Below are positions 1 through 64,000 of a DNA stretch of 64,000 nucleotides, in pieces (within the stretch, counting starts at the first letter, position 1; the number at the start of each line of letters is the position of its first letter). The stretch is from the IMG/VR virus record IMGVR_UViG_3300023179_000074, positions 1 to 64,000 of that record; one strand, 5' to 3'. Made by a program: the position numbers and the translations under genes. The notes under the pieces are model-generated. The model was not told the DNA's origin and did not search any database. It saw only the letters and a program-made list of their open reading frames with translations. The stretch comes from a virus.

Positions 1-242
1 TAAGGTCCCATACTAAACTCAGAATCATTTGTTTTAGTTGATATCGTATAAGAAGAACCGGGTTCAAATGTAGTAAAAGGTTTAGCACCCGGACCGGGTA
101 CATATTGTCTCACGGTTACAAACGTATTTTCATTAGGACGTCGTATAACGCATAAGTTATTAGCGTACGTGGTAAAATCAAAGGGAATAGTCCCATCGTG
201 GGTATATATTCGATATCTACCCTTAATATTGATATCGGCCAT
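1..242 (-). CDS. Partial hypothetical protein, probably virion adhesion region
   Basis: An open frame starts at ATG 242 and runs off the left edge after 80 codons, so only the N-terminus (MADINIKGRYRIYTHDGT...) is visible. ATTAAATA lies 5 bases before the ATG, the same late-promoter spacing seen at many virion genes here. It is the last visible gene of the Thr-Pro fibre block, downstream of 258-572. The fragment is rich in beta-strand-like Tyr/Thr/Val residues. I do not recognise the family. A small tail or fibre accessory protein is an inference from position. Confidence 0.6.
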   Translation of the reverse strand, partial: MADINIKGRYRIYTHDGTIPFDFTTYANNLCVIRRPNENTFVTVRQYVPGPGAKPFTTFEPGSSYTISTKTNDSEFSMGP

Positions 243-247
243 CCAAT

Positions 248-255
248 TATTTAAT
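248..255 (-). promoter_or_regulatory. T4-type late promoter, ATTAAATA
   Basis: ATTAAATA ends 5 bases before ATG 242. If it works as a T4 late -10 element, transcription starts at or next to the start codon. Confidence 0.5.
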
Positions 256-257
256 GT

Positions 258-572
258 TTAAAACTCAAAACTACATAGAACAACACCATATGAACCCCTA
301 CTAAACTCACCATAAAATATAGAATTGCTATTTTCGGGAATAAAGCCAAATGATTCATTGTTTATTACTCTATTATCTAAGAAATTAACTAAAATTTCAT
401 GATTTCCATTTTTATTTGTTATTATTAATGTTAGTTCTGTTTTATAATTTTCTAAAGAGTCTGTATTAAACAAAAATAAGCTTTTTGAATCACATAAAAT
501 ATCCAAAGAGTTATTGGGTGAATATAAACCGAATGTACCTGTAGGTCCTTGAAGGCTATATTTAAAATTCAT
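258..572 (-). CDS. Small protein made of one fibre-tip-like module
   Basis: This 104-residue protein looks like a free-standing copy of the C-terminal module of its upstream neighbour at 577-2595. Both show an F-x-YSL start, a Ser-Pro turn, a KNGN turn, an N-(F/Y)-L-x(2)-R stretch and an ESFGF or ETFGF motif followed by SIF. It has no Thr-Pro stalk, signal peptide or membrane segment. It starts four bases after the upstream stop, so it is co-transcribed. It may be a separately made tip or cap subunit of the fibre, which is an inference from the shared module. Confidence 0.6.
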   Translation of the reverse strand: MNFKYSLQGPTGTFGLYSPNNSLDILCDSKSLFLFNTDSLENYKTELTLIITNKNGNHEILVNFLDNRVINNESFGFIPENSNSIFYGEFSRGSYGVVLCSFEF

Positions 573-576
573 ATTA

Positions 577-2595
577 TTATGGGTAATTAAACGAAATATA
601 TGATACGCCTAGTGTTTGACCTGCAGCATTAAATGTAGAAGTAAATATGCTTCCTGTTGACGTGAATTTAAATCCAAATGTTTCCCCGTCTGTATATCTT
701 TGCTGTAAGTAATTTATCGCCATCCATATATTTCCGTTTTTATCTTTAATATATAAGAGAGCTGGAGCATTATCTACAGGGATGGGGTTATCTCCGTTAA
801 AGTAAAATACACCTGTATTTCTCGGTGAAGGTTCAGAAGCAATATTAATAGATCCTGCAGGTGAATCAACACCACCGGGGGCATTTGATACATCGCTTAA
901 GCTATATTCAAAATTTACAGGTGTACATGTAGGAGTAGGTGTCTGAGTTCGGGTTGGTGTAATACTAATTGTAGGTGTTTGCGTTAATGTAGGTGTTATT
1001 GTCGGCGTCTGAGTTCGGGTTGGTGTGATACTAATTGTAGGTGTAATCGATATAGTAGGTGTTATTGTCGGCGTCTGAGTTCGGGTTGGTGTAATACTAA
1101 TTGTAGGTGTTAATGTCGGTGTAATACTAATTGTAGGTGTAATCGATATAGTAGGTGTTATTGTCGGCGTCTGAGTTCGGGTTGGTGTAATACTAATTGT
1201 AGGTGTAATCGATATAGTAGGTGTAATCGTAGGTGTCTGTGTTAATGTAGGTGTAATACTAATTGTAGGTGTAATCGATATAGTAGGTGTTATTGTAGGC
1301 GTCTTAGTTCGGGTTGGTGTAATACTAATTGTAGGTGTAATCGATATAGTAGGTGTAATCGTAGGTGTCTGTGTTAATGTAGGTGTAATACTAATTGTAG
1401 GTGTAATCGATATAGTAGGTGTAATCGTAGGTGTCTGTGTTAATGTAGGTGTAATAGTAGCATCAGGAGTTTGAGTTATTGTCGGAGTAATACTAATTGT
1501 GGGTGTGATCGACGTGGTTGGAGTAATACTAATTGTAGGTGTAATTGATATTGTAGGTGTAACAGTAGGTGTTTGTGTTAATGTAGGGGTGATACTAATG
1601 GTAGGTGTAACAGTAGGTGTTTGTGTTAATGTAGGTGTGATACTAATTGTAGGTGTAACAGTAGGTGTTTGTGTTAATGTTGGGGTGATACTAATTGTAG
1701 GTGTAATTGATAAGGTAGGTGATTGTGTGGGGGTTTGAGTTAATGTTGGGGTAATTGAAATGGTAGGGGTATTTGTAGGCGTTTGTGTTAATGTAGGTGT
1801 TATAGTTGCCGTGGGTGTTATGGATATAGTAGGCGTAATAGACGAAGTAGGTGTCTGTGTTATAGTAGGTGTAACGGTGGGAGTTTCCGTAACAGTAGGT
1901 GTTATTGTAGGTGTGGGTGTCGGGGATAAAAATTGTGTGGGCGTAACAGTAGGCGTTTCTGTAACAGTAGGTGTTATAGTAGGTGTAAGCGTTTCAGTTA
2001 CCGTAGGTGTTATGGTGGGCGTTAAAGTTACTGTAGGTGTTGGGGTTTCAGTTGTAGTTGGTGTAAGTGTAAAAGAGGGTGTAGGCGTTATAGATGGCGT
2101 AACTGTAGGAGAAGGCCCTAAAATATAAAACGGTACATTAGCATGCATATAATACCCTGAAAGAGAGGAAAGTGTTTTAAGCGCGTTAAATGTAAACGGT
2201 ATATCCGGTCTAAATCCAATTTGTGTTGTGTTAGACGAATCTAATGTTCCGATAGCAGAGCAAAGCGTAGAAGAATAAAGTGAAATAGATCTGTCTTCAA
2301 AAGGATAGGTTATAAAATTATATGCGTTAAAGATATAGATTCCCTCTTCGGGTATTGAAGATGGTTCATTAAAATATATAGTAATAGGTGAAGAAACTTG
2401 AACATAATAACCTGAATTGGGTAAAAAAAAGTTTATTTGATTAAAATCTGCAGGTATACCGGGTATGTACCCTAGCTGTGCATTTCTATCTTCTGTGTAA
2501 CCTACAGCTCTTACTATATTACCAAAACAAGAAATTGCTGTAAGTACAGTATTACTATATGTAAAAAAATTATATGGACCGGTTAAAGTTTTCAT
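577..2595 (-). CDS. Thr-Pro-rich (mucin-like) adhesion fibre protein
   Basis: A 672-residue protein in three parts. Residues 1-155 hold two tandem copies of a roughly 75-residue module, each with YNF(F/I)TY near the start and SGYY(V/M) near the end. Residues about 158-559 form a very long stalk of hexapeptide units such as TPTISI, TPTLTQ and TPTRTQ. Residues 560-672 are a globular tip module related to 258-572 and more distantly to tips in three other fibre genes. There is no catalytic motif. Its stop-start overlap with 2595-3131 marks one operon. The stalk resembles extended O-glycosylated mucin linkers, and a glycosyltransferase cassette lies at 9702-16922. Receptor binding or virion decoration is inferred. 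Confidence 0.75.
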   Translation of the reverse strand: MKTLTGPYNFFTYSNTVLTAISCFGNIVRAVGYTEDRNAQLGYIPGIPADFNQINFFLPNSGYYVQVSSPITIYFNEPSSIPEEGIYIFNAYNFITYPFEDRSISLYSSTLCSAIGTLDSSNTTQIGFRPDIPFTFNALKTLSSLSGYYMHANVPFYILGPSPTVTPSITPTPSFTLTPTTTETPTPTVTLTPTITPTVTETLTPTITPTVTETPTVTPTQFLSPTPTPTITPTVTETPTVTPTITQTPTSSITPTISITPTATITPTLTQTPTNTPTISITPTLTQTPTQSPTLSITPTISITPTLTQTPTVTPTISITPTLTQTPTVTPTISITPTLTQTPTVTPTISITPTISITPTTSITPTISITPTITQTPDATITPTLTQTPTITPTISITPTISITPTLTQTPTITPTISITPTISITPTRTKTPTITPTISITPTISITPTLTQTPTITPTISITPTISITPTRTQTPTITPTISITPTISITPTLTPTISITPTRTQTPTITPTISITPTISITPTRTQTPTITPTLTQTPTISITPTRTQTPTPTCTPVNFEYSLSDVSNAPGGVDSPAGSINIASEPSPRNTGVFYFNGDNPIPVDNAPALLYIKDKNGNIWMAINYLQQRYTDGETFGFKFTSTGSIFTSTFNAAGQTLGVSYISFNYP
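918..2120 (-). repeat. 18-bp-based tandem array encoding a Thr-Pro stalk
   Basis: About 1.2 kb of direct repeats based on 18 bp (six codons) encode TPTxxx units. Larger blocks recur almost identically; for example, plus-strand gttcgggttggtgt occurs five times between about 948 and 1325. High identity between blocks suggests recent expansion or homogenisation by recombination. Confidence 0.9.
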
Positions 2596-3131
2596 TAAAA
2601 ATTAACTTCCCCGTCAACAAATAAACCGGAATATTGGATTGGACCTCCAGGTGTAAGACTAAAGCCAAATAATTGACCTATTCTATTACTTGAAAATGTA
2701 ACGAACATTCTCAAAACACCGCTAACCTTAATTAACATTATACTTCCTATTCCGAAAGGGTCATTACCGTTATAATAAAGCGTTTCATTCGCAGAAGATG
2801 TAGTTATAGCAATACCATCCTGAACGACAACGTTAGGATAATTACCAACAATAGACCTTAAAAATATAGGTGAGGGTGTTATAGTAGGAGTAGGTGTTAG
2901 CGTAGGTGTACGTGTAGGTGTAGTAGTAAGAATAGGTGATTTTGTCGGTGTTATAGTAATAGTAGGTGTAATTGTCGGTGTATTAGTAATAGTAGGTGTT
3001 ATAGTAGGTGTTGGTGTAAGCGTCGGTGTTATCGAGGGGGTAGGTGTTATAGTAGGGGTGGGGGACGGTAGAATAGGTATAACTCTATCATTACCTATAT
3101 TCTTATTAATTTTAAATAAAAAGTTTTTCAT
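2595..3131 (-). CDS. Short Thr-Pro fibre protein with tip module
   Basis: A 178-residue protein with a short basic N-terminus of about 20 residues, a Thr-Pro stalk at about 20-88, and a C-terminal module of about 87 residues. The tip contains [14 protein letters not shown], an [13 protein letters not shown] motif and a GEVNF end. It is very similar to the tip of 8103-9662, so the two genes share a domain by duplication or exchange. The one-base overlaps with both neighbours indicate one transcript. The role as a small accessory fibre is inferred from its architecture. Confidence 0.7.
2868..3070 (-). repeat. Short Thr-Pro-encoding tandem repeat
   Basis: About 200 bp of degenerate 12-18 bp direct repeats encode TPT-type units. 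It is the shortest of the five arrays and the least homogeneous at DNA level. Confidence 0.8.
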
Positions 3132-3132
3132 A

Positions 3133-4743
3133 TTAATTTAATGTTACCGGTATGCCTAACAATGGTGATTTGGTGTTATCTGGTTTTAAAACATTTAATA
3201 ATAGTGATTGAATATCAAAAATTTTATTAAAGGCTCTATTAATTATATTGTTTGAGACAATTTCATTAGCACCTATATAAAATGAAAGATCTTGCTCGAA
3301 ATAAATTGAATTAAGTTCGAAAGGTAAAAGATAACGCGAACCTCTAAAAATAGGATTGCCTCTATTATCCTTTACGGCTAAAAACTTACCTATAATCTGA
3401 TCTCTTAATCTCATATGATTGATTATAATTTTAGATATAGTTTTGTTGAATATCCAATTTTGTAAGTATTCATCTTTGTTAATAACAAGCTCATCGTAAT
3501 TATATACATCAAAATTTCTTACTGCTAAAATATCATATAAATTTAAATTATCGTAAAAAAGACCAAACTTACCTGTATTGCCAAATTTTGTAAATACTAG
3601 ATTTTTATCGCAACCTATAGCTGATGTTGAACCAAATGCTGTAATTATTTCATTAGGCACATCATACTTAAAAAGATATAATAAATATTTTCCAATATTA
3701 TCATTAGGGTCACTAACAAATCTTTTATATATATTTCTATTAGATGCTAAATAAAAAACATTTGTATTGTTTTTTGAAAAGACGATTTTATTAAAAGATT
3801 CGTTTTCTAGCTTAAAAATATTTAAATCAAATTTTTCTTTTGATTGAAAATTATTACTATATCTAAAAATAAAATTATCATTAGTTAAAATATAGGATCT
3901 TCCTGTATAATCAATACCTATATCGATGGGATAAGAAGAAGCTAAATCTACATTTAGTCTATATGTTTGTATCCAATTGAAATTTAAATCATATTCTTTA
4001 ACACATAAATTACCTGAATCAAGAACTTGTAAAATATTATTATAAACAGCTATTCCTCTGGGGGAGTTAAATTCGGATTTCGAAAATGAAGTGCCGAAAT
4101 TACCGATAGAATCGACATATATTAAATTATTTCTCAATACATTATTATCCGTGGAAAAGCCGGATATATCGTATTTTATAATTTGATTTAATTTAGAATC
4201 GACAGCAAATAAATAAGTTTCGTTGGCTGCAAGTGCGGTAAGCGATTTAAAGATAACACCAAACCCAGGGTTAACTTCCGAAGTAGTATACACGTTATCA
4301 AAATACGTACCGCTAAAATCAAAATTATAAGCTCTCAATGCGGTGTTATAGCCTGCAAACGCAGTGAACTGATCTTTATTAATATTTTTGACAAGAACCA
4401 TTACGTTTGTATTATCTACACCTGTATAAGAAGGTTGTGTCGAAAGAGGTACAAATTGACTCGTGCTTGCGCCATAATAAAAAGTAACATTCGTATCATT
4501 ACCTGTAATTCCGGCAATAGCAGTAGAAGAGATAGGTATAAGATTTGACGAAATAAGAGTTTGTTTGTATAGGTAAAGAAAATTATCGTGAAGATATTTA
4601 ATTTTTAAATTTAGAAGACTACTTGAAACTGTATCGTTTGCTTGTATTTTTATTTCCTCAATACTTTTAGGTAATTCGAGTATACTATCTAAATATCTAT
4701 CAAAAACAATATTATTTTGTAATGCCTCTTCTGTTATATTCAT
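3133..4743 (-). CDS. Virion protein with NHL-like beta-propeller
   Basis: A 536-residue protein. The N-terminal ~80 residues are helical and polar. The middle shows NHL-type blade patterns, for example [20 protein letters not shown] followed by KEYDLNFNW, and later [16 protein letters not shown]-type propellers usually bind proteins or glycans. The C-terminal ~100 residues are helix-rich and may anchor it in the baseplate. It overlaps the upstream gene by a TAATG-type junction. Similar propeller signatures occur in 4743-8090 and 22759-25224, so this phage uses several propeller proteins. A baseplate or fibre-attachment role is inferred; no enzyme motif is visible. Confidence 0.6.
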
Positions 4744-7700
4744 TAATTACTCCATTTAATTTTATTTAATTTTGTATATCCAGGTACAGAATTATTAAGA
4801 AGATTTATAATTCTTTTTTCTAATTCTATTTTAAGTTCAGGATCAGTAATACCACTGTTTCTTATTGTTAGATTATATTGTGCTGACTTCGAACCGGGAT
4901 TGCTTATTTTGAAGAATCGTTCTATTTCTTCTACGTAATTTCTCATACCGCACGCGACGTCAAATCTCATATCCCTTATATCCATGCCTTTTCTAGTATG
5001 CATAAAAATATCAAAGTCGTATAGAGGTTTACTGTATAAGTAGAGATTTTTTATTTTTAAATTATCTACTAAAAATGAATTATTTTTAAGATAGGAAAAT
5101 AAAGGAATCGAAAATGTGTAGTTAGATGATCCTATTAAAAAAGGTCTTTGAATTAAATTACTGAATTTATATTTTCTAGGTTTAAATGTGCTAGTGCCTT
5201 TTATTTGCCCATCAACAAAGAGCTCCATAATACCGTTATCCGCATCGAAACGTATAGCAAAATTATGATATCCCACGTCTAACGAAGAAAGACTAAAAAT
5301 AATTTCTGACTCAGCTGTATCATTAGAATTAAAAACATTAATAAGTTTTGCTTTAAGATTAAGATTACTATTGCCATATCTTGATTTTACAAACGATCTT
5401 AAGAAATTTGAATTAGAGAAGTTTGAAGCATTAGAAGTAATGCCAGAATAAAGAGTATTAGATACTAAATTACCATTAACATCGTATTTTTTATATTTTA
5501 TATTCTTATTAGAAGAACCTAGATAAGACGTAATTATAGCGTATTGATTATAATTACCTTCACTAAAATCGGCAGCTATATCTACTTTAAAATTTTTATA
5601 TTCGTTATCTGCTACACCGGATAATATAAAACTTCTATCTAAAGTATATTTTGCAAAATTGTTATTATTGTATAATAACCAAACATTTCCATCAAAATCA
5701 ATTGTAAAGTCGTTTATTACAGTATTAGATCTAAATGCGGTTGTAGTTTGTAGTTGCGTGGTGTCCCATGATAATACGTTTTTTCTATTTTCAGTCAGAA
5801 ATAGTATTTTATCACCTATTCTTTCTGATTTTATTCCATTTGTAAAGTAAAGCTTTTGATTATATATGTTTACTGTTGAGCTAGAATTTAAATTTAAAAA
5901 TCCTATGTTAGGTGCAAATGACTGTGTTAACTGTGATTCAGTAATTACATTAGATTTTAAATTTAACTGAAGGACCCGTTTACTACCTGGCGTATTTTCA
6001 ATTAACGCATATGCATATTCTTCATCATAATCTAAACTAATTAAATTTTTAAGCTTAAATGCACCGGGTGGAGTACTTTTTCTTGTTTCAGCAAATGATA
6101 TATTATATCTTCTAAAGGAATTATCGTTAAAAATTAAATAAAAATCGTTAAGCCCTTGTAATCTTATAATACCTTTAAGCTCTGAATCAAATCTAATATT
6201 ATTAAGGGAATCAAAACTAATATTAGTTACATTTATAGAACTTAAATTGTTTATAAAAAATGTAGGGGTAACAAGATTAGTATTAAAAATACCGAATCCG
6301 TCTCTATCATAATTACCTATGATTTGATATCCAAGAGGCTCATTCCAATCTGTACTGAAAGCATCAAAAATAAGAGTAAATTGTCCTGAATCTTGAATAG
6401 CAGATAAATTACTTGTAATACCATACCTATCGCCTTCAAATGAATATATATTGGCTTGATCAACTGAAGGAAGAACGTTTGAACCATTAGCAAATTTATA
6501 ATATGGTATTTTTTTATCTATTAGTTTTTCAGATATGGATTTAATAAAGTCTTCTGTATCTTTAGGCCCGTAGTGATGGTAGGCGTAATAAGTGCCTTTT
6601 TCAAAAATTAAATCGGAAGGTTTATCGAATACCCCTACCTCACCGAAAATTTCTTGAGCTTTATCAACTAAACAATCAAAAATAGAAATATAACGTACCG
6701 CTTGAAGCTCTCTGGAAGTTAAAGCTTTAAAAAAACTAGTAATTCTTGGATTATAATATCTATCAACCCAAATAGGTTTTACATTTATATCACGATTACC
6801 GGAAAGCCATGCGCATAAAAATTCTCCGGAATTTTCTTCCGAAGTATCGCCAAAATTAGTAGTATACTTGTAATCTGCTTTCTTTTTAAAGATTTTATCG
6901 GCTTTTATCGGGTGGTCACCGGCGATAGCACCCGCTTCTGTTAACCCTGAATCGTTGATATTAAGTCTTAAAAATGGATAGAAATTTTGTGGAATATGAA
7001 AGTAAGTAACTTTATCTTTTTTAAGAAGTATATTAGAAGTATAGCTTTCATAATTTAATGAGATGTTATCATTACCGTATTTTTGATTGCTTCCAGAAAA
7101 AATAGTTTGATAGTCTCTGAACTCTACATTATTTTCGTTAAAAAAAGGATTATTTCTAGATTGAAAATTTTCAGGGGTATTTGTATTTTTTAGAGAAATT
7201 GAATTTAAATTAAGCGATGAACCGGAGACATTAAAAAATTCATTATGAAAAAGTATGTTGGATTGAATTTGTTCATAACTTCGTTCACTATTAATATCTT
7301 GAGAATTCGTTTTAAAGTCTCTTTTATAACTAACCCATGGGTCATATAATAGAGTATTATTAGGTATTGGATTTCTAGAGCGTACTCTAAAAACAGATTG
7401 TACATTATAGGAGACATTAGTACCTGTAATAGGATCAACAAGCGTCAAAGATTCGGTATTAGCGTTAAAAAATACAAACTTAGCAATATCATTAATGTTT
7501 TTTAAAAGTATAATATAATCATATCTTCTATCGTAAACATAATAAAATATTTGCGGGCTATATGCACCAATACCATCTAACCCTGTATCTTTACAAAAAG
7601 ATAAATTACCGGTATAATCAACAGTTAAATATCTTATAATACCTTCATTTTCATGTAATATTTTACAGAACTTATTATCAAGCAATTCAATATCAAAAAG

Positions 7701-8090
7701 ATATTGATTATTGAAAGAGCTATAATCTCCAGATACTTTGAGAACAGCAGTATTAATAGTAACTGGGGGTTCACCTACCATCCAAAACCTGCTCGAAGGA
7801 GTAACAGACCCCACAGCATTAGCAGCAAAAAAAGTAGAGAATCCTTCGTCCTCTAATTTTGATAAGGTATCGATTTTTAAGCTACTTAAAATAAAATCTT
7901 TTTTTGATAAAAATAAACTTGAAAAATTATTAAGCTTATTATCGTTTAATTCTCTAAACGCTTCATTTACCGGTACATTAATACCCTGTTCGGTAAAATT
8001 AATAAATTCATTAAATTTTACCGTTTTATCGTATGTATAAGATGAAGAAAGACCAAAAAACGATGTTGAGGATAATGTATATACATCCAT
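4743..8090 (-). CDS. Large virion protein with propeller and LamG-like domains
   Basis: A 1115-residue structural protein. The middle has propeller-like segments (DFTIDFDGNVWLLYNNN). Around residues 930-1030 a pattern of YHNFAIRFDADNG then MELFVDGQIKG is typical of LamG/concanavalin-like jelly rolls, which often bind sugars. The last 100 residues are charged and helical. ATTAAATA lies 5 bases before ATG 8090. A GGAG motif before the next gene (3133-4743) suggests Shine-Dalgarno initiation inside the operon. It is probably a baseplate-proximal adhesion or fibre-connector protein. The exact T4 counterpart is not recognisable. Confidence 0.6.
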   Translation of the reverse strand: MDVYTLSSTSFFGLSSSYTYDKTVKFNEFINFTEQGINVPVNEAFRELNDNKLNNFSSLFLSKKDFILSSLKIDTLSKLEDEGFSTFFAANAVGSVTPSSRFWMVGEPPVTINTAVLKVSGDYSSFNNQYLFDIELLDNKFCKILHENEGIIRYLTVDYTGNLSFCKDTGLDGIGAYSPQIFYYVYDRRYDYIILLKNINDIAKFVFFNANTESLTLVDPITGTNVSYNVQSVFRVRSRNPIPNNTLLYDPWVSYKRDFKTNSQDINSERSYEQIQSNILFHNEFFNVSGSSLNLNSISLKNTNTPENFQSRNNPFFNENNVEFRDYQTIFSGSNQKYGNDNISLNYESYTSNILLKKDKVTYFHIPQNFYPFLRLNINDSGLTEAGAIAGDHPIKADKIFKKKADYKYTTNFGDTSEENSGEFLCAWLSGNRDINVKPIWVDRYYNPRITSFFKALTSRELQAVRYISIFDCLVDKAQEIFGEVGVFDKPSDLIFEKGTYYAYHHYGPKDTEDFIKSISEKLIDKKIPYYKFANGSNVLPSVDQANIYSFEGDRYGITSNLSAIQDSGQFTLIFDAFSTDWNEPLGYQIIGNYDRDGFGIFNTNLVTPTFFINNLSSINVTNISFDSLNNIRFDSELKGIIRLQGLNDFYLIFNDNSFRRYNISFAETRKSTPPGAFKLKNLISLDYDEEYAYALIENTPGSKRVLQLNLKSNVITESQLTQSFAPNIGFLNLNSSSTVNIYNQKLYFTNGIKSERIGDKILFLTENRKNVLSWDTTQLQTTTAFRSNTVINDFTIDFDGNVWLLYNNNNFAKYTLDRSFILSGVADNEYKNFKVDIAADFSEGNYNQYAIITSYLGSSNKNIKYKKYDVNGNLVSNTLYSGITSNASNFSNSNFLRSFVKSRYGNSNLNLKAKLINVFNSNDTAESEIIFSLSSLDVGYHNFAIRFDADNGIMELFVDGQIKGTSTFKPRKYKFSNLIQRPFLIGSSNYTFSIPLFSYLKNNSFLVDNLKIKNLYLYSKPLYDFDIFMHTRKGMDIRDMRFDVACGMRNYVEEIERFFKISNPGSKSAQYNLTIRNSGITDPELKIELEKRIINLLNNSVPGYTKLNKIKWSN

Positions 8091-8095
8091 AAATT

Positions 8096-8103
8096 TATTT
8101 AAT
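8096..8103 (-). promoter_or_regulatory. T4-type late promoter, ATTAAATA
   Basis: ATTAAATA lies 5 bases before ATG 8090, at the tail end of the upstream fibre gene. Confidence 0.5.
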
Positions 8104-9662
8104 TAAAAATTGACATCTCCATTAGTAAACACACCCGTATATTGGACGGGTCCATTAGGTGTAAGGCTAAACCCAAATGGCTGTCCTATCCTATTACCCC
8201 CAAAAGTAACAAATGCTCTAATTACTGAGCTAACCCTAATTACCATCGAAGCGCCAATACCGAATGGATCGTTTCCATTGTAATAAAGCGTTTCATTAGA
8301 GCTTGTAGTATTCATAGAAATACCGTCTGCTATAACTGTATTAGGATAATCACCTACCAAGGACCTGCTAAACGGATTCAACGTTGGGGTAACAGAAGGG
8401 GTTATTGTTGGTGAGAGAGTAATCGTTATTGAAGGAGTTATCGTTACTGTCGGTGTATTTGTAGGGGTTATAGATATAGTTGGCGTGGGAGATATAGTTG
8501 GGGTGAGTGAAGGTGTAATTGAAGGTGTTTGTGTTATTGTAGGTGTAATACTTTGTGTGATAGATGGTGTTATTGATGTTGTGGGTGTTAAAGAAACTGT
8601 GGGTGTTTGTGTAGGTGTTTCTGTTATTGTAGGGGTATTTGTAGGTGTTAAGGACGGTGTAATCGTTGGCGTATTAGTTAGAGTTGGTGTTATTGTGGGA
8701 GTAGGTGTTTCAGTTATTGTAGATGTTATGGTAATTGTAATGGAAGGTGTAATTGTAGGAGTGATAGTTGGTGTTTGTGTTATCGGTGGAGTATTGGTTA
8801 TGGTTGGTGTAATTGTAGGGGTAGTAGTTGGGGTTTCAGTAATAGTAGGCGTTATAGATATAGTTGGGGTAACAGAAGGCGTTATAGATATAGTCGGAGT
8901 AATAGTTGGTGTTATAGAGGGTGTAGGGGTAGGTAGAGCAATTGCGCTTTTTGGTACAATGAGAGAAGGATCTGCACTTAAAAGTAAGAAGTTAGAAACA
9001 AAATGAGTATTATTTTCTGAAATTTCAAATACTTCTAAACTTTTATCAAAAGCTTCATCTATTTTAGTAATTTGAGCAGAATTAATAAGTCTAAATTCAT
9101 CGTAATCAAAAAGTGTATCAGGTACGATAGATAGAGTAAATTTAAAATAATTAGAAACTACATTTCCATTCAAAACTGTTACTGTTGGGTGATAAGTAGT
9201 AATTTTATTATTTCTTGGGTAATAAGTATGGCTTATATTAGTAGAATTTGGTGTACCGGGATCTAAAGTCGCTACTGTAGGTAAAACGTTTAAAACTAGA
9301 TTTTTTTCTATATTTAAAATATCTTTTTCGTCATCAAAATTATAAACTATTTTAAGAGTGGGAAAATAACTATTATCTATTGAAGAGGGTATAAATGTTA
9401 AGGTTGTTGCACCTTTAAAAGTACCAAGATAAGCACTTAAACTTGTATTATTAATAGGGTAGCCCCAGGGAAAGAATAAGCCGCCGTTTGCAGTTACGGG
9501 GTACACGAAACCACCAACTGTTTGATCGAAAAAGCTTCCATTTGCACAAGCTGGCCAAACTATATTTGTTTCATATACTGGATCTAAAAACAGATAGTGA
9601 TTAATTATATTTGGATAACCTAGTTGTTGATAACTAGATAAAACGTAATTAATTACATTCAC
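8103..9662 (-). CDS. Thr-Pro fibre protein with globular head and tip module
   Basis: A 519-residue protein starting at GTG 9662, with AGTAAATA 5 bases upstream. Residues 1-235 form a beta-rich globular head with no family I can name. Residues about 240-427 are a Thr-Pro stalk. Residues about 430-519 are a tip module with [27 protein letters not shown] and GDVNF, nearly the same as the tip of 2595-3131. It lies directly downstream of the glycosyltransferase cassette. The stalk is a plausible acceptor for sugar addition. An adhesion or receptor-binding role is inferred. Confidence 0.7.
   Translation of the reverse strand: MNVINYVLSSYQQLGYPNIINHYLFLDPVYETNIVWPACANGSFFDQTVGGFVYPVTANGGLFFPWGYPINNTSLSAYLGTFKGATTLTFIPSSIDNSYFPTLKIVYNFDDEKDILNIEKNLVLNVLPTVATLDPGTPNSTNISHTYYPRNNKITTYHPTVTVLNGNVVSNYFKFTLSIVPDTLFDYDEFRLINSAQITKIDEAFDKSLEVFEISENNTHFVSNFLLLSADPSLIVPKSAIALPTPTPSITPTITPTISITPSVTPTISITPTITETPTTTPTITPTITNTPPITQTPTITPTITPSITITITSTITETPTPTITPTLTNTPTITPSLTPTNTPTITETPTQTPTVSLTPTTSITPSITQSITPTITQTPSITPSLTPTISPTPTISITPTNTPTVTITPSITITLSPTITPSVTPTLNPFSRSLVGDYPNTVIADGISMNTTSSNETLYYNGNDPFGIGASMVIRVSSVIRAFVTFGGNRIGQPFGFSLTPNGPVQYTGVFTNGDVNF
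8381..8940 (-). repeat. Thr-Pro-encoding tandem repeat array
   Basis: About 560 bp of 12-18 bp direct repeats encode TPTITP and TPTISI-type units with scattered variants. It is less homogeneous than the 918-2120 array. Confidence 0.85.
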
Positions 9663-9667
9663 ATTAT

Positions 9668-9675
9668 TATTTACT
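9668..9675 (-). promoter_or_regulatory. T4-type late promoter, AGTAAATA
   Basis: AGTAAATA lies 5 bases before GTG 9662. It supports the GTG as the true start. Confidence 0.45.
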
Positions 9676-9701
9676 AAAACATTAAAAGATTAAAATGAAA
9701 T

Positions 9702-11369
9702 TTAATTTTCTCTTCTTAAAGAACCTTCGTAAAAATCAAACCTATCATGTTGAATAGGAGAGAGTAATAAAACACCTCCCCTCAGTCTATCTGCTTTTGT
9801 TAATTGATACATGTAAGACATCCACGTTTGTTCAAAAGGATGTGCCCACTTTGTTTCAATAAACATTTTTCTATTACCTTCTCTTGATACTATTTGAGGC
9901 CAATTACAATAATAGATATCTCCATCTATATAACTCAATCCATCCATAGAATTTATATTTTTAAACACTGTTTTAGGTGCGTTTGGATCAAATCCTATAG
10001 GTGGTAATTTATTATAATTCGGCCAAAATCTGTCTCGTACATTTTGAGGGACATTATACCAAGCCCATTGTGTAGCATTGCTACCGTAAAATTCTGTAAA
10101 AGAAAATTTAAGAAAATCAAACTGCTCTTTATCCATAATTTTGTTTATTTTATAAAATAAATTTTTACATTTTCTAGAAAATCCATTGATGCAGCTTACT
10201 TCACTACCAACATAGAGATTCATATCATCTTCTAAGAAAATATAATATTTTGAGTCCGTTTGTTCGAAATGCTCGGCTATAAACTGTCTTCCTCCACAGA
10301 TACCTAAGTTATCTTTCTTAATATGTTCAAAATTATATTTTAAGCAAAGTTGTTTATATTCCTCAAGAGTAGAAGAATCTGTACTGTTATCTAGTAAGTA
10401 ATTCTTAGTTTCACGAATAAAACCGGGCTGCTGAAGATAACTTTCTATTAACCTCTCAAACTGTTTAGGAGAATTAAAAGTAATGACGTAAAGATTAATA
10501 CCTGAAAAATTTTTTATTTGAGAAATCGAGGTGCTACTCTTATCAAAGTTTTTTAAATCCTCAAAAAATTTCCATACGAGCCCATCTCCGCCTATCATAT
10601 GCTTTTGAAAATATTCAGGATATAAATAGGTAAGTAAGGTAAAAATACTTTCTTCTGTACCCATATAACCTTCGGAAAGAGTTGAATTAAGCCAACTATA
10701 ATATACCCCATTTATATCGCTTATATAATCTTTATGACCGCCAAAAAACCCCCCTCTACATACATATTCTACATTGTTTGTTTGCGCGAGTTGATTTATT
10801 TTAGACCTATCAAATCCATGTATTTCTCCTCCTGTTTCATAAGGAAAGGTTAAAAATAAAAACTTATCTACATAATCAGTAATTTTATCTAAAACTTTAT
10901 CGTGAGAAAAATAACCAGGGTGCACGGTATTAGTAAGCCCACCATCAATCCAAAAAAAGTAATCTGTATTAAATGGATTTCTTATTTTCTCATCGTGCAA
11001 AAAGAACATCTTAGACATAACCATAGGATTATATAAATCCATAGTAGCTTGAGTGCTTTCCCGTAACCACCCAGCTTGATTTAACCAAACTTCATTTTTT
11101 CTAATAAATGAAACTTGATCATAAAAAGGGAAAGATTTAAATTCTTCTATTTCTTTAATTCTTACTTGAGTATTATATGCTTCTCTATTTTGCCAGACAA
11201 TATCTTGATATCTTTCCTCTATATATATTACTAAATTATAGTCTTTTAATGCTCTTAAAAGTTCGGTAAATTTAATTATGTAATGTGAGAACGGTCTTTT
11301 AAACCCCTCGCCGGCATTATTTCTTCCTAAATCAAAAATACCTGTTACTAAAGTAATATTATTATTCAT
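9702..11369 (-). CDS. Two-domain glycosyltransferase (HtrL/YibB-like plus GT-A)
   Basis: A 555-residue protein. The N-terminal half opens with ITLVTGIFDLGR and contains the FFWIDGGL segment of the HtrL/YibB (WlaTC-like) family of putative glycosyltransferases. The C-terminal half, from about residue 290, restarts as a GT-2-like nucleotide-sugar domain with YVITFNSPKQFERLIESY, LLDNSTDSS and FLEDDMNLY, which carries an acidic DDM-type metal-binding motif. This appears to be a fusion of two transferases. It is the last gene of the 16922-9702 cassette and is translationally coupled to the gene at 11369-12079. The likely role is sugar transfer onto virion proteins or host glycans, which is inferred. 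Confidence 0.7.
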   Translation of the reverse strand: MNNNITLVTGIFDLGRNNAGEGFKRPFSHYIIKFTELLRALKDYNLVIYIEERYQDIVWQNREAYNTQVRIKEIEEFKSFPFYDQVSFIRKNEVWLNQAGWLRESTQATMDLYNPMVMSKMFFLHDEKIRNPFNTDYFFWIDGGLTNTVHPGYFSHDKVLDKITDYVDKFLFLTFPYETGGEIHGFDRSKINQLAQTNNVEYVCRGGFFGGHKDYISDINGVYYSWLNSTLSEGYMGTEESIFTLLTYLYPEYFQKHMIGGDGLVWKFFEDLKNFDKSSTSISQIKNFSGINLYVITFNSPKQFERLIESYLQQPGFIRETKNYLLDNSTDSSTLEEYKQLCLKYNFEHIKKDNLGICGGRQFIAEHFEQTDSKYYIFLEDDMNLYVGSEVSCINGFSRKCKNLFYKINKIMDKEQFDFLKFSFTEFYGSNATQWAWYNVPQNVRDRFWPNYNKLPPIGFDPNAPKTVFKNINSMDGLSYIDGDIYYCNWPQIVSREGNRKMFIETKWAHPFEQTWMSYMYQLTKADRLRGGVLLLSPIQHDRFDFYEGSLRREN

Positions 11370-12079
11370 TAGAATCTAACCCAATGATTTCCTAAAATAT
11401 CGTGAAAATGAAAACATTCCCTTAAACATCCTAATAAATTATAATCCCAACTCAAATTTGCAACCACGGAAGACATACCGATTTCTACACCTTCTGCAAA
11501 TGCCCAAATTTCTTCTTCATGTGAACGCCAAAATAATTTTTCCCAGAAATCTGAAAAAACTTTAAGCTTTTCATTATTTTTAAAAACAAGAATTTGTTCA
11601 TTACAAACATGACCTGCATCATAATCATCAATAACATCCAAATTGTATGGTTTTATTTTGTGGCGCCAGAAACAATGATCCCAATTTCTCTTACTTACAC
11701 CGATATTATGAGGTCGCTCAAAAACAAAATCTAAATTATTTTTTTCCATTTCACTAAATAAAAGATTAAATTTATCTTCATGAAAATGCGTATAGGTATC
11801 CCAATCAGCATCTATAAAGATAATATAGTCAGAATTAAGATCGATAGATTTTTTTATTGGTAAAAATTTAAGATTATAATTATACCAAGCACCATTTTTA
11901 GAGCGTATAGGATGGCCCTCTACAGAAACGGAAGTAAAATAACTAGGAATTGAGCTTAAAGAATCTGTTGCTATTAAAGATAAGGAATTTGTTGTATTGT
12001 TTTTAATATTATTATGCAAATTAACCGCGCTTTTTACATAATTTTCCCCTGTAGCTAATGAACAAAACGTGACGCTCAT
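11369..12079 (-). CDS. GT-A type glycosyltransferase
   Basis: A 236-residue protein with MSVTFCSLATGENYVKSAV at the start and YIIFIDADWDTY in the middle. DAD is a DxD-type metal and nucleotide-sugar site of GT-A enzymes. Later segments (NEQILVFKNNEKL, then a Trp/Phe-rich stretch) fit the acceptor half of small GT-A proteins. It overlaps 12076-12759 by ATGA and 9702-11369 by TAATG. The donor and acceptor are not readable from sequence. Confidence 0.65.
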   Translation of the reverse strand: MSVTFCSLATGENYVKSAVNLHNNIKNNTTNSLSLIATDSLSSIPSYFTSVSVEGHPIRSKNGAWYNYNLKFLPIKKSIDLNSDYIIFIDADWDTYTHFHEDKFNLLFSEMEKNNLDFVFERPHNIGVSKRNWDHCFWRHKIKPYNLDVIDDYDAGHVCNEQILVFKNNEKLKVFSDFWEKLFWRSHEEEIWAFAEGVEIGMSSVVANLSWDYNLLGCLRECFHFHDILGNHWVRF

Positions 12080-12759
12080 AGAATCTGTGAAAGTTTAATT
12101 GTTTTTTCGTTAAATGGTCCATTATCATGAATCATATAAGGATTAGTTTTTATTGTGTGTTTATTATCTTCAATTATAATATCGTCTTTTGAATCTAAAG
12201 TGCTAAAAAATATTTTTCTTTCTTGATCAAGTTTTATATCTTCTGAAAGTAAATACTCAATAGCCCATACAGCTTGATCATCATAAGGGCGGAAATCTTT
12301 AGTTATAATATTTTCCAAATGTTTAATTATATGCTCTGTTAATCCCATATATAAACCAGAATTTAAATACATATAAGGAGATAGTTTAGGTTTATTATTA
12401 TAAAGTTGTGATTCGTTAATAGGTGGCCACAAATTAATCTCTGAACAAAACAAAATATTACAATTAAAGATAGTAAAATCGTTTACTATATTTGAAGGGT
12501 CTCTGTAGAAATTTGTATCCGTTGCATCGCTAAAAATAATATATTTATAGTTTAATAATTTTTCTTTTATAAAATCTAACAAATAAACAATTTTATATTT
12601 GTATAGTTTATCGTAATATGACCCGCCTTGAACTAAATTATTGAATCTCGCAACGTATATATCTTCTTTATTAAAATATTTTAGCCCATTATTATAATAA
12701 ATTGGTTGATAGTATTCAGGATAGTCAAATAATACCGTGAGTAAAGCAATATCCTTCAT
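12076..12759 (-). CDS. PLOD-like glycosyltransferase
   Basis: The chosen start is ATG 12759 (MKDIALLTVLFDYP), because it gives the ATGA overlap used throughout this cassette; a longer frame begins at 12780. The protein of about 227 residues has YIIFSDATDTNFY, which resembles the acidic metal site of the glycosyltransferase domain of procollagen lysyl hydroxylases and related GT-A enzymes. GLYMG and PYDDQAVW motifs follow. In that family the enzyme adds hexose to hydroxylated side chains. Here only sugar transfer to an unknown acceptor is supported. Confidence 0.6.
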   Translation of the reverse strand: MKDIALLTVLFDYPEYYQPIYYNNGLKYFNKEDIYVARFNNLVQGGSYYDKLYKYKIVYLLDFIKEKLLNYKYIIFSDATDTNFYRDPSNIVNDFTIFNCNILFCSEINLWPPINESQLYNNKPKLSPYMYLNSGLYMGLTEHIIKHLENIITKDFRPYDDQAVWAIEYLLSEDIKLDQERKIFFSTLDSKDDIIIEDNKHTIKTNPYMIHDNGPFNEKTIKLSQIL

Positions 12760-13382
12760 TGTTTCATTTTTAAGAGCCATGCTGTATCTTCAAACTCTTC
12801 AGAGAGATTATAGGGTAGATCTACTAAATTATAGTTGATTAAAGATTCTTGAACATCTTTTAGCATAATCTCTGCCCAGTTCCATATACGATTTTTTATC
12901 TTAATATTAAATGTATTTTCGTCTTTTGCATAATCATGAGCACCAATAATATCACCGGGTTTTAGAAATTTACTAAAAAAATTAAATTCAAACGCTTTAT
13001 TACCACCATCACAAAAAACAGCTATTCTTTTATTCTTACCTTCAAAATTAAAAATTTCATTTACAAGCTTAGTATCTGAAATTAAATCTTGCTTTAAAAA
13101 GATAAAATTATGTTCTTCAGCTAGCGATTTTGCCGCGTCTATATAAGGGTCGAAAGAATATATCTTTATATTTTTGTTAAGTTTTTTACGTGCAGTGTAT
13201 AGCATGCTTGTAAACCCCCCGTGATGTGTCCCGATTTCTACAACAATATCAATATTAATTTTTTCAAATAAGCTATAAACTGCGTAATAAGCATCAGGAT
13301 TTTGCATTGTAAATCCGTTGCCTGTTTCATCATGTACGCACCAACCCCTTTCAATGCTTTGTTTTTTTTCTTCAATATTCAT
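12756..13382 (-). CDS. SAM-dependent methyltransferase (CmcI/Methyltransf_24-like)
   Basis: A 208-residue protein. VVEIGTHHGGFTSML is the SAM-binding loop, YSFDPYID supplies the acidic residue at the end of strand 2, and VFCDGGNK with GDIIGAHDY are conserved in CmcI-type and Methyltransf_24 proteins. It overlaps both neighbours by ATGA junctions. Enzymes of this type often methylate or help tailor sugars in glycan clusters, which fits the adjacent transferases. The substrate is inferred only. Confidence 0.7.
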   Translation of the reverse strand: MNIEEKKQSIERGWCVHDETGNGFTMQNPDAYYAVYSLFEKINIDIVVEIGTHHGGFTSMLYTARKKLNKNIKIYSFDPYIDAAKSLAEEHNFIFLKQDLISDTKLVNEIFNFEGKNKRIAVFCDGGNKAFEFNFFSKFLKPGDIIGAHDYAKDENTFNIKIKNRIWNWAEIMLKDVQESLINYNLVDLPYNLSEEFEDTAWLLKMKQ

Positions 13383-13993
13383 AATATTGAATTATTTATA
13401 AAAAGAACATCGTCTTGTATATGATAATGATGCTGAGGGTGTCTTAATTGTTGCAATGTTTCTTTTTTAGAAAAATTAATTGAGTTCATGTAGTCTTCAA
13501 CATCTTTGTAAAGTGGTGCGTTAATATTAAACTCTTCTATAGATAATTCTAATAAAATACCTTTAGCTTTTTTTACAACATTACTACCACCTTTTAAAAT
13601 ATCTAACTCTGAGCCTTGTACGTCAATTTTAATAAAATCAAAAATTCTATCATTTAATACATCATCTAATGTAAATGTCTGCTCCTGCATAATAACAATA
13701 TCATCATCCTTAAAAAACATACTTTTTTCTCTGTAAATAGAATTACCGGTACAAAGAGGTTCGGATTTTCTTATATAATAAGGTACTGTTTTGACAGTAT
13801 CGCTAAAAAGCCCTATAAAATATTCAACATTTAAATCTTTTAAAGCAGGCTCGCAGAATTTATTACCTTCTATTAAAAAATATTTACTATTATTGAAAAT
13901 ATTCTTACTTTCATGATAAAACTGGCCAACGTTTGCGCCAATGTCTAAAATTGTTTTAGGGTCAAAATATTTTTTTATTAATTCTAAATTCAT
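13379..13993 (-). CDS. FkbM family methyltransferase
   Basis: A 204-residue protein with ILDIGANVGQFYHES as SAM motif I, FLIEGNKFCEPAL as motif post-I, and FIKIDVQGSELDILKGG, the signature of FkbM-type O-methyltransferases. These enzymes commonly methylate sugar hydroxyls in capsule, O-antigen and glycoprotein pathways. It is coupled by a 4-base overlap to both neighbours. O-methylation of a sugar added by the surrounding transferases is the simplest role, but this is inference. Confidence 0.85.
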   Translation of the reverse strand: MNLELIKKYFDPKTILDIGANVGQFYHESKNIFNNSKYFLIEGNKFCEPALKDLNVEYFIGLFSDTVKTVPYYIRKSEPLCTGNSIYREKSMFFKDDDIVIMQEQTFTLDDVLNDRIFDFIKIDVQGSELDILKGGSNVVKKAKGILLELSIEEFNINAPLYKDVEDYMNSINFSKKETLQQLRHPQHHYHIQDDVLFINNSIL

Positions 13994-14961
13994 GCTTCCA
14001 CTACCTTTTCTAAAAAGTTTAAAAGATAATTACAATCAAAATATTTGCTTAATTTATTGTTAATAAACCAGGGTTGTGATAATTTAGCTTTATATTTTTC
14101 TTCATTATTATACAGTTCACGGACATCATTTACTGCCTCTTCAAAAGAAGAATATTTATGTACGTTAATAAAACTCTCTTCATTAAAGCCCTCCTTGAGT
14201 ACGTTTTGATTACCGTAAAAAATGGGTATGGTGTTAGCCGCCATAGCGTGAACTATTTTTTCTTGTGTGACATTAACAGTATTTGTATACTGAAAAGCTA
14301 TATTAAACTTACAATCTTTAAAAAAATTTATCTTGTCCCTATAAACTAGTCCATCCATTCTTCCAGTATAATTATTATTGATAAATTTATATTTGTTAAG
14401 ATCTAACCCCGGGGTGCCTCTCCAAGGCCCAGACGATCGAATCGGTGCAATAGTTTCAAGTAAATCAAAAATTTTAGCCCTATCATCATTATGTGAGCCC
14501 TGTACTATACTACAAAAATATTTTTTGTCCGTTATTATTTTTTCAGGATCTTTAGGTTCAACCAACCAATTAAAGGGTGTATCAAATATTCTGCTTTCAT
14601 CAAAAAGTGTCCAGCAATCTAATACACATGTAGGGAATCTTAGATATCTAGGATGGTCTATTTCTTCTACCCCTAAAACATAATTTTTATCAGATTCATT
14701 TAAAATACCATAATAATCTTTAAAAATTTCTCCGGATATAAAAATCTTTTTACAGTTTTTATACATTCCTATTTCTTTATAATTGTCTCTTAAAAAATCA
14801 TCGTAATCATTAACATTTGCGTGAAGATTGGTCCATAAAACTATATCCGGGGTTTTTCCATCAGGAATAACATGATATTTTTTATTTAAAACAAATCTAA
14901 AATAATTAATCCATGAATACATTTGAAAAAAGTTTGCTCTTGAAAGTCTAACTAATTTCAT
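13990..14961 (-). CDS. GT10-like fucosyltransferase
   Basis: A 323-residue protein whose second half matches the GT10 (alpha-1,3-fucosyltransferase) core: FNIAFQYTN, then VTQEKIVHAMAANTIPIFYG and FNEESFINV. In GT10 enzymes this region binds GDP-fucose. The N-terminal half (DIVLWTNLH, FISGEIF) fits the acceptor half. TGTAAATA lies 6 bases before ATG 14961, so a transcript can start here. No membrane anchor is visible, so it acts in the host cytoplasm. Donor specificity could differ from GDP-fucose. Confidence 0.7.
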   Translation of the reverse strand: MKLVRLSRANFFQMYSWINYFRFVLNKKYHVIPDGKTPDIVLWTNLHANVNDYDDFLRDNYKEIGMYKNCKKIFISGEIFKDYYGILNESDKNYVLGVEEIDHPRYLRFPTCVLDCWTLFDESRIFDTPFNWLVEPKDPEKIITDKKYFCSIVQGSHNDDRAKIFDLLETIAPIRSSGPWRGTPGLDLNKYKFINNNYTGRMDGLVYRDKINFFKDCKFNIAFQYTNTVNVTQEKIVHAMAANTIPIFYGNQNVLKEGFNEESFINVHKYSSFEEAVNDVRELYNNEEKYKAKLSQPWFINNKLSKYFDCNYLLNFLEKVVEA

Positions 14962-14967
14962 AAAAAG

Positions 14968-14975
14968 TATTTACA
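14968..14975 (-). promoter_or_regulatory. T4-type late promoter, TGTAAATA
   Basis: TGTAAATA lies 6 bases before ATG 14961 and would drive the distal half of the glycosylation cassette. Confidence 0.45.
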
Positions 14976-15000
14976 AAAAAAAATAAATTAATCAATATTA

Positions 15001-15633
15001 TTAGGTAATCTGTCTAAAATACTCGTTAATCAACTCTCCATCACTTCTGAACGGTATTCCTTTACCAAATATATAAGAAGGTATTTCATTTTCCCAAAAT
15101 ATACATAGCTCTTTTCCTTTATAGTTGTTTCTTATTTGTTCTGAATTTTTATTCGTTTCAATAAATGAATATTTTGGAAACAAAAATAAGTTATCTTCTT
15201 TTACATCAAAAATAGTCTTGTGATGTGAGTTACCTAGAAAATTATTACCATTTAAATAATTAAATTCATCATATTTTGAAGGAATGGCAATAAATCCTCG
15301 TTTAGATATTTTTTGAAGAAGTTCAATTAAATCTAAAGGATTAAACACATCTTCAAGAGTATGTGAACATATAGTAAAATCAAAAATTCCATTATTTTTT
15401 ACGTAATCAAAAATAGAGTTATACTGATTTTTATTTTCAATATCAATTTCAAATTGTAAAACGTCGGGTTTGTTAATTTTTATTGAATCTGCTATTATTT
15501 TACACTCCGGATAAGACCAGTAATAAGCTGCAGCACCTATATCGATAGATTTAAAATTGTTAGTTTCTATTATTTTTTTAACTCTATTTCTTATTCCATC
15601 TATATCATTATTATAAAACCATTCAGTAATCAC
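15001..15633 (-). CDS. Class I SAM methyltransferase-like protein
   Basis: A 210-residue protein from GTG 15633. FKSIDIGAAAYYWSYPE resembles motif I, LQFEIDIEN the acidic strand-2 end, and FDFTICSHTLEDVFNP the post-motif II of Methyltransf_11-type enzymes, where CSHTLED replaces the usual SxHVLEH. AATAAATA lies 5 bases before the GTG. A sugar or protein methylation role follows from its neighbours. The acceptor is unknown. Confidence 0.6.
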   Translation of the reverse strand: MITEWFYNNDIDGIRNRVKKIIETNNFKSIDIGAAAYYWSYPECKIIADSIKINKPDVLQFEIDIENKNQYNSIFDYVKNNGIFDFTICSHTLEDVFNPLDLIELLQKISKRGFIAIPSKYDEFNYLNGNNFLGNSHHKTIFDVKEDNLFLFPKYSFIETNKNSEQIRNNYKGKELCIFWENEIPSYIFGKGIPFRSDGELINEYFRQIT

Positions 15634-15638
15634 AGAAT

Positions 15639-15646
15639 TATTTATT
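15639..15646 (-). promoter_or_regulatory. T4-type late promoter, AATAAATA
   Basis: AATAAATA lies 5 bases before GTG 15633 and supports that GTG as the start. Confidence 0.45.
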
Positions 15647-16922
15647 AACTTACTCTATTACCAATAACACCAGTGATAGGTTCTGCCCATCCTTTAGAAA
15701 GACTGTGCGGCCATACTATCCAGCTATGAGGCATCTTCTCACTATTAAATTCTCTCCAAACCTTACAATAACCATCCGGGTCTTTCATCATTCTATCAAT
15801 TTCTTCTTTATCTGCATCTTTGCGATATATATCTTGGCCTTTTTCATCTTTAAAAGCAACACACCAGAAATTATAGTCTTTCTCAGGCACTTGATCATAA
15901 CGAATATCTATGCAATGTTTAAAAATGCTTAGTAAAGAATCTTCAAACTCTTCTTCCGAAAGATTGTCATTAGGATTTGGTGCATATTTATTTTCTAAAG
16001 TGTGTCTTTGAATAGCCCTCTTCTTAAAGCAAAGACCGGAGTAGCGTTCATAATCTCTTAGGGTTCGCTCTTTACCGAAGTCAAATTTTCCAAAATCAAT
16101 ATCTTTCTTTTCATTGTCCATTTCAAATAATTTTCTATTACGAAGATGTGATTTATTATTCATTTCACCCCATAGAGGAATATCATCCCAGTGTTTTGTA
16201 CGGCCTTTACGAGTGTATTCATGCCACATAACAACTATATGAGGATGGAATAAATCGTACCCGTGTGTGTAAGATCTTACTGCTAAATTAATCTCTTCTC
16301 CATGAAAATAATAATACGGGTCATAGGGTACCTCTTTAATCCATTTACCAAGCGTAAAGATAAAATGGGCAGATACAAAGCGAGCGGGTACCGGGCAGCT
16401 TAATTCTTTATACTCATCAATAGATGCGGGTAAAAAAAATACAGCGCCTTCGGGAATAAATCTATCAAAATTCATTTTCCATGGAACGTTAATTCTTGCT
16501 TGTGGATCATTATCCGGATCAAAACTTGAAATGTAGGCTGTAAGAAGAGGTTTTTTGTGACCTTTTTTCTGTAACTGCTTAATCATATCAATACACTTAA
16601 CATCCCAATTTTGTGCAAAACGGTGATGACTGTCTAATTGAAGATGGTACTTTTCGTTTTTATAAAGAGATTGAATTTTATTTCTAGCCCAGCATGTGCC
16701 TTGACTTTCTTTATAAGGAATATCTAGTACGCGAAAACGTTTATCTGTAGTAAATTCTTCTAAAGATTCCTTTTCATCTCTTTGCCAAGCAATTCCAAAT
16801 CTTAAATTTTCAGGATATTTTGCATTCTTAATACAATCTCTTAAAGTAGGTAATAGCTGAGGATCCCTATAAGAAGCAATTGATATAAAAATAGTATTTT
16901 TTGAGTTAATCTCTTTGGTCAT
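15645..16922 (-). CDS. GT60-type polypeptide GlcNAc-transferase-like enzyme
   Basis: A 425-residue protein. It opens with FISIASYRDPQLLPTLRDC and carries GTCWARNKIQ, LQLDSHHRF and FFHGEEINLAVRSYTHGYD. These match the Glycosyltransferase (GlcNAc) family, GT60, in order. Known eukaryotic members attach GlcNAc to hydroxyproline of Skp1 or to Thr of mucins. The DSHH segment is the metal-binding DxD-like site. It lies next to the Thr-Pro gene 16957-19608 and is the first gene of the cassette. The idea that it primes sugar on Thr-Pro stalks is an inference. Family confidence is good; acceptor confidence is low. Confidence 0.75.
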   Translation of the reverse strand: MTKEINSKNTIFISIASYRDPQLLPTLRDCIKNAKYPENLRFGIAWQRDEKESLEEFTTDKRFRVLDIPYKESQGTCWARNKIQSLYKNEKYHLQLDSHHRFAQNWDVKCIDMIKQLQKKGHKKPLLTAYISSFDPDNDPQARINVPWKMNFDRFIPEGAVFFLPASIDEYKELSCPVPARFVSAHFIFTLGKWIKEVPYDPYYYFHGEEINLAVRSYTHGYDLFHPHIVVMWHEYTRKGRTKHWDDIPLWGEMNNKSHLRNRKLFEMDNEKKDIDFGKFDFGKERTLRDYERYSGLCFKKRAIQRHTLENKYAPNPNDNLSEEEFEDSLLSIFKHCIDIRYDQVPEKDYNFWCVAFKDEKGQDIYRKDADKEEIDRMMKDPDGYCKVWREFNSEKMPHSWIVWPHSLSKGWAEPITGVIGNRVS

Positions 16923-16956
16923 TGTTATATTTTATAAGACTATTAAAAAAAATCAA

Positions 16957-19608
16957 TTATCTGCTTGTTAATCTTATTGCGTTTAGATATGCATTAGATC
17001 CAGTGCAAAGAGAGGCAAGAATAGTAAGCCTACCACTATCTCTTGGAACTAAGTTATTAATTCTAAACACATTGTAATTATTTGCACTTAGCGAAGGTAT
17101 ACCTGATCCGGGTCCGGAAGTTTGAACACCGTAAGAACTTGTACCAGAATTATAACTTACTACATATTCAGTTTCACTTAAAAGAGCCGCAGAAGCTGAT
17201 CCAAAAATACTTAGATCATATATTTTATTTGTATTTAGGTTGTAGAATTCTAATTCAAAATACGAATTTCCATAAATGTAATCTTCAGTTGCCGATTCTA
17301 TGGCTAAGTTTCCTAAGTAAGCAGGGCTAGGGAATAATAGCCCTGGGTTAGTCGGGGCCCCGTCAGCACCTGTATAGTTACTAGCGCTTAAACCAAAGCC
17401 AGTTGATGTATTAGTTGTATCAACAAGATTATTTACATCATTTACTAGTTCAGTTATATTGTTCCAATACTTCGAATTTGAATCAATCGTAGTTTGATCA
17501 GTGCTTAATCCTAAATCTACTAAAATTTCAATAGGTACTCTGGTTTGCGTTACTGTAGGTGTTGGTGTTTGCGTCGGTGTTTCGGAAATTGTAGGTGTTA
17601 CAGTCACAGTTGTAGATGGTGTTAGCGTTATGCTAGGGGTAATTGTAATTGTGGGTGTCGGTGTCATGGATGTAGTAGGAGTAATAGAAGGTGTTTGGGT
17701 TACCGTAGGTGTAAGTGTTTCTGTTGGTGTTACAGATATTGTAGGTGTGGGGGAGAAAGTCGGGGTTATAGATGGTGTTGGCGAATTAGATGTTGTTATT
17801 GTTGGTGTCACGGTTGGGGTTACAGAAGGTGTAGGGGTAACAGGAGCAAAGTTATAAATCGCTCCGTCAGCGAATACATTAAAATAAACTGTACCAGTAT
17901 CCGTGGGTGAGAAACCAAAAGTAGTTCCATCTCTTGTATAGTCGTAAACAACATACATATAAATAACATTTTGATATTTTAACACCATTGTGGATTCAGA
18001 TGTAACGGTGGAAGGACCTGCGTTAAAATATAAAGTTGATGTGTTATCTGGAGCGCTAATAAAGATTTCCTGGCCTTCTTGTGTTTTATTACCCGGGCCG
18101 GATAACTTATATAAGAAAGGAGTAATAGTTATTGTAGGTGTTACTGTTATCGTTGGTGTTATGGATGGTGTAATAGATATCGTTGGTGTTATGGAAGGTG
18201 TAATCGATATCGTTGGTGTTATGGAAGGTGTTATAGTTACTGTTGGTGTTTGAGAGACAGTAGGAGTAACTGTTAGAGTTACAGTCGGGGTAACTGTAGG
18301 TGTTTCTGTAACAGTAACTGTAGGAGTTATTGTTGGAGTAATAGAAGTAGTGGGCGTTATAGTGGGTGTAATGCTAGAAGTGGGTGTAACCGTTGGAGTT
18401 AATGTAGGTGTAGAAGAGATGGTAATTGAAGGTGTTATAGAAATTGTCGGTGTCGGTGTTGGCGAAATAGGTATTATAGGCGTTTCGGTAATAGTAGGTG
18501 TTATAGAAATTGTCGGTGTCGGTGTAAGTGAAGTAGTAGGTGTAATTGACGGAGTAATAGATATAGTAGGTGTTATCGTAGGTGTAATAGAAATTGTTGG
18601 AGTAATAGAAGTTGTTGGAGTAATAGTAGGCGTTATTGAAGGGGTTATCGTTGGCGTTGTTGTTGTAGTAGGTGTAATAGAAATAGTAGGCGTAATCGAG
18701 GGGGTGATAGATATGGAAGGTGTTATTGTAGGGGTTACCGTTGGCGTTGTTGTTGTGGTAGGTGTAACTGCAGATGTATTCGTAACAGTTGGGGTAGCAG
18801 TTGCAGTTTTTGTGATAGTAGGTGTTTGGGTTCTAGTAGGTGTAATAGAAATTGTCGGTGTTATGGTAGGTGTAATAGTTACAGTGCATGTTGGTGTAAG
18901 GGTAACGGTTGGTGTAATGGTAGGAGTGGGAGTTAAAATAAAAGAATTTACATTTAAATTTTTAACGTAAAGATTAGTAGGGTATGGGCCGTTTGCAAAA
19001 CCTAAACAGGGAAATACAGTAGGTGGTAATCTATAGGGTAATTTAAAATTTACATAATTTGTAAAGCTAGATCCATCATTATGATCTATAATAATACGAT
19101 CGCCAATATCAGTTATACGAACTCTAAATACTGTATAATCACTACTAGCAATATTTGTATAAAGAGTTAATGGTTTTTTAAACGATGTAGATGTTAAGTT
19201 TTCTGATCTATAGAGTAAGTCATAGTTTCTATCTTCACTACTACGAATAGATATTGTATTAGGCAGTGGGGTGGAAAATCCGTTTAATTGCAAAATATCA
19301 GAACCAAAATTACCGGTTATGTCAAAGCCTATACCCAATGCACCTTTTTTAATTCCATTAAAAAAAGTTAAAGCGGATGAGGAAAGAGCTGTTAAGCTAG
19401 TATAGGCTAACCCCGGGCCCGGCGAACCACCCGATAAATAATCTATACTAGCGTCTACAAAAAATAAGCAGAATCCTTCTGAGCCGCTTAGTTGTGTGCC
19501 GATACATTTATATTCGAAAGAAATAATACAATCACGCGTAGTGTCAAGCGTATCGAGCCTGTATAAAACAGATGTATCGTTATCATGATTTAAATTATAA
19601 AAAGCCAT
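16957..19608 (-). CDS. Lectin-headed Thr-Pro fibre protein
   Basis: The chosen start is ATG 19608, just after the upstream stop at 19610-19612; a frame from 19662 would overlap that gene by 53 bases. The ~883 residues read as follows: 1-222, an L-type lectin-like jelly roll (EGFCLFFVDAS, GPGLAYTSL, LGIGFDITGNFG); 224-497, a Thr-Pro stalk; 497-589, a tip-type module with STLYFNAGP and TTFGFSPTDTG; 589-689, a second stalk; 689-883, a beta-rich C-terminal domain ending YLNAIRLTSR, like carbohydrate-binding jelly rolls. It is probably a sugar-binding adhesin on the virion and a likely glycosylation target. Confidence 0.75.
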   Translation of the reverse strand: MAFYNLNHDNDTSVLYRLDTLDTTRDCIISFEYKCIGTQLSGSEGFCLFFVDASIDYLSGGSPGPGLAYTSLTALSSSALTFFNGIKKGALGIGFDITGNFGSDILQLNGFSTPLPNTISIRSSEDRNYDLLYRSENLTSTSFKKPLTLYTNIASSDYTVFRVRITDIGDRIIIDHNDGSSFTNYVNFKLPYRLPPTVFPCLGFANGPYPTNLYVKNLNVNSFILTPTPTITPTVTLTPTCTVTITPTITPTISITPTRTQTPTITKTATATPTVTNTSAVTPTTTTTPTVTPTITPSISITPSITPTISITPTTTTTPTITPSITPTITPTTSITPTISITPTITPTISITPSITPTTSLTPTPTISITPTITETPIIPISPTPTPTISITPSITISSTPTLTPTVTPTSSITPTITPTTSITPTITPTVTVTETPTVTPTVTLTVTPTVSQTPTVTITPSITPTISITPSITPTISITPSITPTITVTPTITITPFLYKLSGPGNKTQEGQEIFISAPDNTSTLYFNAGPSTVTSESTMVLKYQNVIYMYVVYDYTRDGTTFGFSPTDTGTVYFNVFADGAIYNFAPVTPTPSVTPTVTPTITTSNSPTPSITPTFSPTPTISVTPTETLTPTVTQTPSITPTTSMTPTPTITITPSITLTPSTTVTVTPTISETPTQTPTPTVTQTRVPIEILVDLGLSTDQTTIDSNSKYWNNITELVNDVNNLVDTTNTSTGFGLSASNYTGADGAPTNPGLLFPSPAYLGNLAIESATEDYIYGNSYFELEFYNLNTNKIYDLSIFGSASAALLSETEYVVSYNSGTSSYGVQTSGPGSGIPSLSANNYNVFRINNLVPRDSGRLTILASLCTGSNAYLNAIRLTSR
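17541..17842 (-). repeat. Thr-Pro-encoding tandem repeat, C-terminal stalk
   Basis: About 300 bp of short direct repeats encode the second stalk of the lectin-headed protein. Units vary more than in the 918-2120 array. Confidence 0.8.
18118..18936 (-). repeat. Thr-Pro-encoding tandem repeat, main stalk
   Basis: About 820 bp of 12-18 bp direct repeats encode ITPTISITPS-type units. One repeated block, encoding ITPSITPTIS, occurs three times in tandem near 18150-18230. Confidence 0.85.
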
Positions 19609-19609
19609 A

Positions 19610-22600
19610 TTAAATTCCAAATACAAAGGCTCCGTTAGAAACATAACCTGGATTATTGCCAAGTATGTTGTATGTTAAAAAGCTTGATGATAGTGTATTG
19701 CTAAAATTAACAGAATCGACATCTGGAGCTAATTTATACATAGTATTAGTTATATTAATTATTTTACCGTTTACATATTTAAATATAGTTTTAAAAATAT
19801 AGAATACGTTAGAGATATCTCTACCTAGATAACTTATACAGTATTGACCGGTGTCGTCATTATAATTAAATAATGGCTTGTCTATCTCAACAATATTTAC
19901 ATTAATACTATTTCCAGATAACGAAAACAATCTTAAATGTTCAAAAGTAAGTGTGTTGCTAGATTCTAAAGGATATATTTTATTATAAGCTAGTGTATCA
20001 ATATTAACTGTATAAATTTCTGGATAAATTATTTTATAATTTGTAGCGCTTAATTCGTGAAATAGTATTGTTTTGCAGAAGAATAAAACATTATCTGTCT
20101 CGTCAAACCAAACTGTAGAAATTTTTTCTAATTTTTTATAATCACCCCTTAAAAAGAAACAATCATTTCTACTTCTGTTTATTATAATATTATTTTCATA
20201 ATCAAATATTATTTTATCAAAAACTAAGTAGTTTTCTGTATCAAATTGTATTGTATCGTAATAAAGATCAAAATTAATTAATTTATTTTTTAATTCATTA
20301 TTAATACCGTCATTATATTTTGTATACATACCACTTAATGCCGCAGAAGCAGGTATAATTATAGAAGAATTAGAATTTCTATAATACAACTCTCCATAAT
20401 CTAAATATTTTACTTGATATAAACTTCTTTTTCTATCTAAACCAGATAAACCTTCAATGACTTTTGTATCTCTTTGAGGAATGTGATAATCTAAGTATAG
20501 ACTTTTCTCATCGTAAGAAATGTTAAATTCAAGATCATTACCACAAGGTTCAGCACTGTTAACAAGAAAATAAGTACCATCATAAATAGTAATAGCGGAA
20601 GCCGGTGGTGTAAATAGAAAGTCACCTGAATATACAAAATTAGCTCTAAACGAAGGGCCGTTTTTATTTAACCCTGCATCAATTAATATATTATAATAAA
20701 GCGACCCGTCTTCAGGGTTGTACCCGGGGTCATCAGAAGAATAGTCTGTTAAAGGTACGCCTTCTACTGTAAAAGTAACACCATCATAAACATTGCATAA
20801 GAATGTTAATTGTACGTATGATGGGCAAAAAGATTCGGGGTAGAATCTATATGATACAACCGGATATGTTATGCTTGTTAAAGCAAACGTGGGTGTTCCA
20901 TTATTATAAGCGATACCTGAAAGGGGAGAAGGTGAGATAAAAGATGATCCTTGTGTATAATAACCGGAGCCGGGTGGTATATTATCTGTAGTTTTTAGAA
21001 TAATACCGGAATAGCCTTTATCTGCATCTATAGTAGTGTAATCAAAATTTGCCCCTGAAATACTGTCATTTAAAACATGACCATCTAATAATAAGCAAAA
21101 GAAAATATCTAAATTTTGATCACCACGGATATTAGATGCTTGCTTTAATGGATGTACATCTTTATAAAGACTAAATTCGTTACCATATATATCACTTTTT
21201 AGCTGAACAAGTGTTTTGTTAAGGGAATATAGTTTTTCTAATCTATTATCAATAGGAAATAGGTTAGAAGGTATTTTAGGGTAAATGTCTTCATTGGACC
21301 AAATATTTTTTAAGTCGCTTTTAAAAAAGTCTTGAGGGTCTGTGTAACGAGATAATCCCTGGTTTGAATAATTTAATGATTGCTCTCTGGTTTGATATGG
21401 TCTAAATGTTTGAAAGTAAGAGCTGGTTTCTGAATCACCAAATAAAAATTGATTAGAAAAATCTATTTTATTAAAATAATTATTTTCTAAAAATGTAAGA
21501 GGTGAGGTAAATTCTTCTTCTGTCAAGCCGGAGACATTTTCAAATTTTTGAGGATCGGGAAAAATGTAGATTGTATTTGCGCTTAAAGAATCACGATTTA
21601 TTGTAACGGTTAGGCCGAAGTTAGAAAAATTAGAAAAACCTATTTTATCGGGTTTAAAAAATAGCCCTATATCTTTTGAAGTGCGTAAAAATTCTTCGCT
21701 CGGTACAGCAGCAACACTAGGAAATCTTTTATTAATATAATTTGCAAATTCATTGTTTGCAGTAAAGAGAAGCCCAGATAAAAATTGATTAGATGTATTT
21801 CCGGTAGAAAGATAATAAAAATCTGTACCTATATATTTTTGAATAAGTTCTTTATTTAAATTTAAATTTAAATTATTACTATTATTATTATTGACCGTAT
21901 TAATAAAATCACTATCTTTTAAAAACGATAAATTACTGCTGTTTACGGTTGGTGAAATAGAAAAATTATTATTGCCTAGCTCAATTAAATAAAAAGGATA
22001 GCTTGTAATTGCATTAACAATTGAATAATTAAAATTTAAAAATAAATTAGGATCAATATTGTATTGATTTAAATTAAAATAATCTTTTAATAAACCGGAT
22101 TGAGTATCATAACTAGAAAAATTAAAATTAAAACTTGTATCTAAATAATTTGTATAGGTGTCGTATAAATCCTCAACATCAATAACCATATTGTTGCGAA
22201 TAGAGGAAAGAGAAAGATTTAAGTTTTTTATAAAATCTGTTAAATCTTCGGTTTCTAAGGATTTTGATATTTCATTATAAATTAATTTTTGTATACCGAA
22301 ATTTGATCCTTTTAAGTTATACCTGGTAACACCTGTTTTTACATCATCGCGCAAAGTACTATAGTATAAACAAATTTCTTTTATTTTTTCTGCAAAAAAC
22401 GGCACAGCAACTGCCAGATCTCTATTATTATTAAAATCTATATTCTTTAAAAATCTTTTCTCATCACTCGTAGTATAGTTAAGTACGATTTCATTAATTA
22501 ATTCCGTGTATAATGACCGGGTAGTAAGTTCCTGTACTTCGCGTTGAATATTTTTAACCTCATACCAGTTATTAAGATAAGACTGATATCTAGAAAGAAA

Positions 22601-22750
22601 ATCTTCTGAACTAGTGAACAAACTATTATTATACTTTAACCATTGTTGAAAGGTAAGTGGTTCAATGAAATCTATAGGATTTGTAGGGGGGACTAAAGAA
22701 GTTATTGATACTGAAAGTCTTTCGTCAATAAATCTACTAGAGCGTAACAT
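19610..22750 (-). CDS. Large virion structural protein, baseplate-proximal
   Basis: A 1046-residue protein. The N-terminal ~200 residues are helical and charged, with FQQWLKYN and KEICLYYSTLRDDVKTGV. The rest is beta-rich with many Asn/Tyr/Ser residues and no catalytic motif or membrane segment. ATTAAATA lies 5 bases before ATG 22750, so it heads a transcript that includes the lectin fibre gene. It sits in the gp6-gp25 baseplate block, where T4 places gp7 to gp10. A wedge or fibre-attachment role is a positional inference. Confidence 0.55.
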   Translation of the reverse strand: MLRSSRFIDERLSVSITSLVPPTNPIDFIEPLTFQQWLKYNNSLFTSSEDFLSRYQSYLNNWYEVKNIQREVQELTTRSLYTELINEIVLNYTTSDEKRFLKNIDFNNNRDLAVAVPFFAEKIKEICLYYSTLRDDVKTGVTRYNLKGSNFGIQKLIYNEISKSLETEDLTDFIKNLNLSLSSIRNNMVIDVEDLYDTYTNYLDTSFNFNFSSYDTQSGLLKDYFNLNQYNIDPNLFLNFNYSIVNAITSYPFYLIELGNNNFSISPTVNSSNLSFLKDSDFINTVNNNNSNNLNLNLNKELIQKYIGTDFYYLSTGNTSNQFLSGLLFTANNEFANYINKRFPSVAAVPSEEFLRTSKDIGLFFKPDKIGFSNFSNFGLTVTINRDSLSANTIYIFPDPQKFENVSGLTEEEFTSPLTFLENNYFNKIDFSNQFLFGDSETSSYFQTFRPYQTREQSLNYSNQGLSRYTDPQDFFKSDLKNIWSNEDIYPKIPSNLFPIDNRLEKLYSLNKTLVQLKSDIYGNEFSLYKDVHPLKQASNIRGDQNLDIFFCLLLDGHVLNDSISGANFDYTTIDADKGYSGIILKTTDNIPPGSGYYTQGSSFISPSPLSGIAYNNGTPTFALTSITYPVVSYRFYPESFCPSYVQLTFLCNVYDGVTFTVEGVPLTDYSSDDPGYNPEDGSLYYNILIDAGLNKNGPSFRANFVYSGDFLFTPPASAITIYDGTYFLVNSAEPCGNDLEFNISYDEKSLYLDYHIPQRDTKVIEGLSGLDRKRSLYQVKYLDYGELYYRNSNSSIIIPASAALSGMYTKYNDGINNELKNKLINFDLYYDTIQFDTENYLVFDKIIFDYENNIIINRSRNDCFFLRGDYKKLEKISTVWFDETDNVLFFCKTILFHELSATNYKIIYPEIYTVNIDTLAYNKIYPLESSNTLTFEHLRLFSLSGNSINVNIVEIDKPLFNYNDDTGQYCISYLGRDISNVFYIFKTIFKYVNGKIINITNTMYKLAPDVDSVNFSNTLSSSFLTYNILGNNPGYVSNGAFVFGI

Positions 22751-22755
22751 TTAAA

Positions 22756-22763
22756 TATTTAAT
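22756..22763 (-). promoter_or_regulatory. T4-type late promoter, ATTAAATA
   Basis: ATTAAATA lies 5 bases before ATG 22750, between two baseplate genes. Confidence 0.5.
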
Positions 22764-25224
22764 TGTTATATACGATGTCGCTAGCACTTAATATCAATCT
22801 AAGACCTTTAGTCAACTCATAATTTATTAAACTATCCATTATTCCATTTGTTTTGGTCCATTCTTTAAATGAACTGTTTGTAAAGTTAATGGTGGTAAAC
22901 GGTGATTCCCAGTCAATTATATTATTAAAGTAATTATCGTTATAAACATCAACAAATTCATAAAATTTATAAAAATCACTAATTCTTGAGCCAGACAACT
23001 TTCCTGGTATAACCAAACTCCAACCCCAACTGCTATTAAACGATGAAAGAGGTATAACATCACCGTAGCTATACCCTTGTATAGTTATGCTATTAACTAA
23101 CGAGTATAGCCCTGAAAATGTCTCATACGCGACTACTGGGTAACCGGCTGTAATATATGAAGTTTTAGTAGAGAGTTCAGAACCTCTATTCTTTGCATAA
23201 TTATCATTAAATTGTGTACCTTTTTTACTAAAATCTAAATTAAATCTATTTCTATTTCCCCATAAATTAGAATGTTTTATTGATAAAATATTTACTAATC
23301 TCGTTAGTTGAGGTGGAAAGGGATAGTTGTATTGTTCGAACTGTATAGACAGTTCTTTACAAAAAGAAATTAATGCGTCAAGATTACATTTATCAATATC
23401 TGATTTATTACTCACAAAGTTTGCTATTTTTTCATATACTGTTTTACCTAATTCGTAGGGCTGTGCGGTAATACCTCCTACTATTGTACCTATAAAACTA
23501 TTAAAAAGATTAAATTTATCTTCTAAAACTTCACTGAAAATTAACGACTTATAAAACCCAGCTGCATCAAAATTTTCATTTACTTTACTAATGCTATATT
23601 GACCTGAGAGAGGTAATATATTAAAGAAATTGCTTTCACCGGTTATAGTTCTTACTAGTGTTGTAGGTATCATTCGCTTATTAATCCATCTTGTGCCTAA
23701 CCAGTCACCGTAAGCTTGAAAGCTACGCTCAGCGAATGTGCTTAAAATATTTGTAGGTGATTCACCGGGTAGAATTAAATCAACACTATTTAAATAATTT
23801 ACACTACTTACTTTAGGTGCTAAGGTATCTATAAAATATAATTTTTGATCAAAGTTATTTAAAATCCATAAGAAATCATTTGTATCACTTGCTAGTCCGC
23901 CTATACTTCCTATATAACTTGTAGAGTTAGCTGAACCTGCAATATAATTTGATGTACTACCATTTACACCATCAATTCTTGTTATAGTATCTCTATCTTG
24001 CGCAACCCATAAATTTTGAAACATATCTGTTGTTGCATTATGAATAAATTTAAATCCTGATATAGGATATCCAGAAGATAAATCCCCACGAGTATTAAAT
24101 TTATAAACATAGTCATTTCTACCTGATAGGGTATATCCAGAAGCGGCTAAATTATATGCTGTTACCCATACGTTTTTATTTCTATCAATAATAATTTCTG
24201 CGGGTGAATGAAGAGGTATAAATGGTACAACACAAAGCAACGAACCGTATGTACTATATTTTGCAATAAAACCGCAAACCGGGTGTGTATATGAAACCCA
24301 TATATCATTATTAAAATCTGAATCTATACTTACGGGGTATACAAGATTTTCTCCAGCAAACCCGCTCAAAAACGGTAAGTGGTAATCTCCACTAAGAAAA
24401 TAACATATATTTGTTACATCTGGATATGCATTTGAAAGCATGTAGCCGGATTTACCATCTATTTTAATACTTGAAACAGCATCAGCTAAGCAAAACCATA
24501 AATTATTTTCTCCATCTAAAGTAATAGATGCAGGGGCAGCGCTACTTAAAATTGGATTAAGTAGGTTTACATATTCTTTAATACCAGTGTTAGGGTTTAT
24601 ATATGGGTAAGCAGAAAGAGTGAAAGATGAGAGAAGTACACCCTCAGCGGTAAATTTAATTAATGAATCTCTCGAACCATCAGCAAACCACGCTTGATAA
24701 TCTTCTCCTATACCTGCGCCGGAGGGAGCAACTTGAATTGCATATACATTTCTATTATTATAGTTATAAACAAAATTTTTAGCGGCAGATATACTTAGAG
24801 TCACCCCACCTAAGCAGGAGCCATAAATTTGTTCTCTAAATAATCTTACTAAAACATCATACTGAGGTACTGCTGCCCATCCGATGAAGGTATCTTTAGG
24901 ATAATTAATCGGGTCCTTAACTGTCATTCTAGCAGTTAATTGCAAGTTGTAAGTAGGTTCATTAACTATAAAATAACCTTTAAAAAACGCACCGATACTT
25001 CTAGGTATTTCATCGTTAAAATCATCAAAAAATTGTACCCCGGTGACCGGATAAAAATTACTACCTTCTTTTCTTTGTAGACCAAAGTTTACATTAAAAG
25101 ATGTTAGTCCAGATAAAGAAGAATCCGTAACAGATGAATAGATTGGAGGGTAGGTTTTTGTTGTAAAATTATCCGCATCTTTCATTTTAATAAGAAAAGG
25201 AATTTCAGTATTTTGCCAACTCAA
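22759..25224 (-). CDS. Baseplate-region beta-propeller protein
   Basis: An 821-residue protein from TTG 25224, whose TTGA overlaps the upstream stop. Residues ~180-480 hold at least five repeats of a blade pattern with a conserved Asp, Asn, (L/I/V)W: GENNLWFCL, FNNDIWVSY, RNKNVWVTA, MFQNLWVAQ and TNDFLWILN. This fits NHL or virginiamycin-lyase-like propellers. The C-terminal third is helical and beta-mixed and may contact the baseplate. It is co-transcribed with PKD, gp6 and gp25 genes. A receptor- or glycan-contact role is inferred. Confidence 0.65.
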   Translation of the reverse strand: MSWQNTEIPFLIKMKDADNFTTKTYPPIYSSVTDSSLSGLTSFNVNFGLQRKEGSNFYPVTGVQFFDDFNDEIPRSIGAFFKGYFIVNEPTYNLQLTARMTVKDPINYPKDTFIGWAAVPQYDVLVRLFREQIYGSCLGGVTLSISAAKNFVYNYNNRNVYAIQVAPSGAGIGEDYQAWFADGSRDSLIKFTAEGVLLSSFTLSAYPYINPNTGIKEYVNLLNPILSSAAPASITLDGENNLWFCLADAVSSIKIDGKSGYMLSNAYPDVTNICYFLSGDYHLPFLSGFAGENLVYPVSIDSDFNNDIWVSYTHPVCGFIAKYSTYGSLLCVVPFIPLHSPAEIIIDRNKNVWVTAYNLAASGYTLSGRNDYVYKFNTRGDLSSGYPISGFKFIHNATTDMFQNLWVAQDRDTITRIDGVNGSTSNYIAGSANSTSYIGSIGGLASDTNDFLWILNNFDQKLYFIDTLAPKVSSVNYLNSVDLILPGESPTNILSTFAERSFQAYGDWLGTRWINKRMIPTTLVRTITGESNFFNILPLSGQYSISKVNENFDAAGFYKSLIFSEVLEDKFNLFNSFIGTIVGGITAQPYELGKTVYEKIANFVSNKSDIDKCNLDALISFCKELSIQFEQYNYPFPPQLTRLVNILSIKHSNLWGNRNRFNLDFSKKGTQFNDNYAKNRGSELSTKTSYITAGYPVVAYETFSGLYSLVNSITIQGYSYGDVIPLSSFNSSWGWSLVIPGKLSGSRISDFYKFYEFVDVYNDNYFNNIIDWESPFTTINFTNSSFKEWTKTNGIMDSLINYELTKGLRLILSASDIVYNN

Positions 25225-26219
25225 TTCGGGAAAATAAAATTTTGTAGTGGATAGTACTCCTTCACATCAATACCTGTAGTGGTGATATTAAGTTTTTCAG
25301 CGGGGTTGTGTCTAACTTTAATAATAGGCAGTACAGCTGGCTTAATATTATTATACCCATAAGGTGGGTAAGATATATCTCTGTATGAATCGCTGTTTAT
25401 AGTATATCTATCGGGAAATTTTGAATTATCTAAAGTTGCAAATATAAAAATAGGTGGTTCTCGTGAAGTATAGTTTTTAGTTACATCGTCAACATAAAAA
25501 AATTCGTATGAAGCGGTTGTACCTACAAAAAAACTACCAATATCATTTTTATTACAAATTCTAAAAGACTTATTATCTATTTTAGCAAAAATAGGTTCAC
25601 CGGCTTTAGTTATCCTATCAACTGATTGATACTCAAACGAGTCGCCAACAGGAGTTTTTATATAAAACCGACTTAATGCTCTTAAATGAGACCATTTATC
25701 ATCATAAAAATTATCTATATTTTGAAATTGCCCTAGAGCTCCGGATGCATAGAGATGGACAGTGTATCCCGTACTACTCAATGCATTGTAAGACTGCCAG
25801 CTTGTTTGTCTTAATAATTCTATAGGCTCAATAATCTTACTAGCTGGAACATCGTAAATAAAACGTCTAAAATCTTTAAAAACTAATTGATCTCTTATAA
25901 AATCATAAACCTTTATGGTAGGTTGATATGAACTATCGTAAGCATTACCGAATTTATCATATACTGTGAGTCTTACTTTGTAGTCACCGGGCCACTTATA
26001 ATAATGAGTTGCAGTTAGAAGACTTGAAAAAGTACCATCACCAAAATCCCATCTTAACAATTTATTAGAAATAGAGTCATCAGAAGAGAGAACTGGAGAG
26101 GTAAGAAAATCGGGAACAAAAGTTAGTGAAGTTTGTGGAAGTGTGAAGGCAGAAAGTACAGCTCTACCTGTAAAGTCATTAGCTCTAAAATATACATAAG
26201 TATAATTTACAGAAGCCAT
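25221..26219 (-). CDS. PKD-domain baseplate protein
   Basis: A 332-residue protein. Residues ~40-105 form a PKD (Ig-like) domain, with LRWDFGDGTFSS, then HYYKWPGDYKVRLTVYDKFG. PKD domains are extracellular protein- or glycan-contact modules. The remainder is beta-rich with no known signature. It starts at ATG 26219 in a TAATG junction with gp6 and has an AAGGAG motif 5 bases before the start, a clear Shine-Dalgarno site. It probably decorates the baseplate next to the propeller protein. Confidence 0.7.
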   Translation of the reverse strand: MASVNYTYVYFRANDFTGRAVLSAFTLPQTSLTFVPDFLTSPVLSSDDSISNKLLRWDFGDGTFSSLLTATHYYKWPGDYKVRLTVYDKFGNAYDSSYQPTIKVYDFIRDQLVFKDFRRFIYDVPASKIIEPIELLRQTSWQSYNALSSTGYTVHLYASGALGQFQNIDNFYDDKWSHLRALSRFYIKTPVGDSFEYQSVDRITKAGEPIFAKIDNKSFRICNKNDIGSFFVGTTASYEFFYVDDVTKNYTSREPPIFIFATLDNSKFPDRYTINSDSYRDISYPPYGYNNIKPAVLPIIKVRHNPAEKLNITTTGIDVKEYYPLQNFIFPN

Positions 26220-28078
26220 TAATACTCCTTAGTTAGTGATGTTATAGAAGGCGTAATTATTCTTATCTTATTTGCAAAATCAAGAGAATTATTAAGAAAT
26301 GGGTATTTAAAGTAAGGCAGTTGATAATCTTGTGTTGTTACAGTTATATCTTTTTCGGGATATACGGGATTATAAACTACTAAACAAACTCCTGGGATTG
26401 TAATTGTTGTATCACCTTCAATTCTTTTAGTATTAATATCAATAATTCCGGATTCAGGAATTGCTAAAATTTGATTGGTAATTTCGGTAATATTTATTAC
26501 AGATCCTAAATTGTCTCTTAGAGTAGAAAAATAATTTCTAAAAATTTTCGTAATTTGATCTTTTAATGCTTCTGGGTTTCTTTTAGAAGTAATGTCACGT
26601 GAGATTTCTAGAAAACTGTTGTCTGAAATACTGGGTGATAAAGGCTCTCCAGGAAAATTAGTACCTATATCTACAGCTACATAGACGGGATCATTAACTA
26701 TAATTTCAGAAGTGGTTACTTTTACTTTTTGCAAGTCATTTAATATAAGTTGTTTTTGCGCGGAGTTTAAATAGCTACCTCTGGTTGTGAGTGATGTGAG
26801 TTTTTCGAGCTTAGGTACAGCATACAAATATATATTATTAAAATTACAAGAGTCAGCAAATTTTACTTGATTAAAAAGAACTCTACTTTCGAGATTAGGC
26901 CTAGAAACACCCAAATCAAAGTAATATTTTAAATGACCTGAAATATAATCCCAATTATTTACCGCTTTAACAGACGAAATAATATTACTGTAGTTTTTAC
27001 TTACATAATTTATAAAATCTTCAGCGGTTATAAGCCTATATTGACTTCTAAATGTATTGGATGCATTGTTTTTTATGTTCGATACGGATTCTCTAGGTAT
27101 ATAAGTTGTACTCGCATCTATATTACTAAACTCTATATTATTAACTTGCTGTGTAGTAATAATATTAAGATTTTCTGGTGTTGTATCGGTTCGAATGGTA
27201 TTAAATCTTGTTGTGTTATAGAAAAACATTTTATTATTGTTTAGTAACCCGGGACCTACTTCACCGATAACACCATTGGTCTTTAAATAATATATTGCAA
27301 CTTCATCACCGGGATTTAACTGCTTTCCAGTTACGTTATTACCAAATCTTATTTCATATCTCTCATTTTCGTTTAATCTAATTTCATAAACTTCAGAGTT
27401 ACTTCTTTCTAAAAATAAAGACTGGACAGGCGACCATTTAGACCACTTAGGACTATCAACCGTATTATCTTTTACGTAAACATCTATATTAAAATGATCA
27501 ATAGGTACGTTTTGGCCTGTAGCGTCAACCACAGTAAGGGTTAATGTTTCGAAAGGCTCACCTACTCCAACATAAATAGGATATTCTGAATATATACCTT
27601 GATATAATAGATTATTATCTTGAAGATCGGTTAAAATTTCAGTATCACTAGAATTTTTTATAAACGTAACGTCTTTATTAAAGCTATAATTTGTACCGTT
27701 TATAGAAAAATATGAATATCTCGGAATCGTATATGTGTTAGGTGGTAGAGAAGCATTAGCTTGTGCTAAAAAAGAAAGTATAGCAGTTTGATTGCCTACG
27801 GGATTATAATTTAAAATTTTTACTATTTTGTTTACGTTTTCAAATAATTCAGCAGTAGTAAAGGTGCTTTCAGAACCAGTTCTATTAAGATAAAATAAGA
27901 GAACATGATATGCATAAGCAATAATATCTATTAAGGAAGAAAGATTACTACCTTCAAAGTTTTGATCAGTAAAAAAATTATTAGAGTTTAATCGAGTAAT
28001 TATTAGACTCTTTAAGCTTTGTGCATCAAACGCAACATAGCTATCTTTCTCTAAAGTAAAATCGTTAAATTCAGCCAT
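26219..28078 (-). CDS. Baseplate wedge protein, gp6/Baseplate_J-like
   Basis: A 619-residue protein, close to T4 gp6 in length. The N-terminus (SLKSLIITRLNSNNFFTDQN, then SSLIDIIAYAYHVLLFYLNR) is the helical start seen in gp6/J proteins. The centre has NERYEIRFGNNVTGKQLNPG, the typical R-F-G-(N/D) segment. The C-terminal region includes VYVAVDIG and VINITEITNQIL. gp6 forms the inner ring of the baseplate wedge that drives sheath contraction. TGTAAATA lies 6 bases before ATG 28078, inside the end of gp25. Confidence 0.85.
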   Translation of the reverse strand: MAEFNDFTLEKDSYVAFDAQSLKSLIITRLNSNNFFTDQNFEGSNLSSLIDIIAYAYHVLLFYLNRTGSESTFTTAELFENVNKIVKILNYNPVGNQTAILSFLAQANASLPPNTYTIPRYSYFSINGTNYSFNKDVTFIKNSSDTEILTDLQDNNLLYQGIYSEYPIYVGVGEPFETLTLTVVDATGQNVPIDHFNIDVYVKDNTVDSPKWSKWSPVQSLFLERSNSEVYEIRLNENERYEIRFGNNVTGKQLNPGDEVAIYYLKTNGVIGEVGPGLLNNNKMFFYNTTRFNTIRTDTTPENLNIITTQQVNNIEFSNIDASTTYIPRESVSNIKNNASNTFRSQYRLITAEDFINYVSKNYSNIISSVKAVNNWDYISGHLKYYFDLGVSRPNLESRVLFNQVKFADSCNFNNIYLYAVPKLEKLTSLTTRGSYLNSAQKQLILNDLQKVKVTTSEIIVNDPVYVAVDIGTNFPGEPLSPSISDNSFLEISRDITSKRNPEALKDQITKIFRNYFSTLRDNLGSVINITEITNQILAIPESGIIDINTKRIEGDTTITIPGVCLVVYNPVYPEKDITVTTQDYQLPYFKYPFLNNSLDFANKIRIITPSITSLTKEY

Positions 28079-28079
28079 A

Positions 28080-28565
28080 TTATTTATTTACAAAATTAAA
28101 CCCAGAATTACTTAATATTCCGGATATACTAAAGCTAGAGTCAGTGCGTATAGAAGGAACGGAGATAATAAGAGTAATTAAGTACTGTGAGTTTGCCTCG
28201 TCTACAACAACATTTATATTTTGCAATACTACTCTTGGTTCAAAAGTACTTATCCCCTCTAAAATTTTAGTTCCAATTTGGTTTGCAGTAATTTCATTTA
28301 ATGGTTGAAACAAATATTGTACTAAATTAAGGCCAAATAAAGGGTTTAAAATTTTTTGCCCAGGTAATGTGTTGAAAAGATTAAAAATAGAGTTTTTAAC
28401 TGCACCGTAATCGTAATTAATAATTAAATCTCTTACTTCTTTTCTTTTTTGAAACTCATTATTTCTTGTATAATCGAATTCAATATCAAGCTTTAAATCT
28501 GTGTAAGTAAACGAGCTATTACTCTTTATAGGTTGCTTAATAGAGTTAACTTTTATTGTAGCCAC
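28080..28565 (-). CDS. Baseplate wedge protein gp25-like
   Basis: The protein has the gp25 core GAVKNSIFNLFNTLPGQKIL, NPLFGLNL and FEPRVVLQNINV. gp25 joins the sheath to the wedge, and its EPR motif is conserved in contractile injection systems. I choose GTG 28565 (MATIKVNSIKQP), because GATAAATA ends 5 bases before it. The longer frame from ATG 28583 adds six residues that overlap this motif. It is co-oriented with gp6. Confidence 0.85.
   Translation of the reverse strand: MATIKVNSIKQPIKSNSSFTYTDLKLDIEFDYTRNNEFQKRKEVRDLIINYDYGAVKNSIFNLFNTLPGQKILNPLFGLNLVQYLFQPLNEITANQIGTKILEGISTFEPRVVLQNINVVVDEANSQYLITLIISVPSIRTDSSFSISGILSNSGFNFVNK
28085..28092 (-). promoter_or_regulatory. T4-type late promoter for gp6, TGTAAATA
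   Basis: TGTAAATA lies 6 bases before ATG 28078, inside the 3' end of the gp25 gene. Confidence 0.45.
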
Positions 28566-28570
28566 AATAG

Positions 28571-28578
28571 TATTTATC
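28571..28578 (-). promoter_or_regulatory. T4-type late promoter for gp25, GATAAATA
   Basis: GATAAATA lies 5 bases before GTG 28565 and decides the start of gp25. Confidence 0.45.
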
Positions 28579-28621
28579 TGCATTTAATTGGTTTAAAAAC
28601 AGTTTTATACTATATCAAAAC

Positions 28622-28629
28622 AATAAATA
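28622..28629 (+). promoter_or_regulatory. T4-type late promoter, AATAAATA
   Basis: AATAAATA lies 6 bases before ATG 28636 in the 70-base divergent gap with gp25. Confidence 0.5.
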
Positions 28630-28635
28630 ATTTAA

Positions 28636-29244
28636 ATGAGTAAGAAATTTGTCAAGATATACGAATCTCACATGCAACGGTATACAGGACAGGGTTTTTT
28701 AGCTGGAGACGTTGTAGTTTTTAAGAAAGATGCACTTAAGGATACGTGGTTCCAGTCATTAGGTTCTAATACACAGGAGAAAATAAAAAGTATGATTTCT
28801 AGCGGACTAAATTTAAGGATATCAGCAATTAAAAATATTTACCCCAATGTAAAGGGTGCAGGTAATACGGATTATACGGGTAGTGATGTTAATGTAGATA
28901 TTACTTCTGAAATAGCCCCGGGCAGATATATGGATTTTGTAACTGTACCGGGCAGAATGCTAGAGCCTGTAAGTTCATACCCTAATTTACCTGATGTACC
29001 TGAAAAGTTCAAAGCAGATGATCCTTCAAAGAGAGTAAATATTAAACCAAAGAAAGTAAAGGACGAGCAACAAGAAGTTCCATTTTATTCGCCAATGAAT
29101 ACCCGTTTATCTGATTTAGGTAATAAAAAGCTATCTACGGGTGATAGGGTTTTAAATAATACTAATGTAAGGATACCTTCTAAGCCTGCAGAAGGTGCAT
29201 CTGATCCCGCGTCATACACAGCTAACTACCTGCCTAAAAGCTAA
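28636..29244 (+). CDS. Plus-strand virion-type protein, unrecognised
   Basis: A 202-residue, soluble protein with a Pro- and Lys-rich second half and a tail like a flexible linker. The N-terminus KFVKIYESHMQRYTGQGFLA is an amphipathic stretch like those of 49902 and 59358. It has a late-type promoter and stands alone on the plus strand between minus-strand operons, ending in a 4-base overlap with gp44. I do not recognise the family. A late-made structural or head-packaged protein is inferred. Confidence 0.55.
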   Translation: MSKKFVKIYESHMQRYTGQGFLAGDVVVFKKDALKDTWFQSLGSNTQEKIKSMISSGLNLRISAIKNIYPNVKGAGNTDYTGSDVNVDITSEIAPGRYMDFVTVPGRMLEPVSSYPNLPDVPEKFKADDPSKRVNIKPKKVKDEQQEVPFYSPMNTRLSDLGNKKLSTGDRVLNNTNVRIPSKPAEGASDPASYTANYLPKS

Positions 29245-30170
29245 AATACATCAGACAGGCTTATTAGGCAAGAATAGCAATTAATTTCCTGATCAGCAAC
29301 AAAAGAACTTCTATAAATATGCTCAGCAACTACTAAGAGACATTTCTTTTTTTGAATATTATCAATGTTAAGAGTATCGATGTAATTAAACAAATCTCTT
29401 AAAAGAGTAAGATAGTCAGAATTAAAGGAATTCTCATTTTCAATAAGAGCTCTTCTAATAGATGTAATGTTTTTCTTTGCTATTTCGTTAAAAATAAGCT
29501 CGCAAACATCGTTCTTGTTACTTTCAGGGAGTAATAATGAGCCAGAGCTTGAAAATTTTTGTAGTTCATTAATAATCTTTCTTAAGTCTGGATAAAGCCT
29601 CTTAATAAATGATAAGAGCTTTGCTTTTTCACCTTCATTTACTGAGATTTTTTCATTTTTAAGAATAAATGCACATCTCTTTAAGACACCATCAAACGGG
29701 GGTGTAAGATCTAATGCTTGACAACGACTTTGTAGCGGTAAAATAACCTTGTATGAATAATTAGCTGTAAGAATAAAGCGGGTAATATGAGCGAATTCCT
29801 CCATTGTATTTCTGAGTGCGCGTTGAGCATCAATAGACAAGCCGTCTGTCTCATCTAAAATAATTACTTTAATTTTACCATCAATACTCCTAGTTTGCGC
29901 AAAGCTAGTAACTTTACTTCTGATAGTGTCAATACCGTTTTCATCGCTTGCATTAATATAAAGATATTGACAATCTAAAATACTGTTAACAATAATTTTA
30001 GCTAATGATGTTTTACCGAGCCCGGGGGTACCTGTAAATAAAAGGTTAGGTATTTCTTTAGTGGTTTTATAGGTTTCTATTATTTTTTTGTTAGATTCTG
30101 TAACAATAAAACTAGATATATCTTTTGGACGGTATTTCTCTACCCACAGACTGTTAAAGTCGGTATTCAT
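29241..30170 (-). CDS. Clamp loader large subunit gp44-like (AAA+)
   Basis: A 309-residue AAA+ protein. It has GTPGLGKT (Walker A, 47-54), KVIILDETDGL (Walker B, ~101-109), LTANYSYK (sensor 1) and the SRC arginine finger at 148-150, all as in RFC small subunits and T4 gp44. It loads the gp45 sliding clamp using ATP. T4 gp62, the partner, was not identified here. It overlaps the dUTPase stop by TAATG and is likely driven from the promoter at 30656-30682. It lies inside the structural region, far from the clamp gene. Confidence 0.9.
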   Translation of the reverse strand: MNTDFNSLWVEKYRPKDISSFIVTESNKKIIETYKTTKEIPNLLFTGTPGLGKTSLAKIIVNSILDCQYLYINASDENGIDTIRSKVTSFAQTRSIDGKIKVIILDETDGLSIDAQRALRNTMEEFAHITRFILTANYSYKVILPLQSRCQALDLTPPFDGVLKRCAFILKNEKISVNEGEKAKLLSFIKRLYPDLRKIINELQKFSSSGSLLLPESNKNDVCELIFNEIAKKNITSIRRALIENENSFNSDYLTLLRDLFNYIDTLNIDNIQKKKCLLVVAEHIYRSSFVADQEINCYSCLISLSDVF

Positions 30171-30649
30171 TACTTCCCGGAAGACCCGAATCCCTTTTCT
30201 CCGCGTAATGATGCTTGTGGCTCACCCCATTCTACAGGCATTGATATATTAAAATACAGTACAAATTGTGCTATTCTATCACCCGCGGCGACTTTATAAT
30301 CGGTATCAGAAAAATTATAAAGCTTAATACCTGCGTCACCTCTATATCCGCAATCAATAATACCAGGGTGGGCAAAGATACTATGCTTAAATCCGAGGCC
30401 GCTACGAGATTCCACCTTAATCCAATAACCTTCTGGAATATCAGCAAATTTTAATCCAACACCCACGATTGCATAATTTTTTGCAGGAATAATCTTATCT
30501 TCAACAGAAAAAACGTCATACCCCGTGTCTGATTCATGGTTTTTTACTGGTAATTTTGCAAGTTCGTGCGTCTTTTCAAATTTTAAGACAGGTAAAAATC
30601 TAAGATTTGGATCGGTATCAGCGTTATTTACAGATTTTATAGAATACAT
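30170..30649 (-). CDS. dut: dUTPase
   Basis: A trimeric-type dUTP diphosphatase. Motifs appear in order: SDTGYDVF (motif 1), ESRSGLGFK (motif 2), GIIDCGYRGD (motif 3), GDRIAQFVL (motif 4) and GFGSSGK (motif 5). It converts dUTP to dUMP, limiting uracil in DNA and feeding dTTP synthesis. ATG 30649 is preferred, with TATAAT 6 bases upstream. A TTG start at 30682 would overlap the promoter. Length of about 159 residues is normal. Confidence 0.9.
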   Translation of the reverse strand: MYSIKSVNNADTDPNLRFLPVLKFEKTHELAKLPVKNHESDTGYDVFSVEDKIIPAKNYAIVGVGLKFADIPEGYWIKVESRSGLGFKHSIFAHPGIIDCGYRGDAGIKLYNFSDTDYKVAAGDRIAQFVLYFNISMPVEWGEPQASLRGEKGFGSSGK

Positions 30650-30655
30650 ATCTGT

Positions 30656-30682
30656 ATTATATAATAGATTCGATAAAATCAA
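30656..30682 (-). promoter_or_regulatory. Sigma70-type promoter for dUTPase and gp44
   Basis: TATAAT (30656-30661) lies 6 bases before ATG 30649, with TTGATT 15 bases further up (30677-30682). Transcription would begin at the start codon. Confidence 0.55.
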
Positions 30683-30684
30683 TG

Positions 30685-30692
30685 TATAAATA
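30685..30692 (+). promoter_or_regulatory. T4-type late promoter, TATAAATA
   Basis: A perfect T4 late -10 motif 5 bases before ATG 30698. It is divergent from the dUTPase promoter only 3 bases away. Confidence 0.6.
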
Positions 30693-30697
30693 TCATT

Positions 30698-31180
30698 ATG
30701 AGTGAAGAATTAAATGAAATGGTCGGAGATTTGTTGTCTCAATTAAATGATGCTAATAAAAAAGCCGAAAAAATTCAAAAAGAAACAGATTTATTAAGCA
30801 AAGAAAACATGGAAAAATTTGTAATTGAGAATGCAGGTAAGCTCATTAAAGAAAGTCTTGAAGTTGTTACTAACGTTAAGGATTACATTTCTTCTGCACC
30901 AGAAAGTAAAGATGTGAGTAGTTTAGCTGATTTAATTGCTGCAACTTCCACAGCAATTGAAACGCTAAATAAAATTATTGTATCTGATAAAAAGAACGAA
31001 ACTATCATAAAAGCAAAAGACATGGATTTAAAGAGTAGAAAGGAACTAAAAGAAAGTGACAATACTACAAAACTACTAGCAACAAGAGAACAGGTGTTTA
31101 AGATGCTTATCGATAGTGCTAATAAAAGTGCAAAAATTATTGATGCTGAAATAATAGAAGATAAAAAATTAGAAAATTAA
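30698..31180 (+). CDS. Possible terminase small subunit (gp16-like)
   Basis: A 160-residue, almost wholly helical protein with coiled-coil character, no Cys and highly charged ends. Its layout resembles T4 gp16 (164 residues): an acidic N-terminus, a central helix pair (SLADLIAATSTAIETLNKII) where gp16 has its FATLMGQMTTTNREIL segment, and a polar tail. A perfect late promoter precedes it. gp16 guides DNA to the large terminase. The match is by length, helix pattern and position, with no diagnostic motif, so it may be an unrelated coiled-coil virion protein. Confidence 0.4.
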   Translation: MSEELNEMVGDLLSQLNDANKKAEKIQKETDLLSKENMEKFVIENAGKLIKESLEVVTNVKDYISSAPESKDVSSLADLIAATSTAIETLNKIIVSDKKNETIIKAKDMDLKSRKELKESDNTTKLLATREQVFKMLIDSANKSAKIIDAEIIEDKKLEN

Positions 31181-32850
31181 CATTCAAACAACTTTTTGTA
31201 GATATTTTTAAATATACTCTTAAAGTCGGGCACAAGATTTTTCATAAATTTAACAAAATCATCCTTCTTAGGGAATTTAGGAATCATACTCTTTAATTTA
31301 GCAAGTATTGTTTTTGGATTAAATTCCATATTAATAAAGTCAGAGAAGTCTATTTTACCTATTATAGGTAATTTAAAATTACATATAATATTTTTTATAC
31401 TTTCTATTGAACTTAGTACACTCATAGGATCTAGGTTTTTTAAATTAGTAGAAGTTATAAGCGATGCAATTTCCGGAAAACTACCTAAATCATCAATAGG
31501 TAGAATATTAGGAATACCTTTTGTACCAGTAAAGCTAATACTATCAGAAAGTATACTAAACGGATTAGTCGCTAAAGATGTAAATCCGGCAATTGAATCG
31601 GTAATAGGAGATAAAATAAAATTAGATATTGAATTTAAATTACCGGTGGGGTCTAAACTCCCTAATCCAAAAGTATTTAAAGTATTGCTGATTTGAGAAT
31701 TATTTAATGCTGAGGAAAACCCGGGTATATTATCTGGTCCTATTTTATTAAAAATTTCATTAACTTTACTTAACGTATTATTAGGAATTTGCATTAGATT
31801 AGAATTATTATTTAAAAAAGAATTATTATTAATGGATATAGGAACAGGTATTTTAAATTCTTGAACTCCTCCTAAATATCTTTCATTAATTGTATTAGTA
31901 TTGTAAATCACATTTCCAGAATTTAATCTTTCTACACTAATAGAGTTTTTTATAGATTTAAAGGACATTGAATTTATAAGCTTTTTTTGTAATAAATCTA
32001 CTCGTTGCATAGTGCCTTCTATGTCTATTTCAAAAAATAAATTAGTAATAAACTGTAAATTTAAATAGCTTCTAGGATTATAACCTATTTTATCATTAAT
32101 ATTGCTAAAATAACATACAAATTCATAATAATCATTAGAGAAGCTATTTTTTAAATTGTTTATTATAGATTGTAATTGGGTAAAAAAATCTTCGTAAAAC
32201 TTTATATCGGTTATTAAATTATTCGAATGTGATTGTGTAGGGTCTGCAGCAACCTGTTGTAACTGTTTATCCAATTTTGTAGTTTGTGAAATTAAATTCT
32301 TCAAGTTATTTCTCATTAAACTAGTATTTTTTTTCTGAAGTTCAAAAGAAAGCTCTAAAGTATTATTGCTAATTTTATTGTTTAGTTGAACTGCATGGGG
32401 AAAAGGTATGCCGAACTTATCTAAATTAAAATCCCAAATAGGACCGGTGTTATCGCTCATTTTGTTCATCATATTTGCCATAATACCAATACTGTCGCTT
32501 ATTTCGCTAAAATAAGAATTTTTATTTTTATTAATTTTATTTTTTATTACATCCGGTAAGGTGTGATATTTTTTTACCCAATAGTAAACATAGTCTAAAT
32601 TTAAGTTTTTAAACTGTTTTTTGTCTAGATCGTTAAAAAACTTAGAAATATTATTTACCGGATCACCAGATTTTAAATTATTTCTATAATCAATGCTAAT
32701 TTGAGCTTCTTCAGTTAAATCCTCATTGGAACCTGCAGAGCTCATTCCAATACTTTTTAGAAATGTTGTATAATTTTGTAGAAACTCTAGCGAATTAGTT
32801 ATATTGGCATCTACCAATTCTGGATATAATGTTTTTGTGGGTGTTCTCAT
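31177..32850 (-). CDS. Virion protein of the baseplate hub region, unrecognised
   Basis: A 557-residue, Asn/Ser/Ile-rich protein. The first 300 residues are helical, including a charged helix around QLQQVAAD. The C-terminal half is low-complexity with repeated SI(L/S) and FSxL stretches, followed by a Lys-rich helix and a terminal KKLFEC. It is the last gene of the hub operon and overlaps its upstream gene by ATGA. Its position beside a hub-like gene suggests a hub or tail-tip component. No family was recognised. Confidence 0.5.
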   Translation of the reverse strand: MRTPTKTLYPELVDANITNSLEFLQNYTTFLKSIGMSSAGSNEDLTEEAQISIDYRNNLKSGDPVNNISKFFNDLDKKQFKNLNLDYVYYWVKKYHTLPDVIKNKINKNKNSYFSEISDSIGIMANMMNKMSDNTGPIWDFNLDKFGIPFPHAVQLNNKISNNTLELSFELQKKNTSLMRNNLKNLISQTTKLDKQLQQVAADPTQSHSNNLITDIKFYEDFFTQLQSIINNLKNSFSNDYYEFVCYFSNINDKIGYNPRSYLNLQFITNLFFEIDIEGTMQRVDLLQKKLINSMSFKSIKNSISVERLNSGNVIYNTNTINERYLGGVQEFKIPVPISINNNSFLNNNSNLMQIPNNTLSKVNEIFNKIGPDNIPGFSSALNNSQISNTLNTFGLGSLDPTGNLNSISNFILSPITDSIAGFTSLATNPFSILSDSISFTGTKGIPNILPIDDLGSFPEIASLITSTNLKNLDPMSVLSSIESIKNIICNFKLPIIGKIDFSDFINMEFNPKTILAKLKSMIPKFPKKDDFVKFMKNLVPDFKSIFKNIYKKLFEC

Positions 32851-34451
32851 GCACTATTAGTATTTAAAAACAAATTATTATAGCTATACGTTTTTATGCA
32901 CCGTAGTTCATTAAAATATTCATTTCCTTTAAATATATGCTTTACTTGCACCACAAGATAAACACCCAGCATCTTGCTATCAAAATCACTGTAAACCATA
33001 GACCCATCTCTATCTATACCTATAAAGACACCTGCAGTTCTGTGTGTTGAACCTGGTACTTTAAACGAAATAGTATTGTTTAAAAAGATAGAATTAAATA
33101 AAACTTCATTTCTACCATCGCTTAATCTTTGATCTCTATCTTCTATATTTGAAAAAACGTTTTTTATATTTTTTTGTAATAATCTATTTTGACCGGGAAA
33201 AAAATTAGGATACGCTGTACCGTTAACACTGAGTTGATCAAACGGCTTAACATAATTCTCTGTATAAACATCAGTTATGTGTTTAATATCATTTTTTTCT
33301 AAGTCTATAGCAAATAATTTTTCTGTTTCACTATAACTGTGTACTGCGGTTGTACATATTTTTTGCTGTGTATACATACCTGGCATAGGATCGTAAACCA
33401 TATTATTAATTGTACCGTATTTGTCCAAAAATAATGCAATTTTTGGTGTAAAGCTTACCGGTTCTAGCAAATACTGTTCGTCTACATTAGAATACAATCC
33501 GAGTTTAAAAGTCTCATAATATTCTGAACCACCAGCAATCTCTGTAGAATTATTGCTGTTATTACTTTTAATAGCTGATTCAAAAGTTTTCTTAAGACTG
33601 GTTAAACTAAATTCGTATTTATCTCTTCGTAACCTTAAAAAAGCTCTATCAAAATTACTATCTTCATCTGAAATATGTCTATCTAAAATATAAGTTAAAG
33701 TATCAATACCTTTAAACCGAGCAGGTGAAGAAAAGAAAATTTCTCTACTTCCTTCATCAAAGTTTTGATTAAAAGTAACTGTGTCATTTTCAGTATTAAA
33801 AAACTCATTTAAAAAATATTTTATTGCTAGTCCTGTCTTAAGACTTCTTTCATCGTTACTTTGATTATTAATATTATCAGTGTCTATATATTTTGATGTA
33901 GTAAAATATGAATTTTTTTCTATTAAAGAATTATATGTCCAATCATGAAAGTATAGTTTTTTAAATTTTTGTCCAGGTTCTTCGCCTTGAATTTCTTCTG
34001 TATTATAAATAACAAAAGTTAAAGAAATTTTAAATGCATTATTTTCGGTATCCCCGGTAAAAAATTTTTCACTGAATTCAGACTCATCTAACTTCGGTAA
34101 AATATCTACTATAAGTAAATCTCTACTATCACCTTTAAAAATAAACCCTTTACTTGGCTTAAATGACTCAGTAGCAGCTCCCTTCAATAAATTAGTGTTA
34201 TCAAAATCAACCATTCGTTCAACTGCATCAAAAACATTATTAATAACAATATAACCTTTAGTATAAAAATCTGTAAAATTTTCTTCAATAACTAATGAAT
34301 TTATAGAACCTATTTTAAGTTCCTGAAGCCTATCATCAGAAGAAAGCAATCTTATATTAAAATAATAAGGATTATTATTTATTGTATCGCTAAATTCATA
34401 TTTTTTAGAATATAAATTAGAAATTTCAGCATTTGTAAATTGCGTGCTCAT
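32847..34451 (-). CDS. Putative baseplate hub protein (gp27-like by position)
   Basis: A 534-residue, beta-rich protein. The N-terminal part (SLVIEENFTDFYTKGYIVIN, then VFDAVERMV) is like the hub domains of contractile tails, where a beta-barrel defines the axial channel. A central helix-rich section, AIKYFLNEFF, and a C-terminal GIDRDGSMVYSDFDSK segment follow. No lysozyme motif is present. It is next to gp53-like 34452-34817. The hub identity is supported by context more than by motif. Confidence 0.5.
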   Translation of the reverse strand: MSTQFTNAEISNLYSKKYEFSDTINNNPYYFNIRLLSSDDRLQELKIGSINSLVIEENFTDFYTKGYIVINNVFDAVERMVDFDNTNLLKGAATESFKPSKGFIFKGDSRDLLIVDILPKLDESEFSEKFFTGDTENNAFKISLTFVIYNTEEIQGEEPGQKFKKLYFHDWTYNSLIEKNSYFTTSKYIDTDNINNQSNDERSLKTGLAIKYFLNEFFNTENDTVTFNQNFDEGSREIFFSSPARFKGIDTLTYILDRHISDEDSNFDRAFLRLRRDKYEFSLTSLKKTFESAIKSNNSNNSTEIAGGSEYYETFKLGLYSNVDEQYLLEPVSFTPKIALFLDKYGTINNMVYDPMPGMYTQQKICTTAVHSYSETEKLFAIDLEKNDIKHITDVYTENYVKPFDQLSVNGTAYPNFFPGQNRLLQKNIKNVFSNIEDRDQRLSDGRNEVLFNSIFLNNTISFKVPGSTHRTAGVFIGIDRDGSMVYSDFDSKMLGVYLVVQVKHIFKGNEYFNELRCIKTYSYNNLFLNTNSA

Positions 34452-34817
34452 TTATTTTGTATTTAAATAATTTTTTATATCTTTTATAATGTCATTTACG
34501 TAAATAGACTTTATAACTCTTATTGACGCACCGGCTTTTACAAATTCCACAGGATTATAGATACTGTTAGCTAAACAAAGCAACCACCATAAATCTATAG
34601 TCTTATAAGCATTATAGCTTATAGAGGTCCAGGGCATTCTATTTGAGATAACCATATAATATACTTTTTCTTCGTCAATATTACTAGGTAAATATATAGA
34701 TTGAATAAGATTGTAGTAATAAAATTCGTTTTCTTTATATACTTTAAATATATTTTCATACCTAGTGCTATTTAGCTTAGGTAATTCTTTAATATTATTT
34801 TGAAAATTGCCTTCCAT
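34452..34817 (-). CDS. Baseplate wedge protein gp53-like
   Basis: A 121-residue protein matching the gp53 pattern: an aromatic N-terminus, then PWTSISYNAY, TIDLWWLLCLANSIYNPVEF and GASIRVI. The W-W and A-N motifs are typical of gp53, which belongs to the LysM-like wedge proteins that clamp the gp6-gp25 assembly. T4 gp53 is longer, at about 196 residues. It is encoded between the tube-junction-like gene and the hub-like gene. Confidence 0.7.
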   Translation of the reverse strand: MEGNFQNNIKELPKLNSTRYENIFKVYKENEFYYYNLIQSIYLPSNIDEEKVYYMVISNRMPWTSISYNAYKTIDLWWLLCLANSIYNPVEFVKAGASIRVIKSIYVNDIIKDIKNYLNTK

Positions 34818-34821
34818 ATAA

Positions 34822-36153
34822 TTATCTTGTATTTACATCTGCGGGCCTAAAAGGTGTATTGGCGCTGGGATTTGTTTGTTGTGGAATTAAACCTTGGAGA
34901 ATAACATTTGCGTTTAATGAAGAGGTGGTTACTATAGGATTAGGGTTAATAAGTTCATACATAAAATTTTTCGTTTCAGCTAGTAGGCTTTTTAGTGTAA
35001 CTCTTACCATGTAAGCATCAGGTACTATAGTAGTAATATTACGTGAAACTTCTCTGTTAGTAAAATCTCTTAAAGTTGTAGTAACAGGTGTTTGTGGTCC
35101 TACTTCATCATCTCTAAGTTGTCTTCCTGTTACATTTAGCTGTTGTATAACATTTAAATTATCAATAGTAGAGAGGCTAAGTGAAAGTTCTCTTCTAGAT
35201 CCTTGAAATTCTATAGCAATATTACTTATGTAACAAAAAGGTAAAAATTTTGACCCAGGAATAGATACTTGGTAAAGCACCGGGGGGTCTATTACTGAAA
35301 CACTTCTTCGGGAAGGTTTGTTATTATATAAAAGTAAAAATAATAATTCCCAATTTCTTACAACATCTTCATAGCTAGCGCTTCCTGTATTAATTAAAGG
35401 AAAATTAAAGCTAAACTCTTCACCCTCCATAGGGTAATTATAAAGTTTAGCTTTTTCAACAAATGTTATATCAGCGGGATTTCTTAATGTATTAACAAAA
35501 TCAGCAATACCCGTAAAAAACTCAGCACCGGTTTTTACTAAACCTGAATAAGGTGTATTTGCATCACCAGAAAAAATATTTTGTTGAGCATTATAATAAT
35601 TATCAAAATAGGGAAGAATAAAATTCCAGCCTGTATCCTCCGTAATATATAAGTTTTGATACGGTTTTAAATAACTGTCTTTTCTGTTAAAAATCGAATT
35701 GTTATCTAGTGAGCTGGGAAGAAATCTGCCCAGTAATTCATTGGCTCCTCTTGAAACGCTATCTAACTGATCTGCAGAAGCGTTTAAAAAACTTAATGCA
35801 GGTCCTTGATTAGCTAAGTCTCTAAGGCCTCCGGATACACCGGCAGCAGACGCTCCAAATGAATATTTTAATTGAGAAATTAATGTATTTACTTTTAAAC
35901 GCTTTTCTTGTAAAATAATTTTAGGTACTTCTTCGCGTGCTTTTTCTCCTGTTTTTGAATAGGTCCAATAAAAATCCTGTACAACATTAACAGTTGTGCC
36001 GTTAACTACAGATCCATCAGAATTAGTAGCACCTCCATAAGAAGTATTACTCGGAGAAACTAAAAAAGGCGTTGAAACGTCTGTATCGTCTAATTTGCTT
36101 TTTGAAGCATCGCTAAAATTTCTACTCTTAGAAATAGAAAATACGTGATTCAT
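34822..36153 (-). CDS. Baseplate/tail-tube junction protein (gp48-like?)
   Basis: A 443-residue protein. Its first 150 residues are Ser/Asn-rich and probably flexible. The centre and end are beta-rich, with GEEFSFNFPLINTG, VRNWELLFLLLYN and PFCYISNIAIEFQGSRREL. That last segment resembles tail-tube folds that initiate on the baseplate, as T4 gp48 and gp54 do. It follows the tape measure gene in the operon. The assignment is by region and fold pattern only. Confidence 0.45.
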   Translation of the reverse strand: MNHVFSISKSRNFSDASKSKLDDTDVSTPFLVSPSNTSYGGATNSDGSVVNGTTVNVVQDFYWTYSKTGEKAREEVPKIILQEKRLKVNTLISQLKYSFGASAAGVSGGLRDLANQGPALSFLNASADQLDSVSRGANELLGRFLPSSLDNNSIFNRKDSYLKPYQNLYITEDTGWNFILPYFDNYYNAQQNIFSGDANTPYSGLVKTGAEFFTGIADFVNTLRNPADITFVEKAKLYNYPMEGEEFSFNFPLINTGSASYEDVVRNWELLFLLLYNNKPSRRSVSVIDPPVLYQVSIPGSKFLPFCYISNIAIEFQGSRRELSLSLSTIDNLNVIQQLNVTGRQLRDDEVGPQTPVTTTLRDFTNREVSRNITTIVPDAYMVRVTLKSLLAETKNFMYELINPNPIVTTSSLNANVILQGLIPQQTNPSANTPFRPADVNTR

Positions 36154-36164
36154 AATATTACTTA

Positions 36165-38225
36165 TTAAGCGTTAACTAGGTCAGCCCTATATTCAAAATT
36201 AGAAACCGTTTTATCTGTTAAAACAAAATTACGTGAATTATTGCTTATAATTGTAGGGGCCTTAGATGAAGTTGAACTAACCATAAAAGCTTCAAGATTT
36301 TTATTTAGTACTTGATCCATCTTAAACATAGATTCATAAAATCTTAGTTGCTTGGCAAATAATTCTTTTACATCTTCTAATTCTTTTAGCATCTTCTGCT
36401 GAATATTTGCTTGATCATCTTTTTTCTTTACATCGTCCATTTTATTTTCTACGGGCTTAGCTTCATTAAGCTTGAAAAAATCATTATCTATTTGTTGAGA
36501 GCCTGCTTCATTTATTGCTTTTCTTGTTTGTTGTTGTAATTCAACACTTTTTTCCAAAGATTCAATTCTTTTACTTCTATCTTTATCACTACCAAACATG
36601 TCCTTGTAAATTTCTCTTGATCCGCTCATTATAAAAGTACCTGCGCTTGATAATACTCCTGTCACAATTCCATATAACACAGACGCTGTTAAAGGTTGTC
36701 CAAAAAACGGAGTGCCGGGTATTGCTGATGTCGCCAAGCCTACAACACTACCCGCAGCGGTTCCATATGTACCGCCTTTTAATGTATCGGTTAATACTTT
36801 TTTGTTAGGATCTTTTTCTTCCTTTATTTTTTTCTTAAGTCTTTTTTCTTCTTCTTGAGATTCTTTATATTGCATCGAATAAGATTCAGGATCTTCATAA
36901 TCTAATCCTTCTTTTCTATCTAATGCAGCGGGTTTAGAGTATTTGTTAGGGCCAGTAAAAGCTTTATAAATTGCTTTAAGAGTGTTTATAGGACCATCCG
37001 CTGAGCTTATTAAATAAATATCATCCATTATTTCTCTTGCAGCTCTTAGACCATCAGAAAGCCCGGGGGCATATTTGTCTAAAATAGCAAACCCTTTTGA
37101 AGCTGCTGCTGTATCTTTACTAAAAATTAAAGATATGGCATTACCAATATCAACAATTGTAGAAATAACATTGTTTATGGATTCAGAAATTTCAGTAAAA
37201 ACTGAATTAAAAATATCTCCTAAATTTATATCTTTAATTTCTTTACTAGTATCTTTTCCCGCTTGCCATACAAAAGCTTTTTCGGTAAGCATTTTAATAA
37301 ATCCTGTTATTTTAGAAACAGAGGGAAAATAAACTTCTATTTGATTTAATAACCCTATTACATCATCAAAGTTTATACCCGAGCCTTTAACTGCTACTTG
37401 ATATAGCTGTACAAATATTTTACCAATTTTTTCAAAAAAGTCTGTAATTCCAATAAACGCGCCCTCTAATCCTTTAGTTAAATTTTGAAAGAGTTGCTCC
37501 ATAGTAAAGTCAATACCAAACATACTAAACTTTTTACTTTTATCCCCTCCCATATCATAATCTTGTAAGAGACGTTGTTTAGTAGTACCGAAAAACTGAG
37601 CTATAAATTCTGCACCTGGTATTGCAAACGCAAGATATTTTAAACCTTTACTCACATCACCACGAGCAATTAATCTAAACCCATCAAAAGCATCGATCAG
37701 ACGCCCTACAAACGGTATGCTTCTAATAAACTCTTTATACTCTAATCCTTTTTTATTGAATACGCTTGTTAAGTTCTTCAAACTACTCATTACCGAGCCT
37801 TGTTTAAACTGCTCAAATAATTTTTTAACTACTGGTATTTTTTCAACGCCAAAGGCTAAACCAGCGACACCACCGAGCAATAATAGTATAGGGCTTAGAA
37901 ATTTAAAAATAGATCCGGATTCTTTTTTCTGTGATAATTTTATTTCTTTTAAAATAGCGCTATATTTTTCCGATTGATCTAAGGACTGTAGTTGTTTTTG
38001 TGCCTTTCTTGAAAATTCTATTTGTTTAGGCTCGCTTTCTTTACGTTCTTTTCTAGCATCTTCTGCTCTTTGTATTTTGTATCTATCGTCATCTAATGAA
38101 AATCTTTTATCTAGCACTGCTTGAATTTTCTCTAAAGATTTATATTGCTGTAAGCTTGAAGCTTTTAGATCTTCAAAACCTTTACCAAAAACAGTAATCA
38201 ACTGTTCATTAGATAACTCTTCCAT
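36165..38225 (-). CDS. Tail tape measure protein (gp29-like)
   Basis: A 686-residue protein with a charged, coiled-coil N-terminus (residues 1-100), a hydrophobic segment at ~106-126 (FKFLSPILLLLGGVAGLAFG), a long helical middle, a second hydrophobic Gly/Ala-rich stretch at ~490-540, then a coiled coil. This is the usual tape-measure plan, in which the protein sets tail length and enters the host membrane. T4 gp29 is 590 residues. CTTAAATA lies 6 bases before ATG 38225. Its neighbours are hub assembly proteins. Confidence 0.7.
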   Translation of the reverse strand: MEELSNEQLITVFGKGFEDLKASSLQQYKSLEKIQAVLDKRFSLDDDRYKIQRAEDARKERKESEPKQIEFSRKAQKQLQSLDQSEKYSAILKEIKLSQKKESGSIFKFLSPILLLLGGVAGLAFGVEKIPVVKKLFEQFKQGSVMSSLKNLTSVFNKKGLEYKEFIRSIPFVGRLIDAFDGFRLIARGDVSKGLKYLAFAIPGAEFIAQFFGTTKQRLLQDYDMGGDKSKKFSMFGIDFTMEQLFQNLTKGLEGAFIGITDFFEKIGKIFVQLYQVAVKGSGINFDDVIGLLNQIEVYFPSVSKITGFIKMLTEKAFVWQAGKDTSKEIKDINLGDIFNSVFTEISESINNVISTIVDIGNAISLIFSKDTAAASKGFAILDKYAPGLSDGLRAAREIMDDIYLISSADGPINTLKAIYKAFTGPNKYSKPAALDRKEGLDYEDPESYSMQYKESQEEEKRLKKKIKEEKDPNKKVLTDTLKGGTYGTAAGSVVGLATSAIPGTPFFGQPLTASVLYGIVTGVLSSAGTFIMSGSREIYKDMFGSDKDRSKRIESLEKSVELQQQTRKAINEAGSQQIDNDFFKLNEAKPVENKMDDVKKKDDQANIQQKMLKELEDVKELFAKQLRFYESMFKMDQVLNKNLEAFMVSSTSSKAPTIISNNSRNFVLTDKTVSNFEYRADLVNA

Positions 38226-38231
38226 TAATAA

Positions 38232-38239
38232 TATTTAAG
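38232..38239 (-). promoter_or_regulatory. T4-type late promoter, CTTAAATA
   Basis: CTTAAATA lies 6 bases before ATG 38225 of the tape measure gene. Confidence 0.45.
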
Positions 38240-38248
38240 AGATATTAT

Positions 38249-39001
38249 TTAAATTGAAAAAAATGATCCGTCTACTTCCAGGTTTTGCCCGTTAATTTGT
38301 GTAAACTTGCTTTCTATATCTCTATACTGTTTAATAAATTCTAAAATGTTGTTAGTCAAGGTTGAAGGGAACTTTTCTATAACTTTTATTTGTTCAGGTA
38401 CAGCGGTAGAAGAAAATTCTAATGAAAGAGGTTTTTCGCCTTCAAAAGAAACAGATTTTATAAACTTAGATATCTCTTGAACGAACAATTCACCAATAAT
38501 ATTCTTAAAATCTTTATCTTCTGTTTGTTTTAGATTATCTAAACTAAATTGACTTAATTTTAAATCAACATCAAGACGAGGTGCTTGAAGAATGACCTTT
38601 AAATTATTAAGTTCAATTACTTTTTCTGTATTAAACTCAGTAGAAATGTTAGGGTATTCTTTTACTTTATCAAATAAATTAATTTTATTTTCATTTAAAG
38701 TATAGTTAGCATCTAAGCAGTGTGCTCTTAAAGCAATAGCTATTGCTGTTCTATCAAAAGTATAAAGATCATTTATCTTTATATCGTCGAGTATATTTTC
38801 TTTTAAAATACTGTAGAAATTAATAATAAATGATAATTTAGTTAAAGTTTCATCAATAGAAGTTTTTAATAAATTTTTTTGTTGTCTTAATGTAATATTT
38901 TTAATTTTGACTTCTTTTTTTAAGGAAGGAACAAAAACAGAAATTGAGTTTGTTTTATTTAGTTCTTCCAATTGTCGTAACAGTTCTGCAGAATTACTCA
39001 T
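38249..39001 (-). CDS. T4_baseplate-family hub assembly protein (gp26/gp51-like)
   Basis: A 250-residue protein. The start ISVFVPSLKKEVKIKNITLRQ followed by a Lys-rich helix fits the T4_baseplate family, which includes the gp26/gp51 hub assembly proteins. The rest is helical, with LVQEISKFIKS and a conserved-looking EFIKQYRDIES. It lies between the tape measure and a related gene at 38994. CCTAAATA is 6 bases before ATG 39001. It probably chaperones hub or tape-measure assembly. Confidence 0.6.
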   Translation of the reverse strand: MSNSAELLRQLEELNKTNSISVFVPSLKKEVKIKNITLRQQKNLLKTSIDETLTKLSFIINFYSILKENILDDIKINDLYTFDRTAIAIALRAHCLDANYTLNENKINLFDKVKEYPNISTEFNTEKVIELNNLKVILQAPRLDVDLKLSQFSLDNLKQTEDKDFKNIIGELFVQEISKFIKSVSFEGEKPLSLEFSSTAVPEQIKVIEKFPSTLTNNILEFIKQYRDIESKFTQINGQNLEVDGSFFSI

Positions 39002-39863
39002 TATGGGTATTTAGGTTAGAAGAAGGGAGATTCAAGTTATTACCTTTTTGTTGTTTATTTTTATCTTCTATATCTTTCTTAAAGATATTCATAAAAACAT
39101 TTAATTCAGCAGGCGTGGAATTATAAAGTAAGTCATAAGTTAAATTTGCTTTTGAAATAAAAAAATATTCAAATTCGTATAGTGATAATAAATCTCTTTT
39201 AAATAGAATTTTTAAAAATTCAATAATAGTATTATCTTTTAAAGAAAGAGGCAGTTCTATTTTTTCACTATCACCAAAACTTATTTGAATTAAAAATATT
39301 TTAGATAAATTTTCATGTATTTTGTCAAAAAAGTCTTTTGCATATTTTAAAGTAGTGGTAGGAAGTATTTCTAAAATTTTCATATCATCGACTTGATAGG
39401 TGTTATTATCTACTGTCACATTTTGAATAGTAGAAAGATATTGTTCTTCCAGTGTATTTAAAAAGAGTTTAGAAGTTAAAGAAAAATTAATTTTTACGTT
39501 TTCAATAGTTTGTATTTCATTAATTTCTGTATCAAAATTTTGAAGTTTTTCTAAAAGTTTAGTAAGATCTATAGAAATTAATTGCTGTTTTTTATTTTTA
39601 TCTTGAATATTAAATTCTAGTACCGGGCTAATGCAGATTATTCTTAACACTAGTAAAATAATTAATTTTTCTAAGAAATTAAAATTATTAAAATTGTTAT
39701 TCGAATGAGTAGCAATTAGATTATCTAAAAACTCGCAAATATCGAGATTATTGTTATTAAGAATAGTTTTTGCTAAATTTTTATATGTTTTGTATTTTAT
39801 TTCTCTAAAATTAAAATATTCTTTTCTGTTTTTTAAAAAAACTTTTATATTAAAGTCTTCCAC
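38994..39863 (-). CDS. Hub or tail assembly protein
   Basis: A 289-residue, mostly helical protein, rich in Asn, Leu and Lys. The N-terminal IKVFLKNRKEYFNFREIKYK resembles the beta-strand plus Lys helix seen at the start of 38249-39001, suggesting a diverged paralogue. The C-terminus (YDLLYNSTPAELNVFMNIFK) resembles tail assembly chaperones. The start is GTG 39863 with TTTAAATA 5 bases upstream. Its gene ends 8 bases inside the next one. A chaperone role is inferred. Confidence 0.5.
   Translation of the reverse strand: MEDFNIKVFLKNRKEYFNFREIKYKTYKNLAKTILNNNNLDICEFLDNLIATHSNNNFNNFNFLEKLIILLVLRIICISPVLEFNIQDKNKKQQLISIDLTKLLEKLQNFDTEINEIQTIENVKINFSLTSKLFLNTLEEQYLSTIQNVTVDNNTYQVDDMKILEILPTTTLKYAKDFFDKIHENLSKIFLIQISFGDSEKIELPLSLKDNTIIEFLKILFKRDLLSLYEFEYFFISKANLTYDLLYNSTPAELNVFMNIFKKDIEDKNKQQKGNNLNLPSSNLNTHNE
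39008..39015 (-). promoter_or_regulatory. T4-type late promoter, CCTAAATA
   Basis: CCTAAATA lies 6 bases before ATG 39001, inside the 3' end of the upstream gene. Confidence 0.4.
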
Positions 39864-39868
39864 GGAAC

Positions 39869-39876
39869 TATTTAAA
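39869..39876 (-). promoter_or_regulatory. T4-type late promoter, TTTAAATA
   Basis: TTTAAATA lies 5 bases before GTG 39863. Confidence 0.45.
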
Positions 39877-39883
39877 ACAAAAA

Positions 39884-40792
39884 TTATAAAAATCCAAGTG
39901 GATTTATACTACCAATACCATTTTGAAAGCTTGTAATTCTAGGTATTTCTCCGTTTGAAATTCTATTAACTATATCAGCAATAGGAAGATATAAGTTATT
40001 TTCAACCGTATAATTTGAGTATGTCCATCTAGTAGAATAAGTTGTAAGTTTATCATCTGTATAATCTAAGTTTTGTTCAGAAACTTGAAAGGGCACACAG
40101 TTGTAAAAATTAAAAACCTTTCGAGGAATCATAGATATACTATGATATGTTCTTGTATATTCCAATAAAGTCATATTAACTTTCATATTTTTAAACCCTC
40201 TTCTTCCCCTTACGTCATCGGGACGTGCTGTCATACCGTAATGCGATGCTAAAATAACCCATGGTCTTATTACAAAATCAATAAAAGAAGTATTTGTTTC
40301 TCTAAAATCAATTACCAGATTAGGTGGTTCTGTGGATCTACCGCTACCTAAAATACCGGGTAAAAATCCTCTATTATTATTTACGGATACTGATGTCACA
40401 TCATATTGTTCAGTGGGAACAGTTATTTGATGTGCAAATAGACATCCTATCACACGCTGAAGGGGGTAACTATTAAGTATTGTAACAGCGCTATTTATAT
40501 CATATCCTTTTTTAGCACCGTCTGTTCTTTCTAATCCTTGAATAACACTAGTTCTTAAAGCTGCAGGGTAATTATCAATTACAATAATCCATTGTGAGGA
40601 GTTAGGAATCGAGGTAAACCACGATTCCATTTGAAACAGAAAATAATCTCTTACACTAACTATTGGAACACCGGGTATATTAAACCCAAAAAGATTAGTT
40701 ACTTGGGGGGCAAATAAAGGATTAGTGCCTGTAGCTAGCCCTGTGAAATTATTACCTAAAGCATTTAATGCATTAGTAAATGGATTGTTCAC
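39884..40792 (-). CDS. Tail-tube-fold protein, gp54-like tube initiator
   Basis: A 302-residue protein from GTG 40792. The N-terminal 40 residues are Asn/Gly-rich. The core resembles the tail-tube fold, with WIIVIDNYPAAL, LVIDFRETN, FIDFVIRPWVILASHYGM and LTTYSTRWTYSNYTV. Tube-fold proteins of this length beside gp19 act as the tube initiator or terminator on the baseplate, like T4 gp54. CCTAAATA is 5 bases upstream of the start. Confidence 0.55.
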   Translation of the reverse strand: MNNPFTNALNALGNNFTGLATGTNPLFAPQVTNLFGFNIPGVPIVSVRDYFLFQMESWFTSIPNSSQWIIVIDNYPAALRTSVIQGLERTDGAKKGYDINSAVTILNSYPLQRVIGCLFAHQITVPTEQYDVTSVSVNNNRGFLPGILGSGRSTEPPNLVIDFRETNTSFIDFVIRPWVILASHYGMTARPDDVRGRRGFKNMKVNMTLLEYTRTYHSISMIPRKVFNFYNCVPFQVSEQNLDYTDDKLTTYSTRWTYSNYTVENNLYLPIADIVNRISNGEIPRITSFQNGIGSINPLGFL

Positions 40793-40797
40793 CTAAA

Positions 40798-40805
40798 TAT
40801 TTAGG
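40798..40805 (-). promoter_or_regulatory. T4-type late promoter, CCTAAATA
   Basis: CCTAAATA lies 5 bases before GTG 40792 and supports the GTG start. Confidence 0.45.
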
Positions 40806-40818
40806 TAAAAAAGGTTAT

Positions 40819-41367
40819 TTAGGATAATTTTCTCCAATAATGAAACGAAACTGTAGCAGTAAATTCTATTGTGTTACCGGTGCCTTCTGCGATATTGTAA
40901 GCTAAAGGGCCTACGCTTCTAACTGATACACCTACCAATTGATACTGACCTACCTTGTTCATTTGATTATCAAGCTGAACTAAATCAATAATAGCTGTTT
41001 GCTTTGGAGCAAAATAGTTACCGGTAGAATTAGAGTCATCAAATATATCGGTAGACCATTGCTCGAATTTTTGTCTTATTTGTGAATTTGCATCAGCATA
41101 AAATGTTAAGGTGTAAGCTTCACTTCCCGGGTATGTTGCATTACCGGGGAGATTAAAATTTAACCCCATATAAGGTACCGGAATATTTGTTATGGCCCTC
41201 TCAGGAAGAGTAGCTGTTTTTACATATACTAAATCATTCTCGTCAAATGTAACTGTACTGGCTCCTCCGGTGTTAATCGAGAGTACTCTAAAATTAAAAT
41301 CGCGTGCAAACTCTCTAGTTGCTGCTACTCTGTAAAAGTCGGTTATAAGTTGATTTACATCTGCCAT
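40819..41367 (-). CDS. Tail tube protein gp19
   Basis: A 182-residue protein with the gp19 layout: RDFNFRVLSINTGG, then VYVKTATLPER, a VPYMGLNFNLPG loop, YTLTFYADANSQIRQKFEQW, and QLVGVSVRSVGPLAY near the end. It polymerises inside the sheath to form the DNA channel. T4 gp19 is 163 residues. AATAAATA lies 5 bases before ATG 41367. It is directly downstream of the sheath gene, the T4 order. Confidence 0.85.
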   Translation of the reverse strand: MADVNQLITDFYRVAATREFARDFNFRVLSINTGGASTVTFDENDLVYVKTATLPERAITNIPVPYMGLNFNLPGNATYPGSEAYTLTFYADANSQIRQKFEQWSTDIFDDSNSTGNYFAPKQTAIIDLVQLDNQMNKVGQYQLVGVSVRSVGPLAYNIAEGTGNTIEFTATVSFHYWRKLS

Positions 41368-41372
41368 AAAAT

Positions 41373-41380
41373 TATTTATT
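41373..41380 (-). promoter_or_regulatory. T4-type late promoter for tail tube, AATAAATA
   Basis: AATAAATA lies 5 bases before ATG 41367, in the short gap after the sheath gene. Confidence 0.5.
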
Positions 41381-41391
41381 CCTTAAATTGG

Positions 41392-43686
41392 TTATGTAAT
41401 AATCTCCTGGAAATTTGTACCGGTTCTAGTTGCGTAGAAGTTGCAAAGTATATACTCTGCAGTACGTACCGGTTTAATATAGATATCAACTACCAAAGTA
41501 TTATCATCTATAACTTCAGGTGGGTTATTTCTCTCGTCACATATAATAAGATAATCATAAATTCCTTGTGTATTTTTTGCATTATCAAATATAGGTGTAA
41601 TTGTATTTAAAACCTGTGTGCGGGTAAATAATGTATTCGGTTCAAAAACAAAGTACTTGATAGTATCTCTTGTAGATGATTCGAGACTCAAGAACAGTCT
41701 GCGAACATTAATACGATCAAATGCGCTTGGTTTCTTTTGTAGCGTTTTTTGCCCGAAGATTACAAACCCTTCTGCTGGGAAGAACGTTACAGGGTTAAGA
41801 CTTGCTTTGTAAAGCTGATCGCGTTGTTTTTGCTTAGGATAAATTGCGATATCATTTACACCGGCTAAAATACCGCGAGTAAACCCAGCTGGTGCATACC
41901 ATGGCTGATAATTACTATCAGTATTTGCCATTGCAGCTGCAGCAAAGCCAGAGAAAGGTACCCAAACATCTTCAGATGAAGCAACATCAGTTACTTTAGC
42001 ACAATTTGCAAATGTACAGGCATAACTAGTATTAATACCAGCAAATTGATTCTTCAGCGGCCAGTAAATATTATTAGAGAATGTATTTGTAGGTAAATCC
42101 AAGGTCTTTACATTAGAGCCCTGCACAAATATATTTGTAATTGGATCAGCTATAAAGATAAGATCTTTTCTATTGTTGGCGAGCGCTATAAACGTATTAG
42201 CAACTGCATTATAGCGTGTTATTGCAACTGGTGTGACACTAGCATTTTGTGACGTCAGCGAATTGACCATAGAATCGTAAGGTACACTATCATCAAAATA
42301 ATTTAAAGTACGTGGGTTAAACGAATTTACATATACTGTACCTAAGCCGGCCTCAACTGCGATATTAATTGGAAATAGATCTGTGTTATTAACTTTATCT
42401 AAAGCTATCGAAAGCTTAGTAGGTAGCGTTCCAATTTCCTTGGTTGCAAGATCTTGATCATTATAATCGCCTAGTGCGACTAATGAATCAGTGCTCCCGT
42501 AATCAGCAATTAAGCTCTGTACTACAGCAGATGGTGCCCCTACTCTCTCTTCATATTCTGCTTCTGTCTCGCCAGCAAGTGGGGAAGACATTGGCGTACT
42601 TAAAAATCTTGCTTTTTTCTTTGGAACACCATTAGAATCTAGCCATGTAACACTGTTTTTACTGGAAATATTAGGATTTACAATAACAGTAACGTTAGCA
42701 GAAGCATTATCAATTTGCTCAATATAAAAACTCGTTGCTGGGCCACCGTTTTCGTTATTTATTTGACGATGATAATCTAGAGACCCTACATATCCCTCTT
42801 GAAAGACATAATCTAAAGTAATTGTATCAGGAGAATAAACTGATTGACGTAATTTAAATACACCAACAGTTATTGTATCATTATACTGATTAGTAGAGAT
42901 ATCAAAGTTCGAAACATTTTCCATTACTTCGGAAACACTTCCAGACGCACCACCGGGTGTAGCGGAGAGAGGAAAGTTTAAACGTACACCGGGGAGAGAA
43001 ATATATGCATTACCAGAAATAGTAGATGCATTAGTATTAATAGAAAGTATGCTATTAACATTATCAAAATTTGTAGCAGGGTTTAAGTTAGTATTATCGA
43101 TAATCCCTACATATGTACCTTCATATTTGGTATTAATTGTTGTTTGAGCCTTGTTTAAAACAAGGAGACCGGCACCTGCAAACGAAGCAACCGAATTAAA
43201 AGAATTGGGTGCACCAGCAGTAGATGACCACGAATATGCATCCCCGCGTAGTATTGATAAATATTGAGCTTGTGTAAGTTTTACATGTGTCGGTTTACCA
43301 AAGAAATAAGTTCCAGTGGGTGAAACAGTTAAAGAAGTAGAGCTTGCACCATTTACATAAGTTACAACAGGGTAGACGAGGGCAGAATAATCATCAGTAT
43401 AATCTAATCCTGCGCCGGCACCATAAGGAAGTCTGTAAACTACAACGCTAGCGGGGGACTGAAGCACTGCTTTAGTTGTGTGATAAAAATATCTTTCAGC
43501 AGCATTTGTTGGCACTCCAAAGACCTGTTCAAATTCAGAAAGAGATGCAATGCTAATTGGTTCGGATGTAGGTCCTTTTTCGGCAAAGCCTGGAATAAAA
43601 ACAGTAGTCGGTGGCGTCCCCGCTGCGCCTAACGAAAGATCTACTTCACTAATTTGAACACCGGGGCTTTGAATTGTACGTGCCAT
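41392..43686 (-). CDS. Contractile tail sheath protein gp18
   Basis: A 764-residue protein with the sheath opening ARTIQSPGVQISEVDLSLG and TTVFIPGFAEKGPT, an AERYFYHTTKA segment, and the conserved C-terminal region PSAFDRINVRRLFLSLE, YFVFEPNT and DNNTLVVDIYIKPVRTAEYI. It forms the contractile cylinder around gp19 tubes. T4 gp18 is 659 residues, so extra surface domains are likely in the middle. AATAAATA lies 6 bases before ATG 43686. Confidence 0.92.
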   Translation of the reverse strand: MARTIQSPGVQISEVDLSLGAAGTPPTTVFIPGFAEKGPTSEPISIASLSEFEQVFGVPTNAAERYFYHTTKAVLQSPASVVVYRLPYGAGAGLDYTDDYSALVYPVVTYVNGASSTSLTVSPTGTYFFGKPTHVKLTQAQYLSILRGDAYSWSSTAGAPNSFNSVASFAGAGLLVLNKAQTTINTKYEGTYVGIIDNTNLNPATNFDNVNSILSINTNASTISGNAYISLPGVRLNFPLSATPGGASGSVSEVMENVSNFDISTNQYNDTITVGVFKLRQSVYSPDTITLDYVFQEGYVGSLDYHRQINNENGGPATSFYIEQIDNASANVTVIVNPNISSKNSVTWLDSNGVPKKKARFLSTPMSSPLAGETEAEYEERVGAPSAVVQSLIADYGSTDSLVALGDYNDQDLATKEIGTLPTKLSIALDKVNNTDLFPINIAVEAGLGTVYVNSFNPRTLNYFDDSVPYDSMVNSLTSQNASVTPVAITRYNAVANTFIALANNRKDLIFIADPITNIFVQGSNVKTLDLPTNTFSNNIYWPLKNQFAGINTSYACTFANCAKVTDVASSEDVWVPFSGFAAAAMANTDSNYQPWYAPAGFTRGILAGVNDIAIYPKQKQRDQLYKASLNPVTFFPAEGFVIFGQKTLQKKPSAFDRINVRRLFLSLESSTRDTIKYFVFEPNTLFTRTQVLNTITPIFDNAKNTQGIYDYLIICDERNNPPEVIDDNTLVVDIYIKPVRTAEYILCNFYATRTGTNFQEIIT

Positions 43687-43692
43687 ATAAAG

Positions 43693-43700
43693 TATTTATT
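43693..43700 (-). promoter_or_regulatory. T4-type late promoter for sheath, AATAAATA
   Basis: AATAAATA lies 6 bases before ATG 43686. Confidence 0.5.
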
Positions 43701-43727
43701 GTTTTTTGGATTAAACTTTTTAATTTT

Positions 43728-44336
43728 TTACAAACTATCTATAGTATCGACTAAAGAAACTATTAAACGAGAGTAATTAAATGTAAAATATGTTTCGATT
43801 TCACCGGGATCCCTATTATTAAATGTAATTCCTCCTAAAGCTGTAGGAAAAGCATTAATGTATTTAAATTCAACTGATCTTTTATCATATTCATCTAATG
43901 CAAAGATAGATATATTTGCAGCATATACTAATATATTTTTATTATTATACTGTGATTCTGGTAATAAATTTGTAGGGTCATATATACCAGTCTCATCATC
44001 GTTTAATATGTTTAACCATTTGTAGATTGTCCAGTAATTGTTAAATCTATTATCAACAGTAAAATTTACTGTAACGGGAGGATACGGATTACGTGCTTGG
44101 CTTGATGTTGTATGTGTTTGCCCGGAATACCTAATATTCAAAGCGGGTACTTCTACTTCCGGTACTAAAGAACCATAAACAGAGAATTGTATTGCATCAG
44201 GAAAAATAGACTCATCATTTCTTGTCATTTTACGAGCTATAGATTTTAAGCCGTCAGGAAAATTTAAAACTAGTAAAAATTTATCTTTTCTAGATTTATT
44301 AAAGGGGCTTTGTGTATAGTTAACTAAGTTTGCCAT
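43728..44336 (-). CDS. Second tail-tube-like protein
   Basis: The preferred start is ATG 44336 (MANLVNYTQSPF), which has GTTAAATA 5 bases upstream; a frame from 44363 would overlap the terminase. The ~202 residues include FLLVLNFPDGLKSI, SVYGSLVPEVEVPALNIRYS and PYPPVTVNFTVDNRFNNYW, a tube-fold-like pattern with a PxVxVNFTVD strand. It sits between terminase and sheath genes, where gp19-like or tail terminator proteins can occur. It is a second tube-like protein, distinct from gp19. The specific role is unknown. Confidence 0.6.
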   Translation of the reverse strand: MANLVNYTQSPFNKSRKDKFLLVLNFPDGLKSIARKMTRNDESIFPDAIQFSVYGSLVPEVEVPALNIRYSGQTHTTSSQARNPYPPVTVNFTVDNRFNNYWTIYKWLNILNDDETGIYDPTNLLPESQYNNKNILVYAANISIFALDEYDKRSVEFKYINAFPTALGGITFNNRDPGEIETYFTFNYSRLIVSLVDTIDSL

Positions 44337-44341
44337 ATATA

Positions 44342-44349
44342 TATTTAAC
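44342..44349 (-). promoter_or_regulatory. T4-type late promoter, GTTAAATA
   Basis: GTTAAATA lies 5 bases before ATG 44336 and overlaps the terminase stop region. It decides that start. Confidence 0.45.
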
Positions 44350-46060
44350 CTAATCTCCTCCAACCTTCTGCCTCTAAGTCAGCTATTTCATTTTTAGAAA
44401 AATCATTACTATTAGGTATATAAATAGGAAGGGGGCTGCCTCCTAAATTTTCCTTTTCGTTACTGTAAATAGAAGCTGGGTTAATAAAATTTTTAATTCC
44501 AAAATCCAAAGAGCGTAATTTTAAAGGCTTTTTGTTGGCATCAAATTGTTCTATTTCATAATATTTGTCTACCAAATCATTTTCTAATATCATTAAACAC
44601 CACACTAAACTCATAACGCGGTCATCCCAGCTATCAGCACCAGGCTTTGCAGCCCACGTACCGTTGGGATAGCGGACAAAAGATTTTAATTCATTTAAAG
44701 TTTTTAAATCATAAATTTTTAAAGCTTTAACCTCATTACACCAGTATCTCATATTCATTACGCCTTTATACTTTGAATTAGTGTGGGCTTGAACTCCTAT
44801 TTTATTATATTTGTTTCCATTTATTTTAGCTCCGTATGAAATTAAATTTTCATAGTGATGTACATTTTTAAGTTGATCAACCACCTGAGCTCCGCAATTA
44901 TTTCTTTCAACTAATGCGGGTGGTGACCCCCAATGCTGTAAAATTTCAAAAAGTTTTGTTGTGAAATTGTATGGGCTAATTTCTCTGTTATGATAAACTG
45001 CGACTTGTTTTATTTCCCTTAAATCCGTAATATCTAAAATTTGTATTACACTTGCTGCTTCCCCAACACCTTCACTTATATCAACACCCGCGACATAAAG
45101 ATTATCTTTTTGCGGTTCATCCCATAATAGATATTTACCTTCTTCAAAAACAAATTTTGGTTCAATACAATTTTCTTTCATTTCTTCAAAAAGTTTTTCA
45201 TCAAGCGCACTTTCACCTGTTTGCAAGAATACATTGCCAAACTCTTGATCAAATACATCTCTACTGCCTAAAGTTCGGATAGTTTTTTCTTTCCAGTTTT
45301 CGTCACGACCGGGGAATTCCCACCAATCGACTTTTTCAGCATGCCAATCGTTTTTTCTTTCAACTGCACCAGTATAAAGTTCATGAAATAAATTACCGGT
45401 ACCGTTTGGTGTTGAAGCAACAAATATTTTAGATTTCTTAGAGGATGAAATAATAGGGTAAACAGAGCTCCAAAATTGTTCAACAAGATGGTTGTCAATA
45501 AATGCTAACTCATCTAATATAAGGACGTTGCAGCTATCTCCTCTCCCTGCATCACTACTGGTTGTCGAAATACCAATACTCGACCCGTTTCCTAACGACA
45601 TTGATGTTTTACCGTATTCTACGGTTCCTGGTTTTAAATAATTAGGTAGCTTCTCATAAGCTAAACGAACTCTCTTAAAAATATTAATAGCTGTTTGCTC
45701 TTTATTAGCTACAATAAGAATGCGTTGATCTTCAAAAAAACAAGCAATCCATAATGCGTATATTGTCATTAAAGTCGTTTTTCCCACTTGCCTCGAGGCT
45801 AACAGGCATACAAATCTATTATCTCTTAAACTTCTTAAAATACGTTTTTGATAAGAATGAAGCTTTATCTTCATTTTACCCTCATCAAGATTAGTAATAT
45901 AAAAAAAGTTTTCTGCAAAGTATAATATATTTTTTCTACATTTAGCTATATCCTCTACCCATTCCGGATGTGCTTCATAATCAAATACGGCTTCTGTGGT
46001 AGGTAAGTTTTGATTACCTAGATAAAATTTACTTTCTTGGTTTTTAGGCATATGTAGCAT
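44345..46060 (-). CDS. Terminase large subunit gp17
   Basis: A 571-residue packaging motor. Residues ~89-96 are the Walker A-like SRQVGKTT and ~178-187 the Walker B NVLILDELAF, followed by FVASTPNGTGN as the coupling motif. The C-terminal nuclease region has YVAGVDISEG, then ALVERNNCG and DSWDDRVMSL, whose acidic residues fit the RNase H-like site. It cuts concatemers and pumps DNA into the head. T4 gp17 has 610 residues. Starts at ATG 46060 or 46051 are both possible. It is divergent from 46072. Confidence 0.92.
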   Translation of the reverse strand: MLHMPKNQESKFYLGNQNLPTTEAVFDYEAHPEWVEDIAKCRKNILYFAENFFYITNLDEGKMKIKLHSYQKRILRSLRDNRFVCLLASRQVGKTTLMTIYALWIACFFEDQRILIVANKEQTAINIFKRVRLAYEKLPNYLKPGTVEYGKTSMSLGNGSSIGISTTSSDAGRGDSCNVLILDELAFIDNHLVEQFWSSVYPIISSSKKSKIFVASTPNGTGNLFHELYTGAVERKNDWHAEKVDWWEFPGRDENWKEKTIRTLGSRDVFDQEFGNVFLQTGESALDEKLFEEMKENCIEPKFVFEEGKYLLWDEPQKDNLYVAGVDISEGVGEAASVIQILDITDLREIKQVAVYHNREISPYNFTTKLFEILQHWGSPPALVERNNCGAQVVDQLKNVHHYENLISYGAKINGNKYNKIGVQAHTNSKYKGVMNMRYWCNEVKALKIYDLKTLNELKSFVRYPNGTWAAKPGADSWDDRVMSLVWCLMILENDLVDKYYEIEQFDANKKPLKLRSLDFGIKNFINPASIYSNEKENLGGSPLPIYIPNSNDFSKNEIADLEAEGWRRLG

Positions 46061-46065
46061 AAATA
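46058..46065 (+). promoter_or_regulatory. T4-type late promoter, CATAAATA
   Basis: CATAAATA lies 6 bases before ATG 46072 and overlaps the first codons of the divergent terminase gene. Confidence 0.5.
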
Positions 46066-46071
46066 CTTAAT

Positions 46072-46962
46072 ATGAATCAAACCAGAACGCTAGTAGAAAT
46101 GGGTGATGTTTATGAAAAGACTGTAATTGAAGAGAAGAAGTCCATATTTCCTCCTAAAGATACTTTTAAAATAGCAACAGATAAAAAGCCCGTTGAAGCT
46201 AAAGCAGATCCTAAGGCATTTGTTCCTAAGAATTCAGGCCCTGAGAATGCTGATAATTTTAACAAAAATGTAGTCGATCCTGAAACATCAAAAAATGACA
46301 ATTTTTACGAACCAAAAAAATTCTCACAAAATCTTGAAAAAACAGAAGTACAAACAATAAATAATTTTATGAGCAAATCTATTTTTGATAAACTTTACGA
46401 AGATGTAATGGGTGGACAGCCCGTTGACCAGGAAGTCAATGACGCAGAAGCCCTTGGTTTACCCGGTGAAGAGGGTGGAGCAGATGAAGGAGAAGTAACC
46501 CTTACACTCTCCCGCGAACATGCCCAAGCTCTTTGCGATGCTCTTAAAGCAGTTTTAGGCGATGAAGAAGTTGGCGGTGATGAAGAAGTCGGCGGCGAAG
46601 AAGAGGTTGGTGGTGAGGAAAAAGAAGAAGCCAACGAAGAAAAAGATAAAAAAGAAGATAAAGAAGAAAAAGACGAAGATGCAGAAGGTGTTGCTAAGGA
46701 AGCAACAGAATTAAAAGAACTACCTGCCTCTGCTGGTCAGTCTCTTCAAAAGAAAGATAATAAGGTTGGCGATGTAACAAAGAGCTTAGCTTCTAGCGGT
46801 GCTGGTGATGCAAAAGTCACCGACAAAGTTGGTAATGATGGTGAAAAAGGCCATGCTCTAGTAGGTGCTGGTGTAAAGGGTGCAACAGCATTTACCGGCA
46901 AGGACAATAAAGTAGCTAGCAAGACGAGCAAAGTAGGTGCTTATCTAGCTGGTCTGAAGTAA
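46072..46962 (+). CDS. Acidic head-type (prohead core-like) protein
   Basis: A 296-residue, very charged protein. Residues 1-95 are polar. Around 98-115 there is an amphipathic helix, FMSKSIFDKLYEDVMGG. Residues ~135-165 contain LTLSREHAQALCDALKAVLG, and ~165-205 are Glu/Lys runs with three GGxEEVGG repeats. The C-terminus has several Lys-Val-Gly segments. Acidic, helix-rich and divergent from terminase, it resembles scaffold or prohead core proteins. The exact role is not proven. A strong terminator follows. Confidence 0.5.
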   Translation: MNQTRTLVEMGDVYEKTVIEEKKSIFPPKDTFKIATDKKPVEAKADPKAFVPKNSGPENADNFNKNVVDPETSKNDNFYEPKKFSQNLEKTEVQTINNFMSKSIFDKLYEDVMGGQPVDQEVNDAEALGLPGEEGGADEGEVTLTLSREHAQALCDALKAVLGDEEVGGDEEVGGEEEVGGEEKEEANEEKDKKEDKEEKDEDAEGVAKEATELKELPASAGQSLQKKDNKVGDVTKSLASSGAGDAKVTDKVGNDGEKGHALVGAGVKGATAFTGKDNKVASKTSKVGAYLAGLK

Positions 46963-46986
46963 TAGAATCAAAAAATAGTAAAAATT

Positions 46987-47016
46987 GGGCCTAATGTAAA
47001 TTAGGCCCTTTTTTTT
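46987..47016 (+). terminator. Intrinsic terminator
   Basis: A perfect 9-bp stem, GGGCCTAAT and ATTAGGCCC, with a GTAA loop (46996-46999), is followed by eight T residues (47009-47016). It ends the 46072-46962 transcript. It is the only strong hairpin terminator I found in the window. Confidence 0.9.
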
Positions 47017-47017
47017 G

Positions 47018-47025
47018 CTTAAATA
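47018..47025 (+). promoter_or_regulatory. T4-type late promoter, CTTAAATA
   Basis: CTTAAATA lies 5 bases before ATG 47031, immediately after the terminator. Confidence 0.5.
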
Positions 47026-47030
47026 TCTAT

Positions 47031-47375
47031 ATGACTTTTAAAGACTATTTCCATAATAAAATAAAGTCAAAGGAAAAGCCTTTACAGACCAAAAAAAGAC
47101 ATATGCATCCTGTTTTAAGGGATGTAAGCTCTCATCCTAAAAACCCGGGTAGAACAGTTCCGTATATGCATAGAACTTTTAAAGAAAATCAAAAAGTAAA
47201 ATCATTAAAAAATAAAAACAATGGAAGATACGTATGTAACAATAACGATATAGCAGAAATTGAAAAGGAGTTTAACTTAAAGTATGATATAAAGAATTCT
47301 AAAAATTTAGGTAACACTGGTATAACTCTAAGATATGATTCTGTTTTAGGAGCACCGGTAATAGAAAAATTATGA
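47031..47375 (+). CDS. Small basic late protein, unrecognised
   Basis: A 114-residue, very basic protein (Lys/Arg/His-rich, especially residues 10-70) with a short amphipathic start, MTFKDYFHNKI, and no Cys except one near residue 69. Its own late promoter follows the terminator of the upstream gene, and it overlaps the next gene by 4 bases. Its charge would suit DNA binding or packaging inside the head. No family is recognised, so the role is only inferred. Confidence 0.55.
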   Translation: MTFKDYFHNKIKSKEKPLQTKKRHMHPVLRDVSSHPKNPGRTVPYMHRTFKENQKVKSLKNKNNGRYVCNNNDIAEIEKEFNLKYDIKNSKNLGNTGITLRYDSVLGAPVIEKL

Positions 47376-48100
47376 TCGCTAAAGATTATTACACAGGCAG
47401 TCCTGATCCAAAGGTTTACCCTTTTTTTTATACAGATAATCCATGTATTAGATTTACTGCAAAAGAAAATAATCAAAGCGAACGCCTTATTATTAGTAAT
47501 TATTGGAAAGAACAAATCAATCTTTATGGGCAACAAGTAGGGTATATAGTTAATAATACAACAACTTTAAGCGCTGATATGCTGTATGGAGAACAACCGA
47601 CTCAGCAATATTCACCGCCTGTAAATTTAATAATAGCTATTAATTTAAATGAAAATGCACTTATGCTTAGTAAGTTTGGCTTAGTATCGGATGATGAAGT
47701 TACAGCTTTTGTACATATTAGTTCATTTTACGAAGTTTTTGGTTATGGTAAAGAGCCTAAATCAGGAGATCTATTTCAACTAACAGAGTATGGTAATGAT
47801 AGGCCGGGGGGTAGAAACGGAAACATTTATGAAATAACACAAAGACTAGACCAAGATATAGCCCAAATAAATCCTCTTGCCGGGCATTATGTATGGTTAA
47901 TAAAGGCAAAACGGTTTGAATATTCTTTCGAACCAGGTCTATCTGGTGAAGCTGTTAACGACCAGGTTTTTGAAGACACCAGGCAACCTGGTGTGTCGGG
48001 GGCAGATAAACCCTATGATTATAATGTAGATAATGCTTCAAAAGGTATTTTTGACTATTCACAAACTGATTATGGTAATGTGTACGGTGGGTATTATTAA
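47372..48100 (+). CDS. Neck protein gp14-like
   Basis: A 242-residue protein. The order RLIISNYWKEQINLYGQQVGYI, LMLSKFGLVSDDEVTAFVHI, EPKSGDLFQLTEYG, NIYEITQR and HYVWLIKAKRFEYSFEPG fits the T4 gp14 neck protein. In that family an E-x-I-K-x-Y-G start, a KFGL loop, a P-x-GDL turn and a C-terminal L-F-E-Y-S strand are seen. gp14 links head and tail. Length is close to T4 gp14 (256). It ends with a 4-base overlap on the convergent gene 48097. Confidence 0.6.
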   Translation: MIAKDYYTGSPDPKVYPFFYTDNPCIRFTAKENNQSERLIISNYWKEQINLYGQQVGYIVNNTTTLSADMLYGEQPTQQYSPPVNLIIAINLNENALMLSKFGLVSDDEVTAFVHISSFYEVFGYGKEPKSGDLFQLTEYGNDRPGGRNGNIYEITQRLDQDIAQINPLAGHYVWLIKAKRFEYSFEPGLSGEAVNDQVFEDTRQPGVSGADKPYDYNVDNASKGIFDYSQTDYGNVYGGYY

Positions 48101-48372
48101 TCATCGATAGCAGTAATCTCTTCTTCTACTTTCTCATAATCAGGAAGTTTTTCTCCTCTTAAAATAGAAATAAATTTATCACCTTCGCGGCAATTATTAA
48201 AATTGCATTCAATTATACTCCTATCAGAGCCAAGAAATTTATAAAAATATTTTTCTTCTTTTTTTATAATATTAAAAAGCTTGTAAATAATTCCTATTTT
48301 AAATCGTTTATCTTTATTAGATAAATTAATTTTAGGTGTTATACTGAAACTTGTTCCGACGATGTAATGCAT
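48097..48372 (-). CDS. Small hypothetical protein
   Basis: A 91-residue protein with a basic first half (NLSNKDKRFKIGIIYKLFNI) and an acidic end (YEKVEEEITAIDD). It is probably soluble and beta-rich. It overlaps 48339-48638 by 34 bases in another frame, so it is translationally coupled. It belongs to the minus-strand operon starting at 49484. No family is recognised. Confidence 0.5.
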   Translation of the reverse strand: MHYIVGTSFSITPKINLSNKDKRFKIGIIYKLFNIIKKEEKYFYKFLGSDRSIIECNFNNCREGDKFISILRGEKLPDYEKVEEEITAIDD

Positions 48373-48638
48373 GGTACGCTATTGTTAGGTGTTTCATTTA
48401 AAATAACTTCGTCTTTCATAGATTCAAATCTATCGGTAATATATTTTTGAAATGCTAGAGGTTTTACCCAGTCGACGTCTTTATCATGAAGATTAACTTT
48501 AAACTGTTGTGCTTTTTTAGAAATAAAATCTAAAGCTTCAATTAAACAAAGCCACCTTGTATATTCATCTAAAGCAAGCTTTTCTTTTTTATCTTTACAA
48601 TCAACTGTTATGTGTTTTTTTGAGCGTACTAAGGGCAT
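48339..48638 (-). CDS. Small hypothetical protein
   Basis: A 99-residue helical protein with EYTRWLCLIEALDFISKKAQ and DRFESMKDEV. No signal, membrane segment or metal site is visible. It overlaps both neighbours (38 and 34 bases), a compact arrangement typical of small phage accessory genes. The function is unknown. Confidence 0.5.
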   Translation of the reverse strand: MPLVRSKKHITVDCKDKKEKLALDEYTRWLCLIEALDFISKKAQQFKVNLHDKDVDWVKPLAFQKYITDRFESMKDEVILNETPNNSVPCITSSEQVSV

Positions 48639-49056
48639 ATCCTATAATAATGGCTGTAATAAAATTTTTATCAAGAAAATAATTTTGTTTATTAATATTA
48701 TATATAATATTGTAAAGTGAATCAAAAGAATCTCTTAAAGTCTCAATATTTTTTTTAAAATTGACAATAATTTCATTTTTAATTTCTTCATTAATATGAG
48801 GGCTTGCTCTTAATGCAGAGCAAAGCGTATCTATTATTAGATTAGTAAAATTCTTTAAAATATTTTTATCATTAGACATATCGTTTTTCATAAATGCTAG
48901 ACCACGTTCAAAATAATATAGTGTTTTAATGTCTAAGTTTTTCTTAAAAAGCAAAATAATTTCATCTATAGGTATAGATAGAGTTGCAGGACTTAAATCA
49001 ATAAAAGAAGCAGGAACTGTTGTTGTTAGATTTTCAATACTATCAGGTATTTTCAT
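48601..49056 (-). CDS. Small helical hypothetical protein
   Basis: A 151-residue, mostly helical protein. The N-terminus is hydrophobic and Pro/Thr-containing, the middle is charged, and the last ~25 residues (FITAIIIGYALSTLKK) could be a membrane-facing helix. It overlaps 49053-49484 by ATGA and is in the same operon as the membrane zinc-ribbon protein. The function is unknown. Confidence 0.5.
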   Translation of the reverse strand: MKIPDSIENLTTTVPASFIDLSPATLSIPIDEIILLFKKNLDIKTLYYFERGLAFMKNDMSNDKNILKNFTNLIIDTLCSALRASPHINEEIKNEIIVNFKKNIETLRDSFDSLYNIIYNINKQNYFLDKNFITAIIIGYALSTLKKTHNS

Positions 49057-49484
49057 TTACTTACTATCTGCTTTAAAATCTCTTCATTTATTAATGGTAG
49101 ATCGGTTGTGGCAATCGGTTCAGTGGTAATAGCTGTTTCAGAGAAGACCTGAATACTAATGTTCTTATTACATTCTTTACATTTGTAATAATTTGATGTA
49201 TTAAGTTTTACAGGAATAAAATCTACAATTTTTTTATAACACGGACATGTGACTTCAAGACTCTGAAAAGATAATTCTTTTAATCTTTCATTTTCAATTT
49301 TTTTTAGCTTCAATGAAATAAAAGTTGTAAGTAAGGAATTAAATGCGGAAAAACAAACGATTTGAAGAAATAAGCCGGATAATATACCAATTAAAAGATT
49401 GACTCCGAAGCTAGAAAGTAGCAGACCAATTAAAATACTAACAGTAGATAAAGCAAGTATCTGAAAAGCGATCTTTCTAAGCAT
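49053..49484 (-). CDS. Membrane protein with C-terminal zinc ribbon
   Basis: A 143-residue protein with two hydrophobic helices at about 5-25 and 28-50 (ILALSTVSILIGLLLSSFGV, then a second). It is followed by a Lys-rich helix and a zinc-ribbon-like pair, CPCYKK and CKECNK, spaced ~25 residues apart. It probably sits in the host inner membrane with the ribbon in the cytoplasm. TATAAT lies 6 bases before ATG 49484 with TTGCAA 16 bases further up. I do not recognise a family. A host-takeover role is possible but only inferred. Confidence 0.6.
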   Translation of the reverse strand: MLRKIAFQILALSTVSILIGLLLSSFGVNLLIGILSGLFLQIVCFSAFNSLLTTFISLKLKKIENERLKELSFQSLEVTCPCYKKIVDFIPVKLNTSNYYKCKECNKNISIQVFSETAITTEPIATTDLPLINEEILKQIVSK

Positions 49485-49490
49485 AATATT

Positions 49491-49518
49491 ATTATAAAGG
49501 AAATATATTATTTTGCAA
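49491..49518 (-). promoter_or_regulatory. Sigma70-type promoter of the 49484-48097 operon
   Basis: TATAAT (49491-49496) is 6 bases before ATG 49484, and TTGCAA (49513-49518) is 16 bases further up. The start point would be the ATG. Confidence 0.5.
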
Positions 49519-49879
49519 CCTTTTTATTAGTTGTATATATAATAGACTTTAATATTTTGTTTATTATTTCCAATCTTTTTAAAATAGAAATAATTTTAAT
49601 TTTTGCATCTTTATTTTTCTGTATAATAGGGTTTTTTAAGGACTGTTTAAACAATTGAATGGAATTACCCGTTTTTATATAAAGATCGCCAAGCTGCTCT
49701 ATTGTACTGGGTATAGGGTAAGGCAATACTTTGTCAGCTCTTACATCGTTAGGATTCTGATATACTGTTTTATTAAATAAATCTTTAAGTGTAACTCTTT
49801 GGGTTGCAAGTTCTCTTGAAGCGACTCCAGATGTCCATTTGTTATATTGTAAAATTTCTTCAAACAGCAATTTCTTCAC
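49508..49879 (-). CDS. Small late-promoted protein, unrecognised
   Basis: A 123-residue, helical and basic protein from GTG 49879 with TATAAATA 5 bases upstream. The N-terminus, KKLLFEEILQYNKW, is an amphipathic start like those of the plus-strand late genes. It is divergent from 49902 with only 22 bases between start codons. The 3' end is overlapped by the next promoter. The function is unknown; a virion-internal protein is one possibility. Confidence 0.55.
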   Translation of the reverse strand: MKKLLFEEILQYNKWTSGVASRELATQRVTLKDLFNKTVYQNPNDVRADKVLPYPIPSTIEQLGDLYIKTGNSIQLFKQSLKNPIIQKNKDAKIKIISILKRLEIINKILKSIIYTTNKKVAK

Positions 49880-49884
49880 ATAAA

Positions 49885-49892
49885 TATTTATA
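49885..49892 (-). promoter_or_regulatory. T4-type late promoter, TATAAATA (minus)
   Basis: Perfect TATAAATA 5 bases before GTG 49879. It overlaps the plus-strand motif at 49889-49896 by four bases. Confidence 0.6.
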
Positions 49893-49896
49893 AATA
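49889..49896 (+). promoter_or_regulatory. T4-type late promoter, TATAAATA (plus)
   Basis: Perfect TATAAATA 5 bases before ATG 49902, forming an overlapping divergent pair with 49885-49892. Confidence 0.6.
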
Positions 49897-49901
49897 TTAG
49901 T

Positions 49902-50306
49902 ATGAAGCTTTTTGAAAATCGTTTTTGTTCTATACTAGAAGCCGATGAAGCTACGCCAACCCCGGCACCTGTTGATGATAAAGAGGCTATGGCTCAAACA
50001 TTACAGACAGCAGAACCTTCAGATTTTGACGTACAAGCAGGGGAGCGCGAAAAGCGTGTTGACCAAGAAAAAATAAATCAGGTAAATAAGCTCAAAGAAT
50101 GGGTTGGTAAAATAGACGAATTTATAAATTATTTAAACGGCACTGAACCGACTTCTATTCAGATGCAATTACATGCAGCTCCTTGCGAAACTATATTCGA
50201 AGACATAGCAAGAAGTGAAAAAAAGAAAATTTCTAGATTAGCAGCAGAGTTGAGTTCCTTAAGTGAATCTCTTAAGGGTTATTTAATTTCATCTAACGAT
50301 AGATAA
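49902..50306 (+). CDS. Putative capsid-targeted internal protein
   Basis: A 134-residue, Glu/Lys-rich helical protein. Its start, MKLFENRFCSILEADEA, resembles T4 capsid-targeting sequences, and ILE before Ala fits the gp21 prohead protease site (I/L-x-E then A/G/S). The rest is soluble, with a ~17-residue acidic stretch and a long helix at the C-terminus. It is a plus-strand late gene inside the replication region, with an 18-base convergent overlap with the primase. A head-packaged injected protein is inferred. Confidence 0.5.
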   Translation: MKLFENRFCSILEADEATPTPAPVDDKEAMAQTLQTAEPSDFDVQAGEREKRVDQEKINQVNKLKEWVGKIDEFINYLNGTEPTSIQMQLHAAPCETIFEDIARSEKKKISRLAAELSSLSESLKGYLISSNDR

Positions 50307-51317
50307 TTTTAGCTTAGCTTTTAAGCTATTAAAACTATTTTCTAATATTAAATTCGTATCAACTTCTAAAGTATTTTTTTCAATACAAATATCATTAAAA
50401 TCTTTAAATGATTTTTTAAATATTTCAGGCCATATAAAAACAGTTTCACCGTTATCAATTAATTTTTGAGTTTTATTATAACTAGCATCATCTATCCATT
50501 GATTATCGAGAACCCACACTTTTTTATGAAGAGGATACTGAGATAATTGTGTTTCTTGAAATTTAGAAAACATAGCAGAGCTATTCTCTTGAATGCCGGC
50601 AACAGCAACCCCGTTTCTTACGAAAAAAGAGTCTATAGGCCCCTCAAAAATAAAAATAAAGTCTAAATTCGAATCTATTTTATCTATGTTAAAGATTGAT
50701 TTTTCACCATTTATTTTACTAAGATACTTCGGAAAGAGTTTAATATCTTTAGCAAGTAAAGACCGGGATTGATAAAATACAATATCTTTATTTTGATTAT
50801 AAAAAGGTATAATTAATCTGTTTTTGTGAATCTTATCTTCAAGTGAAATGTAAAGAGCATCCGGGCGGTTAATCGCTTTATCGAGTAAGCGAGTTTTTAT
50901 AAGTTTAAGAGCTTCTTGTACAGCTATATTATTTTTATAGAAATTTATTTGATTAGTGTCATATAAATTTATTGAGTCTTTAGGGAGTTTTTCGATTATT
51001 TTAGTAATTGGTTTTTTATCTTCAGAATAAACCTCTAATGGCAATATTTCAAAGTTTTTTGTTTCGTTTATTATTTCATTAAAAGAAAGGCCAGATACTT
51101 CCTGTATCCATTTTATAGGATCACTGTACCACCCACAGTTATGACAACAAATTATATTATCATCTATAATGTAAATACATCTTCTTTTTTTAAGCCAAGA
51201 CTTACCCTCTCTGCAAATAGGGCAGCCTGCAATATATGTATTCGAAAATCGTTTAAATTTAGGGTAACCCGCGTATTGGTAAAATTTTTGAACAGTATAT
51301 TCTTGAGGTAAAATCAC
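50289..51317 (-). CDS. DNA primase gp61-like
   Basis: A 342-residue protein, the T4 gp61 length. It has an N-terminal zinc-binding motif, CPIC at 32-35 and CCHNC at ~57-61, then a Toprim-like region with FIFEGPIDSFF and VWVLDNQWID. It makes RNA primers for lagging-strand synthesis with the gp41 helicase. It starts at GTG 51317 with TATAAT 5 bases upstream. It is the last gene of its operon and overlaps 49902-50306 at its 3' end. Confidence 0.85.
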   Translation of the reverse strand: MILPQEYTVQKFYQYAGYPKFKRFSNTYIAGCPICREGKSWLKKRRCIYIIDDNIICCHNCGWYSDPIKWIQEVSGLSFNEIINETKNFEILPLEVYSEDKKPITKIIEKLPKDSINLYDTNQINFYKNNIAVQEALKLIKTRLLDKAINRPDALYISLEDKIHKNRLIIPFYNQNKDIVFYQSRSLLAKDIKLFPKYLSKINGEKSIFNIDKIDSNLDFIFIFEGPIDSFFVRNGVAVAGIQENSSAMFSKFQETQLSQYPLHKKVWVLDNQWIDDASYNKTQKLIDNGETVFIWPEIFKKSFKDFNDICIEKNTLEVDTNLILENSFNSLKAKLKLSIVR

Positions 51318-51322
51318 ATCTT

Positions 51323-51328
51323 ATTATA
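51323..51328 (-). promoter_or_regulatory. -10 element of the primase promoter, TATAAT
   Basis: TATAAT lies 5 bases before GTG 51317. No good -35 hexamer is visible at 16-17 bases. Confidence 0.4.
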
Positions 51329-51359
51329 ATACAATAACAACAAAAAAACAATAAAATTA

Positions 51360-51542
51360 TTATGTTTTATTATTAATGTCTTTTATTGAAACAACACCTT
51401 TTCTAATAAACGTACCAGAAGCAGGATCTATATAATGTGCTTCTGTGATCTCTTTACCTTCGCGGATATAAGTCTTTAGAATGGGTTTTACTGTTTGACC
51501 GCTAATGGGAGAAACAATAGGTTTTGGCGAAATAATATCCAT
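51360..51542 (-). CDS. Small late protein, unrecognised
   Basis: A 60-residue protein with no Cys, rich in Ile, Pro and Lys, and with EAHYIDPASGTFIRKGVV near the end. A perfect TATAAATA ends 5 bases before ATG 51542, so it is expressed late although it lies among replication genes. No family is recognised. Its size would suit a virion decoration or assembly factor. Confidence 0.55.
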   Translation of the reverse strand: MDIISPKPIVSPISGQTVKPILKTYIREGKEITEAHYIDPASGTFIRKGVVSIKDINNKT

Positions 51543-51547
51543 AAAAG

Positions 51548-51555
51548 TATTTATA
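51548..51555 (-). promoter_or_regulatory. T4-type late promoter, TATAAATA
   Basis: Perfect TATAAATA 5 bases before ATG 51542. Confidence 0.6.
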
Positions 51556-51572
51556 AAAAAGTATAATAAAGT

Positions 51573-51830
51573 CTACTTATTTTTATTGTACTGTTTAATG
51601 CAAACTTTGTATACATAAGAAGGTATTTTTTGTACAATCTCTATAATTTTATTATCTAGACCAAAGTCAAATTTTTCTTGAGGCACATCTCTTACTTTCA
51701 TATCAGGTAAAGACAAAAAAGAATAATTTTCTTTATTTTTTTCAATAAAAACAAAAAGCTCTCCTAAAAATTTACCACCGGTGATCGCGTATAAATATTT
51801 TTTCTTAGGATGTTTAAGATTAAAAATCAT
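51573..51830 (-). CDS. Small hypothetical protein
   Basis: An 85-residue, Lys/Phe-rich protein with beta-strands followed by a helix (NKIIEIVQKIPSYVYKVCIK). It overlaps the reductase gene 51827-52702 by ATGA. No domain is recognised. Confidence 0.5.
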   Translation of the reverse strand: MIFNLKHPKKKYLYAITGGKFLGELFVFIEKNKENYSFLSLPDMKVRDVPQEKFDFGLDNKIIEIVQKIPSYVYKVCIKQYNKNK

Positions 51831-52702
51831 AACGCTTCAATACATTTTAAAAGCGACTCTTCAACAGGTGGAAGCAATAATCCTAATGAATCAATTTTAT
51901 TTGTAGAGAGTATACAATTGCTTCTTTTAGCTTTTAGCTTAAGACTATCTATTTCAACAAACTCCCAGTTAGGGTTAATATGATTGTTTTTAGATAAGTT
52001 TTCTACAATAAATTTTGCATTTGATATACCTGGATTGACAACATTGTATATACCGGGCAATGTTTTATAAAAATCATTTTTTATAAATTGATCAACAAAC
52101 AAAATAAAATCTTCTAAACATGTATAGCTATTATTAAAATTTACTAATTTAGGATATTTTAAAATTTTATTTAAAATATTTTTAGATGTATTAAATGAAC
52201 AAAAGGGCATTCTCACTCTTAATATAGAACTCTTAGACGTGGTAAGAAGTAATTCAGACAAGTGTTTAGTTTTAGAATAAAAACTACTTTGTTCATTAAA
52301 AAACCCAAAATTAGGAATATCTTCTTCTGTATACTCTTTTTCATAGCCCGAATATATACAGCCGCTACTAACATTTATAAGCCATGCGTTGTTTTGATTA
52401 CAAAATGTATTGAGAATAACGGGTAGCTTTGTATTGTAAAGAAAGCAATTTTCCTTGTCCTCTTCGCAAGCATCGACATTAGGAATCCCTGTATACCCTG
52501 AGCAATTTATAATAATGACATCATCTAATAAATTACCATTAAAATCAGTAAAATAGCTTCTGATAAATTTCTTTAATTGTATAGGTGAAAAATAATCTAG
52601 TTCTTTTCTCGAAACAATAACAGACTTATAATTACTTTGAGCTAGCTTTTTATGAAGAGGTATACCTATAAATCCTTTACCCAGTAATAAGATATTTTTC
52701 AC
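51827..52702 (-). CDS. RmlD-like dTDP-sugar reductase (SDR family)
   Basis: A 291-residue extended SDR enzyme. It has a Rossmann start, ILLLGKGFIGIPL, then IINCSGYTGIPNVDACEED (RmlD family), WLINVSSGCIYSG, and the catalytic YSKTKHLSE (YxxxK). RmlD enzymes reduce dTDP-4-dehydro sugars. It could supply a deoxysugar donor for the glycosyltransferases elsewhere in the genome. The start is GTG 52702. It is downstream of the clamp operon, close to replication genes. Confidence 0.8.
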   Translation of the reverse strand: MKNILLLGKGFIGIPLHKKLAQSNYKSVIVSRKELDYFSPIQLKKFIRSYFTDFNGNLLDDVIIINCSGYTGIPNVDACEEDKENCFLYNTKLPVILNTFCNQNNAWLINVSSGCIYSGYEKEYTEEDIPNFGFFNEQSSFYSKTKHLSELLLTTSKSSILRVRMPFCSFNTSKNILNKILKYPKLVNFNNSYTCLEDFILFVDQFIKNDFYKTLPGIYNVVNPGISNAKFIVENLSKNNHINPNWEFVEIDSLKLKAKRSNCILSTNKIDSLGLLLPPVEESLLKCIEAL

Positions 52703-52711
52703 AAAAAAAAA

Positions 52712-53041
52712 TTAGTCGTCTAAACTATTATTATTAGCGTGAAATACAAATTTGTTTAATAATGCTCCTAGAGAATCAGCTTCTTGTTGATTATGAGCAG
52801 ATATTAATGTGATTGGCTTGCCATCAAAATTGTAACCGATTAAAATAAAACAGTTTAAAAATTCTAATATTTGAGCTGTAAGAACATCAAGATCTTTTTT
52901 ATGATTAGCCTGATCTGATATTTGTTCCTTTAAAAAAGAAACTAAAGCTTTATGAGTTAAATCTTTAACATCCTTATTTGCATTAGGATCAAATGGGACG
53001 TTTTTATTGTTTTTGTTCGATGAATTTTTGTCTTTCATCAT
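52712..53041 (-). CDS. Small hypothetical protein
   Basis: A 109-residue protein with an Asn/Lys-rich start and a helical, leucine-rich core (LTAQILEFLNCFILIGYN). It ends in an acidic tail. It overlaps 53004-53396 by 38 bases and is in the gp45 operon. The function is unknown. Confidence 0.5.
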   Translation of the reverse strand: MMKDKNSSNKNNKNVPFDPNANKDVKDLTHKALVSFLKEQISDQANHKKDLDVLTAQILEFLNCFILIGYNFDGKPITLISAHNQQEADSLGALLNKFVFHANNNSLDD

Positions 53042-53396
53042 AATTATTTAGTCTCTCCTTTAAGTATCTATCGCGACCGGGGTAATCAGAATTATTAGAA
53101 ACCCCGTGTCTAATAAGAAAATCAATAATTACTTCAATACTGTCAGTTTTAATAAAGAAATTTGTTGCTATCTTTCTTCCCCCATCATTAAATTCAAACA
53201 ACACTTCATCTAAATCGTTTTTATTTGCATAACATGTGACAAAAACTGAAGCTTCGCTTGGATTTACTAAAACAGTCCATCTTCTTGGATCGGTTTTCGA
53301 AAAAATAGAAAACATTTTAATAACTACAAAACCGTTATCGCGAAGCCTTTTAATAAAATATCCAGGGGTTTTTAATTTGTTTTTTACAATTTTCAT
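53004..53396 (-). CDS. Small basic hypothetical protein beside the clamp
   Basis: A 130-residue, alpha/beta, basic protein with TPGYFIKRLRDNGFVVIKMF, DPRRWTVLVNPSEASVFVTC and FFIKTDSIEVIIDFLIRHGV. It is immediately downstream of gp45, sharing its stop-start junction at 53396. No catalytic motif is visible. A replication-linked role follows only from position. Confidence 0.5.
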   Translation of the reverse strand: MKIVKNKLKTPGYFIKRLRDNGFVVIKMFSIFSKTDPRRWTVLVNPSEASVFVTCYANKNDLDEVLFEFNDGGRKIATNFFIKTDSIEVIIDFLIRHGVSNNSDYPGRDRYLKERLNNYDERQKFIEQKQ

Positions 53397-54127
53397 TAAT
53401 TTGATAATGCAGATATAAGAAATTTAAATTTAGAATTATCTAAGTTTAAATCAAACGTAAGCACCCCCATCTTAGTAATAAGATTAGCTGATATATCCTT
53501 AAACCTCATAGAAGAAATTATTCTAAATATCTCAAAATTCAAGGGTATAGGTAATGCGACCTGTGTTCCGGTATAATTTTCTGAAATTTGAATCCCATAA
53601 GAATCAACATTACTTCTAGTTTTATCGGTTAATTCACCGAATACTGTGCTATCTTTAACAGAGATGTACAGCTTATTTGAGTCTGTACTGATTGTACTGC
53701 CTTTTATTAAATTAATAACAGCGGAATGAGATAATGTAAATTGACCATCAAAAACGAGGGAATTTAATTTATCAAGATTTACTTTTGGTGTGTTTATAAT
53801 ATTATCGTCATATAAATGATATTTAAATCTTAAGGAGGAAGAATTAAAATTAATATTATTAGACGAAATATCTAAGGAAAGATCACTATGTTCAACACAT
53901 TGTAAGACGCGGTTAAGTTTTTTAAGATCTGGAATATTTAAAATTTTTTCAACATCTATATTTTCATCAGAATAATTAGCACTTATAATAATTGTATTAT
54001 CTGAAGTAGAAACTAAACAACTTATACTTCCTTTAGTAAGTTTTAATACAGCGCTATCTGTAACTTTACTTAGAGGGCCGATAAAATTATTTAAAAATTT
54101 ATCTTTATCGGTAATGCGCAGTATCAT
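53396..54127 (-). CDS. Sliding clamp gp45-like
   Basis: A 243-residue protein, close to T4 gp45 (228). It shows the repeated alpha/beta strand pattern of a trimeric clamp half, with LKLTKGSISCLVSTSDNTII, LSLDISSNNINF and SMRFKDISANLITKMG. The clamp holds gp43 on DNA and also couples to late transcription through gp33 and gp55 in T4. The ATG at 54127 has TATTAT 6 bases upstream. It is the first gene of a minus operon running to the reductase gene at 51827. Confidence 0.8.
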   Translation of the reverse strand: MILRITDKDKFLNNFIGPLSKVTDSAVLKLTKGSISCLVSTSDNTIIISANYSDENIDVEKILNIPDLKKLNRVLQCVEHSDLSLDISSNNINFNSSSLRFKYHLYDDNIINTPKVNLDKLNSLVFDGQFTLSHSAVINLIKGSTISTDSNKLYISVKDSTVFGELTDKTRSNVDSYGIQISENYTGTQVALPIPLNFEIFRIISSMRFKDISANLITKMGVLTFDLNLDNSKFKFLISALSN

Positions 54128-54157
54128 TTCATTATAATAATATGAAATAATTAATAA

Positions 54158-54559
54158 TCAATTGTTTTTTAAAGATTCAATAATTTTATTTAATTTTGAA
54201 TCTATAGAATCTAATCTATTAAAAATAGTATCTAAATCGGTTTGCTTAAAATTAAATTCAAGCTGATCAGGATTATAATTATTTGTTTCTTGAGATACTA
54301 TCTGTGGGGGAGAGGATTGTACGGCAATAGGCGGGCTATGATGTATGTTTATACCTGCGTTTACTGTATTGGCATTACTTCTACTTGGCGAAATCGTATT
54401 AATGACTCTTACAGGATCTAAAGTCATACCTTGAAGAGTTTGGTTTTGACTGATGATGTTTTTATTAAGTTCTTTTAAATCGCCAGTCAAATGTTGACCC
54501 ATAAACTGCAAAGCAAAAAGCTTTGCCTCTTCAGGTGAGACGTCCCTAAAAGTATCCAT
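54158..54559 (-). CDS. Hypothetical protein between gp32 and clamp
   Basis: A 133-residue protein with an acidic helical start (VSPEEAKLFALQFMGQHLTG), a Pro/Ser/Asn-rich linker at ~60-95 and a C-terminal coiled coil (TDLDTIFNRLDSIDSKLNKI). It lies 2 bases after gp32, on the same transcript. The two ends joined by a linker suggest a bridging protein. No family is recognised. Confidence 0.5.
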   Translation of the reverse strand: MDTFRDVSPEEAKLFALQFMGQHLTGDLKELNKNIISQNQTLQGMTLDPVRVINTISPSRSNANTVNAGINIHHSPPIAVQSSPPQIVSQETNNYNPDQLEFNFKQTDLDTIFNRLDSIDSKLNKIIESLKNN

Positions 54560-54561
54560 TA

Positions 54562-55404
54562 TTACAGATCTTTTAACAATTCATCTATACTCTCATCTTC
54601 AGTAGATGGTTTAGATGTCTTGTTTGCCTTAACCTCAACAACAGGTACAGGAGCGGATGTCTTAGCGGGAATTTCCTCAATATCATCTGCATCCTTAGTA
54701 CCGTGATAATGTGTGTCAAGCAAATCCTTTAATTCCTCATATCCTTTTACAGTAATGTAAGACTCGAGATCAAAAATACTGGAGTAAAGCTTCTTAATAC
54801 TATCTGCATCCAGATTTTCAATTTCTTTAGGAGTAGTAAATTTTGAAGAGACGTAGGTTGGATAATCGCCTTGCTTTTCTACCTTAATCTTTAAGCTACA
54901 GCCTTTAGGAGATAAATCAAAAATTCTCGGACCAAGCTCAGAAGCTTCCTCGCCTTCAATAGCATCCATAATAATCTTATGGAGCTGCCTTCCGAATCTT
55001 AGAATTTTAATCTTATTATTGTTATCAGAATTAACTGGGTCATTAACTACATAGACATTTACCAGCCAATTTTCCCTACGAATAATTGCAGAGGCTTTTT
55101 TCTTTTCCTCTTCAGTACCGTTACGCAAAATACGATAACGTTCCTCAGCAATAGGGTCCCTCTGATTCCACGTAGTAGGGCTAACGGCCGTAATTAACTT
55201 ACCAGTAGTAAAACTATTCCAACCATAATTATAATAATGGAAAAACGTCTTAGAGGGATCCTTAATATTGGGCAACAAACGAACTGTATAGGTATTGCCG
55301 GGTTCAGTCCTAATATAATCTTTTAGCTTAGACGGGCCGGATTCGTTTTCCTTAGTCAAAGCGCTCTTAATACTCTCAAACATCGATGTGGTAAATGTAC
55401 TCAT
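54562..55404 (-). CDS. Single-strand DNA binding protein gp32-like
   Basis: A 280-residue protein, near T4 gp32 (301). The core shows DYIRTEPGNTYTVRLLPNIK, then VNVYVVNDPVN and KILRFGRQLHKII, a gp32-type OB-fold with basic and aromatic residues. The C-terminus is acidic and Pro-rich, ending STEDESIDELLKDL, the protein-interaction tail. The N-terminal domain is short. I saw no zinc site like that of T4 gp32. TATAAT is 6 bases before ATG 55404. Confidence 0.8.
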   Translation of the reverse strand: MSTFTTSMFESIKSALTKENESGPSKLKDYIRTEPGNTYTVRLLPNIKDPSKTFFHYYNYGWNSFTTGKLITAVSPTTWNQRDPIAEERYRILRNGTEEEKKKASAIIRRENWLVNVYVVNDPVNSDNNNKIKILRFGRQLHKIIMDAIEGEEASELGPRIFDLSPKGCSLKIKVEKQGDYPTYVSSKFTTPKEIENLDADSIKKLYSSIFDLESYITVKGYEELKDLLDTHYHGTKDADDIEEIPAKTSAPVPVVEVKANKTSKPSTEDESIDELLKDL

Positions 55405-55410
55405 ATTTTT

Positions 55411-55438
55411 ATTATACTTGAAAATATCTAACGTTCAA
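55411..55438 (-). promoter_or_regulatory. Sigma70-type promoter for gp32
   Basis: TATAAT (55411-55416) is 6 bases before ATG 55404, with TTGAAC 16 bases further up (55433-55438). This predicts a leaderless gp32 mRNA. Confidence 0.55.
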
Positions 55439-56099
55439 CTATTTTTTTAGATATTTTTTGCAACCCTAATGTAACGAGGTTTAATGCTCGTTTAGAATTT
55501 AAAAACTTTGTCTTAAAGACAAAAAAATTATTATAAAAATCTTCTCCTATAATAAATTTTAAGACTTCCGAATCTTTAGATTTTATGATAGAATCTATTC
55601 CGCTAAATCCAAATAAAATATAAACAGAAATTTTTCTATCTCTTAAATGTAAAATAAAAGAATATTCATTATTTGTCCTGTGGTTTAAATATTGATTAAT
55701 CTGTATATTATATTTTTTGCAAAAGTTATATATAAAAACGATTGACTCTTTTATAAACTTTATTTGTTCGGGGTTATCAGGGTCTGTCATAGCTAATTGC
55801 TTTTGAGTCAAGGTATAAGCTTTAGTTGCTTTTAAAGAAGTATAAAATTCGAGAGGAAAAAATGTCTCGTCTTTGTATAATCGGTAGGGAGCAGAAAAAA
55901 AATCTTCTATTTTTATATTAGGAAATCTTTTAAAAAAAGAAGATAAGCGCTTAAGAGAAACAAAAATATTTTCATCTAGCTTAGTGAAATCTTTTCTTAA
56001 TTTAAAAGGTGTATTTTTTGCGCTTCTAGTTACTTTTAAAAACGAATTATAAATGTGTTTGTCAAATTCAGTTATCACTACTTTTAATAAAACTTCCAT
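55428..56099 (-). CDS. Putative helicase loader gp59-like
   Basis: A 223-residue, helical and basic protein. Its length (T4 gp59 is 217) and its place directly before gp32 match the T4 order 33-59-32. The section RRTNNEYSFILHLRDRK with ISVYILFGF aligns loosely with the gp59 region around NPKVQSSYIFKLL. FFPLEFYTSLKATKAYTL is another conserved-looking stretch. gp59 loads gp41 at forks. This is a weak, position-aided call. Confidence 0.4.
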   Translation of the reverse strand: MEVLLKVVITEFDKHIYNSFLKVTRSAKNTPFKLRKDFTKLDENIFVSLKRLSSFFKRFPNIKIEDFFSAPYRLYKDETFFPLEFYTSLKATKAYTLTQKQLAMTDPDNPEQIKFIKESIVFIYNFCKKYNIQINQYLNHRTNNEYSFILHLRDRKISVYILFGFSGIDSIIKSKDSEVLKFIIGEDFYNNFFVFKTKFLNSKRALNLVTLGLQKISKKIVER

Positions 56100-56296
56100 T
56101 TATTTCTAGTTACTTCTTTTTTAAATTTTTTAAACGCGCTAGGCTTTAAATACCGTCTCTTAAGTCTAACTTCATCTAAAATACCAGATTTAAGAACTTC
56201 AGAGCTAAATTTTCTGTAAGCCTTATCAAAATAAGTCTTATCAGTACTTTTCTTTTTGTCAAGATTAACCACGACATTAGTTGTATAATTTCTCAA
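56084..56296 (-). CDS. rpsU: Ribosomal protein bS21 homologue
   Basis: A 70-residue basic protein. The core FDKAYRKFSSEVLKSGILDE aligns with E. coli bS21 ([20 protein letters not shown]), and VRLKRRYLKPSAFKKFKK continues the EVRRREFYEKP segment. Length equals the host protein (71). bS21 sits on the 30S platform next to the 16S rRNA anti-Shine-Dalgarno end. Phage copies are known in some aquatic phages. It is coupled to 56293-56577 by ATGA and overlaps the gp59-like gene. It may alter start selection on phage mRNAs. Confidence 0.85.
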   Translation of the reverse strand: MRNYTTNVVVNLDKKKSTDKTYFDKAYRKFSSEVLKSGILDEVRLKRRYLKPSAFKKFKKEVTRNKWKFY

Positions 56297-56577
56297 AATA
56301 ATTTTCCTTTCTTACTGTTTAAAAATTTCATTATATACTTACTTTTATAAAGGCTAGAGTCAAACTGAAGAAAAAATTTTATTGCAGAGTAATCATTTTT
56401 AAAATCACAGTAGTTTTTAAAAAGATCTCTAACATTATTGTCTTTAAGCAAGCAAATAAAAACATTTGCTAAGTTAAGCTTTTTTGTATTGTTTAATGAG
56501 ACGAATGAACAAAAGGAAAGAAATAAGTGTGTTTGTTCAAAGCTTGTAATATGCTCGGCTGGGTCAAAACCTCTCAC
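56293..56577 (-). CDS. Small hypothetical protein upstream of bS21
   Basis: A 94-residue helical protein from GTG 56577 with FEQTHLFLSFCSFVSLN and a Lys-rich C-terminus. Its place, two genes before gp32, is where T4 has the late co-activator gp33 (112 residues), but there is no sequence support for that. It heads the bS21-gp59-like run. Confidence 0.45.
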   Translation of the reverse strand: MRGFDPAEHITSFEQTHLFLSFCSFVSLNNTKKLNLANVFICLLKDNNVRDLFKNYCDFKNDYSAIKFFLQFDSSLYKSKYIMKFLNSKKGKLF

Positions 56578-56631
56578 TAAATCTAATTATTAAATAATTT
56601 ATATAAATCAATCAGATTAAAGTTTTTAATA

Positions 56632-57954
56632 CTAGATTGATAGCTTAGTTAGAGTATTTACTGTGCTAGCGCTTCCCTCTGTATCGTTAGTATGCTCATC
56701 TTCGTAAATTGTTAATGTAGAGTAATCTATTCTCATAGAACAATATCCATAATTAGGACCAAATCTATTCTTCATCATCCCCATCTTAATAACTCCAAGT
56801 TCTTTATCTGTATCTTCTTGCCATATGCTTAAAATAACGTCACCTGTCATAGCAAGTCCCATACTTTCAGAAATAGTCTTAAGACCTGGATCAGTGATGT
56901 CGTAGCCTTCTCTATTTAATTGCGTAGCAGATATAACCGGGCAATTAAAAAAATAAGAAAGAGCTCGTAATTGTTCTGTACAGTTTTTAATTCTTTCGTA
57001 ACTCGTGTCACCGATAGAGGAATAAAGAAGATTTACATAATCTAATACGATTGCATCGATTTTAATACCTTTCTGAGTAAGTTTTTTAATAAACGCCTTA
57101 AGATTATTAACACTTATAGAAGCGGGAGGAAACTCTTTAATAATAATTTTAGAATTTGGATTTTCGACGCAATATTCAGTAATCTGAGTCTTAAGAGTGT
57201 CCGATTCAATCTTTAATTGAGAAAGTGGAATCTTAGATACAGTAGAGCAAAGTCTTTTTGCATAGACTATCTCAGGCATTTCTAATGTTACTAGCAAAAC
57301 TGTTTTACCTTGATCTGCAATATTAATAGCGACGTTTCCTAGGAAAATACTTTTTCCAATGTTGGTTTCACCGGCAAACAAATAAAGCGCTCTACCACTT
57401 TCCATAAAGCCGCCACCTATTTTATCATCCAACCACTTCCACTTCGAAGAAATATATTTCTCAGTAGAGTTTAAATCTGAAATAACTTTATCTACATCGG
57501 TGTACAAATCTAATCCAGTATTCGTTACTAACGATATACCGCAAGCTTTTTCAAATTTATCAAGAATTTTTGCTGTATCTAGCGTCTCTTTATTTAAATC
57601 CTCCACCACATCCATCATAGTATGATATACGGCTTTTTCTTTTAAAAAGATTTCCGTGTTTGTTTGAAGTTCGTCGTTATTTAAGTTTTTATCAATGCCA
57701 TTAAACATATTAACAACAGTCTTTAAAGAATTTTTTAATTCATCTGTAGTTAAATATGTTTTAATTTCAGTTATTGTTGGTTTTGTCCCTCTTTTTTCGT
57801 AAAAATCTCTTATAATAGCAAAAAGACTTTTTATATCTTTGTTTTTGAAGTAAACTGGCTTTATATAGTCAACGATAGAACCGAGATAAGTATCATCAGT
57901 AAGGCTTTTATATGCAATTATAATTTCAAAATAATCTAAATCTAACTTCTGCAT
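56632..57954 (-). CDS. Replicative helicase gp41-like (DnaB family)
   Basis: A 440-residue DnaB-type helicase. The N-terminal ~140 residues are helical. The RecA-like core has GETNIGKS (Walker A, 195-202), TLEMPEIVYAKRL (motif 1a-like), and IDAIVLDYVNLL (Walker B, ~300-311), followed by ISATQLNREG, the sensor glutamine. It unwinds DNA 5'-3' ahead of gp43. TATAAT is 6 bases before ATG 57954. T4 gp41 has 475 residues. Confidence 0.88.
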   Translation of the reverse strand: MQKLDLDYFEIIIAYKSLTDDTYLGSIVDYIKPVYFKNKDIKSLFAIIRDFYEKRGTKPTITEIKTYLTTDELKNSLKTVVNMFNGIDKNLNNDELQTNTEIFLKEKAVYHTMMDVVEDLNKETLDTAKILDKFEKACGISLVTNTGLDLYTDVDKVISDLNSTEKYISSKWKWLDDKIGGGFMESGRALYLFAGETNIGKSIFLGNVAINIADQGKTVLLVTLEMPEIVYAKRLCSTVSKIPLSQLKIESDTLKTQITEYCVENPNSKIIIKEFPPASISVNNLKAFIKKLTQKGIKIDAIVLDYVNLLYSSIGDTSYERIKNCTEQLRALSYFFNCPVISATQLNREGYDITDPGLKTISESMGLAMTGDVILSIWQEDTDKELGVIKMGMMKNRFGPNYGYCSMRIDYSTLTIYEDEHTNDTEGSASTVNTLTKLSI

Positions 57955-57960
57955 TTTGTA

Positions 57961-57966
57961 ATTATA
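57961..57966 (-). promoter_or_regulatory. -10 element of the helicase promoter, TATAAT
   Basis: TATAAT lies 6 bases before ATG 57954. No strong -35 is visible. Confidence 0.45.
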
Positions 57967-58632
57967 CTATAAGTTAGAGTAATTTCTAATAAATTTTTCT
58001 TGGCTTTGTAAAAAAGTCTTGTCATTTAAATTTAAGAGACCTGGTGATTTATGAATTACATGTATAGGATACACTCCAAGCTTTAACTTTTTAAAATTAG
58101 CATCAATAGAGCTAGCAATATCATAATGATGAAAAGTGTAGTCCTCGTTGAACTCCCAACCGCTATTAACAATAGCTTTTGTTGAAACGCTTAAAAATAA
58201 TCCGTCTAAAATAGTTACACGGCTAGGCGTAAGCCCAAAATTTGTAACAAAATATTGTTCGGTGTTTGCATAGTGTGCAACAAACCCCCTTAAGTTAGGA
58301 CCGAACCCACCGCACATTAAATGCCATAATGCTGGTTCTTTAACAACAGGGTTAATACCACCTGCAAGACCAACAATATCATATAACCTATGGGCGGTAA
58401 CTAACTTTTCACAAATATTATAATCATCTACAAATACATCATCATGTAAAAAAATAATATAATCAAAATTATTAGAATTTTTATTTAAAAATTCATTGTA
58501 TTTTTTACTAAGACCCTCTTTATTATTGCAAGAATAAAAAATTTTACCCGGGCTTATCTTACTTAAAGATTTAAATGCAAGAGTATTGTCTGGCTTATTT
58601 TCTTTAGTACAAAAGTAAAAAGCAAATTTCAT
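57967..58632 (-). CDS. GT-A type glycosyltransferase
   Basis: A 221-residue protein with IIFLHDDVFVDDY (acidic metal and nucleotide-sugar motif), YDIVGLAGGIN, and GLFLSVSTKAIVNSGWEF. This fits small GT2-like enzymes. It overlaps the amidotransferase gene by one base, so both are co-translated. It could act on virion proteins or on modified DNA bases. Which one is not decidable here. Confidence 0.65.
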   Translation of the reverse strand: MKFAFYFCTKENKPDNTLAFKSLSKISPGKIFYSCNNKEGLSKKYNEFLNKNSNNFDYIIFLHDDVFVDDYNICEKLVTAHRLYDIVGLAGGINPVVKEPALWHLMCGGFGPNLRGFVAHYANTEQYFVTNFGLTPSRVTILDGLFLSVSTKAIVNSGWEFNEDYTFHHYDIASSIDANFKKLKLGVYPIHVIHKSPGLLNLNDKTFLQSQEKFIRNYSNL

Positions 58633-59309
58633 TAAAAAAACGGTGAGTTGGTTTTAAACTTACCTACAGATGTAATGCCTTCAGGCGTTAAGTAATACAG
58701 AAGTCCTTCCTCTAAAGGAACAAAATCCTGTTCTTTTAGTGAAGAAAATTCATTGTTTAGGAAATCTGCATAAATTGTACTTCCACTTCTTGCAATATAT
58801 ACATGTGCATTTTTTTGATTATAAATCCATAGCCCAAATGTACCTTCAAGTAAAGATAGCGCTTTACATATACCGAGTATTTCATCACCGTGTTCTTTAA
58901 CGGAATTAAAAATTAGTGGTGGTATCACAGATGAATCTACAGTATTAAATGACTTTTTATCTGTTATTGTTTTCTTTAAAATTTTATCATTTGTAAGTAC
59001 CCCGTTGTGTGCTATAATCCAATTTTTATATTGAAATGGATGTGTTGTGTTAGGGGAAAACTCTCTTTTTGATGACGTTGGGGCTTGTGTATGGCCTAAA
59101 AAATAATTAAAATCTGTAATACTTTTTTTACTTTTTCCATATTCTATAATAAGTTTTTTGGAGAGCTTTACTACATTTGGGCTTTTTAAAATAGCATGTA
59201 CTTTGGTGTTAATTAGTAATCCCCCGTAAGAAAACGTACCTCTTTTCTTATTACTATCATAAAGCTTTACGTATCTTGTAAAGTCTTTAGCGCCAAATAT
59301 TCCGCAAAT
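58632..59309 (-). CDS. Class II glutamine amidotransferase with AUU start
   Basis: Read from ATT 59309, the protein begins (I/M)CGIFGAKDF, placing the catalytic Cys at position 2 as the class requires. HNGVLTNDK (the NG oxyanion motif) and TVDSSVI (the DxE-like partner) follow, over ~225 residues in all. The first standard in-frame start, GTG 58928, would delete the Cys and both motifs. AAGGAGG lies 8 bases upstream of the ATT. The enzyme would release ammonia from glutamine for a partner, possibly QueC at 60239 or an archaeosine-type synthase. It overlaps the glycosyltransferase 57967-58632. Confidence 0.8.
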   Translation of the reverse strand: MCGIFGAKDFTRYVKLYDSNKKRGTFSYGGLLINTKVHAILKSPNVVKLSKKLIIEYGKSKKSITDFNYFLGHTQAPTSSKREFSPNTTHPFQYKNWIIAHNGVLTNDKILKKTITDKKSFNTVDSSVIPPLIFNSVKEHGDEILGICKALSLLEGTFGLWIYNQKNAHVYIARSGSTIYADFLNNEFSSLKEQDFVPLEEGLLYYLTPEGITSVGKFKTNSPFF

Positions 59310-59317
59310 ATTATAAA

Positions 59318-59324
59318 CCTCCTT
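59318..59324 (-). promoter_or_regulatory. Strong ribosome binding site deciding the AUU start
   Basis: AAGGAGG is centred before ATT 59307-59309 with 8 bases between. It is the strongest Shine-Dalgarno site I noticed and makes the AUU start credible. Confidence 0.75.
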
Positions 59325-59342
59325 AATTATTATATTACAAAG

Positions 59343-59350
59343 AATAAATA
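59343..59350 (+). promoter_or_regulatory. T4-type late promoter, AATAAATA
   Basis: AATAAATA lies 7 bases before ATG 59358, in the divergent gap with the amidotransferase gene. Confidence 0.45.
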
Positions 59351-59357
59351 ATTCAAG

Positions 59358-60242
59358 ATGAATAAGGATACAAAGCTTATATTCGAGGCTTATTTAAATA
59401 AAAAAATTGTCACGGAAGCTCCTATCTATGCTGATGATTTAGGGTTAACAGGAGATATTGAGAAGTCCCCAGGTAAGGGCTATGGAATTGGCAAAGTAGC
59501 TGCTAAAACAGGCAAGTCGATGACAGAAGTCGCTAATAATTTATTAAAAGTAATACAAACTAAACTTTTTAAGCCTGAACCGCATACTGTAGATGGAAAA
59601 GAGTATTCTTTATATTACCCTGGGTCAAAATTAAAGTTTAGAGCAGAATTAGAAAATTTAATTAAGAATGAGCTTAAATTAGGTACTACAGAGGCAAGAT
59701 ATACGGCTAGAGTTGTTGATAATTTATTGAACGTAACGCGTGTAGATGCAGATGGCGGTACAGCCGCGACACCCGTTGATGTTAAAAAAGCTGTGGTTGC
59801 GGGGGTACAAGGTAAAGCTATTACTCCGGGTTCAGAAGCCCCGGTAGCAGCGCCCGCTAATAATGTATTTGTAAAAAATCCTAACGTTAGGTTTATTAAG
59901 GAATGGATGCCTATTTTTGTTGAGCTTCCTGATGAAATAACGTATACGGGTTCTGATTTTTACGATTCTAAAGAATTGCGTAATGAGGTTGTAGAAGCTA
60001 TAACTCGTGCATTTGATGAGAATGCGGCTAAAGACAAAGAAATGATTCAGGATTTTATTGATTCATTGAAATTTAAAAATAGCTACACACCGGCTAGTGA
60101 GAAAAAAGAAGGTGAAGGTACTGGTGAAGAACCTACGATTGAAGAATACCCAGAAGAAGATGAGCCTACATCAATAGCTCGTGAATTAGGATATAAGGGG
60201 GGAAGAAGTTTTGACGAATTTGATAAATACAGTACTATTTAA
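59358..60242 (+). CDS. Putative capsid-targeted late protein, unrecognised
   Basis: A 294-residue protein. The start MNKDTKLIFEAYLNKKIVTEAP has the amphipathic capsid-targeting look, and VTE before Ala is a near match to a gp21 cleavage site. A Lys-rich alpha/beta section at ~30-130, a Pro/Ala-rich linker at ~150-170 and an acidic C-terminus follow. It is late-promoted, plus-strand and lies alone between two minus genes, with a 4-base overlap on queC. No family is recognised. An injected or head-internal role is inferred. Confidence 0.5.
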   Translation: MNKDTKLIFEAYLNKKIVTEAPIYADDLGLTGDIEKSPGKGYGIGKVAAKTGKSMTEVANNLLKVIQTKLFKPEPHTVDGKEYSLYYPGSKLKFRAELENLIKNELKLGTTEARYTARVVDNLLNVTRVDADGGTAATPVDVKKAVVAGVQGKAITPGSEAPVAAPANNVFVKNPNVRFIKEWMPIFVELPDEITYTGSDFYDSKELRNEVVEAITRAFDENAAKDKEMIQDFIDSLKFKNSYTPASEKKEGEGTGEEPTIEEYPEEDEPTSIARELGYKGGRSFDEFDKYSTI

Positions 60243-60979
60243 TTAATTAGTTTGCAGTTGTATTTTTCCCAAGGTATTGCAATTCTATAAGGCAATGGGT
60301 CTATAAAACCGGCATCTATGAAGCCTTTTATCCTCAAAGAGCATGCAGTACATTCACCACAAGCGATTTCTTCTCCCTCATAACAAGTCCAGGTCTGGCT
60401 AAAATTAACCCCGAGCTTTACCCCGAGTTTAATGATTTCCGCTTTAGATTTATCAATTAACGGTGCTTGAACTGTAATTCTGTTTCTTCTGTTAAGCGAT
60501 GACACTTTATTAATTTGCTCTAAAAATTCATCACTTCCATCCCAAAAGCCTGCAACGCTATCAGCTTGCGCGGCTCCATGAAAAACAGTGCTAGCTCCGT
60601 AGTTTTCTGCTATTGCGAGGGAAATACTAAGCAGCATTAGGTTCCTATATGGAACGTAGTTAACCGTCTGCGGATCACCCATCACATCTTTAGCCTTAGC
60701 AACTGCAACCTTGTTATTAAGGAGTGAAGAAACCTGACAAATATCTCTAAAAAAAGGTAATTTTAAGTGTAAACTATCAACCGGCATATCAAGCGATTCA
60801 ATTTGAAATGAAGCGCAATTTATTTCTTTATCACGATGCTTCTGCCCGTAATCATAATTAACTGAAATTATTTTATCATACCTACTTGCAGCTAAGTGTA
60901 ACAGTACAGAGCTATCCATTCCCCCAGAGATGGGGACTACTACTTTACTCGACGGGCTCTTCTTCAGTTTGCGCTTCAT
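60239..60979 (-). CDS. queC: QueC, 7-cyano-7-deazaguanine synthase
   Basis: A 246-residue enzyme making preQ0 from 7-carboxy-7-deazaguanine, ATP and ammonia. It has the PP-loop SGGMDSS at 18-24 and the zinc site CGECTACSLR near the C-terminus, after TWTCYEGEEIA. NYDYGQKHR and YVPYRNLML are QueC hallmarks. It is translated from within the end of uvsX (35-base overlap). In phages, preQ0 feeds 7-deazaguanine DNA modification. No other Que or DpdA gene is visible in this window. Confidence 0.92.
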   Translation of the reverse strand: MKRKLKKSPSSKVVVPISGGMDSSVLLHLAASRYDKIISVNYDYGQKHRDKEINCASFQIESLDMPVDSLHLKLPFFRDICQVSSLLNNKVAVAKAKDVMGDPQTVNYVPYRNLMLLSISLAIAENYGASTVFHGAAQADSVAGFWDGSDEFLEQINKVSSLNRRNRITVQAPLIDKSKAEIIKLGVKLGVNFSQTWTCYEGEEIACGECTACSLRIKGFIDAGFIDPLPYRIAIPWEKYNCKLIN

Positions 60980-62066
60980 TTGCGTTATATTTGTATTCCT
61001 CTGCTAAGCGCTTGTCGAGTTCCGGAATAATAAATTCCTCGTAAAAAGCGGGGTCTTTTGCAAAGGTCTTTGCATAACCCAGTTTATCACCTTTCTTATA
61101 CTTACCACTAGTAACACCAACAGTATAGGTAGCTCCGTTTTGCTCAATAATACCTCTTGCAGCTGCCATACCAAGAAGACCACTATACTTGTTAAGACCG
61201 GTTTTAAAGGAAAGATACATTTCAGTCTCTAAAAACGGTGGGAGAAAGCGGTTCTTTACAGTCAATGCGCGAAGAGTTGTACCGCTATACTTATTTGCTT
61301 CAGCGAGCTTTTTATCCTCAACATCCATAGAATCGCCTTCGCCTTCCTTTTCATGGCGCTTAGCAAGCTGTACAAGAATACTCGCCATATATACAGGTCC
61401 AGAGCCTCCAGCTTGGTTTTTTACTAGACTCGGGAACATTGCAGCCGGGTCATCATAGGTGTGGTTAGTAAAAAGAATTGTTACTCCTGCTTTAGCAGCT
61501 TTAAACGTGAGAGTACGAAACATACTCTTTAAAGATTTAGCACGTAAACCCATATCTGCGGCAGATTTATCCTTAGCAACGTCATCAAGCTCTTTTTGCG
61601 AGGCAAGATTACCCAAACTATCAATACTTAAAATAAATTTACCTTTAGCGTTATTTTCAATAATACTATCTAATAAAGCACTAATTTGATTGCGACACTG
61701 ATCTATAGTATCAACTGGTACATATTTTACTGTTTCCGGGTCCAACCCAACGCCTTTAGTGCTATTTTCATCAATGGCAATTTCAGTATCAAATATAACA
61801 GGTGTAAGTCCCTTCTTCTGAGCTGTAGCTAAAATTTTATTAACTATAAATGTTTTACCGGTCTGACTAGGTCCAGAAAAACCTATTATTCTCCCTTTAG
61901 GAACGCCACCATTGCGGCAACTCCCACCGAGTATAGCGTTAAGAGCGTAGCATCCAGTATCAAACCACTCATCAACTTTACTAAGTGCATTTTCTTTTAA
62001 AAAAGTAGCTTCAGAATTTAATTTATCTAAAGACGCAAATATCTTATTAAGATCTTTATTACTCAT
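60945..62066 (-). CDS. uvsX: Recombinase UvsX (RecA-like)
   Basis: A 373-residue RecA-type protein. GPSQTGKT (Walker A, 65-72), PVIFDTEIAIDE, KFILSIDSLGNL (Walker B) and TILFTNHTYDDP occur in order, followed by the MASILVQLAKR end segment. It promotes strand exchange and recombination-dependent replication. T4 UvsX is 391 residues. TTGATT-16-TATAAT-6 precedes ATG 62066, and queC is co-transcribed. Confidence 0.9.
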   Translation of the reverse strand: MSNKDLNKIFASLDKLNSEATFLKENALSKVDEWFDTGCYALNAILGGSCRNGGVPKGRIIGFSGPSQTGKTFIVNKILATAQKKGLTPVIFDTEIAIDENSTKGVGLDPETVKYVPVDTIDQCRNQISALLDSIIENNAKGKFILSIDSLGNLASQKELDDVAKDKSAADMGLRAKSLKSMFRTLTFKAAKAGVTILFTNHTYDDPAAMFPSLVKNQAGGSGPVYMASILVQLAKRHEKEGEGDSMDVEDKKLAEANKYSGTTLRALTVKNRFLPPFLETEMYLSFKTGLNKYSGLLGMAAARGIIEQNGATYTVGVTSGKYKKGDKLGYAKTFAKDPAFYEEFIIPELDKRLAEEYKYNANEAQTEEEPVE

Positions 62067-62072
62067 AAGCTT

Positions 62073-62100
62073 ATTATACGAACTTTGAGAAAAAAATCAA
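62073..62100 (-). promoter_or_regulatory. Sigma70-type promoter for uvsX-queC
   Basis: TATAAT (62073-62078) is 6 bases before ATG 62066 and TTGATT (62095-62100) is 16 bases further up. This predicts a transcript starting at the ATG. Confidence 0.55.
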
Positions 62101-62106
62101 TAAAAA

Positions 62107-62475
62107 TTATTCGTCAAATAGCTTGATAACTTTATCCGATTTAGGAGCAGTTGTTCCTGTTGTAGCTAGAGGAGCAGTAAAAATTTTATTATACTGATCG
62201 ATGAGTCTCGGATCATTATCAATATCAACACCGAGAACAACAGTATCCAAATTAAACTTCCATACTGTACCATCAGTTTTAGCCTTTTCACCAACAAACT
62301 CTCTAAAATAGAGAGGAATGGTTTGCACGTTCAACTGCCCTTGTTGTGTGGGTTGCACGTGAATGATTGCCGGGTTCTTTATAAGAAGAAAATTCTTTTC
62401 AGTCTTAACTTCTTCTCCAAGAATTGTACGGCCAATGTGATCAATAAAGGTAATAATTTTTTGTTTGTCGCTCAT
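62107..62475 (-). CDS. Small Sm-like or OB-like hypothetical protein
   Basis: A 122-residue protein. VTFIDHIGRTILGEEVK-like start (IITFIDHIGRTILGEEVK) followed by FLLIKNPAIIHVQP resembles the strand-turn pattern of Sm-like small barrels. A Thr/Lys-rich tail ends in VIKLFDE. It lies between gp43 and uvsX, so a link to replication is likely. Family and role are uncertain. Confidence 0.5.
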   Translation of the reverse strand: MSDKQKIITFIDHIGRTILGEEVKTEKNFLLIKNPAIIHVQPTQQGQLNVQTIPLYFREFVGEKAKTDGTVWKFNLDTVVLGVDIDNDPRLIDQYNKIFTAPLATTGTTAPKSDKVIKLFDE

Positions 62476-62512
62476 ATGTTTAATTTAAATCATAAATAGA
62501 AAAAATCAACTA

Positions 62513-64000
62513 TTAAACACTTAATAATTCAAATAGATCTGTCTGTACTTGAGATCCAGGTGATTGTAGCTTCCAATTTACTGCTTCGTAAAATCTGTCA
62601 ATAACAGAAAAAATAATTTTTTCAAACATTAATTCATGATCGATTTCAAACGTATCGTTAAATTCTTTAGGAAAATTATATTTGTAGCCGATGGTTGAGA
62701 TTCCATACTTATTAGGTTGTCTTGTATAAAAAAATCGCACTTTGTCACCGGAAGATATTTTTTCATACTTTTTACCAGTATTAAATCTATCTAGTAAAAG
62801 ATTGTAAAAATATGCTGCTTTAACGTGTATAGGCATGTGTTTTGCAGTTTTAAATGAATCACATTGAGATGCATATTTTTCATATCCTTTAACACCCATA
62901 ACAAAAGCAATATCTTCTATAGGGAGGGTTTTAAATAAATCATATGTCTCGTTAAAAACCTTATTTGTTTCTGAGAGATCGCGTGTTAATAACATCGTCT
63001 CAATAATTTTCTTTACATATGGCTTAATAGGCGCTGGCATTGTTGTTCTCACAACTTCAACACCAGTATATTTAAATTTATTGCAAGGTATGCCTTCCTC
63101 ATCAAGTACGTGTAGAACGTATCTTTTTTTCTGTAAAAAAATGCCTGAATCAGAAATTGCTTCTCTCTTAAAATTTAATCTACAATCTTTTGAACCTAGT
63201 GCTTGTTTTCCCCAGATAACAATATTTTCATTTAAAAAGTCCTCAATATCCTGTACAAGCTTATAATATTCAGCTGTTATTTTACCCTTCTTATCAAGCA
63301 TAGAAATATTATTGCTTTTAACTATGTGTCTGAGCGAAATGTACGAGCTATCTGTATCATTATAAATAATAGGAGTATCATTAATGATTTCTTCCTTTGT
63401 GAGGTTAGAGTGTTTGCTTACATATTCTTCTAGGAGTCTATTTGATTCTTTAATTACAGCTTGACCGGTTAAAGTAATTGATTCAGCGAGTTCATCATCG
63501 CCAAGAGGACTATGCTTGTTGCCAAAATACCCATAAATCGTATTAATAAGAATCTTAATGGTATGTTGTGTGATATTAAGGTTATCAATCTCATGCTTAA
63601 GTAAAGCATATTCTTTATCTTCTTTAGAAATATTAACAGCTTTTCTCTTTAGAGAAGATAATCTCTTTTTAATTTCAACACGTTTTTTATAATAGTAATC
63701 TACAGTAATTGGAATGATTCCTTTTTCTTTTTGAGTAAAAAGCACCTTTGCCTTAGATATGGCAATTTCTTCTTTCTTGATAAACTCAACAAAATTTTTA
63801 AGAGATAAAGTAAACGTTTGCCCGTTAACGTGTTTAATTGTTACGTCTTTATCAGTCTTATCAACTATAGAACCTATCTTTGTCTCCGGAGATAAATTAA
63901 GAGTTATCATTACATTTGGATATAGACTATTAGCATCAAAAGAAACGATATACTCTTGAAACCCTCGCTTGGGCTCCCCTACATATGCACCAGCATTTTG
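62513..64000 (-). CDS. DNA polymerase gp43 (family B), C-terminal part
   Basis: The gene is open to the right edge. The visible part starts with NAGAYVGEPKRGFQEYIVSF, then the motif A FDANSLYPNVMIT with its catalytic Asp, later QKKRYVLHVLDEEG (binding site) and motif C YNDTDSSYISL with DTD. The first internal ATG, 63910, is not the true start because motif A precedes it. The proofreading exonuclease lies outside the window. It ends with a small beta tail (LQSPGSQVQTDLFELLSV), likely a clamp-binding end. Confidence 0.9.
   Translation of the reverse strand, partial: QNAGAYVGEPKRGFQEYIVSFDANSLYPNVMITLNLSPETKIGSIVDKTDKDVTIKHVNGQTFTLSLKNFVEFIKKEEIAISKAKVLFTQKEKGIIPITVDYYYKKRVEIKKRLSSLKRKAVNISKEDKEYALLKHEIDNLNITQHTIKILINTIYGYFGNKHSPLGDDELAESITLTGQAVIKESNRLLEEYVSKHSNLTKEEIINDTPIIYNDTDSSYISLRHIVKSNNISMLDKKGKITAEYYKLVQDIEDFLNENIVIWGKQALGSKDCRLNFKREAISDSGIFLQKKRYVLHVLDEEGIPCNKFKYTGVEVVRTTMPAPIKPYVKKIIETMLLTRDLSETNKVFNETYDLFKTLPIEDIAFVMGVKGYEKYASQCDSFKTAKHMPIHVKAAYFYNLLLDRFNTGKKYEKISSGDKVRFFYTRQPNKYGISTIGYKYNFPKEFNDTFEIDHELMFEKIIFSVIDRFYEAVNWKLQSPGSQVQTDLFELLSV

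What the first reader, a model, noticed from the sequence alone, without database searches (positions are those of the whole stretch)
577..19608. Mucin-like fibres flanking a glycosylation cassette: candidate glycosylated adhesion system
Four proteins carry long Thr-Pro stalks (577-2595, 2595-3131, 8103-9662, 16957-19608), and between them sit eight glycosyltransferase or methyltransferase genes. The arrangement resembles eukaryotic mucins with their modifying enzymes. A dTDP-sugar reductase (51827) and another transferase (57967) are elsewhere. Sugar-coated fibres might bind lectins or glycans on host cells or particles.
Basis: inference. Interest (0 to 1): 0.85.

Follow-up and report, generated by a model that had tools for sequence, protein, structure and literature searches.

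The report
Phage mucin-like fibres with sugar-coating genes
An uncultured contractile-tailed phage encodes mucin-like threonine-proline fibre stalks in the same operon as an enzyme shaped like those that start mucin glycosylation in animals, plus a swappable set of sugar-decorating enzymes, so it probably builds its own sugar coat on its tail fibres.

Summary
Four proteins carry Thr-Pro stalks (about 40% Thr) and eight glycosyltransferase/methyltransferase genes lie between them, in one nearly gap-free run that continues into baseplate genes. The gene beside the 16957-19608 fibre is a GT60 (PF11397, 245 bits against a cut-off of 21) with the invariant DSH motif. Its predicted fold matches mucin-type polypeptide GalNAc-transferases (top 45 PDB hits). 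That fibre's N-domain has an L-type-lectin fold.

GT60 occurs in 14 of 37 phage records picked only for Thr-Pro repeats and in 0 of 42 random records. Conversely, 29 of 34 GT60 records of at least 60 kb have the repeats. Of the three GenBank phages with a GT60 match, the two whose whole genomes were scanned have the repeats. One, XacN1, has published glycoproteins, carriers not named in the main text.

Across 19 loci the cassette ends (GT60, HtrL-GT2) are constant, while the interior swaps among about 25 families, including sulfo- and carbamoyltransferases. I conclude that this is a phage-encoded mucin-type O-glycosylation system acting on its own fibres, with exchangeable glycan tailoring. 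That sugars are attached to stalk Thr, and what they do, is inferred. Host-surface modification remains the main rival.

The parts
577..2595 (-). Fibre protein: N-terminal domain, 417-aa Thr-Pro stalk (window 889-2139), C-terminal cap domain
3133..4743 (-). Conserved neighbour protein of the fibre locus, function unknown
   Evidence: synteny; no PHROG or Pfam hit
4743..8090 (-). Large structural-type protein conserved next to the second Thr-Pro fibre in relatives
   Evidence: synteny; no PHROG or Pfam hit
8103..9662 (-). Second fibre protein: conserved N-domain, 197-aa Thr-Pro stalk, cap domain; marks the far end of the cassette
9702..11369 (-). HtrL/YibB domain fused to a GT2-like domain; constant far end of the cassette
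   Evidence: PF09612 E 2.9e-15, weak PF00535; constant in relatives
11369..12079 (-). Putative glycosyltransferase; no significant Pfam or PDB hit; family recurs in other cassettes
12076..12780 (-). PLOD-type glycosyltransferase domain; nearest PDB is the mimivirus collagen glucosyltransferase R699
   Evidence: PF25342 E 5.8e-15; 9dyt E 7.6e-11; PMC9546862
12756..13382 (-). Methyltransf_24-like methyltransferase (below the Pfam cut-off)
   Evidence: PF13578 E 1.5e-4
13379..13993 (-). FkbM-type methyltransferase
   Evidence: PF05050 E 1.3e-14
13990..14961 (-). GT10 (fucosyltransferase-type) glycosyltransferase
   Evidence: PF00852 E 8.9e-10
15001..15633 (-). Probable methyltransferase (weak)
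   Evidence: PF13489 E 0.056, below cut-off
15645..16922 (-). GT60 polypeptide N-acetylglucosaminyltransferase homologue; proposed initiating enzyme; constant near end of the cassette
   Evidence: PF11397 E 1.7e-72; invariant D97-S98-H99; fold = ppGalNAc-T
16957..19608 (-). Main fibre protein: L-type-lectin-fold N-domain (18889-19608), two Thr-Pro stalks (18082-18957, 17509-17865) with a cap domain between them, C-terminal domain
19610..28583 (-). Adjoining tail/baseplate genes (conserved 19610 and 22759 proteins, PKD protein 25221, gp6-like wedge 26219, gp25-like wedge 28080) in the same gene run
51827..52702 (-). RmlD/epimerase-type sugar-nucleotide enzyme, possibly supplies a donor
   Evidence: PF04321 E 7.6e-16
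57967..58632 (-). Additional GT2-like glycosyltransferase, target unknown
   Evidence: PF13712 E 3.9e-9

Best explanation
This is a phage-encoded mucin-type O-glycosylation system for the phage's own tail fibres. Proposed working: late in infection, in the host cytosol, the GT60 enzyme (15645-16922) moves an alpha-linked HexNAc, most likely GlcNAc from host UDP-GlcNAc, onto Thr of the (Thr-X)n Thr-Pro stalks made from the same operon. The other transferases (PLOD-type, GT10, the 11369 gene, HtrL-GT2) lengthen or branch the glycan, and the methyltransferases cap it. The result is a stiff, protease-resistant, sugar-covered stalk holding a lectin-fold tip near the baseplate. The two end enzymes stay constant while the genes between them are exchanged between relatives, so related phages would display different glycans on a common stalk. 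Shown here: genes, gene run, enzyme family and predicted fold, genomic association, interior turnover. Inferred: the reaction on these stalks, the donor sugar, timing, location in the virion, and the biological benefit (shield or antigenic change, stiffness, or glycan-mediated attachment).
For: (1) GT60: PF11397 245 bits against a cut-off of 21; DxH motif (DSH) invariant in 57 phage homologues, the motif that sets GT27 and GT60 apart (PMC7185993); AlphaFold model pLDDT 89.9, whose 45 best PDB matches are all mucin-type ppGalNAc-Ts. GT60 enzymes of T. cruzi put alpha-GlcNAc on Thr of mucins (PMC3769586, PMC9472816). (2) Association: GT60 in 14/37 records chosen only for Thr-Pro repeats against 0/42 random records, Fisher p 4.9e-6. 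Thr-Pro in 29/34 GT60 records of at least 60 kb against 0/42 random. HtrL 11/37 against 0/42. (3) GT60 has a Thr-Pro fibre gene directly upstream in most of the window's clade, and that clade of 20 is entirely Thr-Pro positive. (4) Cultured phages: only 3 of 50,697 GenBank phage records match this GT60. The two genomes scanned, XacN1 and RAS14, are rich in Thr-Pro repeats (51 and 22 pattern hits), and all three also have HtrL-GT2. The XacN1 authors report at least two glycoproteins detected by proteomics (PMC5852040). (5) The genes are co-directional and nearly gap-free with structural genes and have no predicted transmembrane segments. (6) The main fibre's N-domain is an L-type-lectin fold.
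Against: No sugar on any stalk has been seen; the XacN1 main text does not name which proteins are glycosylated. 23 of 37 Thr-Pro phages lack GT60 on the record, so the stalks can exist without it (or the records are incomplete). Two GT60 lineages have no Thr-Pro repeat in long records; G041, from one of them, has Thr/Ser-rich collagen-like repeats instead. Bacterial GT60 genes exist whose substrates are unknown. Random controls are not matched for lineage or habitat. Fold similarity does not fix the acceptor or the donor.
Confidence: 0.74

Rival explanations
1. The cassette changes the host cell surface (O-antigen or LPS) during infection to block superinfection, and its place beside fibre genes reflects a shared 'host recognition' island.
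For: Glycosyltransferases in the tail-fibre island of pelagimyophages were read this way (PMC7029224). Many interior enzyme types (GT25, FkbM, sulfo- and carbamoyltransferases) also occur in polysaccharide loci (established knowledge).
Against: The constant enzyme is a polypeptide-type GT60 with a ppGalNAc-T fold. The cassette proteins have no predicted transmembrane segment and no flippase or polymerase was found among them. The genes are interleaved with structural genes. The association is specifically with Thr-Pro repeats.
Confidence: 0.13
2. The Thr-Pro stalks are plain structural spacers, unmodified, and the sugar genes sit in the same variable island for unrelated reasons.
For: 23/37 Thr-Pro records lack GT60. 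The stalks show strict two-residue periodicity (5905 even against 169 odd Thr-Pro spacings), which suits a repetitive extended fold by itself.
Against: Strong two-way association with random controls at zero; GT60 next to the fibre gene in the clade; same pairing in the distant jumbo phages XacN1 and RAS14, and XacN1 glycoproteins are reported.
Confidence: 0.07
3. The GT60 glycosylates hydroxyproline in the stalks, like the Skp1 enzyme of Dictyostelium and Toxoplasma, not Thr.
For: The same CAZy family contains the Skp1 enzyme Gnt1 (PMC6939170), and the stalks are Pro-rich.
Against: A prolyl-hydroxylase-type oxygenase (PF13640) is absent from the window's 78-kb record and from 35 of 41 records searched, including XacN1 and RAS14; the search worked in control genomes.
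Confidence: 0.03
4. The transferases glycosylate phage DNA bases against restriction.
For: Known in other phages; one HtrL-GT2 relative weakly matches the TET-associated GT family (E 0.0025, below cut-off).
Against: No Tet/JBP oxygenase in 39 GT60 records (no positive control). No DNA-modification gene lies in the cassette. GT60 belongs with protein-modifying enzymes.
Confidence: 0.03

Closest known systems
Mucin O-glycosylation in Trypanosoma cruzi and Dictyostelium (GT60 pp-alpha-GlcNAc-transferase acting on Thr-rich mucins)
   Same: Same enzyme family (PF11397/GT60), DxH motif, Thr-rich acceptor-like proteins
   Different: Phage-encoded and presumably cytosolic, without Golgi; acceptors are fibre proteins; modifying genes are clustered with the acceptor and exchangeable; activity not shown here
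Virion glycosylation in mycobacteriophages (Freeman et al. 2023, seen only as cited in PMC11256854 and PMC12619734)
   Same: Phage-encoded glycosyltransferases linked to sugars on the virion
   Different: There the targets are capsid and tail-tube proteins; no mucin-like stalk is mentioned in the accounts read; the enzymes could not be compared here
Xanthomonas phage XacN1 glycoproteins (PMC5852040)
   Same: Homologous GT60 (47% identity) and HtrL-GT2 (43% over the full length), many Thr-Pro stalk proteins, glycoproteins reported by proteomic analysis
   Different: Distant jumbo phage; the authors did not connect GT60 to Thr-Pro stalks in the main text; carbamoyltransferase and other genes stand in place of the window's interior genes
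Pelagimyophage/cyanomyophage 'host recognition cluster' (PMC7029224)
   Same: T4-like phages with glycosyltransferases in a variable island with tail fibres
   Different: Dominant family there is GT8, interpreted as host O-chain modification; no Thr-Pro/GT60 pairing reported in the passages read
Mimivirus collagen glycosylation (L230, R699; PMC9546862)
   Same: A virus encoding both a repetitive fibre protein and its protein-linked glycosyltransferase; the window's 12076 gene is nearest to R699 in the PDB
   Different: Acceptor is hydroxylysine of collagen; virus of amoebae

Membership tests
GT60 (PF11397) | Profile match above the curated cut-off | tested here: met
   245.3 bits against 21, E 1.7e-72
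GT60 (PF11397) | DxH in place of DxD in a GT-A fold (GT27/GT60 hallmark, PMC7185993) | tested here: met
   D97-S98-H99 invariant in 57 homologues; fold matches GT27
GT60 (PF11397) | UDP-GlcNAc:polypeptide alpha-GlcNAc-transferase activity | not testable with these tools
   needs enzyme assay
Mucin-type glycoprotein | Long Thr/Ser/Pro-rich tandem region | tested here: met
   T 34-41%, P 19-24% over 86-417 aa
Mucin-type glycoprotein | O-glycans on Thr/Ser | not testable with these tools
   mass spectrometry needed; XacN1 glycoproteins are indirect support
L-type lectin | Legume-lectin-like beta-sandwich fold | tested here: met
   model pLDDT 88.7; ERGIC-53/VIP36 best, E 6e-8, TM about 0.57
L-type lectin | Conserved Ca2+/sugar ligands | tested here: inconclusive
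   D96 and N117 invariant, N100 of the expected metal motif not; ligands not mapped on the structure
Phage serotype-conversion (LPS-modifying) cassette | Membrane flippase and membrane-bound transferase genes | tested here: not met
   No predicted transmembrane segment in any of the eight cassette proteins (highest 19-residue hydropathy 1.14)
DNA-base glycosylation module | Base-oxidising or hypermodified-base enzymes with the GT | tested here: inconclusive
   No Tet/JBP in 39 records, but no positive control rang; other base-modification routes not searched
T4-like contractile-tailed phage | gp6/gp25 wedge, sheath and terminase homologues | tested here: met
   nearest isolates are distant, TerL 40% or less

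The most novel reading that the evidence does not exclude
A widespread, previously unrecognised phage system in which a mucin-type initiating transferase and an exchangeable glycan cassette give each phage its own 'glycotype' on lectin-tipped mucin fibres, analogous to O-antigen diversity in bacteria but on the virus particle.
Probability: 0.45. Interest if true: 0.9.

Novelty: new variant of a known kind. Interest (0 to 1): 0.78.

Why it matters
If right, phages of at least two distant groups (T4-like freshwater phages and jumbo phages) make mucin-type glycoproteins, a modification usually thought of as eukaryotic, and vary its sugars by cassette exchange. It gives a concrete alternative to the reading that glycosyltransferases in phage tail-fibre islands act on the host surface, and it can be tested in cultured phages. 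It bears on phage adsorption, immune recognition in phage therapy, and the origin of GT60/GT27 protein glycosylation.

Tried and rejected
Megablast of the cassette against GenBank phages and tblastn of the main fibre found nothing. A PLOD-GT scan of viral contigs found no relatives by its exact peptide patterns; relatives appeared in loci already fetched. phmmer and profile searches of GT60 against PDB sequences found nothing, so the structural link rests on fold. The 11369 gene had no PDB hit. Hydroxyproline and Tet/JBP were tested and disfavoured. Collagen-like repeats as the general acceptor were rejected: among the 80 GT60 loci only two carry them within the fetched flanks, though Thr-Pro-negative G041 has some. 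The Freeman 2023 paper was not held.

Full report
What is there. The window is 64 kb of a 78,319-bp IMG/VR virus record from a T4-like contractile-tailed phage: gp6- and gp25-like wedge proteins, tail sheath, terminase and DNA polymerase are present, and isolated relatives are distant. On the - strand, 258-28583 is one run of genes with almost no gaps. It contains four Thr-Pro fibre proteins, eight transferase-type genes and baseplate genes. The stalks hold 433 Thr; T is 34-41% and P 19-24%. A related ~85-aa domain follows every stalk except the last stalk of 16957-19608, and also stands alone at 258-572.

The stalks are (Thr-X)n. Successive Thr-Pro pairs in the window's five stalk stretches are an even number of residues apart in all the commonest spacings listed. 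In 284 stalk segments from fetched loci the count is 5905 even to 169 odd, against 1313 to 1204 in shuffles. Segments are not independent, since loci overlap and relatives are included. Thr therefore occupies every second position, a regularity that either an extended structural repeat or a dense glycosylation array would explain.

The enzymes. 15645-16922 is GT60 (PF11397). A literature source places GT60 with GT27 as polypeptide Ser/Thr glycosyltransferases and notes that both carry DxH in place of DxD (PMC7185993). The phage protein has DSH at 97-99, invariant in 57 homologues. Its AlphaFold model (pLDDT 89.9) matches ppGalNAc-T structures in all 45 best PDB hits (E from 1.5e-9, TM about 0.5, 10-18% identity). 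T. cruzi GT60 makes GlcNAc-alpha-Thr on mucins. The 12076 gene is nearest in the PDB to mimivirus R699, a glucosyltransferase acting on a protein-linked sugar, which fits a chain-extending role. GT10, FkbM and HtrL-GT2 complete the set; the Methyltransf_24 and Methyltransf_23 assignments are below cut-off. The fibre beside GT60 starts with a domain modelled at pLDDT 88.7 that is an L-type-lectin fold (ERGIC-53, VIP36). Sugar binding is not shown: only some of the expected ligand residues are conserved.

Association. Records were chosen in several ways. Selected only for TPTxTPTxTPT, 14 of 37 records of at least 40 kb have GT60 and 11 have HtrL_YibB, every one of them also GT60 positive. Random 14- and 15-mers gave 42 records of at least 38 kb: none has GT60, HtrL or Thr-Pro. 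Fisher p is 4.9e-6 for GT60 and 9.5e-5 for HtrL. Selected for GT60, 47 of 80 records have Thr-Pro, rising to 29 of 34 at 60 kb or more. Among tail-sheath relatives of at least 60 kb that were not in the GT60-selected set, five have both, three have neither, and one fragment has only Thr-Pro. The controls are not matched for lineage or habitat, so part of the signal may be shared ancestry. The tree needs at least 11 changes of the Thr-Pro label, but many short records are scored as lacking it only through incompleteness.

Exceptions. Five GT60 records of at least 60 kb lack the repeat. One has a GT60 identical to that of a positive record and is probably a fragment effect; the other four fall in two lineages. 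In G041, from one of these, I found Gly-Ser/Thr collagen-like repeats and a Thr-Gly-rich stretch, which would be alternative acceptors; this is suggestive only.

Cassette architecture. In relatives the order is gp6, PKD protein, p22759, p19610, Thr-Pro fibre, GT60, interior, HtrL-GT2, second Thr-Pro fibre, p4743. Between the constant ends, 19 loci (window included) carry about 25 gene families; three of the window's six interior genes have no BLAST-detectable counterpart in the other interiors. The cluster count is approximate, because single-linkage groups include HtrL fused to methyltransferases. Representatives match FkbM, GT25, GT10, PLOD-GT, GT4, two sulfotransferases and a carbamoyltransferase. 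This is what a glycan-tailoring island looks like.

Cultured cases. Only three GenBank phage records match this GT60: XacN1, RAS14 and CM1. All three have HtrL-GT2, and the two genomes scanned hold 51 and 22 Thr-Pro pattern hits. In XacN1 several Thr-Pro proteins lie in the region of the tail sheath gene. The XacN1 paper reports at least two glycoproteins by proteomic analysis and suggests the phage glycosyltransferases, including the GT60 gene ORF334, as makers (PMC5852040). The supplementary figure naming them could not be read. This is the nearest thing to experimental support and it is indirect.

Rivals. Host-surface modification is the published reading for glycosyltransferases in similar islands (PMC7029224); absence of membrane proteins, interleaving with structural genes and the polypeptide-type initiator weigh against it but do not exclude it. 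Hydroxyproline glycosylation is disfavoured because 2OG oxygenases of the family searched are missing in 35 of 41 records. DNA glycosylation is disfavoured, though that negative lacked a positive control.

Verdict. Virion glycosylation by phages is already known; mucin-type initiation on Thr-Pro stalks with an exchangeable cassette appears to be a new variant. My literature search covered only open-licence papers, so prior description elsewhere cannot be excluded.

Noticed in passing
L475:932-2896 and L560 (XacN1 ORF350, ORF369, ORF370, ORF372, ORF384): XacN1 was described as lacking tail fibres, yet its genome has several large Thr-Pro stalk proteins, some of them close to the tail sheath gene.
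   Followed up: partly
60239-60979: QueC homologue (PF06508, E 8e-55), hinting at 7-deazaguanine/queuosine chemistry in this phage.
   Followed up: no
L563:1-1200 and L568:2833: The GT60-positive, Thr-Pro-negative phage G041 carries Gly-Ser/Thr collagen-like repeats and a Thr-Gly-rich stretch, possible alternative acceptors.
   Followed up: partly
L005:14310-16649: In some relatives HtrL-GT2 is fused to a TylF-type O-methyltransferase (E 5.5e-30).
   Followed up: no
L477-L555: GT60 homologues occur in many bacterial genomes (Paraburkholderia, Stenotrophomonas, cyanobacteria and others), some with Thr-Pro-rich stretches nearby; not tested against a control.
   Followed up: partly
25221-26219: PKD-domain protein next to the gp6-like baseplate gene, conserved in relatives.
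   Followed up: no
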